The notes under the pieces: model-generated
Seen by the model: the letters and a program-made list of their open reading frames with translations, nothing else
The model's database searches: none
What the model was told of the DNA's origin: nothing
IMG/VR virus record: IMGVR_UViG_3300044796_000657
Coordinates: 310,001-374,000 of that record
Strand: one strand, 5' to 3'
Origin: a virus
Length of the DNA stretch: 64,000 nt
In this document: positions 1 to 64,000 of the stretch, one piece after another
Layout of the letters: each line of letters opens with the position of its first letter
How positions within the stretch are numbered: the first letter of the stretch is position 1
Position numbers and translations under genes: made by a program

Positions 1-1270
1 ATGAAAAATTACCTTCAATATTCGTATTTCCAAAAGCACCTTCAACATTTTGAGCAACAGAGCCAGTTGTGCCATCTTCATTAATGTTTACTGTAAACGG
101 ACTATTGGCTTCAACGGCGATCTTAAAGTTCGTAACGGTTTCGGCAAGAGTCCCACCGATTGTTACACCATATGTTCCTCCTGTAATGCTTTCATTATTA
201 TCAAATTCAAAGACATATTGTTCACCATTGGTATCTTGAAAACTGACGCCATAACCATCTACTACGCTTTGACGACTAAAATCAAACTCTGCCGAAGCAG
301 GCGCAAGTGCATCACTGAAATGATTGTTGTTTCCAATCAACATAATATTGGTATAAGTGTCACCGATGACATTAACATCCTCGCCTCCGTTGAGATTGTT
401 AATGTTGATAGCATCGAGAATATCGCCGCCGTTCATATTTAGAACACCAGCAGGGTCTTCGTCTGCCCCTTTCATGATCAAGGCACTAATATTGTGAAGA
501 TAACTAACTCCGGCCCCGCCACACGATTCTACACCACCAACAAATGCTATGCCCGGCGTATAAATTCCCGATCCAAATTGGAATGTTTCTTGATCGGAAT
601 TAAAACTGACTATGGACTCTTCACCCGCACCAAAAACAAGTGTGGGTGTTTGAACTAGATCAAAAGCCACTTGATCGGTCGTATTCAAACTTTGATCAAA
701 TGAGTCCCCACCACCGCCTCCACCTGTTGCTGCCCATGAAGTTGTCGTGCCGTTAGTAGTCAAGAACTGTCCACTGTGTCCGGTTTGTGTTGGAAAAATA
801 CCGGCAGCATCACCCGTAATATTCAAATGATGAACATCTAGTGTTCCTGTATAAGTCCCATTGTTGCCACTTAAAGTATCAGCCATCAATTGGCCATCCA
901 CACCGGCATTATTGCTGACAACGAGATTGTTAAACGTGACGTCATCGGTTGTATTCAAATCCTGATCAAACGAACTGCCACCACCACTAATGGTTTTGAA
1001 TATGATTGTTTCACTTTCAGAATCATATGCCAAAACTCTATTGTTTGCTTTATTGGACGTATCAACGTTAATACCGTCAATGGTATTATCATCTACGGTT
1101 TTGAATTCTATCGCTTGCGTATCAGCGTTATAGAATAAGACTTTTCCGTCACCCTTGTTTGTAACATCAATCTTTATCCCTTTGATAAAATTTGCATCCG
1201 TTCTATTGGTGGATGCAAACTTAAGAGTTATAAATGGAACATAGGCGCCGTTGAGAAAATACATTGTCAT
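1..1270 (-). CDS. Tail-fibre-like repetitive virion protein (3' end outside window)
   Basis: The minus strand is open from ATG at 1270 to the left edge, so the C-terminus is missing. Plus-strand ORFs here are shadows. The N-terminus has two tandem copies of a roughly 35-residue unit (I-x-G-I-x-V-[DT]...N-x-x-[NG]-[DR]-V-L-x-[YF]...I-x-F-K-T). These are followed by two blocks starting SFDQ[DS]LNTTD[DQ]V, separated by Gly-rich linkers. The rest is rich in Asn, Gly, Thr and beta-type alternation, as in phage fibres and appendages. No Cys clusters or catalytic motif are seen. An AGTAAATA box lies 8-15 nt upstream of the start and there is no convincing Shine-Dalgarno. The in-frame ATG at 1264 is an alternative start. 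Exact role (fibre, adhesin or baseplate appendage) is inference. Confidence 0.72.
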   Translation of the reverse strand, partial: MTMYFLNGAYVPFITLKFASTNRTDANFIKGIKIDVTNKGDGKVLFYNADTQAIEFKTVDDNTIDGINVDTSNKANNRVLAYDSESETIIFKTISGGGSSFDQDLNTTDDVTFNNLVVSNNAGVDGQLMADTLSGNNGTYTGTLDVHHLNITGDAAGIFPTQTGHSGQFLTTNGTTTSWAATGGGGGGDSFDQSLNTTDQVAFDLVQTPTLVFGAGEESIVSFNSDQETFQFGSGIYTPGIAFVGGVESCGGAGVSYLHNISALIMKGADEDPAGVLNMNGGDILDAININNLNGGEDVNVIGDTYTNIMLIGNNNHFSDALAPASAEFDFSRQSVVDGYGVSFQDTNGEQYVFEFDNNESITGGTYGVTIGGTLAETVTNFKIAVEANSPFTVNINEDGTTGSVAQNVEGAFGNTNIEGNFS

Positions 1271-1331
1271 AGTAAGATATTTACTTTTTTTTACTCAATA
1301 TCCTAGAAAAAGTTTTTTAGAGGTGTTGCCA

Positions 1332-1835
1332 ATGGATTATCTGAAAATGGGATTAGTGATGATTCCCGACTTTATCACCGAGGATGAAGAAAAAGCCATT
1401 ATGTCTCATATCATTAAGGCAAAAGCAACTAAAAGTAAAAGTCGAAATACCATTAAACGTTTCGGTTCTAGTTTGCCTTACAAAAGTAATATGGCATCTA
1501 AAGTCATCCCGCCTTTTTTAGACGCAATTGCCAGCAAGCTTTACGATCAAAACTTATTAACTGCAAAGCCCGATTCCGTAACGATCAACGAGTACTTTCC
1601 CGGCCAAGGGATTGCACCGCATATCGATAGCAAGAGCAGCGGCGACATTATTACTATTTTAAGTTTGTTGGGATCTGCTAAAATGGATTTCGTGAAAGGT
1701 GATAAAAAGTTCAGTATCGATTATCCCGCACGCTGCTTGTTGCAGATGAAAGATGAAATTCGATATTCTTGGATGCACTCAATCTTAAAAGTTAATGAAA
1801 TACGATATTCCCTTGTTTTTCGCAAGGGAACTTAA
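1332..1835 (+). CDS. AlkB-like 2-oxoglutarate/Fe(II) dioxygenase
   Basis: A 167-residue protein of the AlkB family, which oxidatively demethylates alkylated bases in DNA or RNA. Visible ligands are H97-x-D99 in APHIDS, the distal H149 in WMHS, and the 2-oxoglutarate-binding pair R158/R164 in RYSLVFR, matching the family's RxNxTxR. NEYFPGQGIAPHID corresponds to the conserved Asn-Tyr strand before the HxD. Start chosen at 1332 because AGAGG precedes it; an upstream in-frame extension lacks a ribosome site and would overlap the divergent fibre start. Size is near the minimal AlkB core. Substrate (phage DNA repair, tRNA or removal of host methyl marks) cannot be read. The next gene is convergent and only one base away. 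Confidence 0.85.
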   Translation: MDYLKMGLVMIPDFITEDEEKAIMSHIIKAKATKSKSRNTIKRFGSSLPYKSNMASKVIPPFLDAIASKLYDQNLLTAKPDSVTINEYFPGQGIAPHIDSKSSGDIITILSLLGSAKMDFVKGDKKFSIDYPARCLLQMKDEIRYSWMHSILKVNEIRYSLVFRKGT

Positions 1836-1836
1836 T

Positions 1837-2094
1837 TCATATTAACCATTGATGCGGTTTGGCAGCAAGTTTGGGCTTTGTTAATGTTGGCGACACTTCG
1901 GTTTGAAGGGTTGGCGTATGCTCAATGTTTGGTGTAATAATTGGCGAAGGTGTGGGTTGTTTGAATGGATCGCCGTAAATTGCACAATGCAGTACACCGA
2001 ATAATACAACCAAAACAACCATAATCAAAAAAATGACAGGTGCGGGTCGTAATTGCGGTGGTCTGACGCCGGGATCATAACTCCATAATTTCAT
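1837..2094 (-). CDS. Small single-pass membrane protein, Pro/Thr-rich tail
   Basis: An 85-residue protein with one clear hydrophobic helix at about residues 19-40 (VIFLIMVVLVVLFGVLHCAIY), followed by a Pro/Thr-rich tail (PTPSPIITP). The N-terminus is short and Pro/Arg-containing. A GGAG Shine-Dalgarno precedes ATG. It ends one base after the convergent AlkB gene. No enzyme motif is visible. A bitopic protein of this size could be a holin- or spanin-like lysis component or a virion membrane anchor, but nothing decides that. Function unknown. Confidence 0.6.
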   Translation of the reverse strand: MKLWSYDPGVRPPQLRPAPVIFLIMVVLVVLFGVLHCAIYGDPFKQPTPSPIITPNIEHTPTLQTEVSPTLTKPKLAAKPHQWLI

Positions 2095-2161
2095 TTTGAA
2101 TCTCCAAAGTGTAACTAATTTACATAGATGAATTTATTTAAGTTTGATGAAGGATAATACG

Positions 2162-3097
2162 ATGATTGATGCGAAAGATATGCAAGAAAAGATGGCTCTC
2201 TGGGAAAAAACTGGCCTTCTCAAAGGTCTTTCTGACGATAAAAAATTGGCAGTTTCAATTTTGATGGAAAATCAAAGGGTTTTAAATGAAAGCCATGACG
2301 ATCAATCAGTGAAACGCTTCAATATACCTCTTGTTAGAAGATGGGTTGGTAATACCGTCTTATTTGATTTAGTGTCAGTCCAAGCATTGACAGAAGCCAA
2401 TTCTGAAATTTACCATTTTAGCAAAAACACGTTAATATCTTCGGAAGTCAAAACGACACCTCGAAAAATGAAAACGTCTTGGAGTCTTGAAGCCACTCAA
2501 TCATTACGATCATGTAACGGTATTGATGCCGAGATGGACTTGTTGAGCATTATAGCAGCAGAACTTACACTAGAAGTTGATCGTTCCGTTATTAGCGAAA
2601 TGCGAATTAACGCTGCTTTACATAAAAAGATAAACTTTAAGTATCTGTCAGGAACATATCAAGAAAAAAATGAAATTGTCAAACAGCAAATTTACAATGT
2701 CGGCAAAGAATCCAGTGAAATGTATGGTCGCTCTTTCCCCAATTGGATGATCTGCTCTCCTGAAATGAGAGAATCTGTCGGTAATAATACCAGCAAAAAA
2801 ACTCGTTCGTGGAATTTGGGGGTTCGGAAAGAAGGGGTCTTTGAGTTTGAAGATGCCACTATTAATATTTACAGCGATCCCCTTTTCCCTGTTGGTACAG
2901 TTCTCCTTGGATACAAAGGTGAACACGTATGCGACTCAGGTTATGTGTTTGCCCCGCACTTGATGGTTCAGGCATCACCCGTAGTTCTTGATCCTGATGA
3001 CTTTGTCCCACGACGACAGTTACTCAGCCAATTCAGCGGCAACCTCATTAATCCCACTTATTATTCCACTTTGGAAGTTAAAGATTTTCTCGCCTAA
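2162..3097 (+). CDS. T4 gp23-type major capsid protein family member
   Basis: About 311 residues. The C-terminal part (GYVFAPHLMVQASPVVLDP, then DDFVPRRQLLSQFS and PTYYSTLEVKDF) matches the characteristic end of T4-like major capsid/vertex proteins: P-h-x-h-x...VLDPxxFxPRxxhxxxxxK(x)hhxxxYYxxhxV. The middle (WSLEATQSLRSCNGIDAEMDLLSIIAAELTLEVDR) resembles the spine-helix region of that fold. T4 gp23 is about 520 residues, so this is a short member and could be a vertex or minor capsid paralogue. Start set at 2162 because AAGGA lies 7 nt upstream; the in-frame ATG at 2147 has none. Its stop overlaps the methyltransferase start (TAATG), implying translational coupling. Confidence 0.68.
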   Translation: MIDAKDMQEKMALWEKTGLLKGLSDDKKLAVSILMENQRVLNESHDDQSVKRFNIPLVRRWVGNTVLFDLVSVQALTEANSEIYHFSKNTLISSEVKTTPRKMKTSWSLEATQSLRSCNGIDAEMDLLSIIAAELTLEVDRSVISEMRINAALHKKINFKYLSGTYQEKNEIVKQQIYNVGKESSEMYGRSFPNWMICSPEMRESVGNNTSKKTRSWNLGVRKEGVFEFEDATINIYSDPLFPVGTVLLGYKGEHVCDSGYVFAPHLMVQASPVVLDPDDFVPRRQLLSQFSGNLINPTYYSTLEVKDFLA

Positions 3098-3882
3098 TGA
3101 GATATGAGCAAAAAGATGCGCTAGATAGGTTTTATACCAACCGTGAAACTGCCTCTCGTTGTGTATCGTTGCTTGATTTAACACAGTATGAATTGATTGT
3201 AGAACCATCAGCGGGGGATGGTTCTTTTGTGGATGCTATCAAAGTATCCCACTTGATTGCCTTGGACATCAACCCCGGTAGAGAAGATATTCAACAAGCC
3301 GATTTTTTTGACTTTACGACATCTATTGATGCTTCCAAAGTATTAGTCATAGGAAATCCGCCTTTTGGGAAACAAAACAGTCTGGCCTTAAAGTTCATCG
3401 CCCACGCTTCCAAGTGGGCGGATACAATTGCCTTCATTTTACCTTTGTCTTTTATGAAGCCATCGGTTCAAAATAAAATCAATCCGACATTTCATCTTTT
3501 TGTTTGTGAAGAGCTTCCGCCAATCAGCTTCTTATTTAATGGGGTGCCTTATGATGTGCCTTGCGTATTTCAGATTTGGCGAAAAGGTGAATTGCGAAAA
3601 CCGCAACGACCAGATACACCCATAGGGTTTGAATATACCAATTCCAATTATGGCAACGTTTGTGTGAGACGGGTTGGATATTATGCGGGCAAGGCATCCG
3701 ATGATATGACGAAAAACAAGGAATCTCATTTTTTCTTGAAAGTAGACACCAATAAGGTAGACACGGTTATTGCCGGGCTAAATCAACAAGTCTGGAATCA
3801 TAAAAACACCGTTGGGCCACGAACGGTATCTCGCTTCGATCTCAATCCCATTATTAATGGCATTCTCAAAGAAAATTGTTGA
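3097..3882 (+). CDS. Class I SAM-dependent DNA (adenine-N6-type) methyltransferase
   Basis: A 261-residue protein. The SAM-binding motif I appears as EPSAGDGSFVDAI and the catalytic motif IV as NPPFG, the [DNS]PP[YF] signature of N6-adenine and N4-cytosine amino-methyltransferases. The N-terminus RFYTNRETASRCV resembles methyltransferases that act without a separate specificity subunit. The residues after NPPFG (ALKFIAHASKWADTIAFILP) fit the following core strand. It overlaps the capsid gene stop by TAATG, an unusual partner for a modification enzyme. Base and target site are unknown, and a protein or RNA substrate is possible. Confidence 0.75.
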   Translation: MRYEQKDALDRFYTNRETASRCVSLLDLTQYELIVEPSAGDGSFVDAIKVSHLIALDINPGREDIQQADFFDFTTSIDASKVLVIGNPPFGKQNSLALKFIAHASKWADTIAFILPLSFMKPSVQNKINPTFHLFVCEELPPISFLFNGVPYDVPCVFQIWRKGELRKPQRPDTPIGFEYTNSNYGNVCVRRVGYYAGKASDDMTKNKESHFFLKVDTNKVDTVIAGLNQQVWNHKNTVGPRTVSRFDLNPIINGILKENC

Positions 3883-3907
3883 CAAGTGATATGGGATAGG
3901 TTATAGT
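3879..3907 (+). promoter_or_regulatory. Sigma70-type promoter of the SPFH pair
   Basis: TTGACA at 3879-3884, a 17-nt spacer, then TATAGT at 3902-3907. This is a near-consensus housekeeping promoter. It overlaps the end of the preceding methyltransferase gene and lies 46 nt before the first SPFH ATG. It contrasts with the TAAATA boxes seen before several other genes. Confidence 0.75.
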
Positions 3908-3917
3908 CTTTTGTAAT

Positions 3918-3937
3918 CCGGGTTCTTTCTACCCGGC
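3918..3937 (+). promoter_or_regulatory. 5' leader hairpin before the first SPFH gene
   Basis: CCGGGT and ACCCGG arms (about 3919-3924 and 3932-3937) with a 7-nt loop, sitting just downstream of the predicted transcription start. The AGGAG Shine-Dalgarno follows at once. No T-tract, so it is more likely an mRNA-stabilising or translation-modulating structure than a terminator. Confidence 0.45.
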
Positions 3938-3952
3938 ACACAGGAGAATCCC

Positions 3953-5563
3953 ATGAAGGATTGGATTGAGGCCAATGTCGGCAAGCTCATCGCTGCCGGT
4001 ATTGCCTTTGTACTGTTCGTGATTGTTGGTATCATCACTTACAGCAGTGTCCGCATCGACGTTCCGGCAGAACACATTGCCGTTTTGACACGGAATACCG
4101 GCGAAGACATCGATAACGGCGATGCGGTGGCACCTGATGCCAACCACAAAGGGCTGCAACTCGGTGTGTTAACCGAAGGCCGACACTTTTACAATCCGTA
4201 TTCGTGGTCGTCCAACGTCTACCCGATGATTACCATCCCTGACGGCAAGCTCGGCGTTCGCATCCGCCAATACGGGAAGAACCTTCCCTACGGCGACTTC
4301 CTTGCCACGCAGGAAGATCAGAAGGGTATCGTGCCCGAAGTGCTTCGCCCCGGACGCTATCCCATCAATGGCGTGATCAAGGGTGAAGAAGCCAAACGCC
4401 CCAAAAACGACTATGTGGAAATCATCGAGCTTTACACGCCGGTCACCATTCCCGCCGGATACCGTGGGGTGGTTGCCAATCTCGCCGGGCCGCTTCCCGA
4501 AAATCCCAACGTGATCCTCGTTCCAAAGGGTTGCCGTGGCGTTCAAGAGGAAACGCTCGATACGGGAACCTACTACCTGAACCCATACCTTCACCGTGTT
4601 AACGTTGTGGATTGCCGCTCGCAACGGTTCAATCTCGCCGAAACGGTAGACATGGGCTTTCCGAGCCGGGATGGATTTTGGGTGTCCCTCGACGGCATCA
4701 TCGAGTTCCGTGTCGATCCAGCCAAGGCCGCACATGTATTCGTCGTCTACAACGAAACCTCTAACGACAATGTCGCCGACTCCATCATCCACGACGAATT
4801 GATCCGCAAGGTCATCATGCCGAACGCCCGCTCATTCTGCCGACTGAAAGGGTCGGACAAGTCGGGCCGGGACTTCATCGGCGGCGAAACCCGGATTGAA
4901 TTCCAGAAAGATTTCCAAACGGCAATGGCGAAATCGTGCCGTCTCGAAGGCGTGGATGTCGTCCAAGCACTGATTACGAAGATTAACCCGCCGCAAGCAA
5001 TCGCCAAGCCGGTTCGGGATCGAGAAGTCGCCCACCAAAAGCAACAGCAATACGTGGAGCAGAAAAAGCAGCAAGTGGCCGAAGCGATGCTGGCGACGGA
5101 AAAGGCATTGATCGCCCAACGTCAAGCACTGGTCACAACGGAAACGACTGTGATACAGAACACGACCACTGCGAAGCAAAACCAGCAGGTGAAAGTCACC
5201 GAAGCAAATCGGGACTTGTCGGTTGGCAAGGCCGATCTCGAAGCAGCGAAGGATAAAGCCTCAGCGGTTCTTGCCGGGAAGAAAGCCGAAGCCGGGGTTA
5301 TCGACTTCCAAAATCTCGCTGATGCTGCCGGTTGGAAAACGGCGGTAGACGCATTGGGAGGCGATGGCGAAGCCTATGCCCGGTTCGTTCTCTACCAGAA
5401 GTTAGCACCGGCATTCAAGAAGATGATGGTTAACACTGGCGATAGCCCACTCATGAAAATCTTTGAGGGCTTCAACAAGGATAACCAAAAACCGGCACCA
5501 CCGGCAGGCGCACCGAAACCGGTTGCTGCATTGCCGGAACCGAAACCGCTCGAAAAGAAATAA
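3953..5563 (+). CDS. SPFH/band-7 (stomatin/flotillin-like) membrane protein 1
   Basis: A 536-residue protein anchored by one N-terminal membrane helix (about residues 11-30). It continues with repeated beta modules containing GRxxxNPY motifs (GRHFYNPYSW, GRYPING, GTYYLNPYLH), then an SPFH/PHB core (DGFWVSLDGIIEFRVDP). A long Ala/Glu/Lys/Gln coiled coil follows at about 355-450, and the tail is Pro-rich (PAPPAGAPKP). SPFH proteins oligomerise on membranes as scaffolds that organise microdomains or regulate proteases. ATG follows CACAGGAGAATCCC. The gene is visibly G+C-richer at third positions than its surroundings and forms a cassette with the following paralogue. Role in a phage is unknown; membrane protection or remodelling is inference. 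Confidence 0.85.
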   Translation: MKDWIEANVGKLIAAGIAFVLFVIVGIITYSSVRIDVPAEHIAVLTRNTGEDIDNGDAVAPDANHKGLQLGVLTEGRHFYNPYSWSSNVYPMITIPDGKLGVRIRQYGKNLPYGDFLATQEDQKGIVPEVLRPGRYPINGVIKGEEAKRPKNDYVEIIELYTPVTIPAGYRGVVANLAGPLPENPNVILVPKGCRGVQEETLDTGTYYLNPYLHRVNVVDCRSQRFNLAETVDMGFPSRDGFWVSLDGIIEFRVDPAKAAHVFVVYNETSNDNVADSIIHDELIRKVIMPNARSFCRLKGSDKSGRDFIGGETRIEFQKDFQTAMAKSCRLEGVDVVQALITKINPPQAIAKPVRDREVAHQKQQQYVEQKKQQVAEAMLATEKALIAQRQALVTTETTVIQNTTTAKQNQQVKVTEANRDLSVGKADLEAAKDKASAVLAGKKAEAGVIDFQNLADAAGWKTAVDALGGDGEAYARFVLYQKLAPAFKKMMVNTGDSPLMKIFEGFNKDNQKPAPPAGAPKPVAALPEPKPLEKK

Positions 5564-5614
5564 CCCTCACCCCACTCTTACTTTCCCCTTAACATTGAAA
5601 CAGGAGATTGCGTC

Positions 5615-7207
5615 GTGAACTGGAAACTCAAATTCGGCTTGCTTGGATTGCTCGCCGTGATGGTGATCTATGTCGGCGTGGATTGGCTTTGGAACCGGGT
5701 ACAAGTTCCAGACGGCCACAGCCTGCAACTGCGATACAAAGGTCCGATGTTCTTCGGTAAACACAATCAAGCCGAAGCAGGCAATTGGGCCAAAGAAGGC
5801 GAAGTCGGCATTTTGGAAAAACTCCGTGGGCCGGGCCGACACTTCTACTGCCCGATCTGGTGGGAACGTACGATTGTGCCGGATGTGATCGTCAAGCCGG
5901 GTGAAGTCGGCTTGGTGACGTGCAAGTTGGGTGCCTCCTTGCCAGAAGGCGAATTCCTCGTAGACGGCGAAATCGGGGATACGAAATTCAAGGGAACGCT
6001 TCGGAAGGTATTGGGGCCGGGTCGCTACCGGGTTAACCCTTACGGCTACGAAGTGAAAGTTGTTGGCACCCACACCATTGACTCTGGCAACGCCAAGAAG
6101 CAATCTGGTTGGGTTAACATTCCAACAGGATACGTCGGCGTCGTTTCCAACTTGGCTGACAATCCGATTACTCACCAGAAAACCGGCATTCAAGACAAGG
6201 TTCTGCCTCCCGGCCTGTATCCGATGAATCCGGCTGAACAACACGTGGACGTTGTGGAAATCGGCTTCCACGAAACCCACATTGACATTACCAGCGGTGG
6301 AAAGAACACGCTGGAAATGGCCAAGGCGGATGAAGAAGGAAATAACCTCGATGCGACATTGACCGGGGGTATTAACTTCCCATCAGCGGACGGGTTCAGC
6401 ATCACGATGGACTATACGGCAGTGTGGGGGCTGATGCCAAATCAAGCCCCGAATGCTATCCGCAAGTTCGGCAACGTCGGCCTTGTGGAGCAGAAGGTGG
6501 TGTTGCCACAAATCGAATCGATCTGCCGCAACAATGGTTCCGAATATCCGGCAGTGAAGCTGTTGGTCGGCGAACAGCGAGAAATCTTCCAGAACAAGAC
6601 TCTGACTGAATTCCAAGCTGTTCTGGCAGCAAAAGACATTACCTTACTCTACGGATTGGTACGGCACATCTATATTCCAACAGATGTTCGCCGTCCTATT
6701 CAAACGGCATACATTGCCGACGAGTTGAAGCTGACACGGGAAGTGGAACAGCTAACGGCCAAAAAGGAAGCCGAATTGCGGGAAGCAGAGCGAAAGGTTG
6801 AACAGGCAACACTCGAAACCAACGCTCTGACGACGAAGTTGGTTGCCGAAAAATTGGCAGACGGTGACAAGATAGTTGCCGAAACGGACGCCGAAACCCG
6901 GAAGCTGGTTGCCACAATTAACAAGCAAACCGCCGAATTGAAGGCGCAAGCGACACTTGTGGCAGGGCAAGCGGAAGGTGAAGGCAAGATGGCTATCGAG
7001 ACGGCGAAAGCCAGCAAGTTCAAGATGGCTGTGACCGCCTTTGGAACACCCGCTGCCTACAATAATTGGGTGTTCGCTACCGCTCTGCCCGATGGATTGG
7101 AATTGAACCTGTTCTATTCGGGCACCGGAACCCTGTGGACGGACTTGAACGGCGGTAAGTTCAACATTAACGTGCCAGCACCGGCAGCAGAAGCTCCGAA
7201 GAAGTAA
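5615..7207 (+). CDS. SPFH/band-7 membrane protein 2 (paralogue)
   Basis: A 530-residue protein with the same plan as its upstream neighbour: N-terminal membrane helix (about residues 7-26), GR[HY]FYCP/GRYRVNPYG modules, SPFH core (DGFSITMDYTAVWGL), an Ala/Glu-rich coiled coil (about 375-460, with repeated AETDAETRKL-type units) and a short Pro/Ala tail. Start is GTG at 5615, preceded by CAGGAGATTGCGTC; no closer ATG exists. The two proteins are distinct in sequence, so they are old paralogues likely to form a hetero-oligomer in the manner of HflK/HflC. Same G+C-rich codon use as partner 1. A strong terminator follows directly, making the pair a self-contained transcription unit. Confidence 0.85.
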   Translation: MNWKLKFGLLGLLAVMVIYVGVDWLWNRVQVPDGHSLQLRYKGPMFFGKHNQAEAGNWAKEGEVGILEKLRGPGRHFYCPIWWERTIVPDVIVKPGEVGLVTCKLGASLPEGEFLVDGEIGDTKFKGTLRKVLGPGRYRVNPYGYEVKVVGTHTIDSGNAKKQSGWVNIPTGYVGVVSNLADNPITHQKTGIQDKVLPPGLYPMNPAEQHVDVVEIGFHETHIDITSGGKNTLEMAKADEEGNNLDATLTGGINFPSADGFSITMDYTAVWGLMPNQAPNAIRKFGNVGLVEQKVVLPQIESICRNNGSEYPAVKLLVGEQREIFQNKTLTEFQAVLAAKDITLLYGLVRHIYIPTDVRRPIQTAYIADELKLTREVEQLTAKKEAELREAERKVEQATLETNALTTKLVAEKLADGDKIVAETDAETRKLVATINKQTAELKAQATLVAGQAEGEGKMAIETAKASKFKMAVTAFGTPAAYNNWVFATALPDGLELNLFYSGTGTLWTDLNGGKFNINVPAPAAEAPKK

Positions 7208-7220
7208 TCCGTGTCATGTT

Positions 7221-7248
7221 GCCGGGGTAGCAATACCCCGGCGTTTTT
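7221..7248 (+). terminator. Rho-independent terminator of the SPFH operon
   Basis: Perfect 9-bp stem GCCGGGGTA / TACCCCGGC with a GCAA tetraloop-like turn, followed by G and six T's. It begins about 13 nt after the stop of the second SPFH gene. Confidence 0.9.
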
Positions 7249-7273
7249 TCCACCTTCAATTTTAGGCTTCATC

Positions 7274-7702
7274 ATGCGATGGCAACCATATCTGACAAAT
7301 GCCTCGGTGGCTTCCATTACTTCCGCATCCATTAAGCTAGATGCGGAGCATTATGGAGAATGGTTTAAGGATTTGGACAATCCTACGGATGAAGAGGTCG
7401 CCAATTACTTTCGCCACTTCTTTTCTGGTATGAGTGATGAGTGGGAAATTCCTATCAATGGCAATTTCCGCATCGATAAATTCGAAGGCGAGTTGGATGA
7501 TCTTCCAAAAGGAACAGTTGTCCAAGAGGGCAAAGAGGAAATGAAGCGACTAGATGTTAATAAAATTCAAGTCATCATAGATGGCGAAATTTACATCCTC
7601 GAAGCCGCTGCTCCAATCCGAGCCAAACGAGTTGATGCCGAACAAGAAGAAACAGAAACAAAGCCTCTCAAGCAAAAAGCAATGGAACCGCCTTACGAGT
7701 GA
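7274..7702 (+). CDS. Hypothetical protein
   Basis: A 142-residue acidic soluble protein starting MRWQPYLTNASVAS. Start at 7274 was chosen because the in-frame extension upstream crosses the terminator. An AGG lies 10 nt upstream. The C-terminal half contains a strand-rich piece (VNKIQVIIDGEIYILEA) and then a charged tail (EQEETETKPLKQKA). No recognisable family. It is followed after 36 nt by another unknown acidic protein, perhaps in one transcript. Confidence 0.55.
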   Translation: MRWQPYLTNASVASITSASIKLDAEHYGEWFKDLDNPTDEEVANYFRHFFSGMSDEWEIPINGNFRIDKFEGELDDLPKGTVVQEGKEEMKRLDVNKIQVIIDGEIYILEAAAPIRAKRVDAEQEETETKPLKQKAMEPPYE

Positions 7703-7738
7703 CCATACACCACTTATCACAACTAATGGACTAAAAAA

Positions 7739-8350
7739 ATGGGCTTCTCCTTCATCATTGATACCGACAAATACGCAGGTAATTTTGAACGAGAAATCTG
7801 TGCTTTTGTCACGGGTCGTATCGGTGAAGACGGCGTTGGTGAAGAAGAAGGCACCCAATACATCAAAGACGGCTACGATCCATTGGAATTTGTTGAGAAC
7901 CGCTTTGATGAAGATGATCTTGAGGATGATACATATCGACCAGTTAATGTTTATCCTACACCGGGATGGTTCAACCACGGACTAGGCAAAGAATTCAAAG
8001 ACGGGGAAGAGGAAAAGGCTCTCAAAATACTCAAGCAGGATGCTGCCGATAACTGCAAGAAGCAAAATGATAAAATCAAAAATTATAAGCATTGGCCACT
8101 GGAGTCACGGGAACAATCTATCAAGCAAAATACAGAAACAATGCTTGCGGTTGTTCAGCGTGAAACCATCATCAAGTACCCCGCCTATCTATCGGTAGCC
8201 ATTTTTTGCAGCCGTCAACCTACCACAGACGAAATGTTTTTCATGCAAGAGCGGGCCAGACTCTATGTCAAAGACCGTAATATTAACATCAGTGGTTTCC
8301 GTTTACTTGTTGATTCCAAGCCGGAACTTATCAACGAGAAGGACATGTAG
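7739..8350 (+). CDS. Hypothetical acidic protein
   Basis: A 203-residue protein, very acidic in its first half (EDGVGEEEGT, DEDDLEDDTYRP) and helical in the second. It has a candidate globular C-terminus (LSVAIFCSRQPTTDEMFFMQERARLYVKD). No family recognised. The start has only a weak GGA. The last 48 bases overlap the convergent sulfatase gene, so both C-termini share sequence on opposite strands. Confidence 0.55.
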   Translation: MGFSFIIDTDKYAGNFEREICAFVTGRIGEDGVGEEEGTQYIKDGYDPLEFVENRFDEDDLEDDTYRPVNVYPTPGWFNHGLGKEFKDGEEEKALKILKQDAADNCKKQNDKIKNYKHWPLESREQSIKQNTETMLAVVQRETIIKYPAYLSVAIFCSRQPTTDEMFFMQERARLYVKDRNINISGFRLLVDSKPELINEKDM

Positions 8351-9472
8351 ATCGCTACATTGCTGAGGGTGAGCAATTGCGACATTTCGTTTCTCATTTG
8401 GGTCGGTATCTAAATTGTACAGTTCACTTGTTTCGGTGTTGTGTGTGTAGATGTATTTCCACTTTCCTAATCGTACCATATGCTGAGTGCCCACAAAACG
8501 GCTTCTATTAGACTTGGCAAAGGCCCAATCTTTCCATTTCTTGCCTTTCAACAAAGACGTTAAATTTCTACCTTGCCCGAATTTTTCAACACCCAACTTG
8601 CGAGCAATTGTTGTTGAAACGTCCAATGATGAACAAACATTGTCTTTGACACCATAATGCTCACCATCTGAGATAATCAATGGCACCTTGATTGCGCCAT
8701 CGTACAGACAAGGTTTACTCCACAAGCCGTGGTGTCCCATCATATTTCCGTGGTCAGACGTATAAATCACTTCGCTATTATTGATTAATCCAGTTGAATG
8801 AAGACTGTTCATCAATTCACCAACTCTTTCATCCATCCACATAATCATTCCATAATATGATGCCAATACTTTTCTGGATTCTTCTCTGGTGAGTTTGGGT
8901 TGATTGACAAATTTGGCAGCACCTTCGTGTGCAGGCCACGGGGGGTTTGGAAACTGTATTTGATCCATGAATCGATCAACATATCTTTTTGCTGGAACCG
9001 CCAAAGGTGGATGTGGTGCCAAGTAATTCAGCATGGCAAAAAATGGTTGTTTGGGTGCCCCTTCAAATAAACGACATACATGTCTGGTTGATAGAATGTC
9101 ATGCTTATGATTTTTATTAACTTCTACATTTTTGGCCTTTAGGAGTTTTGGTCTATGGTTTCTTTTTTGAGCAAATCTCGGACAAAGAAGATTGAATTTA
9201 CCTTTGATCGTACTCATTTTGCCGACATAAAAGGAGTGTATTTCTTGTTGTGATAGTTTATAGGCAAGTGCTGGTTTTTGAGAGTTTGATTGACCGGAGA
9301 GAAAGAGTGATCTTGCCGAAGTGCATGAAGGACTGGCAGCGTAGCAATTGGTTAAGGTTGTTCCATTTTTTGCGAGCAAGTCCAAGTTTGGGGTATGAGC
9401 AATTTGATTTCCGGCACAACCCATGAAGTTGTGATTGTGTCCATCTGACATAATAAGAATAACATTTTTCAT
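8303..9472 (-). CDS. Sulfatase (type I, formylglycine-dependent family)
   Basis: A 389-residue member of the alkaline-phosphatase-superfamily sulfatases, which hydrolyse sulfate esters from sugars or other substrates. Metal-binding D10 is in LIMSDGHN. TPNLDLLAKNGTTLTNCYAASPSC is the classic N-terminal block. The nucleophile Cys50 lies in C-T-S-A-R, and metal residues D240-H241 are in YTSDHGNMMGHHGLW. Consensus for formylglycine conversion is C-x-[PA]-x-R, so Ser at position 3 is a deviation. The protein is shorter than usual (450-500) with a reduced middle, but conserved C-terminal elements remain (LYNLDTDPNEKRNVA). SD AAGGA precedes ATG, and a CAATAAATA box lies further upstream. No signal peptide, so it would act in the cytoplasm unless released at lysis or carried in the virion. 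Confidence 0.85.
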   Translation of the reverse strand: MKNVILIMSDGHNHNFMGCAGNQIAHTPNLDLLAKNGTTLTNCYAASPSCTSARSLFLSGQSNSQKPALAYKLSQQEIHSFYVGKMSTIKGKFNLLCPRFAQKRNHRPKLLKAKNVEVNKNHKHDILSTRHVCRLFEGAPKQPFFAMLNYLAPHPPLAVPAKRYVDRFMDQIQFPNPPWPAHEGAAKFVNQPKLTREESRKVLASYYGMIMWMDERVGELMNSLHSTGLINNSEVIYTSDHGNMMGHHGLWSKPCLYDGAIKVPLIISDGEHYGVKDNVCSSLDVSTTIARKLGVEKFGQGRNLTSLLKGKKWKDWAFAKSNRSRFVGTQHMVRLGKWKYIYTHNTETSELYNLDTDPNEKRNVAIAHPQQCSDLHVLLVDKFRLGINK

Positions 9473-9574
9473 TTTAGATCAAATCCTTACAAGTCGTCGT
9501 ATTGAGCGTTTTTTATCACACGGAATTATTTATTGACCCCTCCAACTACTTTATTTTGTTCGTGGAGGATCTCA

Positions 9575-10330
9575 ATGAAAAAATTATTTTTAGGCGTAGT
9601 GGCTGCGTTGCTGCTCGTCGGTCCGGCTTTTTCAGCCGAACCGGAAGTTAAAGTTCCCGTTGCAAAGGCCAAAGTAGCCGATGTGCCGGAACTTAAAGTC
9701 CCGACTGAAATGAAAGTTAAACCGGGTCGCCTGTTGCGAATTCCGGCTGAAACTGCTTGCAAAACCGTTATCTGGTACCTTGATTCCGCTGATGCCGATT
9801 TGGTAACTTTTGAATCAACTAAAGAAGCTGTATTTAGCAGCCCAGTACCCGGCAAATACAAAATTATCGTTTATACCGCTGCTGGTGATGTACCAAGTCA
9901 GCCATATGTTTGCGTAGTAACAGTAGAAGGTGATGTGCCTGTGCCGCCCACACCGCCCACTCCACCCGGCCCTGGTCCCGATCCAATTCCGGTGGATGTA
10001 TTACTTCAAAATCTAGTTAAAGCGTATCAAGCTGATACTACGGCTGATAAGGCTACAAAATTACAAGCACTTGTTACTTTGTGGAAAAGTGCTGCCAAAA
10101 ACACAGTTAACGATGCCGACATCAAGACCACCGGAAAACTTCTTGAAGTTCTCCACAATTCAGCTCAACAACTTTTGGGTAATGACTTAATGGGATTGAG
10201 AGAGGCCATCAGAGTTGATTTGGACTCAAAATTGCCGAAGACCGCAACAGCCGCTCTTGATGATGCTACTCGTAAAGCAATTGCCGTTCACTTTCAAAAT
10301 GTAGCCGATGCGCTAGGGAAGGTTAAATAA
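9575..10330 (+). CDS. Exported protein with Pro-rich linker
   Basis: 251 residues from the ATG preceded by GGAGG; the in-frame extension upstream is ignored. A clean signal peptide (MKKLFLGVVAALLLVGPAFSA) ends in an AxA-type cleavage site. A beta-sandwich-like domain follows (GRLLRIPAETACKTVIWYL...GKYKIIVYTAAGD), then a linker of PPTPP units (VPPTPPTPPGPGPDPIP) and a helical C-terminal domain (residues about 150-250). It overlaps the papain-like peptidase start by TAATG, so the two are probably co-translated. Likely periplasmic or surface-located during infection. Function unknown. The architecture resembles secreted proteins of bacterial genomes more than typical phage genes. Confidence 0.7.
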   Translation: MKKLFLGVVAALLLVGPAFSAEPEVKVPVAKAKVADVPELKVPTEMKVKPGRLLRIPAETACKTVIWYLDSADADLVTFESTKEAVFSSPVPGKYKIIVYTAAGDVPSQPYVCVVTVEGDVPVPPTPPTPPGPGPDPIPVDVLLQNLVKAYQADTTADKATKLQALVTLWKSAAKNTVNDADIKTTGKLLEVLHNSAQQLLGNDLMGLREAIRVDLDSKLPKTATAALDDATRKAIAVHFQNVADALGKVK

Positions 10331-11274
10331 TGCTAAAATCATTCAAGTATAATAATGCAGAATTCTTCTTCGGATGGAAGAAGGATAATAATGCTGTAGC
10401 TCGTGTTCTCAGTCAACTTCAACATCCGTTCTTTTCGGGTGCTGCTCCTCACCTTAAGGGAACAGGTGAAAATAAGGATGTATTTTTCTGGGAAGCCGAA
10501 CAAAAAGTTTTAGGTCAAGTTCTTAATTCGTGGGATCAAGGACAAGTTGGAAGTTGTGTTTCACACGGTTCAGGTCGTGCAGCACAAGACTTGTTAATTG
10601 TTCAAATCGCTTTGGGCGCTGCCGAAGAATGGGAAGGTCACGAAGTAGCCCGTGAACCGATTTATGGCGGTAGTCGCTGTGAAGTCGGTGGGCAATACGG
10701 TGATTATTCTGATGGATCGGTTGGTGCTTGGGCAGCTGAGTGGTTAAATAAGTGGGGAATTGTTCTCGGCGAAAAATACGACTCAGTGGATTTGTCAAGT
10801 TATAACGAAACTCGATGCCGTGATTGGGGTGCCAAGGGCGTTCCAAGCGATATTGAAACAATCGCTAAACAACACCATATCCAAACGACAATGGTAAGCA
10901 CTGTTACCGAAGCAAGAGATGCTTTGGCAAACGGCTATCCGATTAGCATTTGCGGTTCATTGGGCCGTACAATGCAACGTCAAGCCGGTGGATGGTGTCC
11001 GGTGTCTGGAGCATGGGCACACTGCCAAGCTCTGCGTGGCGTATGTACAGTCAAGGGTGGCACGCCTGCCTTTGTTTATCAAAATTCTTGGGGTGATTAC
11101 TTGGGAAATACCAACAATGTTGTGACCTTGGAAAGTGGTCGTCAAGTGACTCTTCCGCAAGGTTGCTATCTCTCAGATTTTGATAGTGTTGGTCGTGAAT
11201 TGAAACAGCAAGATACATTTGCTTATTCGCAAGCAGTTGGTTGGCCCGCTCAAACAATTAGCTGGCTAGTCTAA
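10330..11274 (+). CDS. Papain-like (C1 family) cysteine peptidase
   Basis: 314 residues. The papain-fold catalytic set is visible: oxyanion Gln in DQGQVGSC (Q72), nucleophile C76 in GSCVSHGSGRA, general base H231 in AWAHCQALRG, and N252 in YQNSWGDY. The region around AEWLNKWGIVLGEKY fits the usual second half of the left domain. No signal peptide or obvious inhibitory propeptide is present, and the N-terminus (KSFKYNNAEFFFGW) is short. Coupled through TAATG to an exported protein and followed by a terminator. A role in virion maturation, host-protein cleavage or lysis is possible; none is shown. Confidence 0.85.
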   Translation: MLKSFKYNNAEFFFGWKKDNNAVARVLSQLQHPFFSGAAPHLKGTGENKDVFFWEAEQKVLGQVLNSWDQGQVGSCVSHGSGRAAQDLLIVQIALGAAEEWEGHEVAREPIYGGSRCEVGGQYGDYSDGSVGAWAAEWLNKWGIVLGEKYDSVDLSSYNETRCRDWGAKGVPSDIETIAKQHHIQTTMVSTVTEARDALANGYPISICGSLGRTMQRQAGGWCPVSGAWAHCQALRGVCTVKGGTPAFVYQNSWGDYLGNTNNVVTLESGRQVTLPQGCYLSDFDSVGRELKQQDTFAYSQAVGWPAQTISWLV

Positions 11275-11283
11275 AAAAAAGAA

Positions 11284-11308
11284 AACCTCCCTTCGGGGAG
11301 GTTTTTTT
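11284..11308 (+). terminator. Rho-independent terminator
   Basis: CCTCCC-TTCG-GGGAGG hairpin with extra A-T pairs, followed by seven T's; starts about 10 nt after the peptidase stop. Confidence 0.92.
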
Positions 11309-11346
11309 GTGCTGCATACATAGAGTAACATCTAAAAGGTGAATCT

Positions 11347-11940
11347 ATGAAAAAGTATCTCGCATTAATTGTTGTATTGTTAACGTTATCGTTTATTCCG
11401 GCGGCTGAATCACAAGTCGAAACGGATGTTAAAGTAGCCCTTGCTATCGCCAAAGCCAAAGCATTAGCCGTAGCCCCTGTTTCCGAGTCCGCTCCGGACT
11501 TCAAAGAATATGGTGTCGCACGTGAAAAAGCAATCAAAGAACATAAAAACCTGATTGTTTGGGTTGGTTATTATTCGCCACTCATGATTGATGATTTATC
11601 TGATTTCGTACACGTTGCCGTGTCGCCTGATTTGTTCGGTCGTGGTAAGGATAAAGAAATTCTTGTTGGTAAGTATTTCAATAACGAACTTTGGATTGTT
11701 CCGGGTATTGAAACTACGGATTTACCACCAACCATTAAATCTAAAGTAGAAGCCTATAAAATCGCTTTATCTACACAAGGTAAAGTTGAAGTGCAACAAC
11801 CTGTATTCAGCGGCACAATCATTCAAGGTTGCTCCGGTGGACAATGCGGTGTTGGACGTATCATTCAACAACCTGTTTTTTCCGGACAAATCAGAGGTAG
11901 CAGCAGTGGTTGTGCCAATGGTCAATGTCCCGTTAAGTAA
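11347..11940 (+). CDS. Exported protein with duplicated QQPVFSG/Cys C-terminus
   Basis: 197 residues with an N-terminal signal peptide (MKKYLALIVVLLTLSFIPAAES). The middle (KEHKNLIVWVGYYSPLMIDDL) is reminiscent of a thioredoxin-like strand but lacks CxxC. The C-terminus carries two copies of QQPVFSGxI followed by Cys/Gly segments (GCSGGQCGVGR, then SSGCANGQCPVK), giving four cysteines that could form disulfides or an adhesive tail. SD AAGGTG before ATG. Stands alone between a terminator and a sigma70-like promoter. Function unknown. Confidence 0.65.
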   Translation: MKKYLALIVVLLTLSFIPAAESQVETDVKVALAIAKAKALAVAPVSESAPDFKEYGVAREKAIKEHKNLIVWVGYYSPLMIDDLSDFVHVAVSPDLFGRGKDKEILVGKYFNNELWIVPGIETTDLPPTIKSKVEAYKIALSTQGKVEVQQPVFSGTIIQGCSGGQCGVGRIIQQPVFSGQIRGSSSGCANGQCPVK

Positions 11941-11941
11941 G

Positions 11942-11969
11942 TTGATTATCTGTCTTATTATGGTATCTT
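11942..11969 (+). promoter_or_regulatory. Probable sigma70-type promoter
   Basis: TTGATT (11942-11947), 16-nt spacer, TATCTT (11964-11969). The TTATGG just before the -10 is the same sequence found before the -10 elements of the pncB and pncA promoters. Confidence 0.45.
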
Positions 11970-12009
11970 CATGGTAGTTCCTTTTAGTTGCTAAAACTTG
12001 GAGTGTATC

Positions 12010-12378
12010 ATGAAGATCCCGTGTCCTCTTAGCAAGACGGCCAAGAAGTTTAAGTTCCAGTACATTGCTGGCCCCTTCCTGCCGTTTACGGATGCTGAAC
12101 TTGCAAAAAAAATGGCGGTTAACGTCGCCAACAAAGAAAACGTCGTCATCGCTGACTACCGATCATTCGGCTATCACGAAATGGACGAAACTCTCAAAAA
12201 GGCTTGGCTCAATGCTCAAATCGGTTGGGATCACCCAATGTTGAAGGGTCAAGGCCCGGATAGTAAGATTGCCGCCCGTAGCTATTTCGTTTGCTCCAAA
12301 ACGGAAAGTGATAAGCCGTACTCGTTCTTTGAAGATCAAAACGATGAGTATTGGAAGACGATTGAAAAACGAGGCTAA
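12010..12378 (+). CDS. Hypothetical small protein
   Basis: 122 residues from the ATG preceded by TTGGAGTG; an ATG 12 nt upstream lacks that spacing. Features: MKIPCPLSKTAKKFKFQYI basic start, a compact helical/strand middle, and C-terminus YSFFEDQNDEYWKTIEKRG. Monocistronic: its own promoter-like element upstream and a terminator 5 nt downstream, which suggests substantial independent expression. No family recognised. Confidence 0.6.
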   Translation: MKIPCPLSKTAKKFKFQYIAGPFLPFTDAELAKKMAVNVANKENVVIADYRSFGYHEMDETLKKAWLNAQIGWDHPMLKGQGPDSKIAARSYFVCSKTESDKPYSFFEDQNDEYWKTIEKRG

Positions 12379-12382
12379 TTAT

Positions 12383-12406
12383 AACCCGGCTTGGCCGGGT
12401 TTTTTA
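12383..12406 (+). terminator. Rho-independent terminator
   Basis: ACCCGGC-TT-GCCGGGT hairpin followed by six T's, directly after the 12010-12378 gene and only about 10 nt before the next TAAATA box. Confidence 0.9.
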
Positions 12407-12415
12407 TTCGATATT

Positions 12416-12422
12416 CTAAATA
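12416..12422 (+). promoter_or_regulatory. T4-late-like CTAAATA box, 4 nt before ATG
   Basis: CTAAATA followed by AAGA and ATG at 12427. It sits immediately after a terminator, so it is the only place from which the small downstream gene could be freshly transcribed. No Shine-Dalgarno is present. One of six boxes with identical spacing in the window. Confidence 0.55.
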
Positions 12423-12426
12423 AAGA

Positions 12427-12561
12427 ATGATGAACTTCAAAGAATGGTTAAAAATTAATGAAATGGCTGGAGTTGCCACCATTATAAATCCAAAGAAGGA
12501 TTGCAAAAATCCCGATTTTCAGGTATGGGGTGCGGTTTGTAAAAAGTCTAAGAAGAAGTAG
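12427..12561 (+). CDS. 44-residue basic protein with FKEWL N-terminal tag
   Basis: Encodes MMNFKEWLKINEMAGVAT... ending CKKSKKK. The first residues fit the recurrent F-[KR]-x-[WYF]-h tag found on several proteins here and resemble the T4 capsid-targeting peptide MKTYQEFIAEA. The remainder is short, with two Cys and a Lys-rich end. It starts right after the CTAAATA box with no leader. Its 3' end overlaps the convergent GNAT gene by 14 nt. Candidate internal head peptide; function otherwise unknown. Confidence 0.5.
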   Translation: MMNFKEWLKINEMAGVATIINPKKDCKNPDFQVWGAVCKKSKKK

Positions 12562-12922
12562 GTAATCTTTCCATAATCGCATGACCTAACGGATTTCCCC
12601 GGCCAATAATGCGGAATCCAAGATTCAGATAAAAGTTTCCAAGTCGATTAAGGTTTGTTCGTTTGTCGAGTGGCGATGCTAAAAGTTTGATTCTTAATTT
12701 TCTTGCATCTGCCTCTGCTACCAATGCTTTCATGGCAGCAAGAGCTAATCCCTGATTTCTTTTCTTTCCTGAAACACGAAGAGAAGCAAGGTCAATAAGG
12801 TCGCCTGACACTTGATAAAGTAACCTTGCACCATTAATGTTTTTCTGATGATGCTTTTCAGCGAAATCTTCATCAGAAAATGGCAGGTTCTCGGACTCTA
12901 AATAGTATTGCTTGAAGTTCAT
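12548..12922 (-). CDS. GNAT-family N-acetyltransferase
   Basis: 124 residues. The acetyl-CoA-binding motif A is visible as SGKKRNQGLALAAMKAL ([QR]xxGx[GA]) and motif B as FYLNLGFRIIGRGN, typical of GNAT enzymes. The N-terminus MNFKQYYLESENLPF carries the recurrent tag (F-K-Q-Y-Y-L-E), which is outside the acetyltransferase core and precedes it by about 40 residues. Start overlaps the upstream nuclease stop by 4 nt (ATGA). Substrate unknown. The tag suggests delivery with the virion, which is inference. Confidence 0.72.
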   Translation of the reverse strand: MNFKQYYLESENLPFSDEDFAEKHHQKNINGARLLYQVSGDLIDLASLRVSGKKRNQGLALAAMKALVAEADARKLRIKLLASPLDKRTNLNRLGNFYLNLGFRIIGRGNPLGHAIMERLPTSS

Positions 12923-13581
12923 TGGTCTGAAATTTGAAACTCCTTCTTTTTAGCGGCAATCCAAACCTCCGTAATAATGATAAATTTTATACCCCGCTTC
13001 TTACAGTACTCGTTGCAATAACTCCATTTAGATTCATTTATCGCCAAGTTTGTTTGATTGACCGGCTTGATTTCCCACACTTCTTTTCTTCCATCGGTAA
13101 AGTGAACACGCAAGTCAGGAAGATAAGTATGTCTCTCACCATCAAAGAAATACTCAATTTCCAGCGGCTCTACTTCGTAACCAATTACATCATCCATCTT
13201 ATCCAGAATGCGATAAACATCTAATTCCCATCCCGAATTGTAATGGAGCTTTCTGCGATTTTTTGGCGAAACGTGCCACCCTTCCTTGAATGATATTTTC
13301 TTTTTCTTACGATTAGGATCTTTGGGATCACGCCAGATCAATGATTTCATTTGACAAGTTTTAGGCAACACTTCTTGTGGATGTATTGATTTGAAATGTG
13401 CTCTGACATCTCTAACGGGAGCACAGCAACGAGCCAAGGGGCATACGACGTATTCTCGCCCCTCTTCGTGGTTATTGCGTATATGTTCTTTGAAACTGGC
13501 CCAATCGGGCTGCAGGACGCCACAGACGAAGCATTGAAATTGTCTCTTGCCGCCGTGGTTATTGTTAAATGGTAATGGCAT
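12919..13581 (-). CDS. Zinc-finger plus PD-(D/E)XK (TnsA-like) nuclease
   Basis: 220 residues. The N-terminal part has two Cys/His finger units: CFVCGVLQPDWASFKEHIRNNH (C2H2), then CPLARCCAPVRDVRAHFKSIH. The C-terminal domain shows a restriction-like nuclease core: E in YNSGWELDVYRIL, D in HTYLPDLRV, and ExK in EVWEIKP, the order seen in TnsA and related DNA endonucleases. Such finger-nuclease proteins are common in large phages; targets are unknown. The start ATG at 13581 has no clear Shine-Dalgarno. Translationally coupled to the GNAT gene. Confidence 0.72.
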   Translation of the reverse strand: MPLPFNNNHGGKRQFQCFVCGVLQPDWASFKEHIRNNHEEGREYVVCPLARCCAPVRDVRAHFKSIHPQEVLPKTCQMKSLIWRDPKDPNRKKKKISFKEGWHVSPKNRRKLHYNSGWELDVYRILDKMDDVIGYEVEPLEIEYFFDGERHTYLPDLRVHFTDGRKEVWEIKPVNQTNLAINESKWSYCNEYCKKRGIKFIIITEVWIAAKKKEFQISDQ

Positions 13582-13689
13582 ATAAAAATCTTTTTTAATT
13601 TGACTATAATTGGCATTCCTTATTATGCCAATTGTTTAATCACCTGTGTCAGAAATCCCATCCCATTAAGACAAAGCAATCTTCGAGCA

Positions 13690-14196
13690 TTATGAACACG
13701 TATCGCCAAAAAGTTCATGCGTTTCTTTAACGAAATCTGAGAACATTTTGACTAAGTGAATATTAACAGCTTCTAGCAATTTCAATGAACTATCAAGAGT
13801 GCCTAAAAATACATAAGATCCTCTTTCACATTGAGTACAAGAAATTTCACTCATATAATGGTTAATGTCTTTAACTGCTTTCAAGAAATCGTCGTTATAA
13901 AACATTAACTCTTTTTCAACTTGTAAAATGGCATTTTTTGTACTTACCCATTTAGCATGACAAGGGGCCGTTGAGTAAAAGGTTGCCTTGGTGTCACACT
14001 TAGTTTTCCAATCCGCTATTTGTTCTGATAATTCATGAAATTCTTTTGATATAACATCATTCAATCTATTTAGCTGATCTTTTTTGAATTGATGACAAGA
14101 TGGTGCGAATGTCAAATCATCACAAGGCGTGTGATCTTTCACCAAGGGTGTAATAGCTTCGATTTTGGCTGGTGCTATATTGGATATATTGCTCAT
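13690..14196 (-). CDS. Hypothetical helical protein with scattered cysteines
   Basis: 168 residues, mostly alpha-helical (NRLNDVISKEFHELSEQIADWKTK). It has seven or more Cys including a CTQC pair (SEISCTQCERGSY) and a terminal DTCS. SD AAGGA upstream of ATG. No signal peptide or enzyme motif recognised. Lies 42 nt downstream of the neighbouring minus-strand beta-rich protein and may share its transcript. Confidence 0.6.
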   Translation of the reverse strand: MSNISNIAPAKIEAITPLVKDHTPCDDLTFAPSCHQFKKDQLNRLNDVISKEFHELSEQIADWKTKCDTKATFYSTAPCHAKWVSTKNAILQVEKELMFYNDDFLKAVKDINHYMSEISCTQCERGSYVFLGTLDSSLKLLEAVNIHLVKMFSDFVKETHELFGDTCS

Positions 14197-14238
14197 GTAA
14201 TCCTTTTTGTAACAATGACTTAAATATTATATATTCCA

Positions 14239-15000
14239 TTAATCGTATTTTATAGACTTGACCTCTAACATGAGGTTTTGATTGAAAACCCCTATTACAA
14301 TTTTGTCGGCAATAAACTTGTAATGGTTGCCGGTTTCAACCAATGTGGTAAAATTAACACCATCTGGTGAAATGGAAATTTTGCGATAATTATCATCATC
14401 TTCCAATTGAACAAACTTGGCAGCAGACATGGACATTTGTTTTGTTTTCATTTCAAATCCTTTGAAATGAACTTGATCTTGCCAACGTGCGACAAAGGCA
14501 TTGGGTTTTATACCGAAATCCCGTAATCCAAGAGTCATTGCTTTGCCGCAATTTGATCCAAATCCAAAGTAAATGGCCCCGGTACGATTTTCAGGAGCAA
14601 ATTCATCAGCTATCAAACTTGATTCCCATTGAAACGTCACCTTGTATGGTGTTATTGGTATTTCACGATAGAGAAACACTGGATGTGGCGTATAAGATGA
14701 CCGACAAACGACATTTAACGATCCTTCATTTTCGCTACAAACGGAATCTTCTTTGTTGTACGACCATTCCCATCCTTGTGCTGGTACATCAAACATCTTG
14801 CCATATTCGTTGTATCTTGTCCAAGATGTGCCATCGTCATAGAGTTTGAAGGGTCTATCCTCACAGATAAACAATCTCCCGGCATTTCCTGCTTCTGGAC
14901 AATCTTCATATTTACCTGCGATGATTGGTGAAGGGACGCATTCTTTGACTAATCCATAGACCATATCTTTGACGGCACATTTTGAACACTTGCATTTCAT
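14239..15000 (-). CDS. Hypothetical beta-rich protein, Cys-rich N-terminus
   Basis: 253 residues with SD AAGGA. N-terminal CKCSKC plus further Cys (VKECVPSP, YEDCPEA, LFICEDR) suggest a small metal-binding or disulfide knot. The remainder (VTFQWESSLIADEF...TGAIYFGFGSN...ISPDGVNFTTLVETGNHYKF) reads like a concanavalin/laminin-G-type jelly roll, as used in virion decoration or carbohydrate binding. No catalytic residues identified. Virion or lectin role is inference. Confidence 0.55.
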   Translation of the reverse strand: MKCKCSKCAVKDMVYGLVKECVPSPIIAGKYEDCPEAGNAGRLFICEDRPFKLYDDGTSWTRYNEYGKMFDVPAQGWEWSYNKEDSVCSENEGSLNVVCRSSYTPHPVFLYREIPITPYKVTFQWESSLIADEFAPENRTGAIYFGFGSNCGKAMTLGLRDFGIKPNAFVARWQDQVHFKGFEMKTKQMSMSAAKFVQLEDDDNYRKISISPDGVNFTTLVETGNHYKFIADKIVIGVFNQNLMLEVKSIKYD

Positions 15001-15035
15001 GTTAATTTCCTTTTGTAATATTATGTATTTTTATC

Positions 15036-15064
15036 TTGCAAATGATTTTCAATTATGGTAGACT
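15036..15064 (+). promoter_or_regulatory. Promoter of pncB, sharing an element with pncA
   Basis: TTGCAA (15036-15041), 17-nt spacer ending TTATGG, then TAGACT (15059-15064). The 11-bp TATGGTAGACT is repeated exactly in front of pncA at 32968-32978. Confidence 0.6.
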
Positions 15065-15088
15065 ATTTCCATCCTTCCGGAGTAGATC

Positions 15089-16285
15089 ATGGCCATTAAA
15101 AGCTTGCTGGACAACGACATCTATAAAATTTTCATGCAATATGCCGTACTCAAAGAGTTTCCGGGTACGCATGTCCGTATGGCTTTCATGAACCGTCGTA
15201 AAACCGATGTTCTCTCAAAATCGCTTTTGAAATCTTTAAGGGAAGTCGTAAATTCCGTGAAAGGCATGAAAGCCGATTCATGGGAATTGTCACACATCCA
15301 TAAACACTACCCATTCCTGCCAAATTGGTATATGGATTGGCTTAGTGAGTTTGCCCCAAATCCCGCCCACGTTAATATAACGGAAAACGGTGAAATTACC
15401 GTTGAAGGCCCGTGGGAACAAGCCATGTGGTGGGAAATTCCCATCCTCTACACAATCAGCGAATTGTTCTGCGGGGAAATCGATGCTGAAATAGGACACA
15501 TTCCTCGTAGCGAAATAGTCAAATCCACATTGACCAAAATGGAAATTCTGAAAGGTCACTACAGTCGCTATGGCGAGGCAATCGAACACGATCCTTGTCA
15601 ATACGTTCAATTCGGCTGTCGTCGTCGTCGCTCATACGATATTGAGGATGAAGTTGTTCGTACAATGAAAAAGGCCGATCATCCGAATATGCTCGGTATT
15701 AGCAACATCCACTTGGCAGCGAAATACGATATTAGGCCGGTGGGCACAATGGCTCATGAGTTCGTTATGGGTGTCAGTGCATTGAAAAGCCTGCGATATG
15801 CCAACCGTGAGGCAATGGAGACATGGCTTCGTGTTTTCAAGGGCGAATTGGATATTTTCCTGCCCGATACTTTTGGAACGAATGTGTTCCTGAAAGACTA
15901 CACTCGCCAATTTGCTCAAGCATTCAATGCGACTCGACAAGATAGCGGGTCAGCGTATGAATACGGCGAAAAACTCATTAACCATTACAAAACAGTAAAA
16001 CTTGATCCAAAAACCAAATCGATCACATTCAGTGATGGGTTAACTGCTACAGAATCAACGAACATCCAGCAACACTTCTACAATCGAATTAAAAGAGCTT
16101 ACGGCATCGGCACACACTTCACTAACGATTTCATGAACAGACCTGCCATGAATATCGTGATGAAGTTAACACATGTCAACGGAATTCCGGTCGTCAAGCT
16201 CAGCGACGTTCCCGGCAAAGCCTGTGGCGATCCCAATGCTCTCAAAGCAGCAAAGTGGGTGTTTCTCGGCGAACCTTTAGTATAA
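15089..16285 (+). CDS. pncB: Nicotinate phosphoribosyltransferase
   Basis: 398 residues, the size of E. coli PncB. Converts nicotinate plus PRPP to nicotinate mononucleotide in the Preiss-Handler NAD salvage route. Family blocks are clear along the protein: SLLDNDIYKIFMQYAVL near the N-terminus, VEGPWEQAMWWEIPILYTISE, FGCRRRRSYDIED (substrate loop), GISNIHLAAKYDIRPVGTMAHEF, RQDSGS, FSDGL and VMKLTHVNGIPVVKLSDVPGK. These distinguish it from NadV/Nampt. GGAGTAGATC precedes ATG. Followed after 9 nt by a deoxyribosyltransferase-like gene. Its partner pncA lies 17 kb away under a matching promoter element. No NadD or NadE is visible in the window, so later steps would use host enzymes. Confidence 0.93.
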   Translation: MAIKSLLDNDIYKIFMQYAVLKEFPGTHVRMAFMNRRKTDVLSKSLLKSLREVVNSVKGMKADSWELSHIHKHYPFLPNWYMDWLSEFAPNPAHVNITENGEITVEGPWEQAMWWEIPILYTISELFCGEIDAEIGHIPRSEIVKSTLTKMEILKGHYSRYGEAIEHDPCQYVQFGCRRRRSYDIEDEVVRTMKKADHPNMLGISNIHLAAKYDIRPVGTMAHEFVMGVSALKSLRYANREAMETWLRVFKGELDIFLPDTFGTNVFLKDYTRQFAQAFNATRQDSGSAYEYGEKLINHYKTVKLDPKTKSITFSDGLTATESTNIQQHFYNRIKRAYGIGTHFTNDFMNRPAMNIVMKLTHVNGIPVVKLSDVPGKACGDPNALKAAKWVFLGEPLV

Positions 16286-16294
16286 GGATTTACG

Positions 16295-16783
16295 ATGAAG
16301 TACGTTGAATGTCCCGACTTGTTCATTCCTGAATCCATCGATGATTACAAGAAAACCTTGTTTCTCGGTGGGGGAATTTCAGGTGTGGGCAATTGGCAAG
16401 CGGAGATGGTGAGATTGTTGCAGGATACGGAGTTAATCCTCATCAATCCCCGGCGAACCAACTTCGACGTTAATAATACAAAAATGACTGTGGAACAAAT
16501 CCAGTGGGAATATCACCACTTGAATTTGTCTCATGCTCGTATGTTCTGGTTCCCACCGGAAACTCTGTGTCCGATCACCTTATTTGAATTAGGGAGATTC
16601 TCCGTACAGAGCAATCCCCTATTCGTAGGGTGTGATCCCAAATACGCACGGTCGCTTGATCTCGAAGAGCAAATGAAGCATGTCCGAAGATCGGAAGTCA
16701 TGTTTGATTTGGAGATTCTCGCACGACAGATTATTTTGTATGCGAAACATATGTCAAGCAACGGGCGATACTACGCCACTTAA
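16295..16783 (+). CDS. Nucleoside 2-deoxyribosyltransferase-like protein
   Basis: 162 residues with SD AAGGA 6 nt before ATG. The pattern TLFLGGGISGVGNWQAEMVRLL, ILINPRRTNFD, WEYHHLNLSHARMFWFPPET and ITLFELGRF matches the Rossmann-like deoxyribosyltransferase superfamily, in which the Glu of FELG is the expected nucleophile. Members exchange bases between nucleosides or hydrolyse nucleotide N-glycosidic bonds. Adjacent to pncB, so a function in nicotinamide/NAD-related or base salvage chemistry is plausible but unproven. It ends by overlapping the convergent Ser-tailed gene by 4 nt. Confidence 0.78.
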   Translation: MKYVECPDLFIPESIDDYKKTLFLGGGISGVGNWQAEMVRLLQDTELILINPRRTNFDVNNTKMTVEQIQWEYHHLNLSHARMFWFPPETLCPITLFELGRFSVQSNPLFVGCDPKYARSLDLEEQMKHVRRSEVMFDLEILARQIILYAKHMSSNGRYYAT

Positions 16784-17070
16784 CCACTACTACTAGAAGA
16801 AGACGAACTTGATGAATGAATAACTTTGTGTGTTGGAAAATTGCTCACTCTTAACGGTACGCCCGGCAGCAATCCAATTGGTGGAGGCACGAAGTCATCA
16901 AAATCAGGATGCCGCAAATTCGGTAAAGGAATTGGAATTCGTCTCGTTCCCCACGGCCAAAGTAATGGTAAAAAATACCTCATTCCCGGTGGTGGCACCA
17001 TTGGCGGTGGTGCTTGCGGTTGTGGTTGTGGTTGCGGTTGTTCGATTGGTGGCGGTGGTGGTAATTGCAT
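16780..17070 (-). CDS. Pro/Gln-rich protein with poly-Ser C-terminus
   Basis: About 96 residues from the ATG at 17070, preceded by AAAAGGAATAAT. Begins MQLPPPPPIEQPQPQPQP, continues with short Pro-rich strands (IPLPNLRHPDFDDFVPPP) and ends THKVIH followed by ten Ser and a Gly. The serines are encoded by mixed TCN and AGY codons, so the tract is not a simple DNA slippage product. Paralogous to the next gene upstream (same leader, same P-T-H-x-V end before Ser). Likely an extended, low-complexity protein; function unknown. Confidence 0.6.
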   Translation of the reverse strand: MQLPPPPPIEQPQPQPQPQAPPPMVPPPGMRYFLPLLWPWGTRRIPIPLPNLRHPDFDDFVPPPIGLLPGVPLRVSNFPTHKVIHSSSSSSSSSSG

Positions 17071-17092
17071 ATTATTCCTTTTCTTGTGGTGT

Positions 17093-17470
17093 TTAACTAC
17101 TACTGCTGCTACTACTATCACTTGACGAAGATGATGAGTGGCTAACTACGTGAGTGGGTCTTATGGGTTCAGGTCGTAATACCATGCCGGGTGGTGTATC
17201 AAAAAATGGGAAATCTGGTAACTTAAATTTAGGCCACCACTTTGGCGGAGTTGGAATTGGCGGAATCGGTATCGGCGGTATTGGTGGGAGTGGGAACGGC
17301 CAAGATCGCCGTGGTGTCCCCGGAGGTGTCGGGGGCGTCGGCGGTGAAGGTATTCCTCTCGGTGGTTCAGGCGGCATAGTCGGCGGCAATAGCGGCATCA
17401 TTGGAGGCCCATAAGGCCCAATTGGTCCAAAAGGCGGTGGTGGTGGAAGCGGGGGTAAAGGTGGATTCAT
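17093..17470 (-). CDS. Pro/Gly-rich protein with poly-Ser C-terminus
   Basis: 125 residues, starting MNPPLPPLPPPPPFGP and rich in PP, PIPP and GP units. It contains a short core (PKWWPKFKLPDFPFFDTPPG) and ends PTHVVSH followed by a Ser/Asp tract. The upstream region CACAAGGAAAATA-ATG nearly repeats that of its paralogue at 17070, indicating duplication of gene and ribosome site together. Ser codons are again mixed. Its ATG overlaps the stop of the preceding gene (TAATG). Function unknown. Confidence 0.6.
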   Translation of the reverse strand: MNPPLPPLPPPPPFGPIGPYGPPMMPLLPPTMPPEPPRGIPSPPTPPTPPGTPRRSWPFPLPPIPPIPIPPIPTPPKWWPKFKLPDFPFFDTPPGMVLRPEPIRPTHVVSHSSSSSSDSSSSSSS

Positions 17471-17874
17471 TATTTTCCTTGTGGGGTTGTTTGATCTTTT
17501 TCACGTTCAAAAAATGCTGAAAGTTGAGCCAATACTTCATCTCTAGAGATGATATGAACTTTCGGCAAATCTGTTTCTCCAAAAATCATTTGAAGTTGAA
17601 CGCCTTGTCCCATTTTGTTCAGGTTAATAGCAGTAAAGTGGGCTTCTTTAAGCCATCCCGGTGAATTGTCTTCATCATCCAAGTCTTTCATCTTAGCAAA
17701 CATTACACGACTGCCTTCATCACCACCGAAAACCGAGTCTTCGAAAGTAAAGAAAAATGAAAAGTTTCCACCATCCAACATTAACTTCAATTTATTTTTT
17801 TGAATAGAATCCAATGCCGCTTCTAGCAAAACGGAAAGATTCTTTCGGCCAAAAATTTCATCCATGTTGATCAT
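17470..17874 (-). CDS. Hypothetical protein behind a CTAAATA box
   Basis: 134 residues, MINMDEIFGRKNLSVLLEAAL at the start, with alternating strands (LKLMLDGGNFSFFFTF, VQLQMIFGETDLPKVHII). Soluble; no family recognised. No Shine-Dalgarno; instead CTAAATA lies exactly 4 nt before ATG. It leads a three-gene minus-strand group with the two Pro/Ser proteins. Confidence 0.58.
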   Translation of the reverse strand: MINMDEIFGRKNLSVLLEAALDSIQKNKLKLMLDGGNFSFFFTFEDSVFGGDEGSRVMFAKMKDLDDEDNSPGWLKEAHFTAINLNKMGQGVQLQMIFGETDLPKVHIISRDEVLAQLSAFFEREKDQTTPQGK

Positions 17875-17878
17875 GCTC

Positions 17879-17885
17879 TATTTAG
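17879..17885 (-). promoter_or_regulatory. T4-late-like CTAAATA box, 4 nt before ATG
   Basis: On the minus strand CTAAATA is followed by GAGC and ATG at 17874. Same box and spacing as at 12416, 20749 and 52008. Confidence 0.55.
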
Positions 17886-17910
17886 CCCCTCATGTCACAA
17901 TCATTTCAGA

Positions 17911-17938
17911 TTGATTGTCATTCTTGTTTCGTTATAAT
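17911..17938 (+). promoter_or_regulatory. Sigma70-type promoter of the dNMP kinase/hldE operon
   Basis: TTGATT (17911-17916), 16-nt spacer, perfect TATAAT (17933-17938). Predicted start near 17945 leaves a leader of about 60 nt before ATG at 18004. Confidence 0.65.
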
Positions 17939-18003
17939 AACACCCAGAATAATAGAATTTTGACTATCTGAAATAGGCGAAGCTTTTAATTTACGGAGTA
18001 TTG

Positions 18004-18600
18004 ATGTTAAAATATATTGGTTTTGGTGGACAATATCGTTCGGGAAAAGACGCTGCTTCTGATCATTTATATGCTCGTTTGAGTGGAAAATGGAAACGTG
18101 CCTCGTTGGGTCATGCCGTCAAAAAGATTTTCGCTGAACACTTTAACGTAAGTATGGAATTTATTGAGGAATGGAAAGTCAAAGAAGAAGTGCCGCCCGG
18201 ATTCAATTGCCCTTTGCGAGATGGGTTAATTAAAATTGGGGATGGCTGGCGGGACACCAAGGCTGATATTTGGATTAGAAAATTATTCGATAACAATAAA
18301 GATAATTTGATTATCTCAGATGTTCGTTATATTAATGAAGCTGAGCATGTTCGTAATAACAATGGTATTATGAATTTGGTTTGGCGACCGGGATATGAAA
18401 ACAAAAAACCATCACGATCAGAACAAGAATTGATGCAATTTGTCAAAAGGCTTCAAAAAGAGCCAAGCGGTCGTATTGATCATGAAAAATATCCTGACGT
18501 TCCTTTTGACTTCTGGTTAGTTAATGATGGAAATTATAGGGATTGGCTGGAAAAGGTTGATAACATCGTATTGCCATATGCTCTTAAAAGGTTAAGTTAA
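18004..18600 (+). CDS. Deoxynucleoside monophosphate kinase (T4 gp1-like)
   Basis: 198 residues. P-loop in GFGGQYRSGKDAASDHLYARL, the GxxxxGKD variant used by T4 gp1-type dNMP kinases. DVRYINEAEHV follows as the second conserved block, with WRPGYE and a C-terminal WLVNDGNYRDWLEKVD. It would phosphorylate dNMPs for phage DNA synthesis. ATG at 18004 is preceded by ACGGAGTATTG. First gene of a tight operon: the next start overlaps its stop (TAATG). Confidence 0.8.
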   Translation: MLKYIGFGGQYRSGKDAASDHLYARLSGKWKRASLGHAVKKIFAEHFNVSMEFIEEWKVKEEVPPGFNCPLRDGLIKIGDGWRDTKADIWIRKLFDNNKDNLIISDVRYINEAEHVRNNNGIMNLVWRPGYENKKPSRSEQELMQFVKRLQKEPSGRIDHEKYPDVPFDFWLVNDGNYRDWLEKVDNIVLPYALKRLS

Positions 18601-19346
18601 TGCATTTCGTTATAAGAAACAAAGATTTTATTTTCACAGAAACCGTATTGCCGGGCGATGATGTTCTTACATCCAATGGCGGTAAGGTATTTCAAGATTA
18701 CATCCAAGAAACTAAAGTTTTATGTGGGCCTTACTCTGAATGTAAATTTCCACAAAGTTACTTCGGCAACATCCGACCTTGGGATTACGAGCGGATTTTA
18801 GAATACGGGGACTTCGCTGCCAATCAAAAGGTTTTAGAATGCGGTGGGCTTCATAGCTATTTCGCTATTGCCACTTCCCAAAAAGTTAATCATTACACTT
18901 GTACTGATAGTTTTTATTGGGCGACTCGTGACTATGCTCAAAATCCACAATTACAAAGTCCTCAAGAGTGGTGTAAGTATTTGATTGGTAAAGGTCGTGG
19001 CAAACTTCACGCCGAAGAAGCCGACTTGCAATCCATGAAGTATGCCAACGAACAATTTGATAGAGTTGTCTGTATCAGTGTGATTGAGCATGTACACGAA
19101 GATCGCAAGGGTATTCTGGAAATGATGAGGGTTCTTAAGCCGGGCGGTTTATTGCTTTTGACAACTGAATACAATCCCACTTGGTCTAAGCCTTACGCTG
19201 AAACAGACGGCAGTTATTATCGTGTATATGATCAAAGTGACTTGAGTAATCTTTTGGCTGGTCTTGATGTTGAAGTAATGCAAGCCCAAGGTGGGGATGT
19301 TCGTGACGGGCAATTTACTACTACGTTCATACGGATCAGAAAATGA
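18600..19346 (+). CDS. Class I SAM-dependent methyltransferase
   Basis: 248 residues. The SAM-binding strand appears as NQKVLECGGLHSYFAIA. A UbiE/Methyltransf_11-type centre follows (FDRVVCISVIEHVHEDRKGILEMMRVLKPGGLLLLTTEY). The N-terminal 70 residues (NIRPWDYERILEYGDFA) resemble methyltransferases found in glycan clusters. Sandwiched by 1- and 4-nt overlaps between dNMP kinase and HldE, so it may modify a sugar product; substrate unknown. Confidence 0.75.
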   Translation: MHFVIRNKDFIFTETVLPGDDVLTSNGGKVFQDYIQETKVLCGPYSECKFPQSYFGNIRPWDYERILEYGDFAANQKVLECGGLHSYFAIATSQKVNHYTCTDSFYWATRDYAQNPQLQSPQEWCKYLIGKGRGKLHAEEADLQSMKYANEQFDRVVCISVIEHVHEDRKGILEMMRVLKPGGLLLLTTEYNPTWSKPYAETDGSYYRVYDQSDLSNLLAGLDVEVMQAQGGDVRDGQFTTTFIRIRK

Positions 19347-20752
19347 ATGTATCTGACATCATTAATAAGTTCAAAATTCAAAATGCCAAAACGAGACTGA
19401 GAATAGCAGTTATTGGTGATACGCTCGTTGATGAATACCGTTACGGCCAAGTCAACCGGATTTCGCCCGAATTTCCCGTTCCGATATTAACTTCCGAGTC
19501 AGACGCCAAGGAATCTTGTCCCGGTGGCGCTGCGAATGTATGCCATCAAATGACACACATGAACGCCGAAGTCTTTCTCGTAGGCTTTGTGGACAATGTC
19601 ACACGTAAATTGTACGGTCAGCAAACCTTCAATATTGACTACTGCGTTGATTTGCCAAGCGGCTTTGTACCAATCAAAGTTCGATTTTATGAAGGCGACT
19701 TTCCTCTCCTGCGATGGGATATTGAAAGTCCTAACTATGGCGAAAAAGATTTAAGTGAATTGAGACGAAAAATTCTCATTAATTTTGAATCTCTCATCAA
19801 AGAGGGATTGAGTGCGGTCATTATTAGTGATTATAATAAAGGCATCTTTGACGAAGCTACCGCTCGTTCTCTCATGCAATTATGTACTTATTACCGCATT
19901 CCTACTATCGTTGATCCCAAGAAACCACCAGTGAGCAAATGGTTCGGGGCTACAGTCATTAAGCCAAATGCGGCTGAAGCCAAGACGCTAACTGGTGAAT
20001 CTACTATTTCATCTCAATTGAGTAAATTATGTGAAAATGCTCATACGAGTATGATCACCCAAGGCGGCGACGGTGTTATTTGCCAAATTGGAAAAGAAAT
20101 TTTTGAATACATGTCCCCCGTACCACGATCTAAGGAGGTGAACAGTGTTATCGGGGCGGGGGACTGTTTTATAGCAATGTTAACTCTTGGGATGTCGCAC
20201 GGTATGACAACTCAAGAAGCTGTAGCATTGGCATTTGAAGCCGGTGCTGTTTACGTTAAAGCAAGACATAATAAACCAATTCATCTTAATGAAATACTCG
20301 CAAGAGTTGATGTTGAAGGCTCTCGTATCGTCAAAGCCGAAGAGTTAAACTTTAACAAAAACGAACGTATTGTTTTCACAAATGGTTGTTTTGACGTTAT
20401 TCATGCTGGTCACTTGGATACTTTGAAATTTGCCAAATGTCAAGGTGATCGATTGATTGTCGGTGTTAATTCGGATGCTTCTGTCAAGCGACTTAAGGGT
20501 GATAAGCGACCCATTTATGGACAAGATGAACGTGCTAGATTTTTAGCGTCAATGTATTTCGTAGATCATGTTGTGATTTTTGATGAAGATACACCAGCCG
20601 AATTGATTAATAAAATTCAGCCACACATTGTTGTTAAGGGCGGCGATTACTCTATTACGGATGTTGTTGCCGGTAATGCCAAAGTTGTTTTGTCGCCTCT
20701 CAGAAAAGGATACTCTTCAACTAATACAATTAATAAACTATCTGACGACTAA
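19343..20752 (+). CDS. hldE: Bifunctional heptose-7-phosphate kinase / heptose-1-phosphate adenylyltransferase
   Basis: 469 residues with both HldE (RfaE) domains. Residues about 20-320 form a PfkB/ribokinase fold (IAVIGDTLVDEYRYGQVNRISPE; PGGAANVCHQM; catalytic GAGD at 271-274). Residues about 340-469 form a nucleotidyltransferase domain (FTNGCFDVIHAGHLDTL with HxGH at 354-357; VKGGDY). It makes ADP-heptose from heptose-7-phosphate together with a phosphatase. The window also holds an HldD-like epimerase and several glycosyltransferases. GmhA and GmhB are not seen. ADP-heptose feeds LPS core synthesis and is also an immune-active metabolite; use by the phage is inference. Confidence 0.92.
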   Translation: MNVSDIINKFKIQNAKTRLRIAVIGDTLVDEYRYGQVNRISPEFPVPILTSESDAKESCPGGAANVCHQMTHMNAEVFLVGFVDNVTRKLYGQQTFNIDYCVDLPSGFVPIKVRFYEGDFPLLRWDIESPNYGEKDLSELRRKILINFESLIKEGLSAVIISDYNKGIFDEATARSLMQLCTYYRIPTIVDPKKPPVSKWFGATVIKPNAAEAKTLTGESTISSQLSKLCENAHTSMITQGGDGVICQIGKEIFEYMSPVPRSKEVNSVIGAGDCFIAMLTLGMSHGMTTQEAVALAFEAGAVYVKARHNKPIHLNEILARVDVEGSRIVKAEELNFNKNERIVFTNGCFDVIHAGHLDTLKFAKCQGDRLIVGVNSDASVKRLKGDKRPIYGQDERARFLASMYFVDHVVIFDEDTPAELINKIQPHIVVKGGDYSITDVVAGNAKVVLSPLRKGYSSTNTINKLSDD

Positions 20753-20755
20753 ATA
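20749..20755 (+). promoter_or_regulatory. T4-late-like CTAAATA box, 4 nt before ATG
   Basis: CTAAATA then AGGT and ATG at 20760. The box contains the stop codon of hldE (TAA at 20750-20752), so the signal is embedded in the end of the upstream gene. Confidence 0.55.
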
Positions 20756-20759
20756 AGGT

Positions 20760-21044
20760 ATGTTCAAAAAATTCAAAGAATTCGTTTCACTAAAAGAGGC
20801 AATGGCTCCTCAAATGGGCCAACCGGGTCAAATGACTCCACAGACGCCAAATCCTGCCGCTAAAATGAACGTTCAAAACACTTTGAAGCAGGCGATGAAT
20901 GTGCCGCCTCCGACTGGTATCAATCAATCAATATATAAGAACAAGTTGATGGCAGCTATGAAAATGTCTCAAACGAGCAATGTTCAAACACCTCAACAAG
21001 CGATAGATTTAGTTAATATTCAGCAGCGGGCGGCTCAGGCGTAA
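20760..21044 (+). CDS. Small Met/Gln/Pro-rich protein with FKEF N-terminal tag
   Basis: 94 residues. N-terminus MFKKFKEFVSLKEAMAPQM fits the recurrent F-K-x-[FWY]-h tag. The body is Met-, Gln-, Pro- and Asn-rich (GQPGQMTPQTPNPAAKM) with a helical repeat-like C-terminus. Preceded by the CTAAATA box with 4-nt spacing; AGG lies too close to serve as a normal ribosome site. The last 32 bases overlap the convergent HNH gene. Candidate internal head protein; function unknown. Confidence 0.58.
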   Translation: MFKKFKEFVSLKEAMAPQMGQPGQMTPQTPNPAAKMNVQNTLKQAMNVPPPTGINQSIYKNKLMAAMKMSQTSNVQTPQQAIDLVNIQQRAAQA

Positions 21045-21324
21045 ATCTCTCGGTTTCATCAATCCAATATTCTTTATCGTTCATCCATAAATGAACAATC
21101 CAATGACCTTTAGTAGAAAAATATTTGCGGTCGACTTTAATGTTTTCCGAATGTATACTACGATGACAATTACAGCACACGGTAATTACGTTACTTGAGT
21201 GGTAAGTTCCACCTTCAACAATACGGTGAGCATCAAGTAGCTTGTAATTGTGTTCATCACAAAGCAGACATTTCCCGTCTATTCTTTTTTTGATCTGTTG
21301 GCGAGAGTATTTTTTCTTTTTCAC
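21013..21324 (-). CDS. HNH endonuclease
   Basis: 103 residues beginning at a GTG codon (KKKKYSRQQIKKR after it). Shows the HNH/zinc pattern CLLCDEHNYKLLDAHRIVEGG, NVITVCCNCHRSIHSE: paired CxxC, the H of AHRI, central N and terminal H of CHRSIH. Small free-standing HNH proteins in large phages are usually mobile homing endonucleases, though some act in packaging. Wedged convergently against 20760-21044 with a 32-nt overlap. Confidence 0.75.
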   Translation of the reverse strand: MKKKKYSRQQIKKRIDGKCLLCDEHNYKLLDAHRIVEGGTYHSSNVITVCCNCHRSIHSENIKVDRKYFSTKGHWIVHLWMNDKEYWIDETERFTPEPPAAEY

Positions 21325-21381
21325 TTATTAAGAGAGTGACCTTTCTATGATAATGTTGAAAATAACTCACAGGAATTAATG

Positions 21382-21675
21382 ATGATTAAAGTTACAGGTG
21401 TTAGAGCTTCTGGATATTCTTTCATTGTGGAATTACTTAACGAACAAGAACTTGCAGCCGGTCATTCCGTCTTGAGTATTCGTGATCGAGAAAGTAATCA
21501 CGGGATTATCAAGAGCGTCGGCCCACTCGTTCAAAAAGAAGCAGGTATTAAAGAAGGCGACATCGTTCTTCTCCAAAGTCAATTCGTACCGGTTCCAAAT
21601 CCAACGAATTCCAAGCGAAAGTGGGGTTCAGTTGAACTCCATGCGATCAAGGCAATCTTAACCACCGAGGAATAA
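21382..21675 (+). CDS. GroES-like co-chaperonin candidate
   Basis: 97 residues, the length of GroES/gp31-type co-chaperonins. The middle (HGIIKSVGPLVQKEAGIKEGDIVLLQS) matches the GxVxxVGP...GIKxGDxV core of the GroES beta-barrel, followed by a terminal strand (SVELHAIKAILTTEE). The mobile loop would be ELAAGHSVLSIRDRESN. T4 gp31 replaces GroES to fold the gp23 capsid protein; this window has a gp23-type gene, so the parallel is attractive. SD AGGAATTA; 21379 is an alternative ATG. Similarity is to a short motif only. Confidence 0.5.
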   Translation: MIKVTGVRASGYSFIVELLNEQELAAGHSVLSIRDRESNHGIIKSVGPLVQKEAGIKEGDIVLLQSQFVPVPNPTNSKRKWGSVELHAIKAILTTEE

Positions 21676-22025
21676 TGTCGCAAATTTTAGATTTAGTCGT
21701 CAGTCAAGTATCTGATGCCCTTCAAGTAGAAAAAGTTGATAAGAAAATCGCTGTTGATCCTATGATGATTGATGTAATCCTTCAAATCATTTTGGCAGCG
21801 ATTCAGGCTTATCAAAAGTGTCAGCAACCACCCGCACAAGTAGTAGCAGATTTGAAATCTCTTAATTTGATGCGAAGATGGCAACTAAGACGTTTGATTT
21901 TACAACATATTAATGATGGTGAAGTTTCACTCAAATTGGGATCGCAAGTATTCACCGCTATCTCAAAAGTAGGCGCAACACTTACCGAAGAAAGCGTCAA
22001 TAAGATGTTTTCAGAAGTTCATTGA
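21675..22025 (+). CDS. Hypothetical helical protein
   Basis: 116 residues, GAGGAATA before ATG, start overlapping the upstream stop (TAATG). Helical throughout (IDVILQIILAAIQAYQKCQQPP; LNLMRRWQLRRLILQHIND). The hydrophobic stretch 27-42 is short and amphipathic rather than a clear membrane helix. Coupled to the GroES-like gene and followed by a bidirectional terminator. Function unknown. Confidence 0.58.
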   Translation: MSQILDLVVSQVSDALQVEKVDKKIAVDPMMIDVILQIILAAIQAYQKCQQPPAQVVADLKSLNLMRRWQLRRLILQHINDGEVSLKLGSQVFTAISKVGATLTEESVNKMFSEVH

Positions 22026-22030
22026 AAAAC

Positions 22031-22056
22031 AAAAACCGGGCAAAGCCCGGTTTTTT
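22031..22056. terminator. Bidirectional rho-independent terminator
   Basis: CCGGGC-AAA-GCCCGG hairpin flanked by A5 on one side and T6 on the other. It separates the convergent 21675-22025 and cysteine-dioxygenase-like genes. Confidence 0.9.
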
Positions 22057-22059
22057 ACT

Positions 22060-22485
22060 TTAACTACCACTATCGCTACTACTGTCCATATTCATATCAA
22101 ATGGCGGCGAATAAAAGTTCAACAATACCGTACCAGTCTTTGAAAGGTTGGTGAGTTGATGGATCGCCTCACCATCCAATCCTGAAATATCACCCTTGCG
22201 AAGATAATGCTGGTGATAGAATGACAACTCGCCCGGATCTTCTTCTTTATAAAGCGTTTCCAGCAACTTGCCATTAACTACACGGATCACACAATTGCTA
22301 CCTTGGTGATTGTGTACCGAACTTGTTTGGCCTTCTCGGAAGCAAATCAAAACGATTTCCATGTCGTCGTCACGAGAGATAGAAACTCTCGTATAAGGTT
22401 CGTCGCCGAAACTTACCGGCAAGTTCTTTAACTTGAATTGGTAATTATAGGCAAAATTGGTCAGGGCTGATAGGTCGTAACTCAT
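22060..22485 (-). CDS. Cysteine-dioxygenase-like cupin with Ser tail
   Basis: 141 residues. YTRVSISRDDDMEIVLICFREGQTSSVHNHQGSNCVIRVVNGKLLETLY is the hallmark of type I cysteine dioxygenases: HxH iron ligands in VHNH, and the GSNC cysteine that forms the Cys-Tyr crosslink in mammalian CDO. The third ligand is probably His in EAIHQLTN. CDO oxidises cysteine to cysteine sulfinate; a thiol-dioxygenase of other specificity is possible. Start set at ATG 22485 since the upstream extension uses TTG. The protein ends MDSSSDSGS, one of four Ser-rich C-termini in the window. Downstream of terminase on the same strand. Confidence 0.75.
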   Translation of the reverse strand: MSYDLSALTNFAYNYQFKLKNLPVSFGDEPYTRVSISRDDDMEIVLICFREGQTSSVHNHQGSNCVIRVVNGKLLETLYKEEDPGELSFYHQHYLRKGDISGLDGEAIHQLTNLSKTGTVLLNFYSPPFDMNMDSSSDSGS

Positions 22486-22500
22486 GTTATTAAATAGCAA

Positions 22501-24165
22501 TTACCAACCAAATTCCTGTAAAAGTTTATGATGTGGTCTTTGTGTGTCGAACATCATTCTTGGCAACAAGTCAACATCTGGATCTAGATTGGCCAACAAA
22601 TCGCCCGTTTCAATACCAGCTTCCAATTCTTTCCACAATGCCTTAACGTCGTCACCCGAAAAACTCTTGTGAATGATATTAGCATCAGGCGTAGCACCGA
22701 TTGGCATTTCCCGGTTCAAAACGTCAGAGATGTACAATGCTATACTGAGGCAAATCACCAAGTCGTCATGCTTGTTCTTTTGTGCTTCGGCTCTTTGCTT
22801 TTCTTGATTGTAAATGAATGTTAACAATTCCCGAATAATACGAACGCTTCGAATCTTGACAAGACGATTCAACATACACGTTTGTAATGCTTCCATACAA
22901 ACTGGACGCAATACTTTATTCATGTTAACGCCGGGACGATCTCTAGTTGCCCCTTGCGTAAAGTAAAGGTTGTCATAACTCAATGAGTGTTCAAGTCGTT
23001 CACAAACAGCTTGGCCCGGTCCCATTGAGTTTTCCACAATAATCAAAGCATTGTTATAAAGTTTTCCCACATGCGCCAAAACTTGACTGAACTTATATGT
23101 CGGAATTGTCTTGGAATAAAATTCAGCCACTTGCGTTAACGTGGAAATGTCCATGACAATAAAGGCGCAGTTATCGCCTTCTTGTCCAACACCCATAGCG
23201 GCATCGGCAGTAATGAGATATTCACGACCGGATTTAGGCATTTCCCAAACCCACATCGCACCGGGTTCGTATTTTGCATTCGGAAGTTCGTCTTCTTTGA
23301 AGCTTTCTTCGGGGATGATGTCCCATTCACCCATCATCTTTTTAATTGGATTAGAGCATTGTTTTTCAAATTCTTTGATAACTTCACCGGGAATGTAAGT
23401 ATCACCGGAGCCGAGGAATGAACCTTCGTATTCCTGTGCGAAGCCTTTTTCGCCGATGTTAGCTCGTGTTCGCTTTTCCCATTCGGCATTGTTATAGTCG
23501 GGGTGTTCATGCCAGTCAATATGTACAACAAAAAACTGACTTCTCTTGTCAATAGCCTTTTGGTATTGTTCGTAGTACCAACCACCGACGCCACCGATAC
23601 CGTTAACCGTGGAGATGATAATAGCATTACCACCGGTTGAGAGCGTAGGATACATGCTCTTCCAGTGTTCTTCCATACCTTGAACGAACGCCGCTTCATC
23701 GATAATTAGATAAGTTAAAGCACGGGAACGAGCAGCGGCAGGAGTATAGAACCACATAACCGAACGAGTTTCAGCAAACTCTTTTTCGTGGTCGTTATCG
23801 TTGTTCATTTCCGGACGAAGCCATTCCGGAAGTTCATTCTTGGCATTAGCTACCGTTTTACCTACAGCTTTAGCTTCACGGTCAGTTTTAGAAGCAATGA
23901 GAATACGCTGATCGGTGTAGAAAATGCACTTCCATAACATCCACATAGATGTTACAGTGGTCAGACCGGCTTGACGGAATTTCTTAACAATGCTAAACTG
24001 ATTAGATTCAAAGTCAGAGATAACTCGATTTTGGAAGTCGTATAGAACGAATGGTACCAAACCCTTTTTCGGGTGGGTAATCTGTAAGTACTTCTCAGAA
24101 AAGTACTTGAAACTATTTCGACATCTGATAAACTCTCTAAGTTGCTCGTCATTTAATTGGCCCAT
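22501..24165 (-). CDS. Terminase large subunit (T4 gp17-like)
   Basis: 554 residues. The packaging ATPase has a deviant P-loop FRQAGLTT (residues 63-70; T4 has RQLGKTT), Walker B/DE motif YLIIDEAAF (DE 156-157), and motif C ISTVNG. The C-terminal RNase-H-like nuclease shows acidic residues in LITADAAMGVGQEGDNC, IIVENSMGPGQA and KHDDLVICLSIAL. It translocates DNA into proheads and cuts the concatemer. No small subunit or portal gene is recognised nearby. The hydrophobic residue in the usual Lys position is a known variation in this family, where an upstream Lys (KKFRQ) may substitute. Confidence 0.92.
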   Translation of the reverse strand: MGQLNDEQLREFIRCRNSFKYFSEKYLQITHPKKGLVPFVLYDFQNRVISDFESNQFSIVKKFRQAGLTTVTSMWMLWKCIFYTDQRILIASKTDREAKAVGKTVANAKNELPEWLRPEMNNDNDHEKEFAETRSVMWFYTPAAARSRALTYLIIDEAAFVQGMEEHWKSMYPTLSTGGNAIIISTVNGIGGVGGWYYEQYQKAIDKRSQFFVVHIDWHEHPDYNNAEWEKRTRANIGEKGFAQEYEGSFLGSGDTYIPGEVIKEFEKQCSNPIKKMMGEWDIIPEESFKEDELPNAKYEPGAMWVWEMPKSGREYLITADAAMGVGQEGDNCAFIVMDISTLTQVAEFYSKTIPTYKFSQVLAHVGKLYNNALIIVENSMGPGQAVCERLEHSLSYDNLYFTQGATRDRPGVNMNKVLRPVCMEALQTCMLNRLVKIRSVRIIRELLTFIYNQEKQRAEAQKNKHDDLVICLSIALYISDVLNREMPIGATPDANIIHKSFSGDDVKALWKELEAGIETGDLLANLDPDVDLLPRMMFDTQRPHHKLLQEFGW

Positions 24166-24212
24166 GTTAAGTATGTAGTGGCTTCATTTGCTAAATTACC
24201 AAGGGTCTTACC

Positions 24213-24533
24213 ATGCGACGACGCCTTAGAAAACTCATTGTGTTTGTCATGGAAGCTGCCATGCTCGGAATGCTGGCATCGCAGATAGTTAATATCGGCT
24301 CAGGTGAAGCGACAATGTCTGTCATACTTGGCGACATATTGAGCTGTGTAGTATTGGCATTTTTCTTGTACCTATTTACTGTGTTTGAAGTGGCAGAATA
24401 CAAAGAGGTTTTCGCCTTATCATATTGGAGAAGAAAAGTTCGTTGGATTTGGCCTATAAAGCCAAAGGTTTATCCGCATAATATCAATGACATCGTTGCT
24501 GACGATTATCGTCGTCAATTAAATCGCAGATAA
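24213..24533 (+). CDS. Two-helix membrane protein
   Basis: 106 residues, SD AAGGG. Two hydrophobic segments: about residues 8-30 (IVFVMEAAMLGMLASQIVNIG) and 37-58 (VILGDILSCVVLAFFLYLFTVF). A positively charged C-terminal domain follows (SYWRRKVRWIWPIKPKVYP). Divergent from terminase. Size and topology would suit a holin, but no lysis gene is adjacent. Function unknown. Confidence 0.6.
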   Translation: MRRRLRKLIVFVMEAAMLGMLASQIVNIGSGEATMSVILGDILSCVVLAFFLYLFTVFEVAEYKEVFALSYWRRKVRWIWPIKPKVYPHNINDIVADDYRRQLNRR

Positions 24534-24536
24534 AAA

Positions 24537-24938
24537 ATGTCCAAACCCGACAAGAAATGTACTTGGTGTACCCTAGAGCATCCGCTTTCACAAGGCAGAA
24601 TGCGAAATGGGGATTGGGTCTGTTACACATGCTTTCCCCAAGATGCCGGGTTTATAACCTGTGTACGTAAGTGCGATATTTGTGGAAACAAAGCAAATCA
24701 AGGAACGGTAGCAGGTAGAAATTTCTTTTGTGTTAATTGTAGTGGTCAACCACTTTACTCAAATCACAAACACACAAACGCCAAGAAAAAGAGCCGCAAA
24801 GGTTGGTATCAGCCTTCGCAACCCGAACCAGAAGTCTACAAAAAAGGCCGCAAAAACAAACAAGAATATCACGAACCACCAGTCAAAATTGAGCGGTGGA
24901 AAGTTCTGATTGAAGACATTACAACGGGCGAACTATAA
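24537..24938 (+). CDS. Zinc-ribbon protein
   Basis: 133 residues. Four CxxC pairs in the first 75 residues (KCTWCTLEH, CYTCFPQ, CDICGNKA, CVNCSGQ) form two treble-clef or ribbon zinc sites. The second half is Lys/Pro-rich and basic (NAKKKSRKGWYQPSQPEPE), ready to bind nucleic acid. Starts 3 nt after the membrane protein stop. A transcription or RNA-related adaptor is possible; unproven. Confidence 0.65.
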   Translation: MSKPDKKCTWCTLEHPLSQGRMRNGDWVCYTCFPQDAGFITCVRKCDICGNKANQGTVAGRNFFCVNCSGQPLYSNHKHTNAKKKSRKGWYQPSQPEPEVYKKGRKNKQEYHEPPVKIERWKVLIEDITTGEL

Positions 24939-24944
24939 GTTAAT

Positions 24945-25745
24945 ATGAAAAAAATTAGACCTGTTTTCAAAGTGCATGGCGGCAAGTATTACATAAGCGA
25001 TTTTGTTATCGCTCATTTCCCACAAAACTTTCACAAGTACGTAGAAGGTTGCGGCGGTGCTGCTTCTGTTCTACTGAATAAGCCTCAATCTCTCATTGAG
25101 GTTTATAATGATGCCGATCCTGCCATTGCCAACATATTTCATCACCTCAAAGAAAATCCCGAAGCATTTTTGGCTTTAATACAAGGTATTGAATACGCCG
25201 AAGCATCTTTTGATAATGCCAAAATCCATTGCCATGAACCGGGTTTGATTGGCGCAGTATCCGAATTAGTTGTACGACGTATGAGTCGTGGCGGATTGAG
25301 AAAAGCCTTTAGTTGGTCAGAACGACTACGAGGTGGAAGGCCCGGAGATTTGAATGCGTGGGAGACATACAAAGAACATTTGCCGTTAATTATTAATAGA
25401 CTTCATAATGTTCAAGTAGAAAACAAACCGGTAGCTGAGTTGATAGCAGCTCACGATGCTCCTGATACATTCTTCTATGTCGATCCGCCTTATCTGCCAT
25501 CAACCAGACAATCCAACAACGTTTATTCCGTGGAAATGACCGAAGAACAGCATATTGAATTACTCAAGATTGCTAACGACATACAAGGTAGGATACTCAT
25601 CAGTGGATACCCTTCACCACTGTATGAAAAATACTTAAAGGGATGGAAGATGAATTGTCGTCCTATTGCCAATCATTCTTCACAGTCAAAACAAAAAGAA
25701 AAAAGAATTGAAGTCTTGTGGATGAACTACAAATTGGAGAAATGA
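24945..25745 (+). CDS. DNA adenine methylase, D12 (Dam) class
   Basis: 266 residues. Motif I is FKVHGGKYYISDFVIAHFP (usually KxGGK), followed by YVEGCGGAASVLL; the catalytic motif IV is VDPPY in TFFYVDPPYLPST. The order (FxGG before DPPY) marks the alpha-group D12 N6-adenine methyltransferases, e.g. Dam. The DPPY carries the usual YxxxM[ST]xEQHxxL continuation (VYSVEMTEEQHIELL). Target site cannot be read. It is the second adenine-type methyltransferase in the window after 3097-3882. Stop overlaps the next start by ATGA. Confidence 0.88.
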   Translation: MKKIRPVFKVHGGKYYISDFVIAHFPQNFHKYVEGCGGAASVLLNKPQSLIEVYNDADPAIANIFHHLKENPEAFLALIQGIEYAEASFDNAKIHCHEPGLIGAVSELVVRRMSRGGLRKAFSWSERLRGGRPGDLNAWETYKEHLPLIINRLHNVQVENKPVAELIAAHDAPDTFFYVDPPYLPSTRQSNNVYSVEMTEEQHIELLKIANDIQGRILISGYPSPLYEKYLKGWKMNCRPIANHSSQSKQKEKRIEVLWMNYKLEK

Positions 25746-26326
25746 TGAAAATAAATTTAGCAAAATTTGGCTTTGACAATGAAGTGGAAATCATTGGCAC
25801 TTTAGAAAAAGAACATTGTATTGATAATCAACCATTGGTCATTGTATTTGGCGAAAATCATAAGAATGAAATGATTCTCAAAAACGCCAAAGATGCTATT
25901 GCTTTTTGTGATTGTAATATAATTGGGTGTATTGGAACAGAGCCTCAGTTCAGTATTCTTTCACGTTATAATTTTGCTACCGAATTAAAAAAACTTCACC
26001 CGAAAATTAACCTCGTATGTGTTGAAGATGAAAACTTACTTAAAGAAACAGAAATCGTTCAACCGAAATATAATGATTATGAGTTTTGGGTCGGAGAAGG
26101 CAAGACGATTGAGCACCCTTTTCCAAAATATCCAAAAAGAAATCAACATCCTAATACCTTAAAACGAGAAAAGCGATTTTTGGAAATTCTTTTTGACCAT
26201 TGGGATAAAGAAAAAATAGCTATTTTAAATTTAGGAAGAGATCACGTTTTGCCTATTTTGGATGATCTTGTAATAAAAAAATGTAATTATATTTACATAA
26301 GACATGATGATGAAGATGGTTTATAA
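25742..26326 (+). CDS. Hypothetical protein
   Basis: 194 residues starting MMKINLAKFGFDNEV, with GGAG just upstream and ATGA overlap with the Dam gene. Alternating strand/helix pattern (PLVIVFGENHKNEMILKNA; INLVCVEDENLL; KIAILNLGRDHVLPILDDL) suggests a Rossmann-like or TraB/erythromycin-esterase-like fold: an early GENH and a late GRDH are spaced as in TraB-type proteins. That resemblance is tentative. No signal peptide. Confidence 0.55.
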   Translation: MMKINLAKFGFDNEVEIIGTLEKEHCIDNQPLVIVFGENHKNEMILKNAKDAIAFCDCNIIGCIGTEPQFSILSRYNFATELKKLHPKINLVCVEDENLLKETEIVQPKYNDYEFWVGEGKTIEHPFPKYPKRNQHPNTLKREKRFLEILFDHWDKEKIAILNLGRDHVLPILDDLVIKKCNYIYIRHDDEDGL

Positions 26327-27187
26327 AAATAATTTTCTCTTTGAGTTGTGTTTGCGTCTTACAGCCAATTCCGTACGCACCAAACTAGCGGGGTCTTTGA
26401 GCGGGTGAACTATGGAGGCTTCGGGATAAATCTCCCCGGAGGCGATGTCTGGTGCGTTGCGAATGGGGTATTTGCGGAACTTCCCCCGCCAAGTATCATG
26501 ATCTTTTCCGGCATAATAAACTTTAGAGTCTGTTCGGGTAGATTGGTGGTCACTTTGATCGCCATATTTCCAACAAGAAAGTTCGTAGAGGTTGCCGCCT
26601 AGACTGGTTGCCAGAGTAGGCCATAGTTCCTCTTCAAATGCCCATCGGTTGTATCCGGGGAATTTGCCCTTTTCGTAATCTTTGGTTGCTTCTAGGAACT
26701 TGTCGAAAAAGTTAATTTCAGCCAATTTGCGAACGAATGAACCCCTGTGAAAATGGCAACAACCTAAGAAGTAATAAGAGAATTTAGGAATTGGCAAGTT
26801 GATGATGTTGAACAGTTCGGGAAATTCAAAGGTAAATCGACGGAGATCAACGCCGACAAGCCAAGCGTTTCGTTCTTCTGCCGATTTGAGTTCTTCTTTG
26901 AATTTGTCAGAAACAAAAACGCAGTCGTATTCTGTGTAGAGGTACCAATCAGAGTCCGGCCATCGTTCGTATAATCGTTTGAGTCCAAGTGCGTAGTTTC
27001 TATATGGACTTCTTTTGTGTGCGTGGTAAAAGCCTTTTTCGGCATTGGGAAAATTTTGAAATTGATCCCAACCCGCTGCGTCCACAAGAGTCATAACACG
27101 ATCACCCGTAAATTCACGGATTGAATTAACGGTATCCTTAGTTAATTTAGGATATGCATGAGTCAGAACTACGCTGGATATTTTCAT
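26321..27187 (-). CDS. GT-A-fold glycosyltransferase
   Basis: 288 residues. ISSVVLTHAYPKLTKDTVNSI at the N-terminus and the DxD-like acidic motif in YLYTEYDCVFVSDKF are typical of GT-A enzymes that use a nucleotide sugar and a divalent metal. WAFEEELWPTLATSLGG later supplies the usual ED/E acceptor-side acids. No membrane anchor. The donor is unknown. It lies away from the main glycan cluster. The upstream zinc protein overlaps its start by ATGA. Confidence 0.7.
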   Translation of the reverse strand: MKISSVVLTHAYPKLTKDTVNSIREFTGDRVMTLVDAAGWDQFQNFPNAEKGFYHAHKRSPYRNYALGLKRLYERWPDSDWYLYTEYDCVFVSDKFKEELKSAEERNAWLVGVDLRRFTFEFPELFNIINLPIPKFSYYFLGCCHFHRGSFVRKLAEINFFDKFLEATKDYEKGKFPGYNRWAFEEELWPTLATSLGGNLYELSCWKYGDQSDHQSTRTDSKVYYAGKDHDTWRGKFRKYPIRNAPDIASGEIYPEASIVHPLKDPASLVRTELAVRRKHNSKRKLFL

Positions 27188-27420
27188 TTAGTTGTCGAGT
27201 CAGTGACGCCTTCCCAAATGAGTTTACCGCCCGGCGTTGAACACAACGGATTATGACAGCGGTACTCCCAAGGTCCGTAGCCTCCGGCCCAAAACATGGC
27301 ACCTTCCCATTGCTTGCCGCATTCGTAGCACAATGGCCATACTTTGCCTTGATTCGGCTGTTGGACACCTGTATAATCGACGTAAAAGTAACAGCAATCA
27401 TTCATTTTGGAACTTCCCAT
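27184..27420 (-). CDS. Small Cys-rich zinc-binding protein
   Basis: 78 residues. C-terminal two thirds contain CYECGKQWEG and CHNPLCST, a candidate zinc ribbon, plus an N-terminal CC pair. ATG at 27420; an internal Met (27405) is a possible start. Co-translated with the glycosyltransferase through a 4-nt overlap. Function unknown. Confidence 0.55.
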   Translation of the reverse strand: MGSSKMNDCCYFYVDYTGVQQPNQGKVWPLCYECGKQWEGAMFWAGGYGPWEYRCHNPLCSTPGGKLIWEGVTDSTTK

Positions 27421-27445
27421 TATGGTCTAACTACATAAAGTAGTT

Positions 27446-27712
27446 ATGAAAAAAAATCACGAACAAGTAGAATTGCTGATTCGCAATGCGATAGCAGCCT
27501 GTGGATATGATGCGGCATTTTCTGAGACTAAACGTTATTTATCTGCCGCATTACAATCTACTCAAAAAGTTTCCAAAAAACGCTCACGTTCAGTAGCGAA
27601 TGAGAAACATAATCAAGAAGTAAAGACCTACCAAGAAAAGTGGTGGGAAATGATTAAACGTAATAATGCCAATTACAAAGTTGAAGATGTTAATTATAAG
27701 GAAAACCAATGA
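27446..27712 (+). CDS. Hypothetical basic protein
   Basis: 88 residues, helical and strongly basic in the middle (STQKVSKKRSRSVANEKH), with MKKNHEQVELLIRNAIAACGYDAAF at the start. No ribosome site stands out. Its end overlaps the ferritin-like start by ATGA, implying coupled expression. Function unknown. Confidence 0.55.
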   Translation: MKKNHEQVELLIRNAIAACGYDAAFSETKRYLSAALQSTQKVSKKRSRSVANEKHNQEVKTYQEKWWEMIKRNNANYKVEDVNYKENQ

Positions 27713-28161
27713 CTATTGATGAATTTGTTGATGAAATGCAGGGCGACCTAGTAAACGAATACACTCATATGCTTTTTTATATGCATGCGAGTTTTACCTT
27801 AAACGGCTACGAAAGAATGTTTGCCGTTCCTTGGCTGACGGCACAATCCAATGAGGAAATGGGTCACGTTCGCCAATTCGCAGAAAAGATCAGGGCTTTC
27901 GGTAAAATGCCTACTCACGCCAATGGTAAAGGCTATCAAGGCGGTGAGTATTCCTTTACGACCCTCAAAGAAATTTTAGAATTCGCTCTTGCTTTAGAGA
28001 AGACGGTTATTGAAAATTATCACAAGAGATTGGGACAAGCACAAAAATTATTTGAAAAAACTGGCAAGTATTACGATTTGGTTATTTTCTACGAAGAACA
28101 TATTGAACATTCTCAACATGACGTTGATGAAATAGTCAAAATGTTGTCTTCCACACGGTAA
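27709..28161 (+). CDS. Ferritin-like di-iron protein
   Basis: 150 residues forming an apparent four-helix bundle. Candidate di-iron ligands are in LVNEYTHMLFYMHAS (E), SNEEMGHVRQF (ExxH), EKTVIENYHKR (E) and YEEHIEHSQHDVDEI (E..H), the bacterioferritin/ferritin-like spacing. AAGGA precedes ATG. Could store iron or detoxify peroxide during infection, or act as a small di-iron oxidase. Lacks the C-terminal helix of true ferritins. Followed by a bidirectional terminator. Confidence 0.75.
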   Translation: MTIDEFVDEMQGDLVNEYTHMLFYMHASFTLNGYERMFAVPWLTAQSNEEMGHVRQFAEKIRAFGKMPTHANGKGYQGGEYSFTTLKEILEFALALEKTVIENYHKRLGQAQKLFEKTGKYYDLVIFYEEHIEHSQHDVDEIVKMLSSTR

Positions 28162-28163
28162 GT

Positions 28164-28193
28164 AAAAAAGCCACTCAGATGAGTGGCTTTTTT
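28164..28193. terminator. Bidirectional rho-independent terminator
   Basis: A6-GCCACTC-AGAT-GAGTGGC-T6 between the ferritin-like gene and the convergent Ser-rich gene. Confidence 0.92.
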
Positions 28194-28195
28194 GT

Positions 28196-28444
28196 TTAAC
28201 CTAATGCTGTATCCCCTAACGTAAACGGCAAAACCGCACCTTCTTCCATAGAAAGTGAAGATGAAGACGAAGAGGAGGAGGAGGAGGAGGAGGAACAAGG
28301 GTCATCATCTATAACATAATCAATACTATTAGTATTATTAGTTGTTGCTGCTGTTTGAAAAGCGCCAACTAATCTACGCAAGCTGTAATTTGGATGCACT
28401 AGCGATTTGATTTTTCGTAATTCGATAAGGGTTGGGTTAGACAT
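28196..28444 (-). CDS. Small protein with internal poly-Ser/acidic tract
   Basis: 82 residues. MSNPTLIELRKIKSLVHPNYSLRRL, then a Thr/Asn segment, then DDDPC followed by 13 Ser, and a hydrophobic end (EEGAVLPFTLGDTALG). Ser codons are mainly TCC in this case but include TCT, TCG and TCA. A CATAAATA box lies 10 nt before ATG. Terminator-bounded at its 3' side. Function unknown; grouped with the other Ser-tailed proteins. Confidence 0.55.
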   Translation of the reverse strand: MSNPTLIELRKIKSLVHPNYSLRRLVGAFQTAATTNNTNSIDYVIDDDPCSSSSSSSSSSSSSLSMEEGAVLPFTLGDTALG

Positions 28445-28457
28445 ATTGTATACTTAT

Positions 28458-29282
28458 TTATGGAGGCGTTACTAAATCACCACTCGTCATAACGTAAGGG
28501 ATTTCTGTAATTTGGTCAGGTTTAGTATTAGCACCACTATAAACATAATCTATCTGACGGGCCAAATCACCAACTCTGGCACCAGCAGCGTATTCAATAA
28601 TTGTCGTAATGCGGTCGCTACCATCTACAGTAATTTTCTGGAAGTTAAAGATACCAGACCGGCCACGCAACAGCTCCCAATCGGCTTGCTCATTCGTATA
28701 ATTCAAACCGGCATCCGCAATAATAGCCTGATCAATAGCTTGTGAGACATCGAGCTTTTGAAGAACACCCAAGGAGTCTGGGAATGATGTAATGCTGCTG
28801 ATTGTGTGTCTGTCAAAGTACAAAGGCATTTCAGCAACGCCAGCCTTTTTGTTAAATCTCAACTTGCTTTCAGCACCGCTATTTGAGATGTAAACCTTGA
28901 ATTGGGTTCTCTGTCTTAGAGACTTAACGATAACATAATTAACACCGTGGTTATCGGTATTGACACTAGCCGCAAACAAAGCTTTGAAAGTGCTATTGGC
29001 ATTCAAAGCAGTAACTACTTCAGTAGCAGACACAGCAGAGGAACTTACGGCACCAGCGGCAATATTAACAGCTAATTGTGCGTAGCTTTTGCCGACATCA
29101 AATGAATAATTGAATGTTAATGTATTTACAACTGATAAATCGAATGGTTCTGGATTGAACGCCATCATCAATTGCGAAGAATTGATATTGGAGTTAACTA
29201 CAAACGTCATATTGTATTGCTTATCAGACAGCAATAAGTTACCACGAAACTCGGTGTCAAATACGTTTTGGTAAAACGGCAT
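28458..29282 (-). CDS. Probable virion structural protein
   Basis: 274 residues starting MPFYQNVFDTEFRGNLLLSDKQYNMTF; the upstream in-frame extension is ignored because GGGGATATTA-ATG gives a ribosome site here. Beta-rich, with Ala/Ser/Val-rich turns (VNIAAGAVSSSAVSATEVVTAL), no cysteines or catalytic motif, as in capsid or tail-tube-associated phage proteins. Starts right after the stop of 29284-29793, so the two are one transcript. Role within the virion unknown. Confidence 0.6.
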   Translation of the reverse strand: MPFYQNVFDTEFRGNLLLSDKQYNMTFVVNSNINSSQLMMAFNPEPFDLSVVNTLTFNYSFDVGKSYAQLAVNIAAGAVSSSAVSATEVVTALNANSTFKALFAASVNTDNHGVNYVIVKSLRQRTQFKVYISNSGAESKLRFNKKAGVAEMPLYFDRHTISSITSFPDSLGVLQKLDVSQAIDQAIIADAGLNYTNEQADWELLRGRSGIFNFQKITVDGSDRITTIIEYAAGARVGDLARQIDYVYSGANTKPDQITEIPYVMTSGDLVTPP

Positions 29283-29283
29283 A

Positions 29284-29793
29284 TTAATATCCCCACAAGG
29301 CTTTAAATCGTTGCACAATCCCCTGTGCTTTTTTACGCTCATCCACTTTTCTCTCTTCTTTTTCTTCAAGAGATTTTCTGGCTTCTACTGGTCGAGCATA
29401 ACCGTAAAGCCTGTCAACTGCATCTTCCCATTCAGTACCGGGAACGTACGACCTCAACTCACCTTCAATTTCCATATAAGTTCTATAACCCTGATAATGG
29501 ACAATCAATTCCGCTGGTCGGCTATCATAAAACATCAATTTGATACACAAATTGATTCCTCGTCTTAGCCCATCGAAGTAATAACCTTTAAGGTAGACTT
29601 CGCCATCCCCGTCATCCAAAATGTCGGGCGTATCCATTTCCCAGAAATCGGGCAGCATTGAATATTGAACGGTTTGTTCGACTACCGGTCTGCCAAAAGC
29701 CTTTACGATTACGTGAAGTTTACTGGTCAATTCTTTTCGGGCCGCTTCAATCGTCCGTTTTTCAACGAGCGCTTTGATCCTCTCTTCAATCAT
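29284..29793 (-). CDS. Hypothetical protein, possible virion/neck component
   Basis: 169 residues: helical N-terminus (IEERIKALVEKRTIEAARKELTSKL), central beta-rich part (GEVYLKGYYFDGLRRGINLCIKLMFYDSRPAELIVHYQGY) and a charged coiled-coil end (ARKSLEEKEERKVDERKKAQ). Immediately upstream of a probable structural gene on the same strand. No family recognised. Confidence 0.55.
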   Translation of the reverse strand: MIEERIKALVEKRTIEAARKELTSKLHVIVKAFGRPVVEQTVQYSMLPDFWEMDTPDILDDGDGEVYLKGYYFDGLRRGINLCIKLMFYDSRPAELIVHYQGYRTYMEIEGELRSYVPGTEWEDAVDRLYGYARPVEARKSLEEKEERKVDERKKAQGIVQRFKALWGY

Positions 29794-29912
29794 GTCACTT
29801 TATATAGTATTTTTTCAAGAAAGTGATATTCAATGTACTTACTTAATTTTTCATTTATTTCATTGCTACTTCATATATATTGCCCACTATCGAAAGGGGG
29901 GGGTATATATAT

Positions 29913-31331
29913 ATGAAAATATGGAATTCATTAAAGGCGTTTTTTGTTACCCCAATAGTAAAGGCTTTTAGTGGTTTAATACATTACCAAGCTAACGATC
30001 CAACGAGGCCAGAGCTTGCGGTAGTGATGGAATTGCCACAGCCGCCAACCCCTTGCCCGCCATTCGTGGTTGAAGGATTTACGGGCAAAGATGGACCGGA
30101 TGGATCAATTGAGCGGCAAGCTTGTGGCGTTTACACCACAATGACTTTGTCGCTAATCCAATGCCAAAACATTCTTACTAAGCCGATTATTCGTTGGCCA
30201 GCCCTTTGCCAGCTTTTTGCCAATCCACGTTCTGGCAAAATGTTCAATGCTTATTACGACCGATACTATCTCAACTTCTTTTACGATTTAGACCCAAAAA
30301 CCAATCAGACGGTTTATACGTGTGAATCGACAGATGTTGTTGCCCACGAACTCGGACATGCCATTCTTGACGCTCTCCGACCCGACTTGTGGGCCGTTCA
30401 AAGTGTTGAAATCCAATCTTTCCATGAAGCTTTTGGCGACATTAATGCGATGTTAACGGAACTTACAATGAAGGAAATGGTTGCTGACGTTTTGAAAGAA
30501 ACGAATGGTGATTTGAGAAAGAGTAATGTTGTTGCCCGTATCGGCGAACAAATGGGACTTGCTATCTACCATGCTAAGGGTAATGATGGTATGCCGGATA
30601 ATTTTGCTTTGAGAACCGCTATCAATAACTTCCAATACGTTGCCCCTGAAACATTGCCAACACGTGCGCCGGATGATACTTTGGCTGGTGAACCACACAG
30701 TTTCAGCCGAGTTTTCGCAGGCGGATTCTACGATGCATTGGTCAATGTTTACGATAAAGAAGTTGCAAGTGGAAAACTTCCTGTTGATGCCTTAGAGCAA
30801 GCTAGATTGAAAATGTCTAAAATCATTTACAACAGTATCCGTACTGCTCCCGTGACGACACGATTCTTCGGGTCAGTTTTGAAGGCAATGTTAACTTATG
30901 ATTTCCAAATGGGATTAGAGTGTGGTGAAGCAATTAGAACTGGTTTCGCAGGACACGGCATTTATGCTCCGGAAGATTTGAATGTCAATATGGTGGCTAT
31001 TGATTTGACGGCACAAGATTCGTTGTTTATGCTTGGCCAAAACCAAGTTGAAACGGCCAGAACGGTTGATTTTGACTTTGACAAGAGCGATCCTCTTTAT
31101 TCTTGTATTATTGAATTGGCAAATGCTCATCAACCACGCCAGTTTGTTACTGACAATTTAGAAGATTTACAAAAAGCCATTGGTGCTGCCAAACACTCAT
31201 TAATGGTAATTCGTGATCATGATCGTGTTGCCTCCGGACCAACTGCCGGAAGGGTTCACGAAAAGGAATTTTCCGTTATTGATGGCCGTTTAGTGCGTAA
31301 TTACTTCAGTTGCTGGTTTCATCAACATTAG
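29913..31331 (+). CDS. M4/M36-like gluzincin metallopeptidase
   Basis: 472 residues from the ATG preceded by a GAAAGGGGGGGG tract. Zinc-binding HExxH in TDVVAHELGHAILDALRP and a third-ligand Glu in QSFHEAFGDINAML, the same spacing logic as thermolysin (HExxH...[NHF]ExxxD). Signal peptide absent; the N-terminus is a short amphipathic segment (MKIWNSLKAFFVTPIVKAF). Much of the C-terminal half has no clear counterpart. As a cytoplasmic or virion-borne protease it could process phage or host proteins. The eight-G run before the start is a possible slippage site. Confidence 0.75.
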   Translation: MKIWNSLKAFFVTPIVKAFSGLIHYQANDPTRPELAVVMELPQPPTPCPPFVVEGFTGKDGPDGSIERQACGVYTTMTLSLIQCQNILTKPIIRWPALCQLFANPRSGKMFNAYYDRYYLNFFYDLDPKTNQTVYTCESTDVVAHELGHAILDALRPDLWAVQSVEIQSFHEAFGDINAMLTELTMKEMVADVLKETNGDLRKSNVVARIGEQMGLAIYHAKGNDGMPDNFALRTAINNFQYVAPETLPTRAPDDTLAGEPHSFSRVFAGGFYDALVNVYDKEVASGKLPVDALEQARLKMSKIIYNSIRTAPVTTRFFGSVLKAMLTYDFQMGLECGEAIRTGFAGHGIYAPEDLNVNMVAIDLTAQDSLFMLGQNQVETARTVDFDFDKSDPLYSCIIELANAHQPRQFVTDNLEDLQKAIGAAKHSLMVIRDHDRVASGPTAGRVHEKEFSVIDGRLVRNYFSCWFHQH

Positions 31332-31338
31332 GTATAAT
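31310..31338 (+). promoter_or_regulatory. Sigma70-type promoter
   Basis: TTGCTG (31310-31315), 17-nt spacer, perfect TATAAT (31333-31338), lying over the 3' end of the metallopeptidase gene and 26 nt before the next ATG. Confidence 0.6.
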
Positions 31339-31363
31339 GGTCGTATCCATGAGGGGTACGGCA

Positions 31364-32122
31364 ATGAACGTGGCAACAGAATACGTTATGCGAAACAACG
31401 TAGCAGCTAAAATGCTCAAGCTGCCTTGTTCGTTGTTTTTAGAAAGTTTAAGCAAACGCAAAAAGAAAATGACGAAATCTGCTCTGGTTCTGGAAACAGA
31501 CGGTGCGGATTTCGTCACCGTGACGAGATACGACTTAACTCAACAAAAATCCAAATCGGTACCCGAACCTTCATACAAAACGCAAGTTAACCGGGCTGAC
31601 ATTTTCACAAGTCCGTTTATCGTAATTCCCAACATGTTCCTCATGCCTTTCCACGAAACGCCTTATACGTTCGATGGCAAGCAAGAACAATCGATACCTT
31701 TGAGTGTTATTCAAGAAAAAGAATACACGAAAACCGTGGATGGGTTCTTCCAATCCATGAACAATAAAACCGCCCGTGAAACTTGGCTTTGGCGGGTTTT
31801 TGAAAAAATTAACATTTCCCCCGAAACCCGAACTCTTTATGCTGAGTCTGGGTTTGCGGAAGCAACCGCATTGTCTCGCTTTGATGCTGCTCTACACCAG
31901 ATTTGGGTACAGTGGAAAAGCACTTTGCTGGATTTTTCTGGTCCCGCATCAGAATTGATTTTCAACAAAGTCTATAAAGGAAAGATTAACGCTTATCCAG
32001 AAAGACTGGTACGATCAGGCATGGATGAATTTATGCCTGTCATGCGTCCTAGCCGACAGAGAGAGAGAATCATTTTCCCCCCATTGGGTATGCGGCCACC
32101 TAGTAGAACCATTCGTGAATAA
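31364..32122 (+). CDS. Hypothetical protein
   Basis: 252 residues; the ATG at 31364 is preceded by GAGGGGTACGGCA. Basic N-terminus (SLSKRKKKMTKSALVLETDG), a Pro/Phe-rich strand region (DIFTSPFIVIPNMFLMPFHETPY) and a helical C-terminus containing many Arg (RSGMDEFMPVMRPSRQRERIIFPP). No family recognised. The end is followed closely by the tagged 32151-32954 gene. Confidence 0.55.
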   Translation: MNVATEYVMRNNVAAKMLKLPCSLFLESLSKRKKKMTKSALVLETDGADFVTVTRYDLTQQKSKSVPEPSYKTQVNRADIFTSPFIVIPNMFLMPFHETPYTFDGKQEQSIPLSVIQEKEYTKTVDGFFQSMNNKTARETWLWRVFEKINISPETRTLYAESGFAEATALSRFDAALHQIWVQWKSTLLDFSGPASELIFNKVYKGKINAYPERLVRSGMDEFMPVMRPSRQRERIIFPPLGMRPPSRTIRE

Positions 32123-32150
32123 TGATTTTTGTATTAAGAATCTACATACT

Positions 32151-32954
32151 ATGATGGAAAGACGCAAATTCGATAATTGGGTTAAATCTCGCCAAAATAT
32201 AGTAGGCGAAGGCTTCATGGATCGTATATTCGGCAGAAAGCAACAGCCGCAATCGCACGAACCACCTGAACCGGAAGAACCGTCACATATTTATGCGCAC
32301 CCAACGGTTGAAAAATATCACCGTGAAGTCCTAGATCATCTTCTTTTGAATCAGCCACTCGAAATCATTAATGGTTCTGGTCAAAAGACCGGCGATTATC
32401 ATGGTAAACTCCCGCCGGAAATTGACAAGGCTCTCCGAAGATTTGTGGCAAGTCACACTTTGGGCGGCGAAAAGTCATTCCTCAGAGTTAACCAGCACGA
32501 CGCAATTTTGATCCTCAACTATATGGATCGATTGCGGGTGCCGGGCGAAGACTCACCACTCACCGACCGCTTTGGCATTACAAATCCTGTTTCATTCAGT
32601 CAATGGATGGAAACCCACGTTCCAGTATCCTTGAACGTACAAAGACAAATGGGCTTTGCACAAGCATCCGGTAACTATGTGCCGCCACGTGATAATGTCG
32701 GAGCGGGTTCTTTACGTGATCCAAGAATCAAGAAACTTGTTGACGCTTCGTTGAAAGTAATTAACGGTGTCAGCGGCAAGATGGAAACATCAAGCCGTAG
32801 AATTACAAAAGACATTATTGATGGTGTCAAAGAAATGCGTGGGGCACTAGCTGCCATGAACATTATTGATGATGCTCAACCGACCACCAACACCCCTCCT
32901 CCTGATCCTTACGTCGTTGGCAAGGGCCGTCCAAAACCCAAACAAAAGCCTTGA
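32151..32954 (+). CDS. Hypothetical protein with possible N-terminal tag
   Basis: 267 residues beginning MMERRKFDNWVKSRQNIVGEGF, loosely fitting the recurrent F-x-x-W-h tag. A Pro/Glu-rich linker (RKQQPQSHEPPEPEEPSH) follows, then a helical domain (EIDKALRRFVASHTLGGEKSFLRVNQHDAILILNYMDRL). The C-terminus is Pro-rich and basic. No good Shine-Dalgarno precedes either Met. Virion or internal protein is possible; function unknown. Confidence 0.55.
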   Translation: MMERRKFDNWVKSRQNIVGEGFMDRIFGRKQQPQSHEPPEPEEPSHIYAHPTVEKYHREVLDHLLLNQPLEIINGSGQKTGDYHGKLPPEIDKALRRFVASHTLGGEKSFLRVNQHDAILILNYMDRLRVPGEDSPLTDRFGITNPVSFSQWMETHVPVSLNVQRQMGFAQASGNYVPPRDNVGAGSLRDPRIKKLVDASLKVINGVSGKMETSSRRITKDIIDGVKEMRGALAAMNIIDDAQPTTNTPPPDPYVVGKGRPKPKQKP

Positions 32955-32978
32955 CATTTAGGTAATTTATGGTAGACT
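32951..32978 (+). promoter_or_regulatory. Promoter of pncA, sharing an element with pncB
   Basis: TTGACA (32951-32956), 16-nt spacer ending TTATGG, TAGACT (32973-32978). Same TATGGTAGACT as in front of pncB. Confidence 0.65.
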
Positions 32979-32997
32979 TAATATAAGGAGTCTACCA
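32970..32997. promoter_or_regulatory. 9-bp inverted repeat over the pncA -10 and ribosome site
   Basis: TGGTAGACT (32970-32978) and AGTCTACCA (32989-32997) are perfect complements separated by 10 nt. The left arm covers the -10 element and the right arm covers the Shine-Dalgarno/start. The left arm is upstream of the expected transcription start, so a DNA operator is likelier than an RNA hairpin. Confidence 0.5.
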
Positions 32998-33602
32998 TGA
33001 ATACCGATGCCTTATTTGTTGTCGATCCTCAAAACGGTTTTTCAAAATTGTGTCCAAAAGAGTTGCCCGTAGAAGGGGCTTTGGACATCATTGCTCCGAT
33101 TAACGAACTCCTTGAATTACCTTTTGCCCGCAAAGACATGTCATTGGATTGGCACCCTGCCGATCACGACTCTTTCAAAATATATCCGCCTCATTGCGTC
33201 ATGGACACCTTCGGCGCATCGCCTCTTAGTGGGTTGAATACCCACAAGATTCATGTCATTTGGCGTAAGGGCTACGACAAAACCGGGATGGCATACAGTG
33301 CCGTCGATCAACACCCGTATCTGCCTCATATGTTCATTCATCAAGGTATCAAAAGAATTTTCTTTTGCGGCATTTGTACCAACATCTGTGTGATTGATAC
33401 AGCATTAGGAATGATCCTTAATTGTCCGATGTATAAGGATGTCGGACGACCTTTTTACGAAGTCTACATTGTAGAAGATGCTTCGGCGGGCATTGATATT
33501 CCCGCATTGGACATTGATCAAAAAGCCGCCAAAGCCAAAGGCATTGCCAATGGCATCAAATACATTACCGTGGCCGAAGTCAAGAAGATGGTTAAGGAGT
33601 AG
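32997..33602 (+). CDS. pncA: Nicotinamidase (isochorismatase-like hydrolase)
   Basis: 201 residues. Catalytic D10 in FVVDPQNGF, metal ligands in DWHP (D51, H53) and PPHC (H66), Lys at about 91 in WRKGYDK, and nucleophile C127 in CGICTNICV match the PncA triad and zinc site. It deamidates nicotinamide to nicotinate, the substrate of the pncB product at 15089. Together they recycle the nicotinamide released when NAD is cleaved. SD AAGGAG lies within the inverted repeat. Followed by a small coiled-coil gene. Metal and catalytic residues are all in place, so activity is likely. Confidence 0.9.
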   Translation: MNTDALFVVDPQNGFSKLCPKELPVEGALDIIAPINELLELPFARKDMSLDWHPADHDSFKIYPPHCVMDTFGASPLSGLNTHKIHVIWRKGYDKTGMAYSAVDQHPYLPHMFIHQGIKRIFFCGICTNICVIDTALGMILNCPMYKDVGRPFYEVYIVEDASAGIDIPALDIDQKAAKAKGIANGIKYITVAEVKKMVKE

Positions 33603-33604
33603 TC

Positions 33605-33790
33605 ATGGCTAAAAAGACTCAAACCAAACAAGAGCAAATTTCGCAAGAAGAGCAGTATATCGCATTCCTTCAAAAGCGATTAGCTTCTGAGCATTACAAG
33701 GAAGTTACTTCAAAGGAAGACTACGCCAAGGAAAAGGCAAAGTATGAAAAGGCAAAGTTCAAATTGAAGATGTTGAAGGAACAGCGTTAA
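33605..33790 (+). CDS. Small charged coiled-coil protein
   Basis: 61 residues, AAGGAG 6 nt before ATG. Almost entirely helical and Lys/Glu-rich (EEQYIAFLQKRLASEHYKEV; AKEKAKYEKAKFKLKMLKEQ). Immediately downstream of pncA. Its 3' 32 bases overlap the convergent Nudix gene. Function unknown. Confidence 0.6.
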   Translation: MAKKTQTKQEQISQEEQYIAFLQKRLASEHYKEVTSKEDYAKEKAKYEKAKFKLKMLKEQR

Positions 33791-34286
33791 TAGAACCTAC
33801 GATGTTTTCGATAATCTGCCGGGATTTCTGAAACAGTGAAATCAAACCCGAATGAAATTTCTTTGAAGATATTAACATCATCTTTTGAATTTCTTCATAA
33901 GCCAACCAGTCAATATGGGAAGTTTCCCAACTATGTCCGGAATGGGGACTGAAAGTGAATTCTGTTGGCACAACACCAATGAAATTGAAATACTTGAAGT
34001 TTCCAGAACTGAAAACATAAGCGGGAGTTAACTGGATTGCCCCTTCGTAACCCGTCTCTTCTTTCATTTCTTCTTTGGCACTTTCGGCGGGTTGCATTCC
34101 TCTTTGGATTGCGCCTCCAAGAGTGCCGTAGCAATTACCCATATGAACCGATCCGGAACGCCACGCAAGACAAATCCGTTTCGTACTTGAACATATCGGA
34201 AGAATGCCGCTGGCCCCACCACCTTCACCAGCCCAAAAACCGTCGTTATCGTAGTGAGATTCTATCCACATCTTAAATCTCTTCAT
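33759..34286 (-). CDS. Nudix hydrolase with FKMW N-terminal tag
   Basis: 175 residues. Nudix box GAIQRGMQPAESAKEEMKEE followed by TGY: the key metal-binding glutamates (E-x-x-E-E) are kept, while the first Glu and the Arg of GX5EX7REUXEEXGU are replaced by Met and Glu. The N-terminus MKRFKMWIESHYDNDGFW carries the recurrent F-K-x-W-I-E tag and precedes the domain. Nudix enzymes cleave nucleoside diphosphates linked to another moiety (NADH, ADP-ribose, caps, dNTP). The diverged box leaves substrate open; closeness to pncA invites an NAD-related guess only. Confidence 0.78.
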   Translation of the reverse strand: MKRFKMWIESHYDNDGFWAGEGGGASGILPICSSTKRICLAWRSGSVHMGNCYGTLGGAIQRGMQPAESAKEEMKEETGYEGAIQLTPAYVFSSGNFKYFNFIGVVPTEFTFSPHSGHSWETSHIDWLAYEEIQKMMLISSKKFHSGLISLFQKSRQIIENIVGSINAVPSTSSI

Positions 34287-34516
34287 TAGACCGTTCTCAC
34301 AACCTGTTTTCTTCCGATCTGTGGCAATGCTGGCCCGCCATAGGTTGGGAATGCCGAAGTCGTTGGTTCGGGCCGCATTGGTTTAGGTATACTTTTATCA
34401 CTCAGTCCACCAGATTTCAAGTCCGGTCTACGATCCTGTGAAGGCGTTGCTTTGATTGGCCCATTATCTACAATAGGCCCACCAAATTCCATCCATGTTC
34501 TAAAACTGCTTAGCAT
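34286..34516 (-). CDS. Pro-rich small protein with FRTW N-terminal tag
   Basis: 76 residues from ATG 34516, preceded by GAGAGGATATATAAAG. An upstream in-frame start is ignored because it overlaps the late-type promoter. N-terminus MLSSFRTWMEFGGP fits the recurrent tag. The rest is Pro/Arg/Lys-rich and unstructured-looking (SIPKPMRPEPTTSAFPTYGGP). Its stop overlaps the Nudix start (TAATG). Candidate internal head peptide. Confidence 0.5.
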   Translation of the reverse strand: MLSSFRTWMEFGGPIVDNGPIKATPSQDRRPDLKSGGLSDKSIPKPMRPEPTTSAFPTYGGPALPQIGRKQVVRTV

Positions 34517-34547
34517 ATCTTTATATATCCTCTCATTATCGTATACA

Positions 34548-34555
34548 TATTTATA
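34548..34555 (-). promoter_or_regulatory. TATAAATA, exact T4 late promoter consensus
   Basis: Read on the minus strand the octamer TATAAATA lies about 32 nt before ATG 34516, leaving a leader of about 25 nt that contains GAGAGG. Supports a T4-type late transcription system in this phage. Confidence 0.5.
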
Positions 34556-35031
34556 TGCAGTTAATGACAATATCAGAAATTATCCATTTCGATATCGATG
34601 GAAAAGAATTGTGGCGAATGGAAGACATCCATAATGTCTTTCATGTTCAAGGTGAAGAATATTTCTTGAAAGCACTTTTTACTGGTCTCGCAATACCAAC
34701 CAATTATTATGTCGGTTTGGATAATAGGCTCAACATCAATAAAGCGGACATAGCAAGCGGTTTGTTGGGCGAACCTACCGGTGGCGGATATACCAGAAAA
34801 ACTGTCAGTAGTTTCGGGGCGGTTTACGAAAGTGGCAAGTGGCGAGTCAAATCAACAACGTTAATTTTTAATGCTATTGGTGGTGGATGGGGGCCGGTCA
34901 GAAATGCGTTTTTGACTACCTCTACCGGCAATAGTGGATACCTGATTTCTTCGGTGCCTTTACAGTCGCCAAGAACCTTGACGGATGGACAATCGTTGAG
35001 TTTTAGGTATGTTTTAGCTATGGGGGAATGA
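34555..35031 (+). CDS. Probable virion protein (baseplate/tail-associated type)
   Basis: 158 residues. Starts MQLMTISEIIHFDIDGKELW. NYYVGLDNRLNINKADIASGL, GEPTGGGYTRKTVSS and STTLIFNAIGGGWGPVRNAFL followed by GNSGYLISSVPL are a pattern I associate with phage structural proteins. Beta-rich, no Cys, no catalytic motif. No good Shine-Dalgarno; ATG 34564 is an alternative. Four nt before the next start. Confidence 0.6.
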   Translation: MQLMTISEIIHFDIDGKELWRMEDIHNVFHVQGEEYFLKALFTGLAIPTNYYVGLDNRLNINKADIASGLLGEPTGGGYTRKTVSSFGAVYESGKWRVKSTTLIFNAIGGGWGPVRNAFLTTSTGNSGYLISSVPLQSPRTLTDGQSLSFRYVLAMGE

Positions 35032-35034
35032 TTT

Positions 35035-35418
35035 ATGATGCTATGGGAAGAGTATTTTTTGAGACACAAAATGCCTCTCATATCGCCTTATCCTCCTTTT
35101 ATTGAGGATACAGGGGCGTCGTTCATCATTAGACCAAACCCGCCACAAGAGCATAGAAGGTGGGTTGAATTCATTGTACAATTCAACGAATCGCTCAGAA
35201 GTAATGAAATAGGACAGCAGGCGATGAGATGGGGGTCTGAAATCACCCAAGGCAGATTGAGTTATATGCCTTCTTTGCGAGAGCAGCAATCATTCTTGTT
35301 TCATCAGATACCGGCAATGGAAGTCTTGTGGCACTCACAAGTTAACCGTGTTATCTCGTGGTCCTGTTCAGATAGCTTGCGAGATTCTCACAGAATACTG
35401 ACCTCTCCAATTCGCTAA
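35035..35418 (+). CDS. Hypothetical protein
   Basis: 127 residues, GGGGGAATG in front of ATGATG. Begins MMLWEEYFLRHKMPLISPYPP, then PFIEDTGASFIIRPNPPQEHRRWVEFIVQ. Basic and aromatic; no family recognised. Follows a probable virion gene directly. The last 68 bases overlap the convergent gene at 35351-35767, an unusually long tail-to-tail overlap. Confidence 0.5.
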   Translation: MMLWEEYFLRHKMPLISPYPPFIEDTGASFIIRPNPPQEHRRWVEFIVQFNESLRSNEIGQQAMRWGSEITQGRLSYMPSLREQQSFLFHQIPAMEVLWHSQVNRVISWSCSDSLRDSHRILTSPIR

Positions 35419-35767
35419 TATCCTGAATAACGATTTGATTGGTAGTAAAAAAACGTTCGCCATTTTTCGTGGTTACGTTTTCAATGACGAATTGGAACCA
35501 TGTTATATCGTCGGGAGCATCAGCGGCTTTTACCCACTTGTTGGTATCGGATATGTTGATGTGATACCCGGCCTCTACTTCTTCAATTTCATCTGTTGAA
35601 TGACTCGTAATTGAGTATGGGCAATAAATTTCACTGAGTTGCAAATCGGATGCCGATTCGTCAACCGGAACGCAAAATCCAACCGTTTCAATGGTTGTTG
35701 GTGATGCCAAATCGGCAATTTCTTGTCTGGTCAAAAATATGCTGTGGGAGATATAAAGACGTTTCAT
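35351..35767 (-). CDS. Hypothetical beta-rich protein
   Basis: 138 residues from ATG 35767 (MKRLYISHSIFLTRQEIADL); an in-frame GTG 54 nt upstream is an alternative. Contains strand-like segments (IETVGFCVPVDES; EAGYHINISDTNKWV; TWFQFVIENVTTKNGERFF). No family recognised. Overlaps the convergent 35035-35418 gene by 68 nt. Confidence 0.52.
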   Translation of the reverse strand: MKRLYISHSIFLTRQEIADLASPTTIETVGFCVPVDESASDLQLSEIYCPYSITSHSTDEIEEVEAGYHINISDTNKWVKAADAPDDITWFQFVIENVTTKNGERFFTTNQIVIQDISELERSVFCENLASYLNRTTR

Positions 35768-35850
35768 TTTTTGCTCGTCAAAGGGGTTCTGAGGTAATAT
35801 AGTAGCGTTGTGACCATACACCCTACTAGATGCCCAAACAGGAGAATGCC

Positions 35851-36060
35851 ATGATGAAGCGTATCAAAATTTGGATGCTGAATCGCAAGGTTAATGCCGC
35901 CAAGGCGAACTTGGCCAGCGTGCTTGCGATGCCTGCAGACTATCTAGCGAAACAAACGATTGATGTTGTTCCGCTATTGAGAATCTACATCAAGCAACAT
36001 GAAGCCGATCTGCTCAAACTTACGGATGCTGCTGCTGCAGTTTTGCCAGCAACGCTCTGA
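35851..36060 (+). CDS. Small Ala/Leu-rich helical protein
   Basis: 69 residues from the ATG after CAGGAGAATGCC. Basic start (MMKRIKIWMLNRKVNAAKANL) then Ala/Leu-rich helices. The last 41 bases overlap the convergent Pro/Gln-rich gene. Function unknown. Confidence 0.55.
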   Translation: MMKRIKIWMLNRKVNAAKANLASVLAMPADYLAKQTIDVVPLLRIYIKQHEADLLKLTDAAAAVLPATL

Positions 36061-36853
36061 GTTTTGGAACGAGCTGCTTGTTGTTCAGTCTGCCGCCACG
36101 ATTGCCATTTAACATCGCCGACAAGTCTTTCACAACTGCTTGGGCATCAAATGCTATGCTTTGTGGCGTTGGGTTATTTGTCGGCTGTTGTGGTTGCGGG
36201 TTATTAGGCTGCGGTGTAGGTTGTTGTGGCTGAGGCTGAGGCTGCGGTGTAGGTTGTTGTGGCGTTGGCTGAGGCTGAGGCTGCGGTTGGGGTGGTTGTG
36301 TTGGATTAGGCGTCGGTTGCTGTGGAGCCGGTGTCGGTGCAGTTGGTTGTGATGCTGACCACGGTTGCGGTGCTGCATACTTACCAATTCCTAATTGCTT
36401 GTGAATATTATTCATCGTCCTATCATTTCGAGCTTGCTGATACCCTTGCTTGAAATTTTGCCCAAAGCTATTTTGTGATTGAGCAACAGCCGCATTTTGC
36501 TGTTTTTCTAATTGGTCAATGTGCTGTTGCGTAATGCCTTGTTTTGCCAATTCGTCGGGCGATAGGCTCTTGAGATAAGCCAGTTGGCTTGTTTGCTGTT
36601 GCGCCCGGCCCTTCGAACCGATATTCTTGAAGGCATTGCCAACACCTTTCAAGCCGTCCCAAGCCTTGCCCATACCAAGCAATTCATTGATAGCCTCTTC
36701 GTCTTCCATCATCAAAATATCTGGATTTTTAACGAGAGTTTCGTAAAAAAGCGTAGGATCGTATCCGGCATCGGCAATGATTTGAGCCGACTCGTTAACA
36801 AACTTGGCTAGGTCTTTGTTAGCAACAAAGTATTCGTATTTGTACTTAAACAT
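36020..36853 (-). CDS. Protein with Pro-Gln repeat linker
   Basis: 277 residues. Helical N-terminal half (LAKFVNESAQIIADAGYDPTLFYETLVKN; SPDELAKQGITQQHIDQLEKQ). A long low-complexity linker follows at about residues 165-235, made of PQPQPQ, PTPQ and NPTP units, then a short C-terminal helix-rich piece (VVKDLSAMLNGNRGGRLNNKQ). Likely two domains joined by an extended spacer, as in virion-associated or scaffold proteins. CATAGATA lies 5 nt before ATG and there is no Shine-Dalgarno. Function unknown. Confidence 0.6.
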   Translation of the reverse strand: MFKYKYEYFVANKDLAKFVNESAQIIADAGYDPTLFYETLVKNPDILMMEDEEAINELLGMGKAWDGLKGVGNAFKNIGSKGRAQQQTSQLAYLKSLSPDELAKQGITQQHIDQLEKQQNAAVAQSQNSFGQNFKQGYQQARNDRTMNNIHKQLGIGKYAAPQPWSASQPTAPTPAPQQPTPNPTQPPQPQPQPQPTPQQPTPQPQPQPQQPTPQPNNPQPQQPTNNPTPQSIAFDAQAVVKDLSAMLNGNRGGRLNNKQLVPKLRALLAKLQQQHP

Positions 36854-36861
36854 ATCGGTAT

Positions 36862-37506
36862 CTATGGAGCATCATACCAAGTTTTCGGCATTTTTATGGA
36901 ACGCAAAAAAGACAAAGTTTCATCTTTGTTTTTGCCACTTGAATAAGCGTTCCATATCATCAAATCCAGATCGGCAACACTTCGCTTAGCAGCATCGGCG
37001 AATTCCAAGAATTTGCCTTCAATTTTATTGTATTTCTTGCCGGGACTCTTTGGAACAGTTAACCCTAGATCGTTCAAACAGGCTAGAACGTGAGTATCCA
37101 ATCCGGCGACTCGTACATTCTCTCTACTATGAAGCACGAAGCAGCGAGCGGTTTTAGGCCCAATACCATAAATGGCATCAAGTTCATCAACCGTACACGT
37201 TCGCAAATCCAAATCCGAATAAATCAATTGATGAATTGTTTTGCTTTTGATTTGCCAGCAACCAAGCCCACTTGTTGCCAGAGCGTCCACTACGACACGC
37301 CAACCCCATCGCTGATTCGCACTCACTATTGATGCAAAAGGACTGTACGAAGCATCTGGTGCTTTGTACATACGCTTTAGGAACTTGTCAACACCACGGG
37401 CAGTCGATATGGCGTTATGCCCTGCTGCGAATACCCAAAAGAGCAATGTTTCTTCAAGTTCTGATATGGTTAAATTGTAATTGGTGATTTTTGTAGGGTC
37501 AATCAT
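36862..37506 (-). CDS. HhH-GPD DNA glycosylase (bifunctional type)
   Basis: 214 residues. The helix-hairpin-helix LDAIYGIGPKTARCFVLHS places Lys118 as the Schiff-base lysine. The catalytic Asp137 in VAGLDTHVL follows 19 residues later, as in OGG1 (K249/D268) and close to EndoIII. No C-terminal [4Fe-4S] Cys cluster is present. It would excise oxidised or otherwise damaged bases and nick the abasic site. The exact base is unknown; the length fits archaeal-type OGG enzymes. Overlaps the SpeD-like gene by 8 nt. Confidence 0.8.
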   Translation of the reverse strand: MIDPTKITNYNLTISELEETLLFWVFAAGHNAISTARGVDKFLKRMYKAPDASYSPFASIVSANQRWGWRVVVDALATSGLGCWQIKSKTIHQLIYSDLDLRTCTVDELDAIYGIGPKTARCFVLHSRENVRVAGLDTHVLACLNDLGLTVPKSPGKKYNKIEGKFLEFADAAKRSVADLDLMIWNAYSSGKNKDETLSFLRSIKMPKTWYDAP

Positions 37507-37873
37507 TTAAAACTTTGATTTTTGTTTCATTGCGATCCAATAAGGTAAAATGCAGTTCCACTGCATCGAATGTTTGTTTGATCATATCAATAACATCTTT
37601 GACTTCAAACGTAGCGCAGGAATAAAGATCGAACCTCAAATACGGTGGTTCGGCCTTGTCCCAAGCGTGAATGCTTAGATGTGAAGTCTCTATGCATACA
37701 GCCCCGGTGATGCCGTTATTCCCGTCAGCAGTACAGTAATCAGCGAATGGGCCGATCTTGATTTTCATGCCGATTTTATCAACAACATTTCGCAAGAAAT
37801 CTTCCGTAGCTCTTGGATCTACGGGGGGCTTATTGACAATGGCGTTAACTATCAAATGTTTGTGATCAAGCAT
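37499..37873 (-). CDS. AdoMet decarboxylase (SpeD)-family protein
   Basis: 124 residues, matching bacterial SpeD proenzymes in length. IETSHLSIHAWDKAEPPYLRFDLYSCATF is the family core: Ser64 (pyruvoyl precursor), H69 and catalytic C86. The residue before the cleaved Ser is Thr63 rather than the usual Glu (E62-T63-S64). In the polyamine pathway SpeD makes the aminopropyl donor for spermidine, but some SpeD homologues decarboxylate other amino acids, and the altered junction leaves specificity open. No SpeE is seen. Upstream neighbour 37866-38252 overlaps its start by 8 nt. Confidence 0.8.
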   Translation of the reverse strand: MLDHKHLIVNAIVNKPPVDPRATEDFLRNVVDKIGMKIKIGPFADYCTADGNNGITGAVCIETSHLSIHAWDKAEPPYLRFDLYSCATFEVKDVIDMIKQTFDAVELHFTLLDRNETKIKVLND

Positions 37874-38252
37874 CGTATTTCTTCTTGAGTTTGAGAAAGG
37901 TTTTATATTCGTTATCTGCAGTTTCTTCGGCTTTTTTCTTTTGGTATTCGGCTAATTGTTCCTCGTAAATAGCTATTAGTTTTTCATAATTTGCCATTGC
38001 CTTGTCATGCCGCCCTTTCATTAAGGCTAATTCAGCGTCTTCCAGCGGCACATTTTTCATGAATTGAAGATCAACTTCAATATCGCCATATCCAGCTTCT
38101 TTAGCATAAATGGTAATATTGCTGGTACCTTCTGGAATATCGTCGATATTTAACATACTGCCATTCGTAAAATCCATCGATTTCAAGTTAACGAATTTGT
38201 GAGTAACTAAAGGCGACGGCATTGTCGGCTTATAAGGAATTGCTATGCCCAT
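37866..38252 (-). CDS. Hypothetical protein with C-terminal coiled coil
   Basis: 128 residues. N-terminal strand-rich part (MGIAIPYKPTMPSPLVTHKFVNL; SNITIYAKEAGYGDIEVDLQF), then a long charged coiled coil (KAMANYEKLIAIYEEQLAEYQ onward). Its start overlaps the stop of the Mpo1-like gene (TAATG) and its end overlaps speD. No family recognised. Confidence 0.58.
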   Translation of the reverse strand: MGIAIPYKPTMPSPLVTHKFVNLKSMDFTNGSMLNIDDIPEGTSNITIYAKEAGYGDIEVDLQFMKNVPLEDAELALMKGRHDKAMANYEKLIAIYEEQLAEYQKKKAEETADNEYKTFLKLKKKYDA

Positions 38253-38554
38253 TAAATTCTACCTCTCAACATTTCATAACACATTTTGACATCTGCCATT
38301 TTAGCATAAATCGGATTGGAACTCAAGAAGGCTGGTTTATTTCCTTCATGGATCAAATGCCCCGGAACGGCAAACGGATAAACAATAAACGGTGTCAAAA
38401 GCAACCACCACAGGCTCACACCGGCTACTAGAGCGAAAAACAGCACCAAAGCAAAATAAGTCCACGTTGCCACTTGACCAGCAAGGTGAAAGAGGCGATT
38501 GTGCGGATTTTGATGTTTGCTTAGGTAGAACGGATAATACTCAGAAAATGTCAT
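38252..38554 (-). CDS. Mpo1/DUF962-like membrane protein
   Basis: 100 residues. FSEYYPFYLSKHQNPHNRLFHLAGQ at the N-terminus and GHLIHEGNKPAFLSSNPIYA, ending MADVKMCYEMLRG, match the DUF962/Mpo1 family, whose conserved His residues bind iron in a dioxygenase of 2-hydroxy fatty acids. Two hydrophobic segments between them (about residues 28-65). If active it would alter host lipids; that is inference. Starts 2 nt after the stop of the upstream HExxH gene. Confidence 0.72.
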   Translation of the reverse strand: MTFSEYYPFYLSKHQNPHNRLFHLAGQVATWTYFALVLFFALVAGVSLWWLLLTPFIVYPFAVPGHLIHEGNKPAFLSSNPIYAKMADVKMCYEMLRGRI

Positions 38555-38555
38555 G

Positions 38556-39021
38556 TTAATTTCTTTCTTTCTTTTTGTTATGCCAATCTAAAGCTCGCTG
38601 TGCAGCCTTGGATTCTATTGGATCTTGATGCTTCAAAGTTTTTTTCAAATTATTAAGGTAAAATTGTGAGCAATCTGTTAGTCCTTTTTGCTGACAATAA
38701 CGCAGAACAAATTTGTGAGCCTGCGTTTCCATTAATTCTTTTGCCATATTTTCATCAGACCGATAAAGATGAAATAATTTAGGTCGAAATTTTAAATGAT
38801 ATCGAGCATGACATAACTCATGTAGCAGATAAACTATGTTTTGTAATGAGTTGTTATTGGCATTGAGGTGTATTGTATTAATGGTTTTTATTTTTTTTAC
38901 GTACTAAATCACCTTTGCAGAAAGCTTTTTTCTCTTCTGTCCAATTTTTGATTTCAAAAATTACAATACCCTCTGATCTGACTTGTTCACACAAATTCTT
39001 GTAAAATGCATCTAAGTTCAT
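38556..39021 (-). CDS. ImmA/IrrE-like HExxH metallopeptidase, interrupted by a frameshift
   Basis: Two reading frames join into one protein. ATG at 39021 (GGAAG upstream) opens MNLDAFYKNLCEQVRSEG... to LVRKKNKNH and stops at 38878. In the other frame the open sequence continues TINTIHLNANNNSLQNIVYL, then LHELCHARYHLKF, ETQAHKFVLRYC and ends at 38556. HELCH plus the later Glu of ETQAH is the ImmA/IrrE-type zinc site. The junction is a run of eight A's (minus strand, 38891-38898); seven A's would restore one frame of about 154 residues. Sequencing error, true mutation or slippage cannot be told apart here. The HExxH half alone has no early start codon. Confidence 0.65.
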
Positions 39022-39042
39022 ATTAACTTCCGAAAAGGGTAA

Positions 39043-40602
39043 TTACGAGTAACAGCAAGTTGTCTTAATTTTATTATCAAGATTTCGAGTGATTTTTTTA
39101 TTGGCCACTTTTTTGAACCCAATAATTTTATTAAGAAGTTTGGGATAGGTTTCAAAAAACTTTTTTACGTATGAATTGTCTTTGCCATCGTTTCTAAGAC
39201 TGTAGAGATTAACTTTACGACTAAAGGGCTTACCTTTTTCTATTGAAGATAAAAGGCTTTGTTGATCATGCTCATCTTTCCACTCATTTAGATTTTTGAT
39301 ATGACCTAAACCACCATATGCTTTATCAGCATTTTTGGCTTCTATTTCATTTTCATATATTGTGATTTCATACTCTTCTTCTTCTGACCACGTATTGGTG
39401 TTCCAAACTCCGCTAGGAATAAGATATTGATCTGATTCATAAAATGAAACAGCCTTTTCCATTTCTTTTTTATCGCAATATATTAAAAAAGTATCATCAA
39501 ATTTTGAATGTTTGTCTTGTCCCAAATAGCCACAACACCGACCCGCTACCTGTGCTATATTGTCAGCGTTAGATCTAGCACCCTCAATCCAGCCTTTAAT
39601 ATGTTTGGTTGTAGAAAGAGTCTTGCCTGCTCGTAAAGAGCCTAAAATAATGACTACAAATGGTTTAGGCGGAATTTTTCCCAATCTGTCATTTAAGGAT
39701 GAAATAGGAAAATGTCCTTTGCCTTTTTTGGAAGAATAAATTCTTACATCAATTTGATCGCCATACTTTTCAGCCAGCCATGACCTTAATAATGTTGGAT
39801 TTTCACCAACTGCTCTCACTATCAAGTAGCCATTACTTGATTCGCAATTATCAATAAAAACTTCTGCTTGTTTAACAAAGAAGTCAGTAGGTTTTTTGTC
39901 TCTACCAATAATTTTTTGAGATTGATGATATCGATTTTTCAATTTCAAATCACTCAATCCAAAATATTCCGGTGAGACTTTTATTGCTACTGTTGAAAAA
40001 ACGCCATTTTCAATATTTTCTTTGATGACAGCAGCATAAGGTGTCGCTGACACTGACAAAATAAAGGTATTTTGATTTTCCCATTCATGACTTTTAGAGC
40101 CGTACTTTACACCTCTTGCAGCAAAAAATTTATCAAGCGGCTTGTCCTTCTTCAAGGCGATATGGCATTCGTCATCAACAATAAGTCGACAATCAACATT
40201 TTTAGGTTCAAGTTCCGCTTGTGACAAATGGAGTAAATTAACTTTATTTGATAAGGCTGCATCTACCAGTCTATCATCAGTTTGGTTCAATAAGTCATTA
40301 TCAGCAATGTTGATGATGTAATCAATTTCATAGCTTTTGCCTTGTGACTCACAGTACTTGATGAACTCGTCAATAATTAAAGCGACGGTGCTGGTTTTGC
40401 CTTGTTGTGGTTGTGCTATCAATAAAACTGATTTTTTGTTGTTCTTGAAATTATCTATAACTTTAATAGAAGCTTCTGTTTGTTGAGGATAAACTTGTAG
40501 TTCGCCTATTTTTTTCATTCCAATTATTAATGGTTGTATTGGCTTTATTGGAGCAGGAATGCCGAACATATGCGTGAATGTCGTATTTGAAGAAGTTGTC
40601 AT
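39043..40602 (-). CDS. Superfamily 2 DNA helicase/ATPase
   Basis: 519 residues. Q-motif-like YPQQTEAS, Walker A AQPQQGKTSTVAL, Walker B DDECHIAL (DECH box), motif III SVSATPYA, and motif VI IAQVAGRCCGYLG with the arginine finger. The arrangement is that of SF2 restriction-helicase/UvsW-type enzymes. The C-terminal 130 residues are charged and without motif. It lies beside a homing endonuclease, a Cas4/RecB-like nuclease and a primase, i.e. a replication/recombination block. Function in branch migration or origin unwinding is inference. Confidence 0.8.
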   Translation of the reverse strand: MTTSSNTTFTHMFGIPAPIKPIQPLIIGMKKIGELQVYPQQTEASIKVIDNFKNNKKSVLLIAQPQQGKTSTVALIIDEFIKYCESQGKSYEIDYIINIADNDLLNQTDDRLVDAALSNKVNLLHLSQAELEPKNVDCRLIVDDECHIALKKDKPLDKFFAARGVKYGSKSHEWENQNTFILSVSATPYAAVIKENIENGVFSTVAIKVSPEYFGLSDLKLKNRYHQSQKIIGRDKKPTDFFVKQAEVFIDNCESSNGYLIVRAVGENPTLLRSWLAEKYGDQIDVRIYSSKKGKGHFPISSLNDRLGKIPPKPFVVIILGSLRAGKTLSTTKHIKGWIEGARSNADNIAQVAGRCCGYLGQDKHSKFDDTFLIYCDKKEMEKAVSFYESDQYLIPSGVWNTNTWSEEEEYEITIYENEIEAKNADKAYGGLGHIKNLNEWKDEHDQQSLLSSIEKGKPFSRKVNLYSLRNDGKDNSYVKKFFETYPKLLNKIIGFKKVANKKITRNLDNKIKTTCCYS

Positions 40603-40606
40603 GTCG

Positions 40607-41557
40607 TTAATTTTTTTCTTTCTTTTTTCTAATGGTTTTTGATTTTATTATTTGTCTTTGATGTACCGGATCATTGTCTAGTTTAGCATCAATAAACTTC
40701 ATAATCAATTTCTGTTTTTCTTGATTGATTGCTGGTTCAGCGATTGGATATGGGCAATTTTTAATTTTTTGATAAACATAGTTTCTCGCCCACTTGCATT
40801 CAGGAATGCTTTGATAATCACCTAAATTTTTCGTCATAAATCTTAATCTGATACGGTTGTTTTTGTTTTCTATACCACAACCTTCGCAGTATTCAATTAA
40901 TTCGGGCAAAAATTTATCTACCAAATCTTTTTTGCGAGACAAATAAGGGCCGTCGGAATAAATGAAATTCAAAAAAGTTAACACATCGGCCTTTTTGTTC
41001 CAAACGATACTCCACGCAGCATTAACGGATTTTGTGTTTTTGCTCTTTTGTGATGGATGTTGAGGGAGTTTGGTGATTTTTCCGATTTCATCATTCATCA
41101 TATCAACAAACATCTTTGTGCCAATTAGCGTAACACCTACAAGGTTTTTCTTATTTTTGAAAATACAACCATCGCCATCAAAATATCCACGTATAAAATG
41201 AGAGAGATATTGTTCTTCAATATTTGGAAAAGGCAAATTGAGATAGGTTTTATTGGGCAAAATGCCGTGTTTGTTTACAAGACAAGAAATTAACTTTTTG
41301 CTGTAAATGGCAATTTTTGTATAAGGCTTAACGTAATAGCCTTTTTTATGCCAATAGCCATCCAGTCTGGTAATTTTATGTTTTGAATGAATTGCATTTC
41401 TCAAACCAACTACGATCTCTTCATCTTCGGTAGTGCATCCAATTTGTAATTTTCCATCACTGATATTGCCATCAGCCCATATCCACCCAAGATAATAAGC
41501 CATTTCTGTTGACCAATTTTCAAAATAATCATGTTTCATTCCATAAAATAGTATCAT
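40607..41557 (-). CDS. LAGLIDADG homing endonuclease
   Basis: About 316 residues. Two LAGLIDADG helices are visible, YYLGWIWADGNIS and HFIRGYFDGDGCIF, about 110 residues apart, as in monomeric enzymes. The remainder is basic and Lys-rich at the C-terminus (KSKTIRKKKEKN). Free-standing, inserted between the SF2 helicase and the Cas4-like nuclease with short spacers and no intein or intron splice signals that I can see. ATG at 41557 avoids overlap with the upstream gene; 41539 is an alternative. Confidence 0.82.
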   Translation of the reverse strand: MILFYGMKHDYFENWSTEMAYYLGWIWADGNISDGKLQIGCTTEDEEIVVGLRNAIHSKHKITRLDGYWHKKGYYVKPYTKIAIYSKKLISCLVNKHGILPNKTYLNLPFPNIEEQYLSHFIRGYFDGDGCIFKNKKNLVGVTLIGTKMFVDMMNDEIGKITKLPQHPSQKSKNTKSVNAAWSIVWNKKADVLTFLNFIYSDGPYLSRKKDLVDKFLPELIEYCEGCGIENKNNRIRLRFMTKNLGDYQSIPECKWARNYVYQKIKNCPYPIAEPAINQEKQKLIMKFIDAKLDNDPVHQRQIIKSKTIRKKKEKN

Positions 41558-41577
41558 GGAATGAAAATGGGCATATT

Positions 41578-42384
41578 TCACGTAAGTTTCCAAAACTGAC
41601 AGAGGGTTCGATAATCGCACCGATGGCAATGTCGCCCGGTATTGCCATGAACTTTATCAGGATCAAGGGATTCGATTTCCTTGTATCTTGCCAAGAGTTT
41701 TTCAGGAACACTCAAAAGTTGTTCTTCGCTGAAAGTTGTCGGTATCAACTTATTGTCGTCCAGATAAAATAAGGCAGCACGGATATTTTTAGCCGGAACC
41801 TTGAATGTATTCATGACAACATAGCAATAGCACATTAACTGCAAGTCTTGGCCAATGGTTCGTTCGTTCTTGCGCCAACCACCTGTTTTTGTCGTCTTAT
41901 AATCCAGCAGGAAAAACTCGTCGTCTTTGCGGATCATGCGGTCAATGAAGCCGGTCATTTTGCGGTTATGTCCATCCATGTCCAAATCAAACTTCCATTC
42001 AAGTTCACCACCATAACCAATCTTTTCAGTTAGTCGCTTATAGTATCCCAACATTCTTATGAGTTTGTTTTGATATTCGGGATCAAATCTCGGAGCCTTC
42101 TTGCCGGGCTTCGTGACCATGACTTGCTTATCCTTGTCAAAATATGATACCGGTGGTTCTAAATCAATCTTGCCGCTGAGAACGTCTTTAGCAACTATTG
42201 AAAGTTCTAACGAACCTCTTGCTCTCGTATGTTCTTCAATGATCTTGTGGATGGCTTTCCCGAAGGCGAAATAAATTGGCTCTGGTACCGGAGACACGGT
42301 TTCCAAGTGATACCGAAATTTGTACTTTTGTGGGCATTCAGTGAAACAACTTTCACGAGAAATGGATATGTGGTTTATTTTCAT
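41578..42384 (-). CDS. Cas4/RecB-like PD-(D/E)XK exonuclease
   Basis: 268 residues from ATG 42384. N-terminal SRESCFTECPQKYKFRYHLE (first Cys plus the QxxxY-type helix), central D in MTGFIDRMI and DYKTTK (PD-ExK core), and a C-terminal cysteine group HCHRCDYRTLCQFW. Together these resemble the Fe-S cluster set of Cas4/AddB-type nucleases. Such phage enzymes resect DNA ends in recombination. No cas1 or cas2 is nearby. Divergent from the primase at 42434. Confidence 0.82.
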   Translation of the reverse strand: MKINHISISRESCFTECPQKYKFRYHLETVSPVPEPIYFAFGKAIHKIIEEHTRARGSLELSIVAKDVLSGKIDLEPPVSYFDKDKQVMVTKPGKKAPRFDPEYQNKLIRMLGYYKRLTEKIGYGGELEWKFDLDMDGHNRKMTGFIDRMIRKDDEFFLLDYKTTKTGGWRKNERTIGQDLQLMCYCYVVMNTFKVPAKNIRAALFYLDDNKLIPTTFSEEQLLSVPEKLLARYKEIESLDPDKVHGNTGRHCHRCDYRTLCQFWKLT

Positions 42385-42433
42385 AATGTCTCTGGTATAA
42401 TCTAAACAACGTTTGTACATTAAATAAGTTACT

Positions 42434-43441
42434 ATGTCAATATCTTTTGAATCGTTCTACAATTGGTGCGTCAGCAAATTCGGCGATCACAACGTTAAAG
42501 TTTCTGGTCCGGAAATTTGTCTCAACTCACCATTCTCGCCAAAACACAACCCAGATTCAGGGCATCACTGTTGGTGTAATCCTGATAAGAATGCTTACAA
42601 CTGCTGGAAAACTAATGAACACGGTTCGCTTCATCAATTAGTAGCTGAATTCGAGCCATGCGATTTAGCGGATGCCGATGAAATACTCGGCAATACAAAT
42701 CTAATTCGTGGACTTGAGGATAAACTCAGACAGTTGTTCACAAATAAAAAAGAAGAGCGACCGACGGTTAAGTCTTCTATTATACTACCCATTGAAGCAG
42801 TTGCCTATAGCAGTTTGTCATCTATTCACAAAGACAGGGTGCATGATTATATGGCGAAGCGGCAACTTCCGCCAAATGATCTTTTCTATTGTCATACTGG
42901 ACGATACCGAGAAAGAATCGTTATTCCTTATTATGGGCCAAAGGGCGAGTTGATCTATTTCAATGGGCGTGACATCAGTAGTAAGGGTACAGGGCCACGG
43001 TATTTGGGGCCACCAAAAGAGATTGGAATTGGCAAGGGTGATGTATTGTGGATGAAGTCTTGGCCAACTCAAGGAAAGATTTATTTGTGCGAAGGAGAAT
43101 TTAACGCTATGTCATTAGGTCAAGCAAATCTTCCGGCTGCAGCATGTGGTGGTAAGAACCTGAGTGACAAACAGTTAACTATGCTTCAACCATATGATGT
43201 AACGTTTTGTTTTGACAATGACAAATATGGTCAAGAAGCACTACATAAATTCAGTGCATACAAGAAGTCGTTTCACGGCGGCAAGTCGACAACCGTAGGT
43301 TTCGTACTGCCCCCAACGGGTTTCAAGGACTGGAACGATTTGCTGATCCACGGGGGAGCCGGGGCGTTAAACTATTACGTCACTTCTCAGGAGAAGCAAC
43401 TTGATTGGGGCGATTTTATGCGAATGCGATTACGTCTTTAA
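42434..43441 (+). CDS. DnaG-type DNA primase (zinc finger plus TOPRIM)
   Basis: 335 residues. N-terminal zinc-binding element with HHCWCNPDKNAYNCWKTNEHGS. The middle resembles the RNA polymerase domain of DnaG (RERIVIPYYGPKGELIYFNGRDI). The TOPRIM core is IYLCEGEFNAMSL with the catalytic Glu, followed by DVTFCFDNDKYGQEA (DxD). It would lay RNA primers for the phage fork. No helicase domain is attached. A TTAAATA box lies 7 nt before ATG. The last gene before the small unknown 43451-43951. Confidence 0.85.
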   Translation: MSISFESFYNWCVSKFGDHNVKVSGPEICLNSPFSPKHNPDSGHHCWCNPDKNAYNCWKTNEHGSLHQLVAEFEPCDLADADEILGNTNLIRGLEDKLRQLFTNKKEERPTVKSSIILPIEAVAYSSLSSIHKDRVHDYMAKRQLPPNDLFYCHTGRYRERIVIPYYGPKGELIYFNGRDISSKGTGPRYLGPPKEIGIGKGDVLWMKSWPTQGKIYLCEGEFNAMSLGQANLPAAACGGKNLSDKQLTMLQPYDVTFCFDNDKYGQEALHKFSAYKKSFHGGKSTTVGFVLPPTGFKDWNDLLIHGGAGALNYYVTSQEKQLDWGDFMRMRLRL

Positions 43442-43450
43442 AGGCCCAAA

Positions 43451-43951
43451 ATGAAAAAGCGCAAGAGCCAAGGGAAGAGTTCCAAGCGTGAGAAAGTAGA
43501 CGACATCAGAAGTTTCTTTCTTGCTTGTGAATTCAAACCCAATTCAGATTTATTTTCCGTCCTCGATCCCTTCGCCTATGACATTAAGCCAGCCTTTATT
43601 CATGGTTCTCTCGGTATCGTAGCATACGAACCAGAAGCCTATGCCATTGTAGATGCCGATGAGAAAAGCCCACCTCTCATGGGTTATATTATGACCATTA
43701 CTCATCCTGATACCATTTTATTGCTAGATAAAATCAAGGGTGTCAATGGGCCAACCGGCTTCAATTACCACACCAAAAAATTAGTACACGTTTATACGGA
43801 TATTGATGTAGTTCAAAATGCTTGGATTTATATCTTGAGCGAATCAGCATTGGATGCTTATGAACAAATTGAGCAAGTAGAATTCGGTCTATGGGACGAG
43901 GAAGACGAACAACAAATCAGCTTCCTTGAAAAAATGGGAGATGGGATGTGA
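43451..43951 (+). CDS. Gamma-glutamylcyclotransferase/AIG2-like protein
   Basis: 166 residues. Lys-rich N-terminus, then a fold pattern HGSLGIVAYEPEAYAIVDAD, LMGYIMTITHPDTILLLDKIKG, FNYHTKKLVHVYTDIDVVQNAWIYIL. This parallels GGCT-like proteins (GxL..., G-h-h-x-h-x...LDxxEG...FxYxRxxVxV...AWxYxh). The catalytic Glu is not certain (the usual Glu lies about where DADEKSP or DKIKG occur). Ends in an acidic tail. The stop overlaps a GTG start. Confidence 0.5.
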   Translation: MKKRKSQGKSSKREKVDDIRSFFLACEFKPNSDLFSVLDPFAYDIKPAFIHGSLGIVAYEPEAYAIVDADEKSPPLMGYIMTITHPDTILLLDKIKGVNGPTGFNYHTKKLVHVYTDIDVVQNAWIYILSESALDAYEQIEQVEFGLWDEEDEQQISFLEKMGDGM

Positions 43952-44298
43952 ATTATCAAGGTGTAGATTTTTTCCAAGAAAACCATCAAACTTTTTCACT
44001 CCACGACGGTGATAGAAGTAGCGAAGAAGTATTGGCTAAGATTTCGCCACACATTAGACTCTACGAAGGCTTTGAACTAAAATTATTGGAAATGTCTCGC
44101 ACTGCTAAAAGTCTCGTTATGAATGCGACTTTGTGGCCACTGACATTAAAAGTTAAAGTTTATCACAAAAAGAAACTCTCTTATGACGTAATTATCACAG
44201 CCAATGTGTCATATTACGAATTGGGGTATCGGGGCAATAGTGACCAATATCCAATACGCATCGTTTTTCACTGTTTGGATATTGAATGCAATGATTGA
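43948..44298 (+). CDS. Hypothetical protein (GTG start)
   Basis: 116 residues starting at GTG 43948 within the upstream stop (GTGA), with GGGAG upstream. N-terminus VNYQGVDFFQENHQTFSLHDG; beta-rich C-terminus with KLSYDVIITANVSYYELGY. No family recognised. Overlaps the next start by 8 nt, so three genes are tightly coupled. Confidence 0.52.
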   Translation: MNYQGVDFFQENHQTFSLHDGDRSSEEVLAKISPHIRLYEGFELKLLEMSRTAKSLVMNATLWPLTLKVKVYHKKKLSYDVIITANVSYYELGYRGNSDQYPIRIVFHCLDIECND

Positions 44299-44662
44299 AA
44301 GCTATAATTTTTTCATCGGAAAAGTTTGCACCATATTAACGACAAGTGTCGCTCTCCCTATCAAAGACGCTTTATCTGGTGCATTGTATTTTTCTGGTTT
44401 GGTTGCCAAAGTAGACGACAATGGTATCTGGATTCAACAACTTGAAACCAATACTATGAGTTATTTTACTTTTCCAATAGTCGGCATCGTACAAGAACAA
44501 GCGGTTGCTAAAAGTGATCCCAATTACGAAAAGATCAAAGAAGAAATTGAAAAGCAAAAACCTGTTGCCCCGCCTAAACCGGTACCGCCAAACTTTACGT
44601 CTGTTAGCGATTTGACTCAAAAAGCCAAAGAATTAAGACGACGAAAAGAAGAAGGTAAGTAA
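44291..44662 (+). CDS. Hypothetical protein, possible Sm-like barrel
   Basis: 123 residues from ATG 44291. MIESYNFFIGKVCTILTTSVAL, then YFSGLVAKVDDNGIWIQQLET and YFTFPIVGIVQEQA form a five-strand pattern like a small Sm/SH3-type barrel. The tail is charged and Lys/Pro-rich (EKQKPVAPPKPVPPNF). Tentative fold only. Confidence 0.5.
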   Translation: MIESYNFFIGKVCTILTTSVALPIKDALSGALYFSGLVAKVDDNGIWIQQLETNTMSYFTFPIVGIVQEQAVAKSDPNYEKIKEEIEKQKPVAPPKPVPPNFTSVSDLTQKAKELRRRKEEGK

Positions 44663-44708
44663 TAGGCATTGCCTAGGCAGAAAATTCTGCCTAGACCGTT
44701 AATCTTCA

Positions 44709-45179
44709 TTAGTCAGCCAAAAATTCTGAAATCTTTTTCAAGCTCATAATTGCTGAATCAAAATCGTGGTATTGCGAGTTAATGTATTCCAAGTTGAGCG
44801 AATCAAACTTTTCCACATCTTCACTGCCTACTTCAAAATAGAAGTTCCTAGTTTTGCGACCTACACACTTGAAGCCGTGCATCTTGACAAATGCAGCAGC
44901 ACCCAAATCGGAAACACTCTTGCGAATCATCCCATTTGGTTCCATCAATCGCTCTTGAACTTTTTTGAGGCTCATAATACATGCGTCAAAGTCATGGTAT
45001 GGTGAATTGATGTATTCAAGATTTAAATCTTCGAATTTATTTAATCCTTCATCTGCTACGTCAAAATAAAATGAACGACCTTTGCGGCCTACACATTTAT
45101 ATCCTTTCATTCTGGCAAATGCCGCTTCACCTAAATCATCGACTGGTCGACGTGTTACTTTCCGAACTTGCTTTTCCAT
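44709..45179 (-). CDS. Tandem-duplicated small domain protein (DUF5659-like)
   Basis: 156 residues from ATG 45179, preceded by CAGGAATGAAT. Two copies of one domain: DLGEAAFARMKGYKCVGRKG...FDACIMSLKKV, and DLGAAAFVKMHGFKCVGRKT...FDSAIMSLKKI. The pattern DLG-x-AAF-h-x-h-x-G-[YF]-K-C resembles the DUF5659 type found in phage and mobile genomes. Copies are similar but diverged, so this is an old internal duplication. Function unknown. Confidence 0.65.
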   Translation of the reverse strand: MEKQVRKVTRRPVDDLGEAAFARMKGYKCVGRKGRSFYFDVADEGLNKFEDLNLEYINSPYHDFDACIMSLKKVQERLMEPNGMIRKSVSDLGAAAFVKMHGFKCVGRKTRNFYFEVGSEDVEKFDSLNLEYINSQYHDFDSAIMSLKKISEFLAD

Positions 45180-45249
45180 ATTCATTCCTGCTTGCTTAAT
45201 ACTGTCACTACAATTTATAGAGGTTTCATAGTAATTATTTACTACGAAA

Positions 45250-45789
45250 TTACCCAATGGCGTTTTCCGCCGCAATCAATTGTCTATACGATGTTAAGTT
45301 ATCACACCATTTTATAAATTTTTCGTATGACATTTTGCCTTTAGCCCAATTGCATGTTTTGCAACACGGCAAAGAATTTTCGGTGGTATATCCTTGACCG
45401 GGTACTTTTTGATCTATCCCTAACCAATGATAATATCCCCAATTGGTAATGTTAGTTTTGTATAAACGATCAGGATTTGTACCGCAATAATGACAATTGC
45501 TAGAAGTTATGTCTTTGAATTCTTTCAAAGTCAAAGACATATAATTTCTCTTGCTATAAATATTAAATAATGCTTCAAGGCCACTTTGACCTTTGGGTTT
45601 ATTTTTACATTTTTTGCATACTGTATCTCTTTTTATATGACTTCTAGTTGATATTTTTATTGCATCGCAATTTTTACAATGAATTTTCCATACACTGGTC
45701 TTGCGATTAAATTCCATTTGTTTGATTTCAATAAATTCATCAACTATCCAATTTTTTAAATTATCAATCGTTTGTATGAATTTACTCAT
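45250..45789 (-). CDS. HNH endonuclease
   Basis: 179 residues from ATG 45789, overlapping the actin-like gene stop by ATGA. An N-terminal zinc ribbon (CKNCDAIKIS...VCKKCKNKPKGQSGLE) is followed by an HNH core: CHYCGTNP, LGIDQKVPGQGYTTENSLPCC and CNWAKGKMSYEKFIKWC. This GID...N-x-x-x-C-C-x-x-CN layout is common in phage homing HNH enzymes. A 70-nt gap with no gene separates it from the duplicated-domain gene. Confidence 0.8.
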   Translation of the reverse strand: MSKFIQTIDNLKNWIVDEFIEIKQMEFNRKTSVWKIHCKNCDAIKISTRSHIKRDTVCKKCKNKPKGQSGLEALFNIYSKRNYMSLTLKEFKDITSSNCHYCGTNPDRLYKTNITNWGYYHWLGIDQKVPGQGYTTENSLPCCKTCNWAKGKMSYEKFIKWCDNLTSYRQLIAAENAIG

Positions 45790-46787
45790 TGTAAAGCATT
45801 CTCTGCTGCCATTAAGCATCCTTTGCCGACACTAAATAAGTGATCTTCGGGACGCTTAACTTCACCAACAGGAATCGACCAATCCGCTTCTTTGATACCT
45901 TGTTTGAACAATTCAACAAAGCCGGGAGGACTCGCAGTACCACCACCCAAAATAACATCTAAAGGCTGACCGGGCACCGCTTTGGCACCAGCATCAACAA
46001 TCGCCTTCTTGATTGCGCTCGTCGTCTTTTGGATCAAGATTTCATATTGACTCTTAATTGCTCTTTCAACTAATGAAGTCGGCGTTTTGGTCAAATCGAT
46101 CTTCGTCTTTTCTTGATTGATGACTGTCGGACTTTCGCCGCACGCCTTTGCTGCCATCTTGTCAATCCAGTCGCCACTATTCACAAGCGACATTTGAAAT
46201 ACCGGTTGAGCAAAAATGGAATAACACAAGTTAACCATACCAGCACCGAAACTGATACCAACACCGGTATGCATCTTATTACCTAATTCGGCAAAAACCA
46301 ATGCTAAGGCTTCGTTGATTGGAAACGCTTGAAGTCTCTTATTGTTGACGTTGTACGCCTTGAAAATAGAGAGCAAGACGTTACTGTGAAAGTCCGCATC
46401 CGTTTCGGTGTTGATAGCGTTGGCAGGAACCGAATAGTAAAGAATTTCTTTGTCTTTTTCAATTTCGCCGATCAGAGAGTGAATCATGATCTTGAGAATT
46501 TCAAAAGCATTACGTTCTTTGGGGTTCAAACACCCATCAGCCATAGGACGCTTCAGATTTAAAAGCGGAATAGTATAAGCCATATCGATAGCCGGTTGAC
46601 CGACTACGTAAGCCACTTTATCACGCTCAATCATCTTAACTTTATCTTTGAGCATATTGAACATGAAACGATTTTCCAACGGCAATTCAATGAATGCATT
46701 TACCGTCTTCTTGCTCTTGATTTCATTCGTTTCATTACGCTTGCTACAAATAAGGTTGTAGGTACCCGCATCAAATCCGATTGCCAT
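45786..46787 (-). CDS. Actin-like ATPase (ParM/MreB superfamily)
   Basis: 333 residues. Phosphate-1 loop MAIGFDAGTYNLICSKR, phosphate-2 loop TGVGISFGAGMVNLCYS and adenosine motif DVILGGGTASPPGFVELF give the actin/Hsp70 nucleotide-binding set in order. AAGGTGAAG precedes ATG. Filament-forming ParM-like proteins segregate plasmids or position large phage DNA. No obvious ParR partner or centromere-like repeat array lies beside it; the adjacent gene is an HNH enzyme. Confidence 0.82.
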   Translation of the reverse strand: MAIGFDAGTYNLICSKRNETNEIKSKKTVNAFIELPLENRFMFNMLKDKVKMIERDKVAYVVGQPAIDMAYTIPLLNLKRPMADGCLNPKERNAFEILKIMIHSLIGEIEKDKEILYYSVPANAINTETDADFHSNVLLSIFKAYNVNNKRLQAFPINEALALVFAELGNKMHTGVGISFGAGMVNLCYSIFAQPVFQMSLVNSGDWIDKMAAKACGESPTVINQEKTKIDLTKTPTSLVERAIKSQYEILIQKTTSAIKKAIVDAGAKAVPGQPLDVILGGGTASPPGFVELFKQGIKEADWSIPVGEVKRPEDHLFSVGKGCLMAAENALQ

Positions 46788-46884
46788 TCTTCACCTTTTG
46801 TTCGTGTAAAATATAATAGTTATAAGTCTAAAATAGATTGCTTCCTGTATATAATTAACCGCAAATTAGATTGGTTGGTGTGAT

Positions 46885-47226
46885 ATGGGTGGCATGACAA
46901 GAAGTCCCGAATCGTGGTGGGAGTATTTTAAATCCCTTTTTAATATCAAAAATTATTATATCGATGGCACCGTTACGGTATGTGCTGGTTTCCATCAAAT
47001 TGAAATTCCTACGGTTACTAGCAATCCATGTTCTGTTTTTCTTAGCATCGAAGAGCCAGATAGCGCAACGACAACTTGTGTAGGCGATCTCAATTGGGCT
47101 ACTGCTAAGGTTCAACTCAACGGCTTCACTTTATACGCCAACATCAAATCTAACACTTGTACTATCAAATACGTTATTCAATATGACTGCGATAATTCTA
47201 ATCCTCAAAGCCCCATTGGTATATGA
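46885..47226 (+). CDS. Hypothetical beta-rich protein
   Basis: 113 residues: MGGMTRSPESWWEYFKSLFN helix, then strands with five Cys (VTVCAGFHQIEIPTVTSNPC; TTTCVGDLNWATAKVQLNGF; SNTCTIKYVIQYDC). A small Ig-like or lectin-like virion protein is plausible; not recognised. Overlaps the pyruvyltransferase start by ATGA, at the head of the glycan cluster. Confidence 0.52.
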   Translation: MGGMTRSPESWWEYFKSLFNIKNYYIDGTVTVCAGFHQIEIPTVTSNPCSVFLSIEEPDSATTTCVGDLNWATAKVQLNGFTLYANIKSNTCTIKYVIQYDCDNSNPQSPIGI

Positions 47227-48212
47227 AAACTGTAACTGTTTTGGGTTGGTATGGCAAAAGCAATTGTGGTGATGAAAGCTACAAAATGGCTTTTCCTGCC
47301 GTGTTCAAAAATTATAAATTCAATTTCGTCAACAAGATTACCGATCACAATAGTGATGCTTACATTTTGGGTGGCGGCGATGTCTTGGCCCCTAGTTTCT
47401 TGAATCAATTAGTTAACGTCAAAAAACCAAAACACATTATTTCTGTTTCTGCTAACGAAAAAGTAGATCCGGAACTCTTGAAGGGTTACGCCAACATCTT
47501 TGTACGTGAAAAACAGTCGTTGGATATTTTGACCAAAAAGGGGGTCAAGGCTTCTTATGCCCCCGATGTTGCTTTCGCCTTATCAGGCGATCCAGTTCGT
47601 GGTCTTGAATTGATGCGAAATCACTTCGTTGAACAGAAACGGGATATGTACGAACGGCGAATCGTTGTTGTTATCAATGGCTTCTTGGCGGAAGATCACG
47701 CCAACGGCTTTGATGTACGGCGTGCTTATAACTTTCAAGACTTGACATATAAGTTGTCTCACGTTCTGGATCATACGAACGCCAGTTTCGTTTTTGTTCC
47801 ATTTGGTCAAGAATTGCCGTGGGATGATCGGGTAACAAATATGTGGATTGCGAGTAAAGCAAAATTCTGGAAAAAGAATTTATGTATCAGCGAATCCAAC
47901 GTTCAAAATGTTCTGGATATTATCTCAAGTGCTGATGCAATAGTCTCAACAAGATTACATTCTACCATTTTTGCTATGACAACAAAAACGCCTATTGTAG
48001 ACATTACTCACAATCATAAAAATCGTTGGTTGTTGGAAACAGTTGATAAAAATCATTTTTCTGTTAATTATCGTGCGATTGATGAAGGTGCTTTGAAATT
48101 AAAAATAAATGATTTGATTTCAAATCGTAATATACATGCAAAAGAACTCTCCATTTTGCTAGATAAACAAAAGGAAATCTTGGGAGGGTTGAGTAATGTA
48201 TGTCTCGTTTGA
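47223..48212 (+). CDS. Polysaccharide pyruvyl transferase family protein
   Basis: 329 residues. KTVTVLGWYGKSNCGDESYKMAF at the N-terminus, AYILGGGDVLAPSFLNQL, KHIISVSANEKV, YANIFVREKQSLDIL and ADAIVSTRLHSTIFAM form the CsaB/WcaK-type pattern: GxxNxGDE start, GGGD, RE-x-S, and TRLHS near the C-terminus. Enzymes add pyruvate ketals to surface sugars using PEP. First enzyme of a run of glycan genes; overlaps the following GT4 gene by 17 nt. Confidence 0.82.
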   Translation: MKTVTVLGWYGKSNCGDESYKMAFPAVFKNYKFNFVNKITDHNSDAYILGGGDVLAPSFLNQLVNVKKPKHIISVSANEKVDPELLKGYANIFVREKQSLDILTKKGVKASYAPDVAFALSGDPVRGLELMRNHFVEQKRDMYERRIVVVINGFLAEDHANGFDVRRAYNFQDLTYKLSHVLDHTNASFVFVPFGQELPWDDRVTNMWIASKAKFWKKNLCISESNVQNVLDIISSADAIVSTRLHSTIFAMTTKTPIVDITHNHKNRWLLETVDKNHFSVNYRAIDEGALKLKINDLISNRNIHAKELSILLDKQKEILGGLSNVCLV

Positions 48213-49473
48213 TCGGCATAACGTAATTACTGCTGTCTCTGAAGTTCCATTCAATTCCAATGGCCAAAGTGTAGTTCGAATCCACATTAACAAGGGTATG
48301 GATCTGAACCAAATCGTGGGGCGACTCTTGAGTACTAAACCAAAAAAACAGATAAAAGATTTGAAGGTAGCAGCAATATGCAATTGGGGCGATGCCTGCG
48401 GTATCGCCACTTACAGTAAATTTTTGTTCGATGAAATCAAGAAGAAGGTAGCTGATCTTCATGTATTTTCCGAAATCATACTCGAAGAACTGCCAGAAGA
48501 GGCTAATGTAACACGCTGTTGGAAGCGTGGTCAAAATCCATCAAAGCTTCTGGAGCAACTCAAAAAATACGATCCGGATTTTGTCATTATCCAGCACGAA
48601 TTTGGCATTTTTCCAAAAGCGGGATATTTCTTACAATTGCTTCAAGGACTTGAACAATATCCTTATGTGTTAACTTTGCACTCTGTATATGAACATCTTG
48701 ACAAAGCAGTATGTACTTCGGCTATTAAACACATTGTCGTCCATACCGAAGAAGGCAAAGAGGTTCTTAAGAAGACTGGGAATAATAACGATATTTTTGT
48801 AGTGCCTCACGGATGTGTTAGCATTCCTCCAGCAGAACGCATAGAATTATGGAATATTTTTCAAACCCCCTACGCTATCGTGCAATTCGGATTTGGTTTT
48901 TATTACAAAGGCGTTGATACGATTTTGGAAGCTATTGCTATCCTCAAAAAAACCAACTACGAAAAATACAAAGAACTCTTCTACTGCTATCTTTGCAGCG
49001 AGAATCCCCATGCCAATGCCATCCATACAAACTATTACAACTTTTTGATGGACAAGGTGAAAGAGTTGGATATTTCGGAGAACGTTGCCATTATTCGCAA
49101 GTTCCAAACCGAGCAGACAATTAACCATTACTTACGAACAGCTAAACTCGCAATCTTCCCATATCGTAGCGATCCGAACAATGTTGTTTATGGTGCTTCC
49201 GGTGCCAGTCGTATTGCTATGGCCAATGGTATTCCTGTTATTGTCGGCAAGAACCATCAGTTTGATGATTTGGAAGGTGTTTTGCCAAGAGCCGGTACAC
49301 CACAAGAATTGGCTAATGAAATTGACAAGATTTTCTCTAACGACAAACACCGCAAAGCAGTTATTGATCGTTCGTTAAAGTATATCGAAAATACGACTTG
49401 GAGCAAATGTGCCGATAAGTATTTGGATCTTTACGAAAAAGTATTACCCACCAACATCTTCGCCAAAATTTGA
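48196..49473 (+). CDS. GT4-type glycosyltransferase
   Basis: 425 residues. About 55 N-terminal residues precede the GT-B fold, which starts DLKVAAICNWGDACGIATYSK. Acceptor-side FVIIQHEFGIFP follows, and the nucleotide-sugar half has FGFYYKGVDTILEAIAIL, FPYRSDPNNVVYGASGASRIAMANGIPVIV in place of the canonical EGF...EAMACG[TL]PVI. The acid in the E-x7-E position is altered. GGGAGGGTTGAGTA precedes ATG. Donor unknown. Confidence 0.75.
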   Translation: MYVSFDRHNVITAVSEVPFNSNGQSVVRIHINKGMDLNQIVGRLLSTKPKKQIKDLKVAAICNWGDACGIATYSKFLFDEIKKKVADLHVFSEIILEELPEEANVTRCWKRGQNPSKLLEQLKKYDPDFVIIQHEFGIFPKAGYFLQLLQGLEQYPYVLTLHSVYEHLDKAVCTSAIKHIVVHTEEGKEVLKKTGNNNDIFVVPHGCVSIPPAERIELWNIFQTPYAIVQFGFGFYYKGVDTILEAIAILKKTNYEKYKELFYCYLCSENPHANAIHTNYYNFLMDKVKELDISENVAIIRKFQTEQTINHYLRTAKLAIFPYRSDPNNVVYGASGASRIAMANGIPVIVGKNHQFDDLEGVLPRAGTPQELANEIDKIFSNDKHRKAVIDRSLKYIENTTWSKCADKYLDLYEKVLPTNIFAKI

Positions 49474-49689
49474 TAATAATTCCGTTGGACTATCAAAGTC
49501 CGGTATGATGAATTGAGTGCTCTCAACAGGGTCAATCTTCTTGAGAGCTATCGGACTATGCGGTGTTGCTCCGATGCTCAATGAACCATCTTGATTCAAA
49601 GTGATCGTTAAATTCAAGTTAACCGTTATTTCGCCTTGAACGGTTTGAACTCTCTCAGTGATAATTTGTGATTTGATGACCTGAACCAT
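49444..49689 (-). CDS. Hypothetical small protein
   Basis: 81 residues. Beta-rich (KSQIITERVQTVQGEITVNLN), then SIGATPHSPIALKKIDPVESTQFIIPDFDSPTELLSNFGED. A GTAAATA box lies 6 nt before ATG in the end of the upstream gene, and there is no Shine-Dalgarno. Overlaps the convergent GT4 gene by 30 nt. Function unknown. Confidence 0.48.
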   Translation of the reverse strand: MVQVIKSQIITERVQTVQGEITVNLNLTITLNQDGSLSIGATPHSPIALKKIDPVESTQFIIPDFDSPTELLSNFGEDVGG

Positions 49690-49698
49690 ACACCGTAT

Positions 49699-50658
49699 TT
49701 ACTTAGCAGTAGGCCATTTTACCATTATATCATCAAGCGATTGAAGAATTTCCTTCGCTGTCAATTCTGTAATACAAGGTTTTGATATTTGAGTATGATG
49801 ACATTTGTGACATTCACCCCAATTATAACACGGCCCACAATCCCATCCTTCATCACGATGTTTCTGAATTAAGTTCCACTTCTCATAATACTTGCCATAT
49901 ACCTTACCATCGGCCCATGAGAAAATTCCGACCATTGGAATTCCTAGACCACCAGCAATATGAAATGCGGCGCTGTCTACACTTATGACATAATCAGCAG
50001 CTCCGACCAATGCCATGAATTGTTTGTTATTTTTGCCGTGTAGCACTTTTCCATCAAAACCGGGAATGGCCCTTGAGTGAATTCCATAGTAGCTTAATCC
50101 CCGCTCTTGTAAACCTTTGCAGACTTGATCAATTTGCTCAACAGTTAAGTTTTTGCTGGAAATGGCCGATATGGGAGCGAAGCAAACTTTGGCACCTTGC
50201 GTTAGTTCTTTTGCTTCGGCTAACTCAGGTTCGCTAATTTTCATATGCATATTATGCCGAGTTAATTCTAATCCGCACCAATTGGCCCAAATATCGCTTC
50301 GGTGTGGTGCGGAATACGGAGAGGCTATGGCTTCAATTCTACCGCATATAGTTGTTGTGTCGTAATGAATAATCAATTTACTCATGTCGTAGTTGTTAAA
50401 GTCAACGACTTCGTCTACGAATGGATGTCCTTCAATTAGGGACATAAATTGTGGTGGACAACCGAATATAACTTTGATGTCTGGATTCAATAATTTGAAA
50501 TCTTCAAAAATCATCCTATGCATGAGGATGTCACCAATGCCACCGGTTCCTCGCATAATGAATACGGTTTGTCGTCTATCATAATAATCTCTAAGAGACC
50601 ATCGTTTCTTCATTGGGGGAATTCGATGGAGTCCAGAAGCAAGTCGTAATGTTTTCAT
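49699..50658 (-). CDS. GT9-like (heptosyltransferase-type) glycosyltransferase
   Basis: 319 residues. IMRGTGGIGDILMHRMIFEDF replaces the usual hRxxxIGDhhhhxP of GT9. PDIKVIFGCPPQFMSLIEGHP matches the strand-helix after it. The C-terminal half has VISVDSAAFHIAGGLGIPMVGIF, the SxDSGxxHhAxxxxxPxhxhF motif. A zinc-like cluster CGPCYNWGECHKCHHTQISKPC near the end resembles the Cys motif found in some GT9 proteins (GT9 Cx2C). Likely transfers heptose or a related sugar; hldE and hldD-like genes are in the same window. Confidence 0.72.
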   Translation of the reverse strand: MKTLRLASGLHRIPPMKKRWSLRDYYDRRQTVFIMRGTGGIGDILMHRMIFEDFKLLNPDIKVIFGCPPQFMSLIEGHPFVDEVVDFNNYDMSKLIIHYDTTTICGRIEAIASPYSAPHRSDIWANWCGLELTRHNMHMKISEPELAEAKELTQGAKVCFAPISAISSKNLTVEQIDQVCKGLQERGLSYYGIHSRAIPGFDGKVLHGKNNKQFMALVGAADYVISVDSAAFHIAGGLGIPMVGIFSWADGKVYGKYYEKWNLIQKHRDEGWDCGPCYNWGECHKCHHTQISKPCITELTAKEILQSLDDIMVKWPTAK

Positions 50659-50672
50659 ACTAATCTAATTGA

Positions 50673-51302
50673 ATGTCGTACACGAATTACTTAAAAATAA
50701 AAGATAAGGTCTGTATTTGTTCTGAAGGCCACAACCCGGAATACCTTATACAGCTTCGAATATTATTGCCAACCCTAACCAAAGAGTTTCCGGAAATTGA
50801 TTTTACATTTGCCTGCCGAGCAGAAAATGTTCATTATATTCGTGGGGCTATTCCTATGGAAATTTACAATCAAACTAAAGGGGACTACGCATTCTCATAC
50901 GAAATCATTTATGATGCTCACTTCAAAGAGCATCCAATAGTCAGTATGTTAAACAATTCTAATATCACTCCAATTAAGATTAAGTCTTCTAGCCCCCGTG
51001 GACATATCGCCTACATATCAGCGATAGGCGACTTTCCTAATTCTAATTTGACAGATCAACAAATCAAAAAAGCATGTTCTTTTGCTGCGAATAAAGGATT
51101 CAAAACCAAAATCATTCAAGACAAATTAACTTTGAATGAAATTCAGAGGATGGTCATAGGGGCTGCGTTCGTTATCGGAACATCAAATGAGTTATTCTAT
51201 GAGGCTGTAGCAGCAGAAGCTCCAACTGCCTTGATTCCAACAGGCCCACAAGCCGAAGACATTTACCGAATGCTCGTACAATCGCCAAATGTTTTACCAT
51301 AA
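50673..51302 (+). CDS. GT9-like fold protein, reduced
   Basis: 209 residues. VCICSEGHNPEYLIQLRILLPTLTKEFPEIDFTFACRA resembles the N-terminal half of GT9, and QRMVIGAAFVIGTSNELFYEAVAAEAPTALIPTGPQ the C-terminal sugar-binding motif with the Asp-Ser-Gly replaced by GTSNE. Shorter than full heptosyltransferases. It may be a degenerate glycosyltransferase. Divergent from the 49699-50658 gene with a 14-nt gap. Confidence 0.5.
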   Translation: MSYTNYLKIKDKVCICSEGHNPEYLIQLRILLPTLTKEFPEIDFTFACRAENVHYIRGAIPMEIYNQTKGDYAFSYEIIYDAHFKEHPIVSMLNNSNITPIKIKSSSPRGHIAYISAIGDFPNSNLTDQQIKKACSFAANKGFKTKIIQDKLTLNEIQRMVIGAAFVIGTSNELFYEAVAAEAPTALIPTGPQAEDIYRMLVQSPNVLP

Positions 51303-51327
51303 AGAAAAAAATGATGGTAAATGAGCC

Positions 51328-51334
51328 TAAATAA
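51328..51334 (+). promoter_or_regulatory. CTAAATA late-type promoter with ordinary leader
   Basis: CTAAATA 38 nt before ATG 51373, leaving a leader of about 30 nt with AAGGAG. It shows the same box used as a promoter ahead of a conventional ribosome site. Confidence 0.45.
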
Positions 51335-51372
51335 AAGTGAGCTTATAACTTTTACATCCAAGGAGAGAACTC

Positions 51373-51954
51373 ATGAGTGTTTTCCGTGTTAATTTAGATC
51401 AAGGTGTTGGCCGTACGGCTGGTGGTTATCTTGATCCTTCGAAATCTGGTGGCTACAGCATTCAGCGTACTATTTACGCCCCTGGCCCAAACAAAATCAA
51501 TCGCAAACTCGTTGACGGCAGCACCTTTACTGACGTAAACTACTGGAAGCGTTTTTCAAGTTCAGTTCTTGCTCCTGAGCAAGCCTTCATTGAAGTTGTT
51601 ACCGATGACGGTAGCGTTTGGAGCGATTACAGCGCCGACAACAGCTTCCCTCGTTCATATCACGTAATCATTGCCGACAACTCAGCTTATGCTGCTAACG
51701 TTGTTGACATTTTGGGCGACAATGGCTCAGCAGCCGTGTTCACCCAAATCACCGTAACCGCTTCTGGCTCAGCCCCAACATTCCGCTTCAACGGTTTGTC
51801 AACGGCTACTTTGACAATCGCTGGTGGTGTTACCCAAGTGTTTGATAAGGGCGACCTTGTCATCAGCAAGATTGAAATCAACAACACTCAATCTTCACAC
51901 GCAGCCGCAACTGCCGACATCTTTGTTTCAATCAAATCTGTCGCCAATAGCTAA
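51373..51954 (+). CDS. Probable abundant virion structural protein
   Basis: 193 residues, SD AAGGAGAGAACTC. Starts MSVFRVNLDQGVGRTAGGYLD; beta-rich and Ser/Ala/Thr/Val-rich (VTASGSAPTFRFNGLSTATL) with no Cys. SRSYHVIIADNSAYAANVVD-type repeats of strand and turn suggest a jelly roll or decoration protein. Strong ribosome site, late-type box upstream and a strong terminator downstream fit high late expression. Codons are C-ended more often than neighbours', consistent with strong translation. Identity (decoration, tube or fibre tip) unknown. Confidence 0.6.
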   Translation: MSVFRVNLDQGVGRTAGGYLDPSKSGGYSIQRTIYAPGPNKINRKLVDGSTFTDVNYWKRFSSSVLAPEQAFIEVVTDDGSVWSDYSADNSFPRSYHVIIADNSAYAANVVDILGDNGSAAVFTQITVTASGSAPTFRFNGLSTATLTIAGGVTQVFDKGDLVISKIEINNTQSSHAAATADIFVSIKSVANS

Positions 51955-51965
51955 CTTGCCAAAAA

Positions 51966-51998
51966 TAAAAAAAAGCCCCGCAAAGCGGGGCTTTTTTT
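51966..51998 (+). terminator. Rho-independent terminator
   Basis: GCCCCGC-AAA-GCGGGGC hairpin followed by seven T's; A-rich on the 5' side. Ends 10 nt before the next CTAAATA box. Confidence 0.92.
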
Positions 51999-52007
51999 AT
52001 TTAACGT

Positions 52008-52014
52008 CTAAATA
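52008..52014 (+). promoter_or_regulatory. T4-late-like CTAAATA box, 4 nt before ATG
   Basis: CTAAATA then AAAC and ATG at 52019, directly after a strong terminator. No Shine-Dalgarno. Confidence 0.6.
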
Positions 52015-52018
52015 AAAC

Positions 52019-52270
52019 ATGCTAGGATTCAAATTGTGGATAGAAGCGAAAGCCGCTCCTCTGATTATCAGTAGACGCAATGAATATGACGATTTTCCGT
52101 ACATCGTTGTTGCGTTCCCTAGCGGTGCCCGTTGGAAATATATTTTCCCTAATCAGCACACGATGGAAGAATATTTGTATCGATACAGTCGGAACGTTGG
52201 CAGATTAGTTTCCAAGATTAAAGACGACGATACTGTTAAACAAGAGCAATTACCTCTTCCACAGAGTTAA
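52019..52270 (+). CDS. Small protein with FKLWIEA N-terminal tag
   Basis: 83 residues: MLGFKLWIEAKAAPLIISRR, the cleanest example of the recurrent F-K-x-W-I-E-A tag. A short basic body follows (GARWKYIFPNQHTMEEYLYRYSRNVGRL). Only the CTAAATA box and 4 nt precede the start. Its 3' end overlaps the convergent sulfotransferase gene by 21 nt. Candidate internal head protein; function unknown. Confidence 0.6.
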   Translation: MLGFKLWIEAKAAPLIISRRNEYDDFPYIVVAFPSGARWKYIFPNQHTMEEYLYRYSRNVGRLVSKIKDDDTVKQEQLPLPQS

Positions 52271-52963
52271 GTCTTTGCCTGTGATCTTTTCTAATTCTTC
52301 GGTATGCGGCAGATAATAATCAAGCCACTTCTTTCTTTGTTCAGGCGTTGGCTTTTGGGCGTTAAATTTCTTATCATGTTCGTGATAACTGAACTTGAAC
52401 CAGTCTTTATAGCTATCTGGCACAAAAGACTCATCTACACCTAAAAACTTCCAAACTTCTTTCAGCACTTTTACGGGTTGTGATTCAATATCATCGTACC
52501 AAACAATGTGAATTTGCTCTTTTGGAAATAGTGCGTACCACTGCTTCAACCAACGTGAGTATATGCTTCTCTCTCTTACCCGCCAGAATTCAAAAGAATC
52601 CATGAAGGTTTTGTTTTTATCAAATCTTCCAGCATTTGTGGCGTGTTTCCAATTAGAAAAAGCACGTTCTAATGGGTGTCTGAATGAAACTATTAACTTA
52701 GATTGCGGTGAATACTCTTTGATCAGGTGCATGGCTTCGTAGTGATGAAAATAATCCGGTGTAAACTCACCGGTTTTTTGTTCATCTGTTGCCCGACCCA
52801 ATTGTTTCATATACACAGACATTGATCGTTTAACGGCATTGTTAAAGAAATGCATTTCTTTGACTTTGGGGGAATAGAGTTGCGGATGGCTCTTCATTTC
52901 ACGCCATAGCCAACTCGTACCGCATTTGACGCAGCCGATACCAATCCAGTCTGGTAATCTCAT
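52250..52963 (-). CDS. Sulfotransferase (PAPS-dependent)
   Basis: 237 residues from ATG 52963, with AGGTGAG upstream. The 5'-phosphosulfate loop is IGIGCVKCGTSWLWREMKSHP and the 3'-phosphate motif is VSFRHPLERAFSNWKH, the two PAPS-binding elements of carbohydrate sulfotransferases such as heparan sulfate enzymes. PEQRKKWLDYYLPHTEELEKITGKDL near the C-terminus is typical of the same group. It would transfer sulfate to sugar hydroxyls or amines. In the glycan cluster, and opposed by the sulfatase at 8303 elsewhere in the window. Confidence 0.85.
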   Translation of the reverse strand: MRLPDWIGIGCVKCGTSWLWREMKSHPQLYSPKVKEMHFFNNAVKRSMSVYMKQLGRATDEQKTGEFTPDYFHHYEAMHLIKEYSPQSKLIVSFRHPLERAFSNWKHATNAGRFDKNKTFMDSFEFWRVRERSIYSRWLKQWYALFPKEQIHIVWYDDIESQPVKVLKEVWKFLGVDESFVPDSYKDWFKFSYHEHDKKFNAQKPTPEQRKKWLDYYLPHTEELEKITGKDLTLWKR

Positions 52964-52979
52964 AAAAGTTCTCACCTGT

Positions 52980-52986
52980 TTAAATA
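52980..52986 (+). promoter_or_regulatory. TTAAATA box, 4 nt before ATG
   Basis: TTAAATA then CAGT and ATG at 52991; no Shine-Dalgarno. It lies in the 27-bp gap to the divergent sulfotransferase start. Confidence 0.5.
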
Positions 52987-52990
52987 CAGT

Positions 52991-54844
52991 ATGAAAATAA
53001 TGTTTTTGTCAGATCGCAAAGACGATTTACTGGAAACTCTATATGAATATTTTTCCAAGATGTATCCGTGCGAATATGGCATGAATACCACCGAAGCAGA
53101 TTTATTCGTCGCAAATTGCATAACTAATTTTCCGAATAAGACGATTTACTATGCGACTGATCCAAGTGATTATTTGTCCGACATCAGTACTCGGCGATTC
53201 AAAATAGGGTTTTTTCAAAAAACTAGGAGCATATTATGCCCATCTTTGTATCTCGCACAAACTTTTTATCGCAGGTTCAAAATACCTTGTGAAATACAAT
53301 ATCCACATTATTTGACAAAAGAAACATCACCTCAAAACATAATTTGTCATCCCAAGTTCGCATCTCAACACTCTATTGATGTTAATGAATTGTCACATGA
53401 AAACTTAAAATTGTTAGATGGCAACTTATCTCATGCTAAATTATATATTTCAAATGATGGGCCAATTGATGGTTCCCTTATAGAAGCATCGGCAAGAGGG
53501 GTTCCGGTTATTGCTCCGAATGATGTTTGGGTGCAAGAATTTTTAATTAACGGCGATCAGACTTTTCGATGGGGAACAACAGAGTGGATCGCAGCCACTA
53601 AAAAATGCTTGCGTAATATTGGAAGCAAAGTGCCGAGTGGTAAATATTCAAACATGTCTACATTACATGACAAAATTCAAAAGGCATTAGAAAAGAAGCC
53701 TACCGTTCTGCTTGATTTTCAACCAAAACCAGTCAAGCCCCCGCAAGTTTTTGGCAGACGACCAAATCGCACTACGAGAGTAGAACCACGTCGACCAATT
53801 ATGTTGCCTGAAATATCAGACAGAACAATTTACATCAGCGGCAGTTGTATCGGCATATCGGGATACGACAATTTGGTTTATGAAACAATTCGTGGGTTCA
53901 AATCTATTGGTGCTGACGTTCGCATCAATGCCAACAATCAAATTAATTATAATGTTTGTCCGGTATGGTTTCAAGATATTCACGCAGCCAAACCGGCCAA
54001 TGCGTGGGAAATTATCATTACCCCACCGTGTAATTTGAATTTTATCACACCGGGAAAGCGATCTGTTGTTTTGACAATGTGGGAAACGGATTATCTGGAA
54101 CCCGAATGGGTGAAGATGTTGAATAATGCCCATATGGTATGTGTACCGAGTCAGTGGGCTGTTGAGTGCTTCAAGAAGTGTGGTGTCACGGTTCCTATTG
54201 CTTGTGTTCCTCTCGGATATGATCCACTCATATTCAATCCTTTGGGTGAATTTCCAAAATTGTGTACCTTTGGTACAGCGGCAGCACTGACCGCTGGCGG
54301 TTTGCGTAAAAACACAAGATATATCATAGACTTATTCCGCAAAGCATTTCCTGAAGAAGCAGACGTAAGACTTAAAGTTAAAGTAAGTCCAGCTTGCCCA
54401 TTGCCGGAATTTCAGGATTCAAGAGTTGAAATCATTCGGGAGATGTTGCCCCCTGCTAAATTGGCTGATTGGTATCGATCCATTACTGCTTTTGTTAACG
54501 CTTCGTACGCTGAAGGGTTTGGACTACACCTAATAGAGTCAATGGCATGTGGTCGGCCATTGATTTCCACATACTATAGTGCCGTAACTGAATATTTTGA
54601 TGATAGTGTTGGTTGGACGGTAGATCATGAAATTATCAAAGCGGCGGGTGGTGCTTACTCTGGACATTGGGGAAAGCCGATAGAACAATCTATCATCAAC
54701 AACATGAGACAGGTTTATAGCGATAAAGAAGCGGTTAAAAATAAAGGTGAGGCGGCTTATCTGAAATCACGGGATTTCACTTGGAAGAAATTCGGTCATA
54801 AGTTAATAGAGGCTATTGGGAAAAATGGAGTGGTGAATTTATGA
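52991..54844 (+). CDS. Fused GT-B glycosyltransferase (two GT halves)
   Basis: 617 residues. The first about 240 residues resemble the nucleotide-sugar half of a GT-B enzyme (NDGPIDGSLIEASARGVPVIAPNDVWVQEF). After a basic Pro-rich linker (about 245-275), a full GT4-like domain follows: ISGYDNLVYETIRGF, VVLTMWETDYLEPEWV, VPLGYDP, YAEGFGLHLIESMACGRPLIS with the E-x7-E pair. Fusion of an incomplete and a complete GT-B module is uncommon. The only start signal is the TTAAATA box with 4-nt spacing. Overlaps the next GT4 gene by ATGA. Confidence 0.78.
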   Translation: MKIMFLSDRKDDLLETLYEYFSKMYPCEYGMNTTEADLFVANCITNFPNKTIYYATDPSDYLSDISTRRFKIGFFQKTRSILCPSLYLAQTFYRRFKIPCEIQYPHYLTKETSPQNIICHPKFASQHSIDVNELSHENLKLLDGNLSHAKLYISNDGPIDGSLIEASARGVPVIAPNDVWVQEFLINGDQTFRWGTTEWIAATKKCLRNIGSKVPSGKYSNMSTLHDKIQKALEKKPTVLLDFQPKPVKPPQVFGRRPNRTTRVEPRRPIMLPEISDRTIYISGSCIGISGYDNLVYETIRGFKSIGADVRINANNQINYNVCPVWFQDIHAAKPANAWEIIITPPCNLNFITPGKRSVVLTMWETDYLEPEWVKMLNNAHMVCVPSQWAVECFKKCGVTVPIACVPLGYDPLIFNPLGEFPKLCTFGTAAALTAGGLRKNTRYIIDLFRKAFPEEADVRLKVKVSPACPLPEFQDSRVEIIREMLPPAKLADWYRSITAFVNASYAEGFGLHLIESMACGRPLISTYYSAVTEYFDDSVGWTVDHEIIKAAGGAYSGHWGKPIEQSIINNMRQVYSDKEAVKNKGEAAYLKSRDFTWKKFGHKLIEAIGKNGVVNL

Positions 54845-55866
54845 TTGTTGGAATCTCAACACCGACATTAGTAGGGGGCGATGCCGTCGGTAATGATGTT
54901 ATGGGGATGTACTATGCATTATTATATCATGGTCACAAAGTGAGACTGTTTGCCAACCATTATGACGTTAATGCCACAGTAGAACCATTGACAAGGCTTG
55001 ATAACAACATGGATGTTTTGATCTATCATCATTCCATCAATTGCCCATTGGGTATTCAGGCACTCCAAAAAGGTAAATATCAGAAAGTTATTAAGTACCA
55101 CAATATTACGCCACCTGAATTTTTCATTGGTGATGAAAAAACTAAAAAGGAGTGCGAACTTGGACTAGAGCAGAACCACGAAATCGTTAAACATAACGTA
55201 TGGTCTGACTCTCATTACAACGCCAGCCAGTTGAAGGCTATCAAACCCGATTTAGAATATTCGGTAATTCCCCCATTTACACAAGCCGAAGATTTAGGGG
55301 CAGTAGAAGCAAATTTTCAAGCAGCAATACCATATGACGATTGGTTGACAAACATCATTATGGTTGGACGAGTTGCCGCCAACAAAGATGTTATGATGGG
55401 GATAAGAGCTTTTGAAGAGTATTTAAAAATCAATCGCTTTGCTCGCCTCATCATCATTGGCGATAAAAGTACCGATTATGCCAATAGTGTCATTGATTAT
55501 GCCAAAAAGTTTGGCGATAAAGTTGTTATGACTGGTCGGGTTACACTTTCAACATTGAAAGCGTTCTATTTGATAGCAGATGCTTTATTGATTACAAGTC
55601 TCCATGAGGGTTTTTGTGTACCGCTCATTGAAGCAATGTCTCTGAATGTTCCGGTGGTAGTTAATGATAAGTGTGCTTTGCCTGAAACTGCCGGTGATGC
55701 TGCCATTGTCATAAAAGGCAATGATCCCAAATCTTTTGCAGATGGATTACATCAAACGATTGATAGTATCACATATGTCAAAGCCGGAAAAGATCATTAC
55801 CGAGAAAAATTTCATCGCTCTGCCGTAGCTAAAACTTTTATCACGGCTTTTGAAGCAGTTCGGTAA
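54841..55866 (+). CDS. GT4-type glycosyltransferase
   Basis: 341 residues, GGAGTGGTGAATTT before ATG. PTLVGGDAVGNDVMGMYYAL, LIYHHSINCPLGIQAL, VIPPFTQAEDLG, NIIMVGRVAANKDVMMGIRAF, DALLITSLHEGFCVPLIEAMSLNVPVVVN give the complete GT4 signature with E-x7-E. Cytosolic, acts on a lipid- or sugar-linked acceptor. Convergent with the GT9-like gene by 26 nt. Confidence 0.85.
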   Translation: MIVGISTPTLVGGDAVGNDVMGMYYALLYHGHKVRLFANHYDVNATVEPLTRLDNNMDVLIYHHSINCPLGIQALQKGKYQKVIKYHNITPPEFFIGDEKTKKECELGLEQNHEIVKHNVWSDSHYNASQLKAIKPDLEYSVIPPFTQAEDLGAVEANFQAAIPYDDWLTNIIMVGRVAANKDVMMGIRAFEEYLKINRFARLIIIGDKSTDYANSVIDYAKKFGDKVVMTGRVTLSTLKAFYLIADALLITSLHEGFCVPLIEAMSLNVPVVVNDKCALPETAGDAAIVIKGNDPKSFADGLHQTIDSITYVKAGKDHYREKFHRSAVAKTFITAFEAVR

Positions 55867-56746
55867 TACTTTCAGCTAATGCTAGTTTGAGATTCGTGTA
55901 ATAAATGTGTCTGTATTTCTTCTCAAAGTAATTAGTGGCTCTTTCAGGTTTGAAGCCTTTGATTTTATTTTTGAGTGGAACCAAATGCATGACATTGTCA
56001 CAAATGTCAAAAAAGTTAATGGGGTGGTGTTTGTGCCATACGCCGATACTAGGTGTGGTTGTTGTTCCGGCAACGTGTAACGGGCCAGAATCTATGCCAA
56101 CGTAAAGTTTGGCCCTACCAATCAATGCTGCCAATGTACCAGCACTTGAATTTTTAACGCCCCCCCAAATTGGATTTTTGGCGTCGGGATTGAATATGGT
56201 TTTGTTGTCTGGAAGTGGTGACTCTTTTTTCCAATCTAAGATCACTGGTGTACAATTCATTCCTTTGACACACTTACAGATAAACCTTGCGTCGGCATGT
56301 GTGAGGCTCTTGGCTGTTTTGAGTGTCTTAGCCAAATAGTGAATTAGTACAAATGGTTTATCTGGCAGAGTTTTGATGAAATCGTCAGCTAATTGATGCT
56401 CATGAGGCTGGATTGTAATATCGTAGCCTTCATAGAGCTTTTCAATTGGCTTAACTTTTAATACGTGCTTCAAAAATTGCGTAGGCTTAGTGGAAGGTAA
56501 ATTACTGCAACAACTCTTTGGAATTGGCCAAAGAATATCTAAAATTTCGTCATAAGAACGACTTTCATATTGATCAATTTTTCTACGAAAGATGTTTCCG
56601 ACTTTGCCTAGAAAGTAAGATTCCTTTCCGGAGCCGACTTCAATATCCAGATTCCAATGAGGAAAGTAATGTGCAATATGCCGCATCACAATTGAAAATT
56701 GGGCATTGTCGCCCAAACCGTGCCTCATCTTAAACAAAACTCGCAT
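55841..56746 (-). CDS. GT9-family glycosyltransferase (heptosyltransferase-like)
   Basis: 301 residues. VLFKMRHGLGDNAQFSIVMRH is the N-terminal GLGD motif. PFVLIHYLAKTLKTAKSLTHADARFI and KLYVGIDSGPLHVAGTTTTPSIGVWHKHHP are the C-terminal ADP-heptose binding elements (DSGPxHhA). Second, better-conserved GT9 gene in the cluster. It may use the ADP-heptose that HldE and the HldD-like enzyme provide. Confidence 0.82.
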   Translation of the reverse strand: MRVLFKMRHGLGDNAQFSIVMRHIAHYFPHWNLDIEVGSGKESYFLGKVGNIFRRKIDQYESRSYDEILDILWPIPKSCCSNLPSTKPTQFLKHVLKVKPIEKLYEGYDITIQPHEHQLADDFIKTLPDKPFVLIHYLAKTLKTAKSLTHADARFICKCVKGMNCTPVILDWKKESPLPDNKTIFNPDAKNPIWGGVKNSSAGTLAALIGRAKLYVGIDSGPLHVAGTTTTPSIGVWHKHHPINFFDICDNVMHLVPLKNKIKGFKPERATNYFEKKYRHIYYTNLKLALAESITELLQKP

Positions 56747-56762
56747 ACTCTATGAAAGTAAG

Positions 56763-57731
56763 TTAAATCATATTCGGCGAACCACCGAGAAAATGTCTAA
56801 CTCTTTGCCCTCTCATAAGACCGTCATATATCTCCTTATTGATCATATCCTGTAGCTGATATGGAGTTCCTCGCCAATCTTCGTGCGGGCCAATGAAATC
56901 ACTATCTTTCATTGGTGGCAACGCAAGCAATGGCGGACGACTCAATCCAAGGGTTTTTTCGCCAAATGCTAAATCATCGATGTGTTCACCGAGTATTGAA
57001 ATTTCTGCCGTAAACTTTTCCCGCATCCGTGGTTTACTATTAAAGATTTTCGGTTGCGGCAAATTGGAAAGAGGATCGGCATCAACACCCAATAACCGAC
57101 ATCGTAATATATTCCATTCGTCCAACGGCATTTCGTTGACGTTGATACGGTAATCATTTGTGAAAAGGTCTAATGTTGGTGCAACATCGGGAGCACAATT
57201 ATGAATTAGATCGTAAGTTAAACAAATCGCTACTCCCATCCAAAAGTTGGGATTGTTCAACGGAAACACTTTTTGGTTACGAGTGATCTTATCGAGTATG
57301 GTTGGCGGGCTGCGGTGATACGTTTTAACATATCGACATTGCCCGTGCAATAAATTCCGATAGTGATGACTTAGATCACGGATACTATGAAATTGGTGTT
57401 GGGCGAGATGTTCACTTTTGCCAAAGATTGCCCAAGGAATTACGCTGACGCTACGACTTCCCGCAACAAAAAGTGTGCGATATGACAAAAAGCCGTTAAC
57501 TCTATCAAACATATCACATACCGTTTCACCCCATTCACACCAATGCTGCCGACGGCGGAAGCGGGAATCTTCGGGGTACGTATCGATATGCGCAAAGTAT
57601 TTTTTCAAGAAAAAGGTTTTCTTGAGAGCGCCTTTCGGTATAGCGAACTCCAGAACGTGATATTCGGTATCATCGACTACTTCGATGCTTGATGAGACAT
57701 TGCCGTTATGGAAGGCTTCTTTTGGTGTCAT
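56763..57731 (-). CDS. Hypothetical protein, His/Arg-rich, sits in the glycan cluster
   Basis: 322 residues from ATG 57731; an upstream TTG is disregarded. Central part (FRRRQHWCEWGETVCDMFDRVNGF; HQFHSIRDLSHHYRNLLHGQCRYVKTYHRSPP) is rich in His, Arg and Cys; later NFWMGVAICLTYDLIHNCAPD. Not recognised. The His/Cys content could coordinate metal. It lies between a heptosyltransferase-like gene and the HldD-like gene. Confidence 0.5.
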   Translation of the reverse strand: MTPKEAFHNGNVSSSIEVVDDTEYHVLEFAIPKGALKKTFFLKKYFAHIDTYPEDSRFRRRQHWCEWGETVCDMFDRVNGFLSYRTLFVAGSRSVSVIPWAIFGKSEHLAQHQFHSIRDLSHHYRNLLHGQCRYVKTYHRSPPTILDKITRNQKVFPLNNPNFWMGVAICLTYDLIHNCAPDVAPTLDLFTNDYRINVNEMPLDEWNILRCRLLGVDADPLSNLPQPKIFNSKPRMREKFTAEISILGEHIDDLAFGEKTLGLSRPPLLALPPMKDSDFIGPHEDWRGTPYQLQDMINKEIYDGLMRGQRVRHFLGGSPNMI

Positions 57732-57735
57732 AATG

Positions 57736-57763
57736 TTGCTATTTTGCAAATTTAAGGTATACT
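57736..57763 (+). promoter_or_regulatory. Sigma70-type promoter of the HldD-like gene, near-leaderless
   Basis: TTGCTA (57736-57741), 16-nt spacer, TATACT (57758-57763), then 6 nt to ATG 57770. The expected start of transcription falls at or next to the start codon. Confidence 0.5.
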
Positions 57764-57769
57764 AAACCC

Positions 57770-58654
57770 ATGAGCAAATTTCTAATTACCGGTGCTAGTG
57801 GTTTCATAGGATCAAATCTAGTAAATAACTTACTAGACATGGGGCATGAAGTCACATGCATCGGAAGAATAGACGAACAACCAGTTCGATGTCTATCATA
57901 CACTTTCCATGACATTAATTGGAAGAGCATTGGGCAGATTGATGGTATATTTCATCAAGCGGCAATCACCAATACGCTTCATCCCAACAAAACAGATTTT
58001 AACTTAATAAACTTTGAATACACGAAGTCACTGTTTGAGGCGGCTAAGCATAATGTCAAATCTATTGTGTACGCAAGTTCCTGTGGCGTTTACGGCGATG
58101 TTCCCACCCCATTTAGGGAAGATGGCCCCACCAAGCCACTCAATCTGTACAGTCAATCTAAATTGGATCTTGATCAATGGGCAATGAAATGGTCTCTTGC
58201 AAATCGTGTTAAGGTCGTTGGCCTCAGATATAGCAACGTGTACGGTGCTGGCGAATCACACAAGGGCAAGAGTGCCAGTATGATTTACCAATTGGCCAAA
58301 AGTATCAGTCGGGGAATTCGTCCTAGATTATTTGAACATGGCGAACAAAAGAGAGATTTCGTTTACATTGAAGATGTCATGACAGCAAATCGTTTGGCTT
58401 TAAGTGCTCCGTCCGGTGTCTACAATGTTGGCTCTGGATCAGCTACCTCGTTCAATGATATTGTTAATCATCTAAATGCCACCTTAAGCACAGATGTTAA
58501 ACCTGAATACTTCCCCAATCCACATCAATCAGTTTACCAAAATTCTACATTGTGCGATTTGAGTTTATCAAAAGATCGTTTGTGCTATTTCCCTCTGTAC
58601 GACATTGCTTCTGGCATCAAAGCATATCACCAATCGGGAAAGCTAGTCTCTTAA
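57770..58654 (+). CDS. hldD: NAD-dependent epimerase, HldD-like (ADP-heptose 6-epimerase)
   Basis: 294 residues. Rossmann GASGFIGSN (8-16), YASSCGVYG, YSQSK (Y127/K131) and NVYGAGESHKGKSASMIYQ, LFEHGEQKRDFVYIEDV. HldD has the same HKGxMAS and KRDFVYVxDV blocks, which separate it from generic epimerases (GalE, RmlB). Converts ADP-D-glycero- to ADP-L-glycero-D-manno-heptose, the step after HldE. No Shine-Dalgarno; promoter-adjacent start. The symbol is given on motif order; a related heptose epimerase is possible. Confidence 0.78.
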   Translation: MSKFLITGASGFIGSNLVNNLLDMGHEVTCIGRIDEQPVRCLSYTFHDINWKSIGQIDGIFHQAAITNTLHPNKTDFNLINFEYTKSLFEAAKHNVKSIVYASSCGVYGDVPTPFREDGPTKPLNLYSQSKLDLDQWAMKWSLANRVKVVGLRYSNVYGAGESHKGKSASMIYQLAKSISRGIRPRLFEHGEQKRDFVYIEDVMTANRLALSAPSGVYNVGSGSATSFNDIVNHLNATLSTDVKPEYFPNPHQSVYQNSTLCDLSLSKDRLCYFPLYDIASGIKAYHQSGKLVS

Positions 58655-59497
58655 GCCGCTGGTCGTATTAATAGCAACCGGCAAGCCCATAATTTTGACG
58701 CCGAATTTGTCCGGATGAACCGGCAGAGTACCTTGCGACACTTCTCTTTTTATCCAAATCGGCAATATGTCACCCGGTAACATTGTCCCAATTTCCAATG
58801 GTTCACGACGAGCATTGGTGTCAAACACAACGCCAGTTGGTGGATTGTTTGATATTCCTATGTTCGGAGCAGTGCTGTTAATTGGCCCGCCATAGCCGAT
58901 ACGTGTAATCCGAACATTCAAACCTTGATCATCAACTACTCTAAGCAATTCTTGCGCTCGCCCTTTTGCGGTACCCGAAAACGTAATAATAAAATCATAT
59001 GAATCGCTTGTTCTTTGGCCCAAACAAGTCACGCCTGTCAAATTCCCCAGAGAGTTGATTAGAGCCGCAATCCGTTGAGACATAAATGCGGTGTCTGGTA
59101 CCCATAGAATATCCCGTGTTTGGGTAGTTTTTGTACCTTGTGCAGAAGATTCTGTATAAGCCAATCGGAATGAACCACCAACTGGACTTCCGGGTATTGT
59201 AATGGCTTGTACATCATTGGTAAAAGCAAATCCTAATTCAATATCAGCACCTTTATCTGCTTCTTTGGTCAAAAATACACTGGCATTTTTGAGTTTTTCA
59301 ATAGAAGACAAGAGTTTAACATAGATACAACGGTAATCAATTGAACCATCAATTGTTTGCTCTCTGGTTACGTCATCGAATAAATTGTTAAATATTTTTT
59401 TGACTGGCGAGCGAGATGGTTCACCGCCAATAGATAACAATGGATCTGAATTGTGCTGTCCGCCGGATAGCATAAACTCAATGTCTTTTTCAGTCAT
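58643..59497 (-). CDS. Probable virion structural protein
   Basis: 284 residues. MLSGGQHNSDPLLSIGGEPS at the start, NLFDDVTREQTIDGSIDYRC followed by IYVKLLSS (a YRCxYVK-type motif), and a C-terminal domain with WIKREVSQGTLPVHPDKFGV. The same combination of an SGGxxNxDPxxSLGG start and a YRxhYVKN motif occurs in phage structural proteins of unknown position. Beta-rich. Overlaps the HldD-like gene by 12 nt. Identity within the virion unknown. Confidence 0.62.
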   Translation of the reverse strand: MTEKDIEFMLSGGQHNSDPLLSIGGEPSRSPVKKIFNNLFDDVTREQTIDGSIDYRCIYVKLLSSIEKLKNASVFLTKEADKGADIELGFAFTNDVQAITIPGSPVGGSFRLAYTESSAQGTKTTQTRDILWVPDTAFMSQRIAALINSLGNLTGVTCLGQRTSDSYDFIITFSGTAKGRAQELLRVVDDQGLNVRITRIGYGGPINSTAPNIGISNNPPTGVVFDTNARREPLEIGTMLPGDILPIWIKREVSQGTLPVHPDKFGVKIMGLPVAINTTSGLRD

Positions 59498-59598
59498 TTG
59501 GTCTATATACCTTTATAGAAATTTGTAGCCTTGTGTATATATGTCATATCGTTGCAAGTGCCGATTGTACATTGGGTTGACTAGGAGAATACAGAAAC

Positions 59599-60615
59599 AT
59601 GATGAATTATCAAACATACAAACTCCTTAACGAAACTTTGGGTTTGTCGGCTCTTGGTGTTAAGTCCCCCCACAACTTGGGAATTGGCGCAGCACCATCG
59701 GGCTGGAGTGAAGCGGGTATGCTGCCTCCAGTGGGTGGGGCACTTAGCGGTGGCAATCCTTTTGGCGGCGTTGGTGGTGGCGGTGAAGCCCCTGCTCCCG
59801 GTGCCGATGATATGGGCGGCGATGACATGAATGCTGATCCTGATGCCGGTGACGATCAAGGTGATCAAGGTGATAAAGATCCAGCCGATATGTCTCACGA
59901 AGAATTGGTTGCTGCTTTAACTGATTTGGGACACGAAGAAGACGAACTTGAAGGCAAAGAAGACGACGAACTCCGTGATATGCTCGTCCAAGCCCAAGCC
60001 GAACAAGGCGATGATAGTGGCGACGGCGAAACCGATGCCGATCTGGATGCCGATCACGGCGACGATATGGGTGATGCTTCAGCGGGTAGTGGTGATGACA
60101 ATCTCGTACCTAATAAGAAGCCAGTTAGCCCATTCATGAAGGCTTTTATGAAGAAAGAAGCCGCTGAAGCTAAGGCCAATGACAAAGAAGACAAAAAGGG
60201 CAAAGACGACGGCAAGCCTACTTTCATGATGAAGAAAAAGTGCGGTTCCGGCATGGATGATAAGAAGATGGTTATTGGCAGCAAGAACTGCAAAGGGTGC
60301 AAAGACAATATGAAGAAAGAAAATACCGCTGGTGATTACGCTCGTCCAAAGAGTTACGATGGCAGCGAAGCGGCCTTCAAGAAGAGCATTCGTGAACAAC
60401 TCGCTGCTACCAATGTTAATCAAAAATTCAACGATGGTATGCGAGATTTCAAAAAGGAAGATTTGCTGATTATGCCAAATCCCCTTGAAACCCCTGCTAT
60501 GTCTCAACCCGGCGAAGCAGGTTTTGCACCACAGGGCAAGATTGGTGACTTAGGATTTACTGCGGAAGCCGTTGCCAGTATGATGAAGCGAATTGAAAAA
60601 TTGGAAAAGAAATAA
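59599..60615 (+). CDS. Acidic-then-basic internal/scaffold-type protein
   Basis: 338 residues. Starts MMNYQTYKLLNETLGLSALG, close to the T4 capsid-targeting start MKTYQEFIAEA. Gly/Pro/Asp-rich acidic middle (GADDMGGDDMNADPDAGDDQ to about residue 160), then Lys-rich (KKKCGSGMDDKKMVIGSKNC). Ends with a helical piece (SMMKRIEKLEKK). No enzyme motif. AGGAG lies about 11 nt before ATG. The strong charge partition and tag-like N-terminus suggest a head-interior or scaffold protein; unproven. Confidence 0.6.
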   Translation: MMNYQTYKLLNETLGLSALGVKSPHNLGIGAAPSGWSEAGMLPPVGGALSGGNPFGGVGGGGEAPAPGADDMGGDDMNADPDAGDDQGDQGDKDPADMSHEELVAALTDLGHEEDELEGKEDDELRDMLVQAQAEQGDDSGDGETDADLDADHGDDMGDASAGSGDDNLVPNKKPVSPFMKAFMKKEAAEAKANDKEDKKGKDDGKPTFMMKKKCGSGMDDKKMVIGSKNCKGCKDNMKKENTAGDYARPKSYDGSEAAFKKSIREQLAATNVNQKFNDGMRDFKKEDLLIMPNPLETPAMSQPGEAGFAPQGKIGDLGFTAEAVASMMKRIEKLEKK

Positions 60616-60621
60616 CTCATC

Positions 60622-60650
60622 AAAAAAAGCCCGCATTTGCGGGCTTTTTT
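60622..60650 (+). terminator. Rho-independent terminator
   Basis: GCCCGC-ATTT-GCGGGC hairpin preceded by seven A's and followed by six T's, 7 nt after the stop of 59599-60615. Confidence 0.92.
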
Positions 60651-60699
60651 ATTTGGGTTCACAATATTATACTACTGTGCAAGTTAATACAAGGAAAAT

Positions 60700-60807
60700 A
60701 TGGACAAGACGAGATATTTGAATTTTTGGCTCTTGAGAGCTGAAATAAGGAGACGATTAGTAGAAGAAAAAACCAAAGAAGTTAAAGTGGTCTACAAAAA
60801 GTCTTGA
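60700..60807 (+). CDS. 35-residue basic protein
   Basis: Encodes MDKTRYLNFWLLRAEIRRRL and a charged end (VEEKTKEVKVVYKKS). AAGGAAAAT precedes ATG. It is bounded by terminators on both sides, so the pocket between them seems reserved for this mini-gene. Function unknown. Confidence 0.5.
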   Translation: MDKTRYLNFWLLRAEIRRRLVEEKTKEVKVVYKKS

Positions 60808-60810
60808 TAC

Positions 60811-60836
60811 AAGCCCCGCTAAGCGGGGCTTTTTTA
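60811..60836 (+). terminator. Rho-independent terminator
   Basis: AGCCCCGCT-A-AGCGGGGCT hairpin followed by T5, 4 nt after the 35-residue gene and at the 3' end of the convergent Prim-Pol gene. Confidence 0.88.
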
Positions 60837-61442
60837 TTTGCATTTCCATTGATTACGGCAAACAATCTCTTTCCAATCTTCTTTTTTCTTTGGTAATTTT
60901 TTTTCAAGAAGCCAAGAGGGATCAAAAATAGGTGTCTTTTTCAAGAGCTCTAATGTCCAAGTTTGAGTTTCTTGATAGGGCAACTTGGATGTTTCGTGGA
61001 TTGATCCCGGCCCCACAAAGAGGCCACCGTCGCCTCGAATGTCCAAGTTATATTTAACGCCGTCTTTGACTATTTTTTGAACATTACGAATACTTCTGTT
61101 CATTGGATGCCGATAAATGTAATGTGTACCGTGTCCGGAACCGCTGACCTGCATGAGTGGTGTAGGTGGACATGCTTTTTGTACGACTTGCTCAGCGGCC
61201 TCATCGTCGGCATCTACAACGATAATACCAGAAATTTTGCCTGTGATAATGGCATAATTCAAACCGGCATACCTTTGATACCAATAAACAATTTGGTCTA
61301 AGCTGGCTCGTTCTGATTGATAGGGCTTCCATCGTTCTACGGTACACCCTTTGTTGGATGCTCCCTTAACGAGTGGCGGTGATATGGAGAAGCCGAGATT
61401 GCATAATCGCAAAGCATTTTCAAAGATCAGTCTATGATTCAT
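60834..61442 (-). CDS. Primase-polymerase (AEP, Prim-Pol) domain protein
   Basis: 202 residues from ATG 61442. FENALRLCNLGFSISPPLVK, CTVERWKPYQSERASLDQIVYWY, NYAIITGKISGIIVVDADDEAAE (the DxD metal site), MQVSGSGHGTHYIYRHP (sxH) and DIRGDGGLFVGPGSIH match the bifunctional primase/polymerase N-terminal domain used by plasmids and phages. The helicase half usually fused to it is missing. With the DnaG-type primase at 42434 the phage would have two primases. Confidence 0.82.
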   Translation of the reverse strand: MNHRLIFENALRLCNLGFSISPPLVKGASNKGCTVERWKPYQSERASLDQIVYWYQRYAGLNYAIITGKISGIIVVDADDEAAEQVVQKACPPTPLMQVSGSGHGTHYIYRHPMNRSIRNVQKIVKDGVKYNLDIRGDGGLFVGPGSIHETSKLPYQETQTWTLELLKKTPIFDPSWLLEKKLPKKKEDWKEIVCRNQWKCK

Positions 61443-61447
61443 AAATA
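61441..61447 (+). promoter_or_regulatory. ATAAATA box, 4 nt before ATG
   Basis: C-ATAAATA then TGAT and ATG at 61452; no Shine-Dalgarno. It sits across the start codon of the divergent Prim-Pol gene. Confidence 0.5.
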
Positions 61448-61451
61448 TGAT

Positions 61452-61586
61452 ATGGGTTCTTTCAAAAAATGGCTTGAGTCTGCTGATCAACAACGACAAA
61501 AAGATAAGGCTTCCCTCGCTCTGAAAAAACCAGAAGTGAGAGATAGCCTAATATCTCGTTACGGTGGATTTTTGAAGAAAACTTAA
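61452..61586 (+). CDS. 44-residue protein with FKKWLESA tag
   Basis: Encodes MGSFKKWLESADQQRQKDKA, then SLALKKPEVRDSLISRYGGF and LKKT. Tag F-K-K-W-L-E-S-A at residues 4-11 matches the recurrent pattern. The rest is basic and helical. Only the ATAAATA box precedes it. It ends 4 nt into the convergent esterase gene. Candidate internal head peptide. Confidence 0.48.
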   Translation: MGSFKKWLESADQQRQKDKASLALKKPEVRDSLISRYGGFLKKT

Positions 61587-62260
61587 TACATGTCTTCCCC
61601 GACGTTTTCGTTTTCAATGACTTCGTAATCATCGTAGTAACCGAATCGTTTTGAGAAAAAGTCTCTCAGTAATCTAACGTCCAGATGGGATACTTGATGC
61701 CCACCGTGGTATCTTTCTACAAAGTCCACTGGATATTTTTGCTTTTGAAGTGCCTTTTGCATTGGTACATATCGTTCGTCCCACTTGAAACAATTATCAT
61801 CCATGTTGTGTTGGACGATGAGCGGCGCACCGGTAGGGCATTTTGGCAATTGTTTCGGATTGAGAATTGCACCAGCCAAACACACACCACCTGCCAATGG
61901 CTCAACGCTATGTGCCATGACGTTAATTGTCATAACACCACCTGCCGAGAAGCCCATAATGCCGATTTCGTTTCGCTTAAAGCCCCAACCGTTTTGGATG
62001 GTACTAATTGCCTTTTCGATCACGGCACGGGCAGCAGGCAAGCCTTCTACAGCGTCGTTTTGATCGTGGATGCCGTTTGGTTGAGGGTACCATTCAAGAT
62101 TGTTTGGCTCTAGAATGACGGCCATACTTCGCCATAAGCCACTATGCTCGAAGATGGATTCCATGTAAGAAGTGGGAATTCCACGCCCCGGCAAAGCCAA
62201 CATACAACCCACTGGCTTTGTACCAGAAACGGGTTCAATAACCGTCCATTTAGAAAGCAT
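61583..62260 (-). CDS. Alpha/beta-hydrolase (carboxylesterase/phospholipase type)
   Basis: 225 residues, CGGAGTTGTC before ATG. CMLALPGRGIPTSYMESIF (oxyanion side), nucleophile elbow EIGIMGFSAGGVMTINVMA (Ser in GFSAGG), acid in HNMDDNCFKWDERYVPMQ and His in YHGGHQVSHLDVRLLRDFF. The order and size fit the carboxylesterase/phospholipase-2 type. No signal peptide. May deacylate lipids or sugars; role in infection unknown. Confidence 0.82.
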   Translation of the reverse strand: MLSKWTVIEPVSGTKPVGCMLALPGRGIPTSYMESIFEHSGLWRSMAVILEPNNLEWYPQPNGIHDQNDAVEGLPAARAVIEKAISTIQNGWGFKRNEIGIMGFSAGGVMTINVMAHSVEPLAGGVCLAGAILNPKQLPKCPTGAPLIVQHNMDDNCFKWDERYVPMQKALQKQKYPVDFVERYHGGHQVSHLDVRLLRDFFSKRFGYYDDYEVIENENVGEDMY

Positions 62261-62289
62261 GACAACTCCGAAAATATGTACGTATTAAG

Positions 62290-62313
62290 GCCACCGATCA
62301 AAAGATCGGTGGC
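62290..62313. other. Perfect 10-bp hairpin between two minus-strand genes
   Basis: GCCACCGATC-AAAA-GATCGGTGGC just downstream (minus sense) of the amidoligase stop and upstream of the esterase start. There is no T-tract on the minus strand, so it may be a weak terminator, an mRNA processing/stability element or a protein-binding site. Confidence 0.5.
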
Positions 62314-62326
62314 TTAGAGACGACGA

Positions 62327-63289
62327 TTAGAAACCCCATGCCGTTGCGAGGTCAGTCCACGTTGCGGTGCAGTGTCGCTTGCCGTTGATGGGTTCGCAAG
62401 CCAACAGCAATTCTTCGTACAGCTTGGCGGGCATGTACTTCTTCACCAACCCGTTCAAGAAGGTTTTGCCCAACTTCTTGTCGGAATTGTTAATTGCGTT
62501 TTTGAGGTCTTCCACCTTGTAGGCGGTGCAGGTCTGTTCATCTTTCCAGAGTTCCAGATGCTTCTTTTCGGCGACGAAATCGACCGTGAACTTGCTCAAC
62601 CGATAAATCAGTTGAACGAGGGCCGGACTGCGGAGCCAGAAGTTGCCGGTTGCTCGGTATTCAACGCCGTAATCCTTCGGACGGTGGGTACCGGCGTTCC
62701 CATAGAGCTTCCGACGAGCGGCGCTGGTTGGGTCTTGATCCATCCACAGGGAGGGAATGCCGACGAACAAATCCATCATGCGTACCACCCACACCCGACC
62801 CCAAGGGCGTGCTTGGCCTTCGTCTTGGTCTTCCGGGGCAGTTAACGGGTACACTTGGTCGGCAAAGCCCAAGTGGATGTGCCCGCCCGCCGAACGGAAT
62901 GTGGTTTCGCAGCTCGGTGCTTGAACCATTGCCATTTCGTAGGCATCGAATTCGGGTTCGCAGCCGAAGACCAGTGCGTCGGGGTGTTGGCATTCCGATT
63001 TCGGATATTCGCCCGAAGCACGCAGTTCCAATTGATATGGGTACACTGCCTTGGAAAGACGATACAAGCAATCCTTGATGGTAGCGACCAGTGCGGCATC
63101 GCTATCAGCGGGATTGATGTTAACTTCGACGTTCACGTTGTCCGGAAACGCCTTGCCGCCGTTCCCCAAATCGAGTTTCTTTTCCTTGTTACCGTGAATC
63201 ACGCCGATGGCGGATTTCAGGTAGCCGGTTTTGGGATCGCAGAGCATCATCTCCGGATCGGTGCCCACAAGCAGTTTCGTCTTCGCCAT
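62327..63289 (-). CDS. Phage-type COOH-NH2 ligase (amidoligase)
   Basis: 320 residues from ATG 63289 with AAGGGAGCGACAGTC upstream. KLLVGTDPEMMLCDPKTGYL, VEVNINPADSDAALVATI, LVFGCEPEFDAYEM and FRSAGGHIHLGFAD resemble the phiEco32-like COOH.NH2 ligase family (GxDPE, ExN, FGxEPEF, GGHIH), a glutamine-synthetase/ATP-grasp-like fold that forms amide bonds. VEYRATGNFWLRSP is the later conserved block. Substrate unknown (peptide, polyamine or cell-wall amide). Visibly G+C-rich, like the SPFH pair. Downstream of a gene that runs off the window. Confidence 0.8.
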   Translation of the reverse strand: MAKTKLLVGTDPEMMLCDPKTGYLKSAIGVIHGNKEKKLDLGNGGKAFPDNVNVEVNINPADSDAALVATIKDCLYRLSKAVYPYQLELRASGEYPKSECQHPDALVFGCEPEFDAYEMAMVQAPSCETTFRSAGGHIHLGFADQVYPLTAPEDQDEGQARPWGRVWVVRMMDLFVGIPSLWMDQDPTSAARRKLYGNAGTHRPKDYGVEYRATGNFWLRSPALVQLIYRLSKFTVDFVAEKKHLELWKDEQTCTAYKVEDLKNAINNSDKKLGKTFLNGLVKKYMPAKLYEELLLACEPINGKRHCTATWTDLATAWGF

Positions 63290-63302
63290 GACTGTCGCTC
63301 CC

Positions 63303-64000
63303 TTAAGGTTTAATCGCCGTAGTAGTCGCACCGACCATCGATGAAACTACCTTTTCTTCCACCTTTTTCTTTTCGTCAATACTCTTTCGTGTCCAATACT
63401 TGCACACGTTTTGCGTTGCGCCACTGGCAAAACCGCAAATCCCGGCACTGTTGTGCATAGTACTAATTGGCACTTTCGCCGGGTAATTCTTCTGAGTATC
63501 GATGAAGAAGAACTTACGATAACCCATCTTTAGTATCTTTTCTATCCCTTTCAACGCCTGCGAAACCTGATGCTGATCGTTAGTTTGGTATGCGGGTATT
63601 TTTCCTGAACCCACGCCTCTTAACGTTACCATAAAGTCAGTGCCGGGCTTATGTACGAAGCCAACTCGCAACATAAGGCTGTACATGCTAACCATGACCG
63701 GTGAATTGAACCACTTGCCCGATCCGCTAATGCGATATGCACCCGTTTTAGCGTATCTTGAAGGGGGATTCGATACCTTCCAAATTCTGGTCGGCTTTAA
63801 TTTGAGTTTTTGTTCTACCTGATTTAGAAAATCAAGCACCCCCTGAATTTTTTCATTGAATTTCTTATCACGAGAATTAACCACCACCAACCGAATCCTA
63901 TCCATCGATATTTTCGGCATTGTGGCCGGGTTATAGGTAAAACCGTAAATGGATGCCGTGCGGTTATTCAGATGCCCTTGAACGGCATCTTGAATAAAGT
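63303..64000 (-). CDS. Hypothetical protein next to amidoligase (5' end outside window)
   Basis: The frame stays open from the stop at 63303 to the right edge; it includes FIQDAVQGHLNNRTASIYGF before the first internal Met at 63920, which lacks a Shine-Dalgarno, so the true start is beyond the window. The visible part has RIRLVVVNSRDKKFNEKIQG, SRYAKTGAYRISGSGKWFNS and YRKFFFIDTQKNYPAKVPI: mixed alpha/beta, basic. Not recognised. It ends 14 nt before the amidoligase start, as if co-transcribed. Confidence 0.65.
   Translation of the reverse strand, partial: FIQDAVQGHLNNRTASIYGFTYNPATMPKISMDRIRLVVVNSRDKKFNEKIQGVLDFLNQVEQKLKLKPTRIWKVSNPPSRYAKTGAYRISGSGKWFNSPVMVSMYSLMLRVGFVHKPGTDFMVTLRGVGSGKIPAYQTNDQHQVSQALKGIEKILKMGYRKFFFIDTQKNYPAKVPISTMHNSAGICGFASGATQNVCKYWTRKSIDEKKKVEEKVVSSMVGATTTAIKP

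What the first reader, a model, noticed from the sequence alone, without database searches (positions are those of the whole stretch)
3879..7248. Self-contained two-gene SPFH membrane-scaffold cassette in a phage
Seen: consensus sigma70 promoter, leader hairpin, two distinct SPFH/band-7 proteins each with one N-terminal membrane helix, repeated NPY/GR modules and coiled coil, then a strong terminator. Codon third positions are much richer in G/C than around. Known: HflK/HflC and flotillins form large membrane rings controlling proteases or microdomains; SPFH proteins are rare in phages. Inference: acquired, host-like expression, possibly a membrane-protection, superinfection-exclusion or protease-control system.
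Basis: partly seen in the sequence, partly recalled or inferred. Interest (0 to 1): 0.8.

Follow-up and report, generated by a model that had tools for sequence, protein, structure and literature searches.

The report
Phage-borne planctomycete membrane-scaffold gene pair
Several giant phages whose hosts are probably planctomycete bacteria have, more than once, taken over a bacterial two-gene unit for membrane-anchored SPFH scaffold proteins with extra repeated wall modules, probably to manage the host's membrane during infection.

Summary
Two adjacent genes (A 3953-5563, B 5615-7207) encode 536- and 530-aa SPFH/Band-7 proteins with one N-terminal membrane helix, a strong promoter-like site before A and an intrinsic terminator after B. 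The window lies in a 430-kb virus record with a Gp23-type capsid gene and a terminase. The pair is not phage-specific: it is an undescribed two-gene unit of Planctomycetota (about 10% of 294 sampled genomes), always in the order A-B, and it also sits in at least three other large phage contigs (355, 527 and 60 kb). In the tree the phage copies are nested among planctomycete ones and do not form one clade (AU p = 0.0003), so they were captured more than once. Both proteins carry a triplicated SPFH1-type module before the core, an order like the eukaryotic major vault protein, but with no sequence match to it. In one phage the pair leads into a DUF350-PspA cluster, a known membrane-stress arrangement. 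Best reading: a hetero-oligomeric, membrane-anchored periplasmic dome used for membrane maintenance; mechanism unproven. SPFH proteins are not rare in phages, but this paired, multi-module kind was found in no annotated phage record.

The parts
3879..3907 (+). sigma70-type promoter-like site TTGACA-N17-TATAGT
   Evidence: 11/12 match, only such + strand site in the window; activity not tested
3908..3946 (+). leader hairpin CCGGGT-loop-ACCCGG; the outer stem pairs with the Shine-Dalgarno AGGAG
   Evidence: RNA fold -17.7 kcal/mol, z -2.6; prediction only
3953..5563 (+). gene A, 536 aa: TM helix, three SPFH1-type modules, SPFH2, long coiled coil
   Evidence: Band_7 E 6.3e-27; AF2 model pLDDT 78; 39-64% identity to 31 homologues
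3986..4051 (+). gene A membrane helix, residues 12-33
   Evidence: hydropathy and AF2 helix 2-33; positive-inside bias in 24 of 32 homologues, reverse in 3
4058..4636 (+). gene A modules 1-3 (residues 36-97, 96-166, 163-228); the third is the start of Pfam Band_7
   Evidence: hhalign between modules E 4e-14, 2e-9, 1e-9
4994..5434 (+). gene A long helix / coiled coil, residues 348-494
   Evidence: AF2 helices 348-467 and 472-494, low confidence beyond about residue 390
5615..7207 (+). gene B, 530 aa (GTG start): same architecture as A, 25% identical to it
   Evidence: Band_7 E 7.2e-22; AF2 model pLDDT 78; paralogy with A
5621..5689 (+). gene B membrane helix, residues 3-25
5702..6280 (+). gene B modules 1-3 (residues 30-94, 93-160, 168-222)
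   Evidence: modules 2 and 3 match modules 2 and 3 of A at E 8e-19 and 2e-18; module 1 is the most diverged
6680..7081 (+). gene B long helix / coiled coil, residues 356-489
   Evidence: AF2
7220..7249 (+). intrinsic terminator, 10-bp stem plus U run
   Evidence: z -4.8

Best explanation
A and B are a paralogous pair of SPFH proteins captured from a planctomycete. Shown by computation: adjacency, shared architecture (N-terminal membrane helix, three tandem SPFH1-type modules, SPFH2, long coiled coil), bacterial origin by more than one transfer, and purifying selection. Inferred: the two proteins alternate in a large ring or dome anchored in the host inner membrane with the SPFH part on the periplasmic side, as HflK/HflC do; the two extra modules make the wall taller, and the coiled coils close the top. 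During the infection cycle of a very large phage this dome most likely organises or stabilises the host membrane, supplementing or replacing the host's own complex. I judge the dome about 0.7 likely and the membrane-maintenance role about 0.4.
For: Order A-B on one strand in all 27 bacterial loci whose contig runs past A (one with B split in two ORFs) and in five viral contigs, while flanks are unrelated: the two proteins work together. Fold matches to prohibitin, HflK/C, erlin, stomatin and flotillin complexes, all rings or cages. N-terminal positive-inside bias in A and B. Phage copies keep 75-78 of 81 (A) and 89-93 of 95 (B) columns invariant in planctomycetes, and third codon positions differ 2-3 times more than first and second between the window and L003: selection for function in the phages. 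In phage G001 the pair is followed on the same strand by a repeat/TM protein, DUF350, an unknown gene and PspA/IM30; Band-7/PspA and DUF350/PspA operons are established membrane-stress modules (PMC11237479) and the SPFH protein YdjI recruits PspA to the membrane in B. subtilis (PMC8581546).
Against: The window's own record has no PspA, DUF350 or FtsH-type peptidase, and the other phages lack PspA and DUF350, so the PSP link rests on one of four phages. PspA acts on the cytoplasmic face whereas the SPFH part is predicted periplasmic, so a direct contact would need a membrane partner. The dome and its topology are not modelled as a complex. The AF2 coils are of low confidence. In viral contig L007 gene A is cut short, an OrfB-type transposase gene follows and B is absent, so the pair is dispensable at least there. 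Planctomycete function is unknown, so nothing can be carried over from the host side.
Confidence: 0.45

Rival explanations
1. Protease-control decoy: the phage pair mixes into or competes with the host SPFH/FtsH complex, shielding phage membrane proteins from degradation or redirecting FtsH.
For: HflK/HflC are an adjacent SPFH pair with a similar layout and modulate FtsH (PMC12624060); fold matches include the FtsH-HflKC complex 7wi3.
Against: No HflK or HflC family model is reached (NCBIfam 0 hits); no FtsH-type peptidase in the record; the bacterial pair is not linked to ftsH or any other conserved neighbour.
Confidence: 0.2
2. Counter-defence or superinfection exclusion: the phage-made dome blocks a host membrane-linked defence, or changes the membrane so that later phages cannot inject.
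For: Repeated independent capture of a host gene pair fits an arms-race gene; self-contained cassettes with their own terminators.
Against: No match of A or B to any PADLOC defence model; no genes conserved next to the bacterial pair.
Confidence: 0.12
3. Virion component: A and B are packaged or sit in an internal virion membrane or injection apparatus.
For: The pair lies one gene downstream of the capsid gene in the window; SPFH proteins appear in virion mass spectrometry of Erwinia, RaK2-like and Vi01-like phages at low counts.
Against: Own promoter and terminator; bacterial homologues without phage genes; in G001 and G004 the pair is tens to hundreds of kb from the capsid gene; low counts in those proteomes fit carry-over of membrane.
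Confidence: 0.1
4. Passenger DNA: a recent accidental import without a role in this phage.
For: Host-like codon usage unlike the rest of the window, with no AGA/AGG; the pair is lost or broken in L007.
Against: Intact frames, conserved columns, sister copy in G001 adapted to phage composition (GC3 0.28/0.32) and still intact; several independent captures.
Confidence: 0.13

Closest known systems
HflK/HflC pair (SPFH3 subfamily)
   Same: Two adjacent paralogous SPFH genes, N-terminal membrane helix, coiled coil, predicted periplasmic SPFH part; 24-subunit alternating cage known for HflK/C
   Different: No HflK/HflC model hit; three SPFH1 modules instead of one; no ftsH link
Major vault protein (MVP)
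   Same: Order of parts: tandem small beta modules, SPFH-like shoulder, long cap helix; Foldseek matches over 560-650 columns, E 1e-11 to 1e-7, also to the isolated MVP repeat region 3gf5 for B
   Different: No sequence-profile match to MVP and no Pfam vault family; TM-scores low (0.13-0.33); membrane helix present, three modules instead of about nine
Prohibitin / stomatin / erlin complexes
   Same: Best sequence-profile hits of A in the PDB (prohibitin 1 E 6e-6, stomatin 2e-4) and top fold hits
   Different: Those have a single SPFH1 module and about 270-340 residues
phrog_200 'lipoprotein' and SPFH proteins of RaK2-like, Vi01-like and Vibrio phages
   Same: SPFH in large phages; Vibrio Ackermannviridae (547-548 aa) and the 642-kb phage LR756502 (631 aa, about four modules) also have several modules
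   Different: Single genes, one Band_7 per genome where tested, 22-26% identity to A
Band-7/PspA/DUF350 membrane-stress operons (PSP, YdjI)
   Same: Phage G001 joins the pair with DUF350 and PspA/IM30
   Different: Window phage has neither PspA nor DUF350

Membership tests
SPFH / Band_7 superfamily | Band_7 domain above the curated cut-off | tested here: met
   95 and 79 bits against 23.6; all 32 A and 31 B homologues
SPFH / Band_7 superfamily | N-terminal membrane segment and C-terminal coiled coil | tested here: met
SPFH / Band_7 superfamily | Assembly into membrane rings | not testable with these tools
   no complex prediction available
HflK/HflC | HflK and HflC family models | tested here: not met
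   NCBIfam: 0 families for A and B
HflK/HflC | Two adjacent paralogous SPFH genes | tested here: met
HflK/HflC | FtsH partner | tested here: inconclusive
   none in the phage record; host FtsH not examined
Major vault protein | Pfam vault repeat / MVP shoulder families or sequence homology | tested here: not met
Major vault protein | Tandem beta modules followed by SPFH-like shoulder and cap helix | tested here: met
Phage shock (PSP) system | PspA/IM30 encoded with the SPFH gene | tested here: not met
   absent from the window's record; present in sister phage G001
phrog_200 | Profile match | tested here: met
   E 2e-25 and 4e-14, over the SPFH/coil part only
Known anti-phage defence systems | PADLOC model match | tested here: not met
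   0 families for A and B

The most novel reading that the evidence does not exclude
The pair builds a membrane-anchored, vault-like cage, taller than the known SPFH domes, that encloses a patch of host membrane or periplasm; giant phages of planctomycetes have captured it repeatedly to make a dedicated protected membrane compartment during infection.
Probability: 0.12. Interest if true: 0.85.

Novelty: new variant of a known kind. Interest (0 to 1): 0.52.

Why it matters
It names an uncharacterised, always-paired SPFH family of Planctomycetota, bacteria noted for unusual membranes, and shows that giant phages have taken it several times. The triplicated SPFH1 module gives a bacterial protein with the part order of the eukaryotic vault, so it bears on how vault-type cages could arise from SPFH proteins. 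The phage cassettes, and the one joined to DUF350 and PspA, give direct candidates for testing whether large phages carry their own membrane-maintenance machinery.

Tried and rejected
Bacterial chromosome: rejected, the record is viral with Gp23-type capsid and terminase genes. Plasmid-borne relatives: none. Search with the single sequence of A in viral contigs found nothing; profiles were needed. Defence system: no PADLOC match. HflK/HflC membership: no model hit. MVP homology by sequence: no, including a profile of the modules alone, which hits prohibitin 1 weakly. Single capture by the phages: rejected (AU p 0.0003), with the caution that branches are long and that L004's place is unsupported. 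High GC3 as an expression effect of the phage: unlikely, the capsid gene does not share it. dS could not be estimated between phage copies (saturated).

Full report
What is there. The window is bases 310001-374000 of a 430,229-bp virus record. A Gp23-type capsid gene lies at 2144-3097 and a T4-type terminase at 22501-24165. Both proteins hit Pfam Band_7 well above cut-off, and they are the only two Band_7 genes in the record. An 11/12 sigma70-type site with a 17-nt spacer ends 45 bases before the start codon; it is the only such site on the + strand of the window, and about 0.1% of 100-bp segments have one. A stable hairpin whose outer stem covers the Shine-Dalgarno follows. After B comes a 10-bp stem with a U run.

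The unit outside this phage. The pair was found in viral contigs of 355, 527 and 60 kb (G001, G004, G002), two nearly identical contigs of 49-61 kb (L009, L010) and, broken, in a 30-kb relative of these (L007). G001 and G004 carry Gp23 capsid genes, and G001, G002 and G004 terminase relatives, so these are large phages; the viral nature of L007/L009/L010 is less sure. One scan of 84,980 bacterial and archaeal species gave 29 loci, 28 Planctomycetota and one Verrucomicrobiota. In all 27 whose contig continues past A, B follows on the same strand, often overlapping by 4 bases; in L022 B reads as two ORFs. Neighbours are not conserved. Of 294 genomes sampled evenly from the phylum, 30 have a full match (E below 1e-100). 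So this is an accessory two-gene unit of planctomycetes.

Origin of the phage copies. A tree of A+B (1060 columns) places the window with G001 (100/99) and then with a planctomycete MAG (99/97), while G004 groups with Rhodopirellula and relatives (98/99). One phage clade is rejected, AU p = 0.0003. At least two captures are therefore supported; a transfer back from phage to bacterium is not excluded. G002 has an unsupported place. The window copies have GC3 0.64/0.61 in a stretch averaging about 0.40 and use no AGA/AGG, and the capsid gene does not share this usage. In G001 the same genes have GC3 0.28/0.32, like their neighbours. The simplest reading is a rather recent import into the window's phage, from an unsampled donor or donor-like phage, and a long residence in G001. 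That the phages infect planctomycetes is inferred from these genes only.

Selection. Planctomycete-invariant columns are kept in the phage copies (76/81 in A and 92/95 in B for the window). Between the window and G001, differences at codon positions 1, 2 and 3 are 0.32, 0.20, 0.69 for A and 0.31, 0.23, 0.65 for B. The proteins are held by selection although synonymous sites are saturated.

Architecture. The part before the Pfam domain consists of further copies of the SPFH1 subdomain: consensus PxGxxGVV...KGIQxxVLxPGRYxxNPY. Profile-profile comparison links the six modules, most pairs at E 1e-6 or better, weakest for B module 1. Modules 2 and 3 of A are closest to modules 2 and 3 of B, so the triplication came before the A/B split. 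AF2 models (pLDDT 78 each) show a membrane helix, three beta modules, SPFH2 and a helix of over 100 residues. Fold searches give prohibitin, erlin, HflK/C, stomatin and flotillin complexes, and major vault protein over 560-650 columns. The vault resemblance is one of part order and local fold: TM-scores are low and no sequence profile reaches MVP or Pfam vault families. Positive-inside bias puts the SPFH part in the periplasm, more clearly for A (24 of 32 against 3) than for B (17 of 31 against 2).

Other phages. SPFH proteins are recurrent in phages and giant viruses, and some have been seen in virion proteomes at low counts. Vibrio Ackermannviridae and the 642-kb phage LR756502 have single SPFH genes with three and about four modules. 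The paired form was found in no INPHARED record.

How it probably works. The constant pairing and the family's known behaviour argue for an alternating hetero-oligomeric dome. For function, the best lead is G001: behind A and B on the same strand lie a repeat protein with a membrane helix, a DUF350 protein, an unknown gene and PspA/IM30. Band-7/PspA and DUF350/PspA neighbourhoods are known bacterial envelope-stress modules (PMC11237479), and the SPFH protein YdjI brings PspA to the membrane (PMC8581546). The window phage lacks PspA, DUF350 and FtsH-type peptidase genes, so any partner would be the host's. In the window and L008, and by eye in L004 and L009, a terminator-like hairpin follows B directly (the scan of L004 did not list its site). 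The unit travels as a cassette. In L007 A is cut and B missing next to an OrfB-type transposase gene, so it can be lost.

Verdict. Observation confirmed. Interpretation partly supported: acquired and self-contained, yes; membrane maintenance is the best but unproven role; exclusion and protease control have less support. It is a new variant of a known kind: a planctomycetal, paired, triple-module SPFH system repeatedly captured by giant phages.

Noticed in passing
window 2144-3097: The only Gp23 capsid match in the 430-kb record covers just model positions 139-355 and the ORF begins with TTG; the N-terminal third of the capsid protein was not seen. Relatives G001 and G004 have full-length ones, and G004 two further partial copies.
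   Followed up: partly
window 47223-58654: Cluster of sugar/LPS genes: pyruvyl-transferase-like, heptosyltransferase-like, several glycosyltransferases and an ADP-heptose-epimerase-like gene; 19343-20752 combines PfkB kinase and cytidylyltransferase like HldE.
   Followed up: no
window 45786-46787: Actin-like protein with weak similarity to MamK and BeeR.
   Followed up: no
window 62327-63331: COOH-NH2 ligase-like gene with GC3 0.67, the only other GC3 outlier as strong as the SPFH pair.
   Followed up: no
L003 9595-12069: Phage G001: SFSGG-repeat protein with membrane helix, DUF350, unknown 185-aa protein and PspA/IM30 behind the SPFH pair; a phage-borne envelope-stress-type cluster.
   Followed up: partly
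L003 4205-5242 and L008 174-1304: Two giant phages share a fusion of a flavoprotein (Dfp-like) domain and an M23 peptidase domain near the SPFH pair.
   Followed up: no
L004 12208-14124: JAB-domain protein (weak Pfam match) next to a gene that looks ThiF-like by eye, reminiscent of PRTRC-type cassettes, in a phage contig.
   Followed up: no
L007 918-3010: Gene A ends after about 255 matching residues, an OrfB-type transposase gene follows and B is missing; neighbours are shared with L009/L010.
   Followed up: partly

Follow-up and report, generated by a model that had tools for sequence, protein, structure and literature searches.

A short N-terminal peptide is shared by unrelated proteins of a T4-related phage, and we consider it probable that it acts as a capsid targeting sequence of the T4 type, marking an injected arsenal. 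The window, a stretch of 64,000 nt, covers positions 310,001 to 374,000 of IMGVR_UViG_3300044796_000657, a 430 kb record referred to below as G000. Nine N-termini quoted in a first-pass annotation are all present in the sequence as written (Table 1), three of them (GNAT, Nudix and 34516) on the minus strand; the 61452 start sits 18 nt within a longer possible ORF beginning at 61434. Seven of the nine carry the tag convincingly. The proteins at 32151 and 59599 fit poorly and have no late-promoter hexamer at their starts, and are therefore not counted as established members; the latter could, as a guess, be a head-core or scaffold protein instead of cargo. Extending the search to the rest of the genome brought the count to 21 convincing tagged genes in G000, and the occurrence of a shared tag on unrelated proteins is confirmed as a real observation.

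Table 1. Tagged genes, late-promoter-like hexamers and context genes in the window
Feature	Coordinates	Strand	Basis or remark
gp23-like major head protein (context: T4-type head)	2162..3097	+	PF07068 E 4.7e-27; phrog_138 E 4.5e-29
TAAATA late-promoter-like hexamer	12417..12422	+	4 nt ahead of ATG of 12427 gene
Tagged 44-aa protein MMNFKEWLKINE-MAG...	12427..12561	+	N-terminus read in sequence
Tagged, likely GNAT acetyltransferase (MNFKQYYLESE)	12548..12922	-	Pfam Acetyltransf_7 E 0.002, below cut-off
Head-closure/endonuclease-like protein (context)	12919..13581	-	phrog_218 E 6e-22
TAAATA hexamer	20750..20755	+	4 nt ahead of ATG of 20760 gene; overlaps stop codon of upstream gene
Tagged 94-aa protein MFKKFKEFVSLKE-AMAP	20760..21044	+	N-terminus read in sequence
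T4-type large terminase (context)	22501..24165	-	41.6% identity to LR756511 terminase
Doubtful member MMERRKFDNWVKS, 267 aa	32151..32954	+	start without late-promoter hexamer
Tagged Nudix hydrolase (MKRFKMWIE-SHY)	33759..34286	-	Pfam NUDIX E 2.5e-7, over cut-off
Tagged 76-aa protein MLSSFRTWMEFGG	34286..34516	-	immediately upstream of Nudix gene, same strand
TATATA hexamer (variant late-promoter-like)	34522..34527	-	5 nt ahead of 34516 start
TAAATA hexamer	52009..52014	+	4 nt ahead of ATG of 52019 gene
Tagged 83-aa protein MLGFKLWIE-AKA	52019..52270	+	N-terminus read in sequence
Doubtful member MMNYQTYKLLNE, acidic, 338 aa	59599..60615	+	start without late-promoter hexamer
TAAATA hexamer	61442..61447	+	4 nt ahead of ATG of 61452 gene
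Tagged 44-aa protein MGSFKKWLE-SAD	61452..61586	+	N-terminus read in sequence

The motif originally proposed, F-[KR]-x-[WYF]-h-x-E, proved too tight in that the position of the Glu varies: among 21 aligned G000 N-termini (32151 included) it lies at +5 (9), +6 (3) or +8 (6) relative to the first aromatic, and a clean L/I-x-E site is absent from many tags. What held up is a looser aromatic-x-x-aromatic-hydrophobic core, which fits 21 of 24 proteins, the doubtful 32151 among them, with 17874, 59599 and 374177 as exceptions. Written as [FWY]xx[WFY]hydrophobic, with its start anywhere from residue 2 to 9, and compared with internal 16-mers, this core was found at 8/93 window N-termini versus 60/3141 internal segments (p 4e-4). 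With Y also permitted at the hydrophobic position and other gene calls, the counts were 10/92 versus 67/3168 (2.1%; p 2.7e-5), and two start corrections raised the former to 12/92 (p 6e-7). Enrichment in the window on these later counts ranges from p 3e-5 to 6e-7; a pattern equally common in random N-termini would, by the annotation, have counted against the tag. Of the ten uncorrected matches, five are convincing tags, one is the doubtful 32151, and the other four (36020, 38252, 42434 and 50673) we attribute to chance. Over a contiguous 94 kb, 20 kb of which was chosen because tags had already been seen there, 15/138 N-termini matched versus 95/4584 internal segments (p 2e-7). At the DNA level the whole record gave 107 matches versus 68 with a reversed control (about 100 being listed), and 16 versus 5 when TAAATA was required upstream; a pattern whose first aromatic is Tyr showed no excess across the record (52 versus 47).

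Bodies behind the tag

That the bodies are unrelated was borne out by BLASTP, which gave zero non-self pairs at E<=0.01 among 23 proteins, whether the first 16 residues were included or removed. Bodies with Pfam matches fall in different families, save two GNAT-like and two ADP-ribosyltransferase (ART)-like proteins. A boundary between tag and body is seen in the Nudix protein, where body homology begins at residue 13, directly behind the tag. Of the two enzymes named in the original proposal of an arsenal, the Nudix hydrolase is secured by a profile match over the cut-off, and the acetyltransferase, whose GNAT profile falls below it, is likely. Besides Nudix, the putative cargo of G000 likely comprises two acetyltransferases, this one included, two ART-like proteins and one amidoligase-like protein. 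One ART-like protein matches ART-PolyVal (PF18760) at E 1e-4, below the cut-off, and the second matches only weak PARP/KptA profiles. Further cargo includes a helix-turn-helix-like protein and many small proteins, several of 44-94 aa having no Pfam or PHROG match; overall, the tagged proteins of G000 span 44-454 aa. Alignment-free structure predictions for the tagged proteins at record positions 296242 and 302698 had mean pLDDT values of 35.6 and 31.9, too low for use.

No match was returned by megablast for 25 kb of the window, or by tblastn for the amidoligase-like protein, in the phages collection; related-loci searches with the ART-like 302698 protein and with the Nudix protein found no relatives in viral contigs, and the same search with the terminase returned ten distant loci at 25-26% identity. 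The likely GNAT gene sits immediately downstream of the head-closure-like gene.

Late-promoter-like hexamers at the start codons

TAAATA or TATATA lies 2-8 nt ahead of the ATG in 14 of 23 candidates, at exactly 4 nt in nine. For comparison, the T4 late consensus, TATAAATA, occupies -13 to -6, and its counterpart in phage Aeh1 is CTAAATA, beginning at -12 (excerpt of PMC1524935). Within the window, TAAATA is found 3-8 nt ahead of the start in 4/10 tag-matching versus 3/82 other genes (p 0.002), or 5/12 versus 3/80 after two start corrections (p 7e-4); setting aside the primase-like 42434, whose match is read as chance, changes these values to p 0.02 and 0.006, respectively. The hexamer of the gene at record position 296242 shares bases with the upstream gene's stop codon, as does that of 20760. 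In IMG/VR contigs, with related contigs kept in, 101/119 promoter-tag matches were in frame against an expected 3/7 (p 3e-21). A spacing of 4-5 nt as a general rule was rejected: among the matches listed, from 113/120 IMG/VR virome stretches, it was seen at 7/80 tag starts, versus 35/80 at 18-24 nt.

A promoter that ends 4-5 nt before the ATG would yield an mRNA that is leaderless or nearly so. A Shine-Dalgarno motif precedes 2/14 promoter-tag genes versus 31/85 others (p 0.09), or 1/7 versus 31/85 in the window alone (p 0.23), and since this deficit is only a trend, leaderless translation is a guess. The late sigma profile phrog_234, which matched the T4 positive control at 2.5e-70, was not found in G000 or G001 and gave weak matches in G002 (3.5e-8) and in LR756511 (7e-8), a distant relative of G000.

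Probable capsid targeting and its alternatives

The resemblance to T4 capsid targeting sequences suggested in the annotation has stood up on several counts. T4 IPI begins MKTFKEF, and IPII/IPIII begin MKTYQEFIAEA; as in G000, these N-terminal peptides have two aromatics, at i and i+3, with a hydrophobic residue and Glu behind them, precede unrelated bodies, and belong to a phage with a T4-type head protein. The two aromatics of the G000 tag correspond to residues 4 and 7 of IPIII, the pair responsible for capsid targeting; residues 8 and 10 govern processing (excerpt of PMC9026906). T4 has three such tags, compared with the 21 convincing ones of G000, whose cargo includes enzymes, and the whole T4 record gave 2 tag-pattern matches versus 1 control. 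The T4 ip genes also differ in having a purine-rich AGGA-type leader without TAAATA against the ATG. T4 Alt, an injected ADP-ribosyltransferase, resembles the ART-like cargo of G000 in enzyme type and in proposed immediate action after injection; the G000 proteins differ from it in carrying an IP-type tag.

Both the tag and the late-promoter hexamers recur in LR756511 (595 kb), which has gp23-, gp22- and gp21-like genes and encodes an S77 (gp21-type) protease (E 2.5e-27). In the stretches read, 18 tagged proteins were found, 13 of them matching the strict core, with bodies that include NADAR and HAD. Two tagged bodies are related between the two phages and have kept their tags; for the 12427 protein, the relative retains MKTFKDWMQLKE-MGG... 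(39% over 38 aa, E 8e-5). The gp21-like protease that the annotation had proposed to look for was not found in G000, nor was a portal. Both are weak negatives, because no genome gave a match in those searches and there was thus no positive control; since the portal also went unfound, the G000 record is probably incomplete.

Tagged enzymes are also found in cyanophage virions. In virions of S-CREM2 and S-SCSM1, mass spectrometry detected enzymes with an F-x-x-F-h-x-E tag, the kinds concerned being a SAM hydrolase, an APH-like kinase and an NMNAT; like G000, these phages bear the tag on unrelated enzymes, but the S-CREM2 enzymes differ from G000 in lacking Lys/Arg directly behind the first aromatic. 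The S-CREM2 authors could not rule out carry-over of enzymes found in virions (excerpt of PMC10665884). A motif refined after the S-CREM2 data were seen, and hence post hoc, occurs in 5/52 virion-detected versus 3/167 undetected S-CREM2 proteins (p 0.02) and in 2/48 virion versus 1/234 other S-SCSM1 proteins (p 0.08; pooled, p 0.0017). The [FWY]xx[WFY]hydrophobic regex was not enriched in S-CREM2 (4/52 versus 6/167, p 0.19) or S-SCSM1 (2/48 versus 6/234), nor was a strict F[KRQ]x[FWY] regex in S-CREM2 (1/52 versus 7/167). S-SCSM1 gp30 (MKTFKQFMSES) is tagged, yet not flagged as a virion protein.

Because a T4-like label fronts some 20 unrelated proteins, some of them enzymes, a mixed effector set is probably delivered with the DNA. 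The tagged proteins would be made late, from TATAAATA-type promoters set close up to the start codon. Their peptide, whose two aromatics lie a single turn of helix from each other, would dock each protein onto the prohead core, and cleavage by the prohead protease would follow, at the tag Glu or close to it. Once freed, the protein would remain in the head and pass into the host along with the DNA; in the opening minutes of infection it may act on the defences or the metabolism of the host.

We think it unlikely that the tagged proteins serve chiefly as parts of the prohead core or scaffold, kept in the head or degraded and with a minor role in the host: the small proteins lacking profile matches would suit such a role, and T4 IPIII also influences head assembly (excerpt of PMC9026906), but Nudix and likely GNAT bodies in G000, and NADAR and HAD bodies in LR756511, are enzymes, and core proteins should be conserved, whereas these bodies are mutually unrelated. 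Rather more doubtful is that the peptide forms a helix that docks onto some other structure of the phage (baseplate, tail tube, phage nucleus or replication compartment), by which tagged proteins would gather in the cell or on the virion and not be injected. Short amphipathic N-terminal helices suit many docking systems, the protease not found in G000 would accord with this, and packaging is something that we infer, but G000 has a T4-type gp23 and TerL, the tag resembles the IPI start, Glu frequently follows the aromatics, and tagged enzymes occur in cyanophage virions. It is highly improbable that an AT-rich genome and small ORFs simply make FKxW-like starts common, with TAAATA reflecting AT-rich upstream sequence or stop codons: the two stop-codon overlaps, the four fortuitous-looking window matches of ten, the flat Tyr-first count and the 2% of internal segments that match fit this, but the window enrichment, the in-frame excess in other contigs and the tags retained on two related LR756511 bodies argue against it.

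Separate tagged proteins and polyvalent proteins

Should the tag prove to mark injected cargo, lists of candidate first-minute effectors could be drawn up for uncultured T4-related phages from sequence alone, without virion proteomics, and a mechanism would be offered for the kinases, NMNAT and SAM hydrolase in cyanophage virions. Beyond capsid targeting as such, we tentatively entertain, as a possibility somewhat short of an even chance, that this giant-phage lineage uses a plug-in cassette. In it, a late promoter of T4 type whose end lies 4-5 nt ahead of the ATG, together with the capsid targeting peptide, would make any body placed behind it late-expressed, head-packaged and injected, and single-domain effectors, some in back-to-back divergent pairs, would stand in for the polyvalent multidomain protein that other phages use. 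If so, the same domains could be delivered by two interchangeable routes, either joined in a single polyvalent chain or spread over many proteins that each carry a tag.

Polyvalent proteins are a class proposed to be injected (excerpt of PMC5512222), and they share domain kinds (ART, GNAT) with the G000 cargo. Different parts of one multidomain protein, Tunturi_5 gp273, match three tagged G000 bodies, including Nudix (55% over 162 aa; tblastn E 5e-47) and GNAT-like (32% over 85 aa, E 2e-6 in a one-sequence comparison); it is annotated only as a MutT/NUDIX hydrolase, and its domains lead us to call it putatively polyvalent. Polyvalent proteins combine several disparate domains in one chain, whereas G000 encodes separate small tagged proteins: two different domains were found together in 0 of the 17 (out of 23) compared with Pfam.

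A shared N-terminal tag on unrelated proteins

The first-pass annotation proposed that nine window proteins with unrelated bodies share an N-terminal peptide like the capsid targeting sequence (CTS) of T4. All nine N-termini occur in the sequence as quoted, and the tag is a real feature. Two aromatics at i and i+3 followed by a hydrophobic residue, our first regex, matched 8/93 N-termini vs 60/3141 internal 16-mers (p 4e-4), so the pattern is commoner at N-termini than in internal segments. Under a second gene-calling scheme, with Tyr added at the hydrophobic position, the figures were 10/92 vs 67/3168 (p 2.7e-5), and 12/92 vs 67/3168 (p 6e-7) once the starts at 34516 and 61452 were corrected. 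Of the ten matches, five are convincing tags and one is the doubtful 32151; the other four (36020, 38252, 42434 and 50673) were put down to chance, from which about two are expected; 42434, primase-like by eye and with a similarly starting counterpart in the distant phage relative LR756511, is probably not a tag. Seven of the nine proposed members stand, and 32151 and 59599 are unconvincing. The consensus F-[KR]-x-[WYF]-h-x-E proved too tight: across 21 aligned N-termini, counting 32151, the Glu falls at +5 (9), +6 (3) or +8 (6) relative to the first aromatic.

The tag extends beyond the window. Across the whole record the pattern matched 107 times vs 68 for a reversed control, and 16 vs 5 times when TAAATA was required 2-16 nt before the ATG, 11 of these being read as in-frame tag-like starts. 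Reading twelve stretches of the record, with Pfam for domains, brought the convincing tagged genes to 21, seven in the window and the others listed in the Table. Several domain names derive from sub-threshold matches and are likely, not certain. Among 23 candidates (the doubtful 32151 and 59599 included, 17874 left out), no non-self BLASTP pair reached E<=0.01, whole or minus the first 16 residues, which bears out the claim of unrelated bodies. The tagged ART-PolyVal-like ORF (record 10421-10606, L013 1421-1606) encodes 61 aa only, and the apparent end of its domain lies, by eye, in a separate small downstream ORF (record 10654-10776, L013 1654-1776); this gene may be broken or split.

Table. 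Head genes of the window and tagged genes elsewhere in the record
Feature	Position	Strand	Remarks
T4-type major head protein, gp23-like	window 2162-3097	+	PF07068, E 4.7e-27
Head-closure-like protein	window 12919-13581	minus	
T4-type large terminase	window 22501-24165	minus	
Tagged, likely ART-PolyVal-like	record 10421		E 1e-4, below cut-off
Tagged gene	record 206171		
Tagged genes	record 268612 and 268668		
Tagged gene	record 296242		
Tagged gene	record 298235		
Tagged gene	record 298708		
Tagged, likely Amidoligase_2-like	record 298741		E 8e-4, below cut-off
Tagged, likely GNAT	record 301741		E 9e-4, below cut-off
Tagged, ART-like	record 302698		Only weak PARP and KptA matches, E 0.015-0.03
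Tagged genes	record 306337 and 306382		
Tagged, helix-turn-helix-like (by eye)	record 374177		Misses strict core; LR756511 relative has it
Tagged gene	record 427033		

The best explanation of these features is capsid targeting of the T4 type, here expanded to some twenty cargo proteins. T4 IPI begins MKTFKEF, and IPII and IPIII begin MKTYQEFIAEA. As described in PMC9026906, the first ten residues of IPIII sufficed for incorporation, with residues 4 and 7 important to targeting and 8 and 10 to processing; these correspond to the two aromatics, the hydrophobic residue and the Glu of the tag. According to the same source, T4-like phages may use the CTS to package a variety of proteins, so that this concept is already published. 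T4 Ip1-3 are injected, share only the leader and each inhibit different GmrSD enzymes (PMC12373910); IPIII also has a host-range role (PMC9391042).

Late-promoter-like hexamers and gene arrangement

A TAAATA hexamer sits 3-8 nt ahead of the start codon in 4/10 tag-matching vs 3/82 other window genes (Fisher p 0.002). Correcting the two starts makes this 5/12 vs 3/80 (p 7e-4), and if 42434 is moved to the untagged group the two p values become 0.02 and 0.006. TAAATA or TATATA occurs 2-8 nt upstream of 14/23 candidates, nine at exactly 4 nt, and three hexamer-less candidates sit on the same strand behind a tagged or head gene (34286 after 34516, record 298235 after 298708, 12922 after 12919-13581). 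Over 111 kb, partly chosen for tags, TAAATA-preceded ORFs of >=40 codons peak at a 4-nt gap (12, next highest 4); the window alone has six at 4 nt and four, the next highest, at 7 nt. T4 late promoters (TATAAATA) occupy -13 to -6 relative to the RNA start, and in phage Aeh1 the element is CTAAATA, beginning at -12 (PMC1524935); by analogy, transcription of hexamer-preceded tagged genes would begin at or next to the ATG, and their mRNAs may be near-leaderless. Absence of Shine-Dalgarno motifs from these genes is only a trend (p 0.09).

Two hexamers, those of 20760 and record 296242, overlap the stop codon of the upstream gene. Three tagged pairs are divergent, with starts 33-56 bases apart: record 298708/298741, 306337/306382 and 268612/268668 (L012 8708/8741 and 16337/16382; L020 312/368), each gap holding at least one hexamer. 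A similar back-to-back pair seemingly occurs at 72613-72683 of another contig, G001. At window 17470-17874 (minus), an ORF beginning MINMDEIFGRKNLSVLLEAALDS has TAAATA 4 nt before its ATG and lacks the tag; it could carry another leader type (L-L-E-A).

Tagged proteins in other phages and the modularity of tag and body

LR756511, an uncultured, unannotated 595-kb phage, has the terminase closest to that of our record in the phages collection (41.6% identity). It gave 27 promoter-tag matches vs 9 controls. Tagged ORFs numbered 16 in 18 stretches, with a gap of 4-6 nt in all but one, plus two in the terminase locus; the strict core fits 13/18, and the bodies include NADAR (E 2.3e-19) and HAD_SAK_1 (E 1.6e-15). 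Two tagged proteins have tagged relatives there: window 12427 pairs with L036 (39% over 38 aa, a stretch that takes in the tag), and record 374177 with L030 (39% over 97 aa).

In IMG/VR, at least 120 stretches contain the promoter-tag pattern at a gap of 4-5 nt. Among the matches listed, 101/119 are in frame vs 3/7 expected (p 3e-21, related contigs included), and 85 of the 119 open >=40 codons, with bodies mostly different by eye and some near-duplicates. Thirteen records picked for having a match gave 65 matches vs 14 controls; T4 gave 2 vs 1 and Flavobacterium phage immuto 3 vs 2. With gaps of 0-30 nt allowed, 35/80 tag starts among the matches listed fall at 18-24 nt vs 7/80 at 4-5 nt, and tight spacing was therefore rejected as a general rule.

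Tag and body are distinct modules. The Nudix protein of the window matches Tunturiibacter phage Tunturi_5 gp273 at 55% over 162 aa, starting at residue 13, directly after the tag. Annotated as a MutT/NUDIX hydrolase, gp273 has 1489 aa and also contains GNAT domains and three ART-PolyVal stretches; one-sequence comparisons match it to the GNAT protein of the window (32% over 85 aa, E 2e-6) and to the record 10421 ART protein (41% over 29 aa, E 3e-6). Planktothrix phage Pag-Yong1 has a 'large polyvalent protein' that the record 296242 product resembles (35% over 86 aa, E 4e-8); injection has been proposed for polyvalent proteins (PMC5512222). In the phages collection the ART-like protein at record 302698 is matched twice (E 3e-4); the match in Stenotrophomonas phage RAS14 (L281 1456-2226) is preceded by TAAATA, 5 nt ahead of the ATG. 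It begins MKIQTLLQLLNEAE, a leader that differs from our tag and ends in an L-x-E-A site, as does MRLLELLREAKE of immuto (L025 13245-13559); these may represent a second head-targeting leader family.

Virion proteins and head genes

Virion mass spectrometry of cyanophage S-CREM2 (Table 3 of PMC10665884; 52 of 219 genes detected) showed no enrichment with the first regex (4/52 detected vs 6/167 undetected, p 0.19) or the strict one (1/52 vs 7/167). The detected SAM hydrolase (MKDFDSFLEE), APH-like kinase (MKRFDAFLTE), NMNAT-like protein (MKNFSSFLTE), gp136 and gp13 have F/L-x-x-F-h-x-E in common, and Cas9-like gp12 has a comparable stretch near residue 20. A Glu-containing motif fixed after inspecting these detected proteins, hence post hoc, matched 5/52 vs 3/167 (p 0.02). 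In S-SCSM1, where 48/282 genes are flagged as virion proteins in the record (45 in the paper), it matched 2/48, including NMNAT (MKSFLQFLKE), vs 1/234 (p 0.08); the first regex gave 2/48 vs 6/234. Pooling gives p 0.0017 for this post hoc motif; NMNAT, present in both sets, is not independent. The comparison supports, and does not prove, that the tag marks virion proteins. A search of open-licence literature for 'capsid targeting' with 'cyanophage' found nothing beyond the T4 review.

The IMG/VR record (430,229 bp, classed linear), of which the window covers bases 310001-374000, yielded no gp21-like protease and no portal, in searches that matched in no genome and had no positive control. Its late sigma factor search was also negative, T4 matching at 2.5e-70. 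No portal, protease or scaffold gene was found adjoining the gp23-like gene. A portal is required by any tailed phage, and we therefore think that the record is incomplete or that these genes are very diverged. LR756511 encodes an S77 protease (E 2.5e-27), a portal (phrog_213, 1e-72) and, by position and likeness judged by eye, gp22- and gp23-like proteins. The gp23-like protein of the window has just 311 aa, its LR756511 counterpart, by eye, 491 aa.

ARAGORN found no tRNA genes in the window. Besides the tagged amidoligase-like protein, the window encodes an untagged COOH-NH2 ligase-type protein (62327-63289, minus; PF14395 E 1.3e-11, phrog_3815 E 1.7e-56). By eye only, a 472-aa protein (29913-31331, +) has a HELGH metallopeptidase-like motif and an apparent LR756511 counterpart (L024 16367-17962), and a protein at 40607-41539 (minus) resembles, by eye, a LAGLIDADG homing endonuclease.
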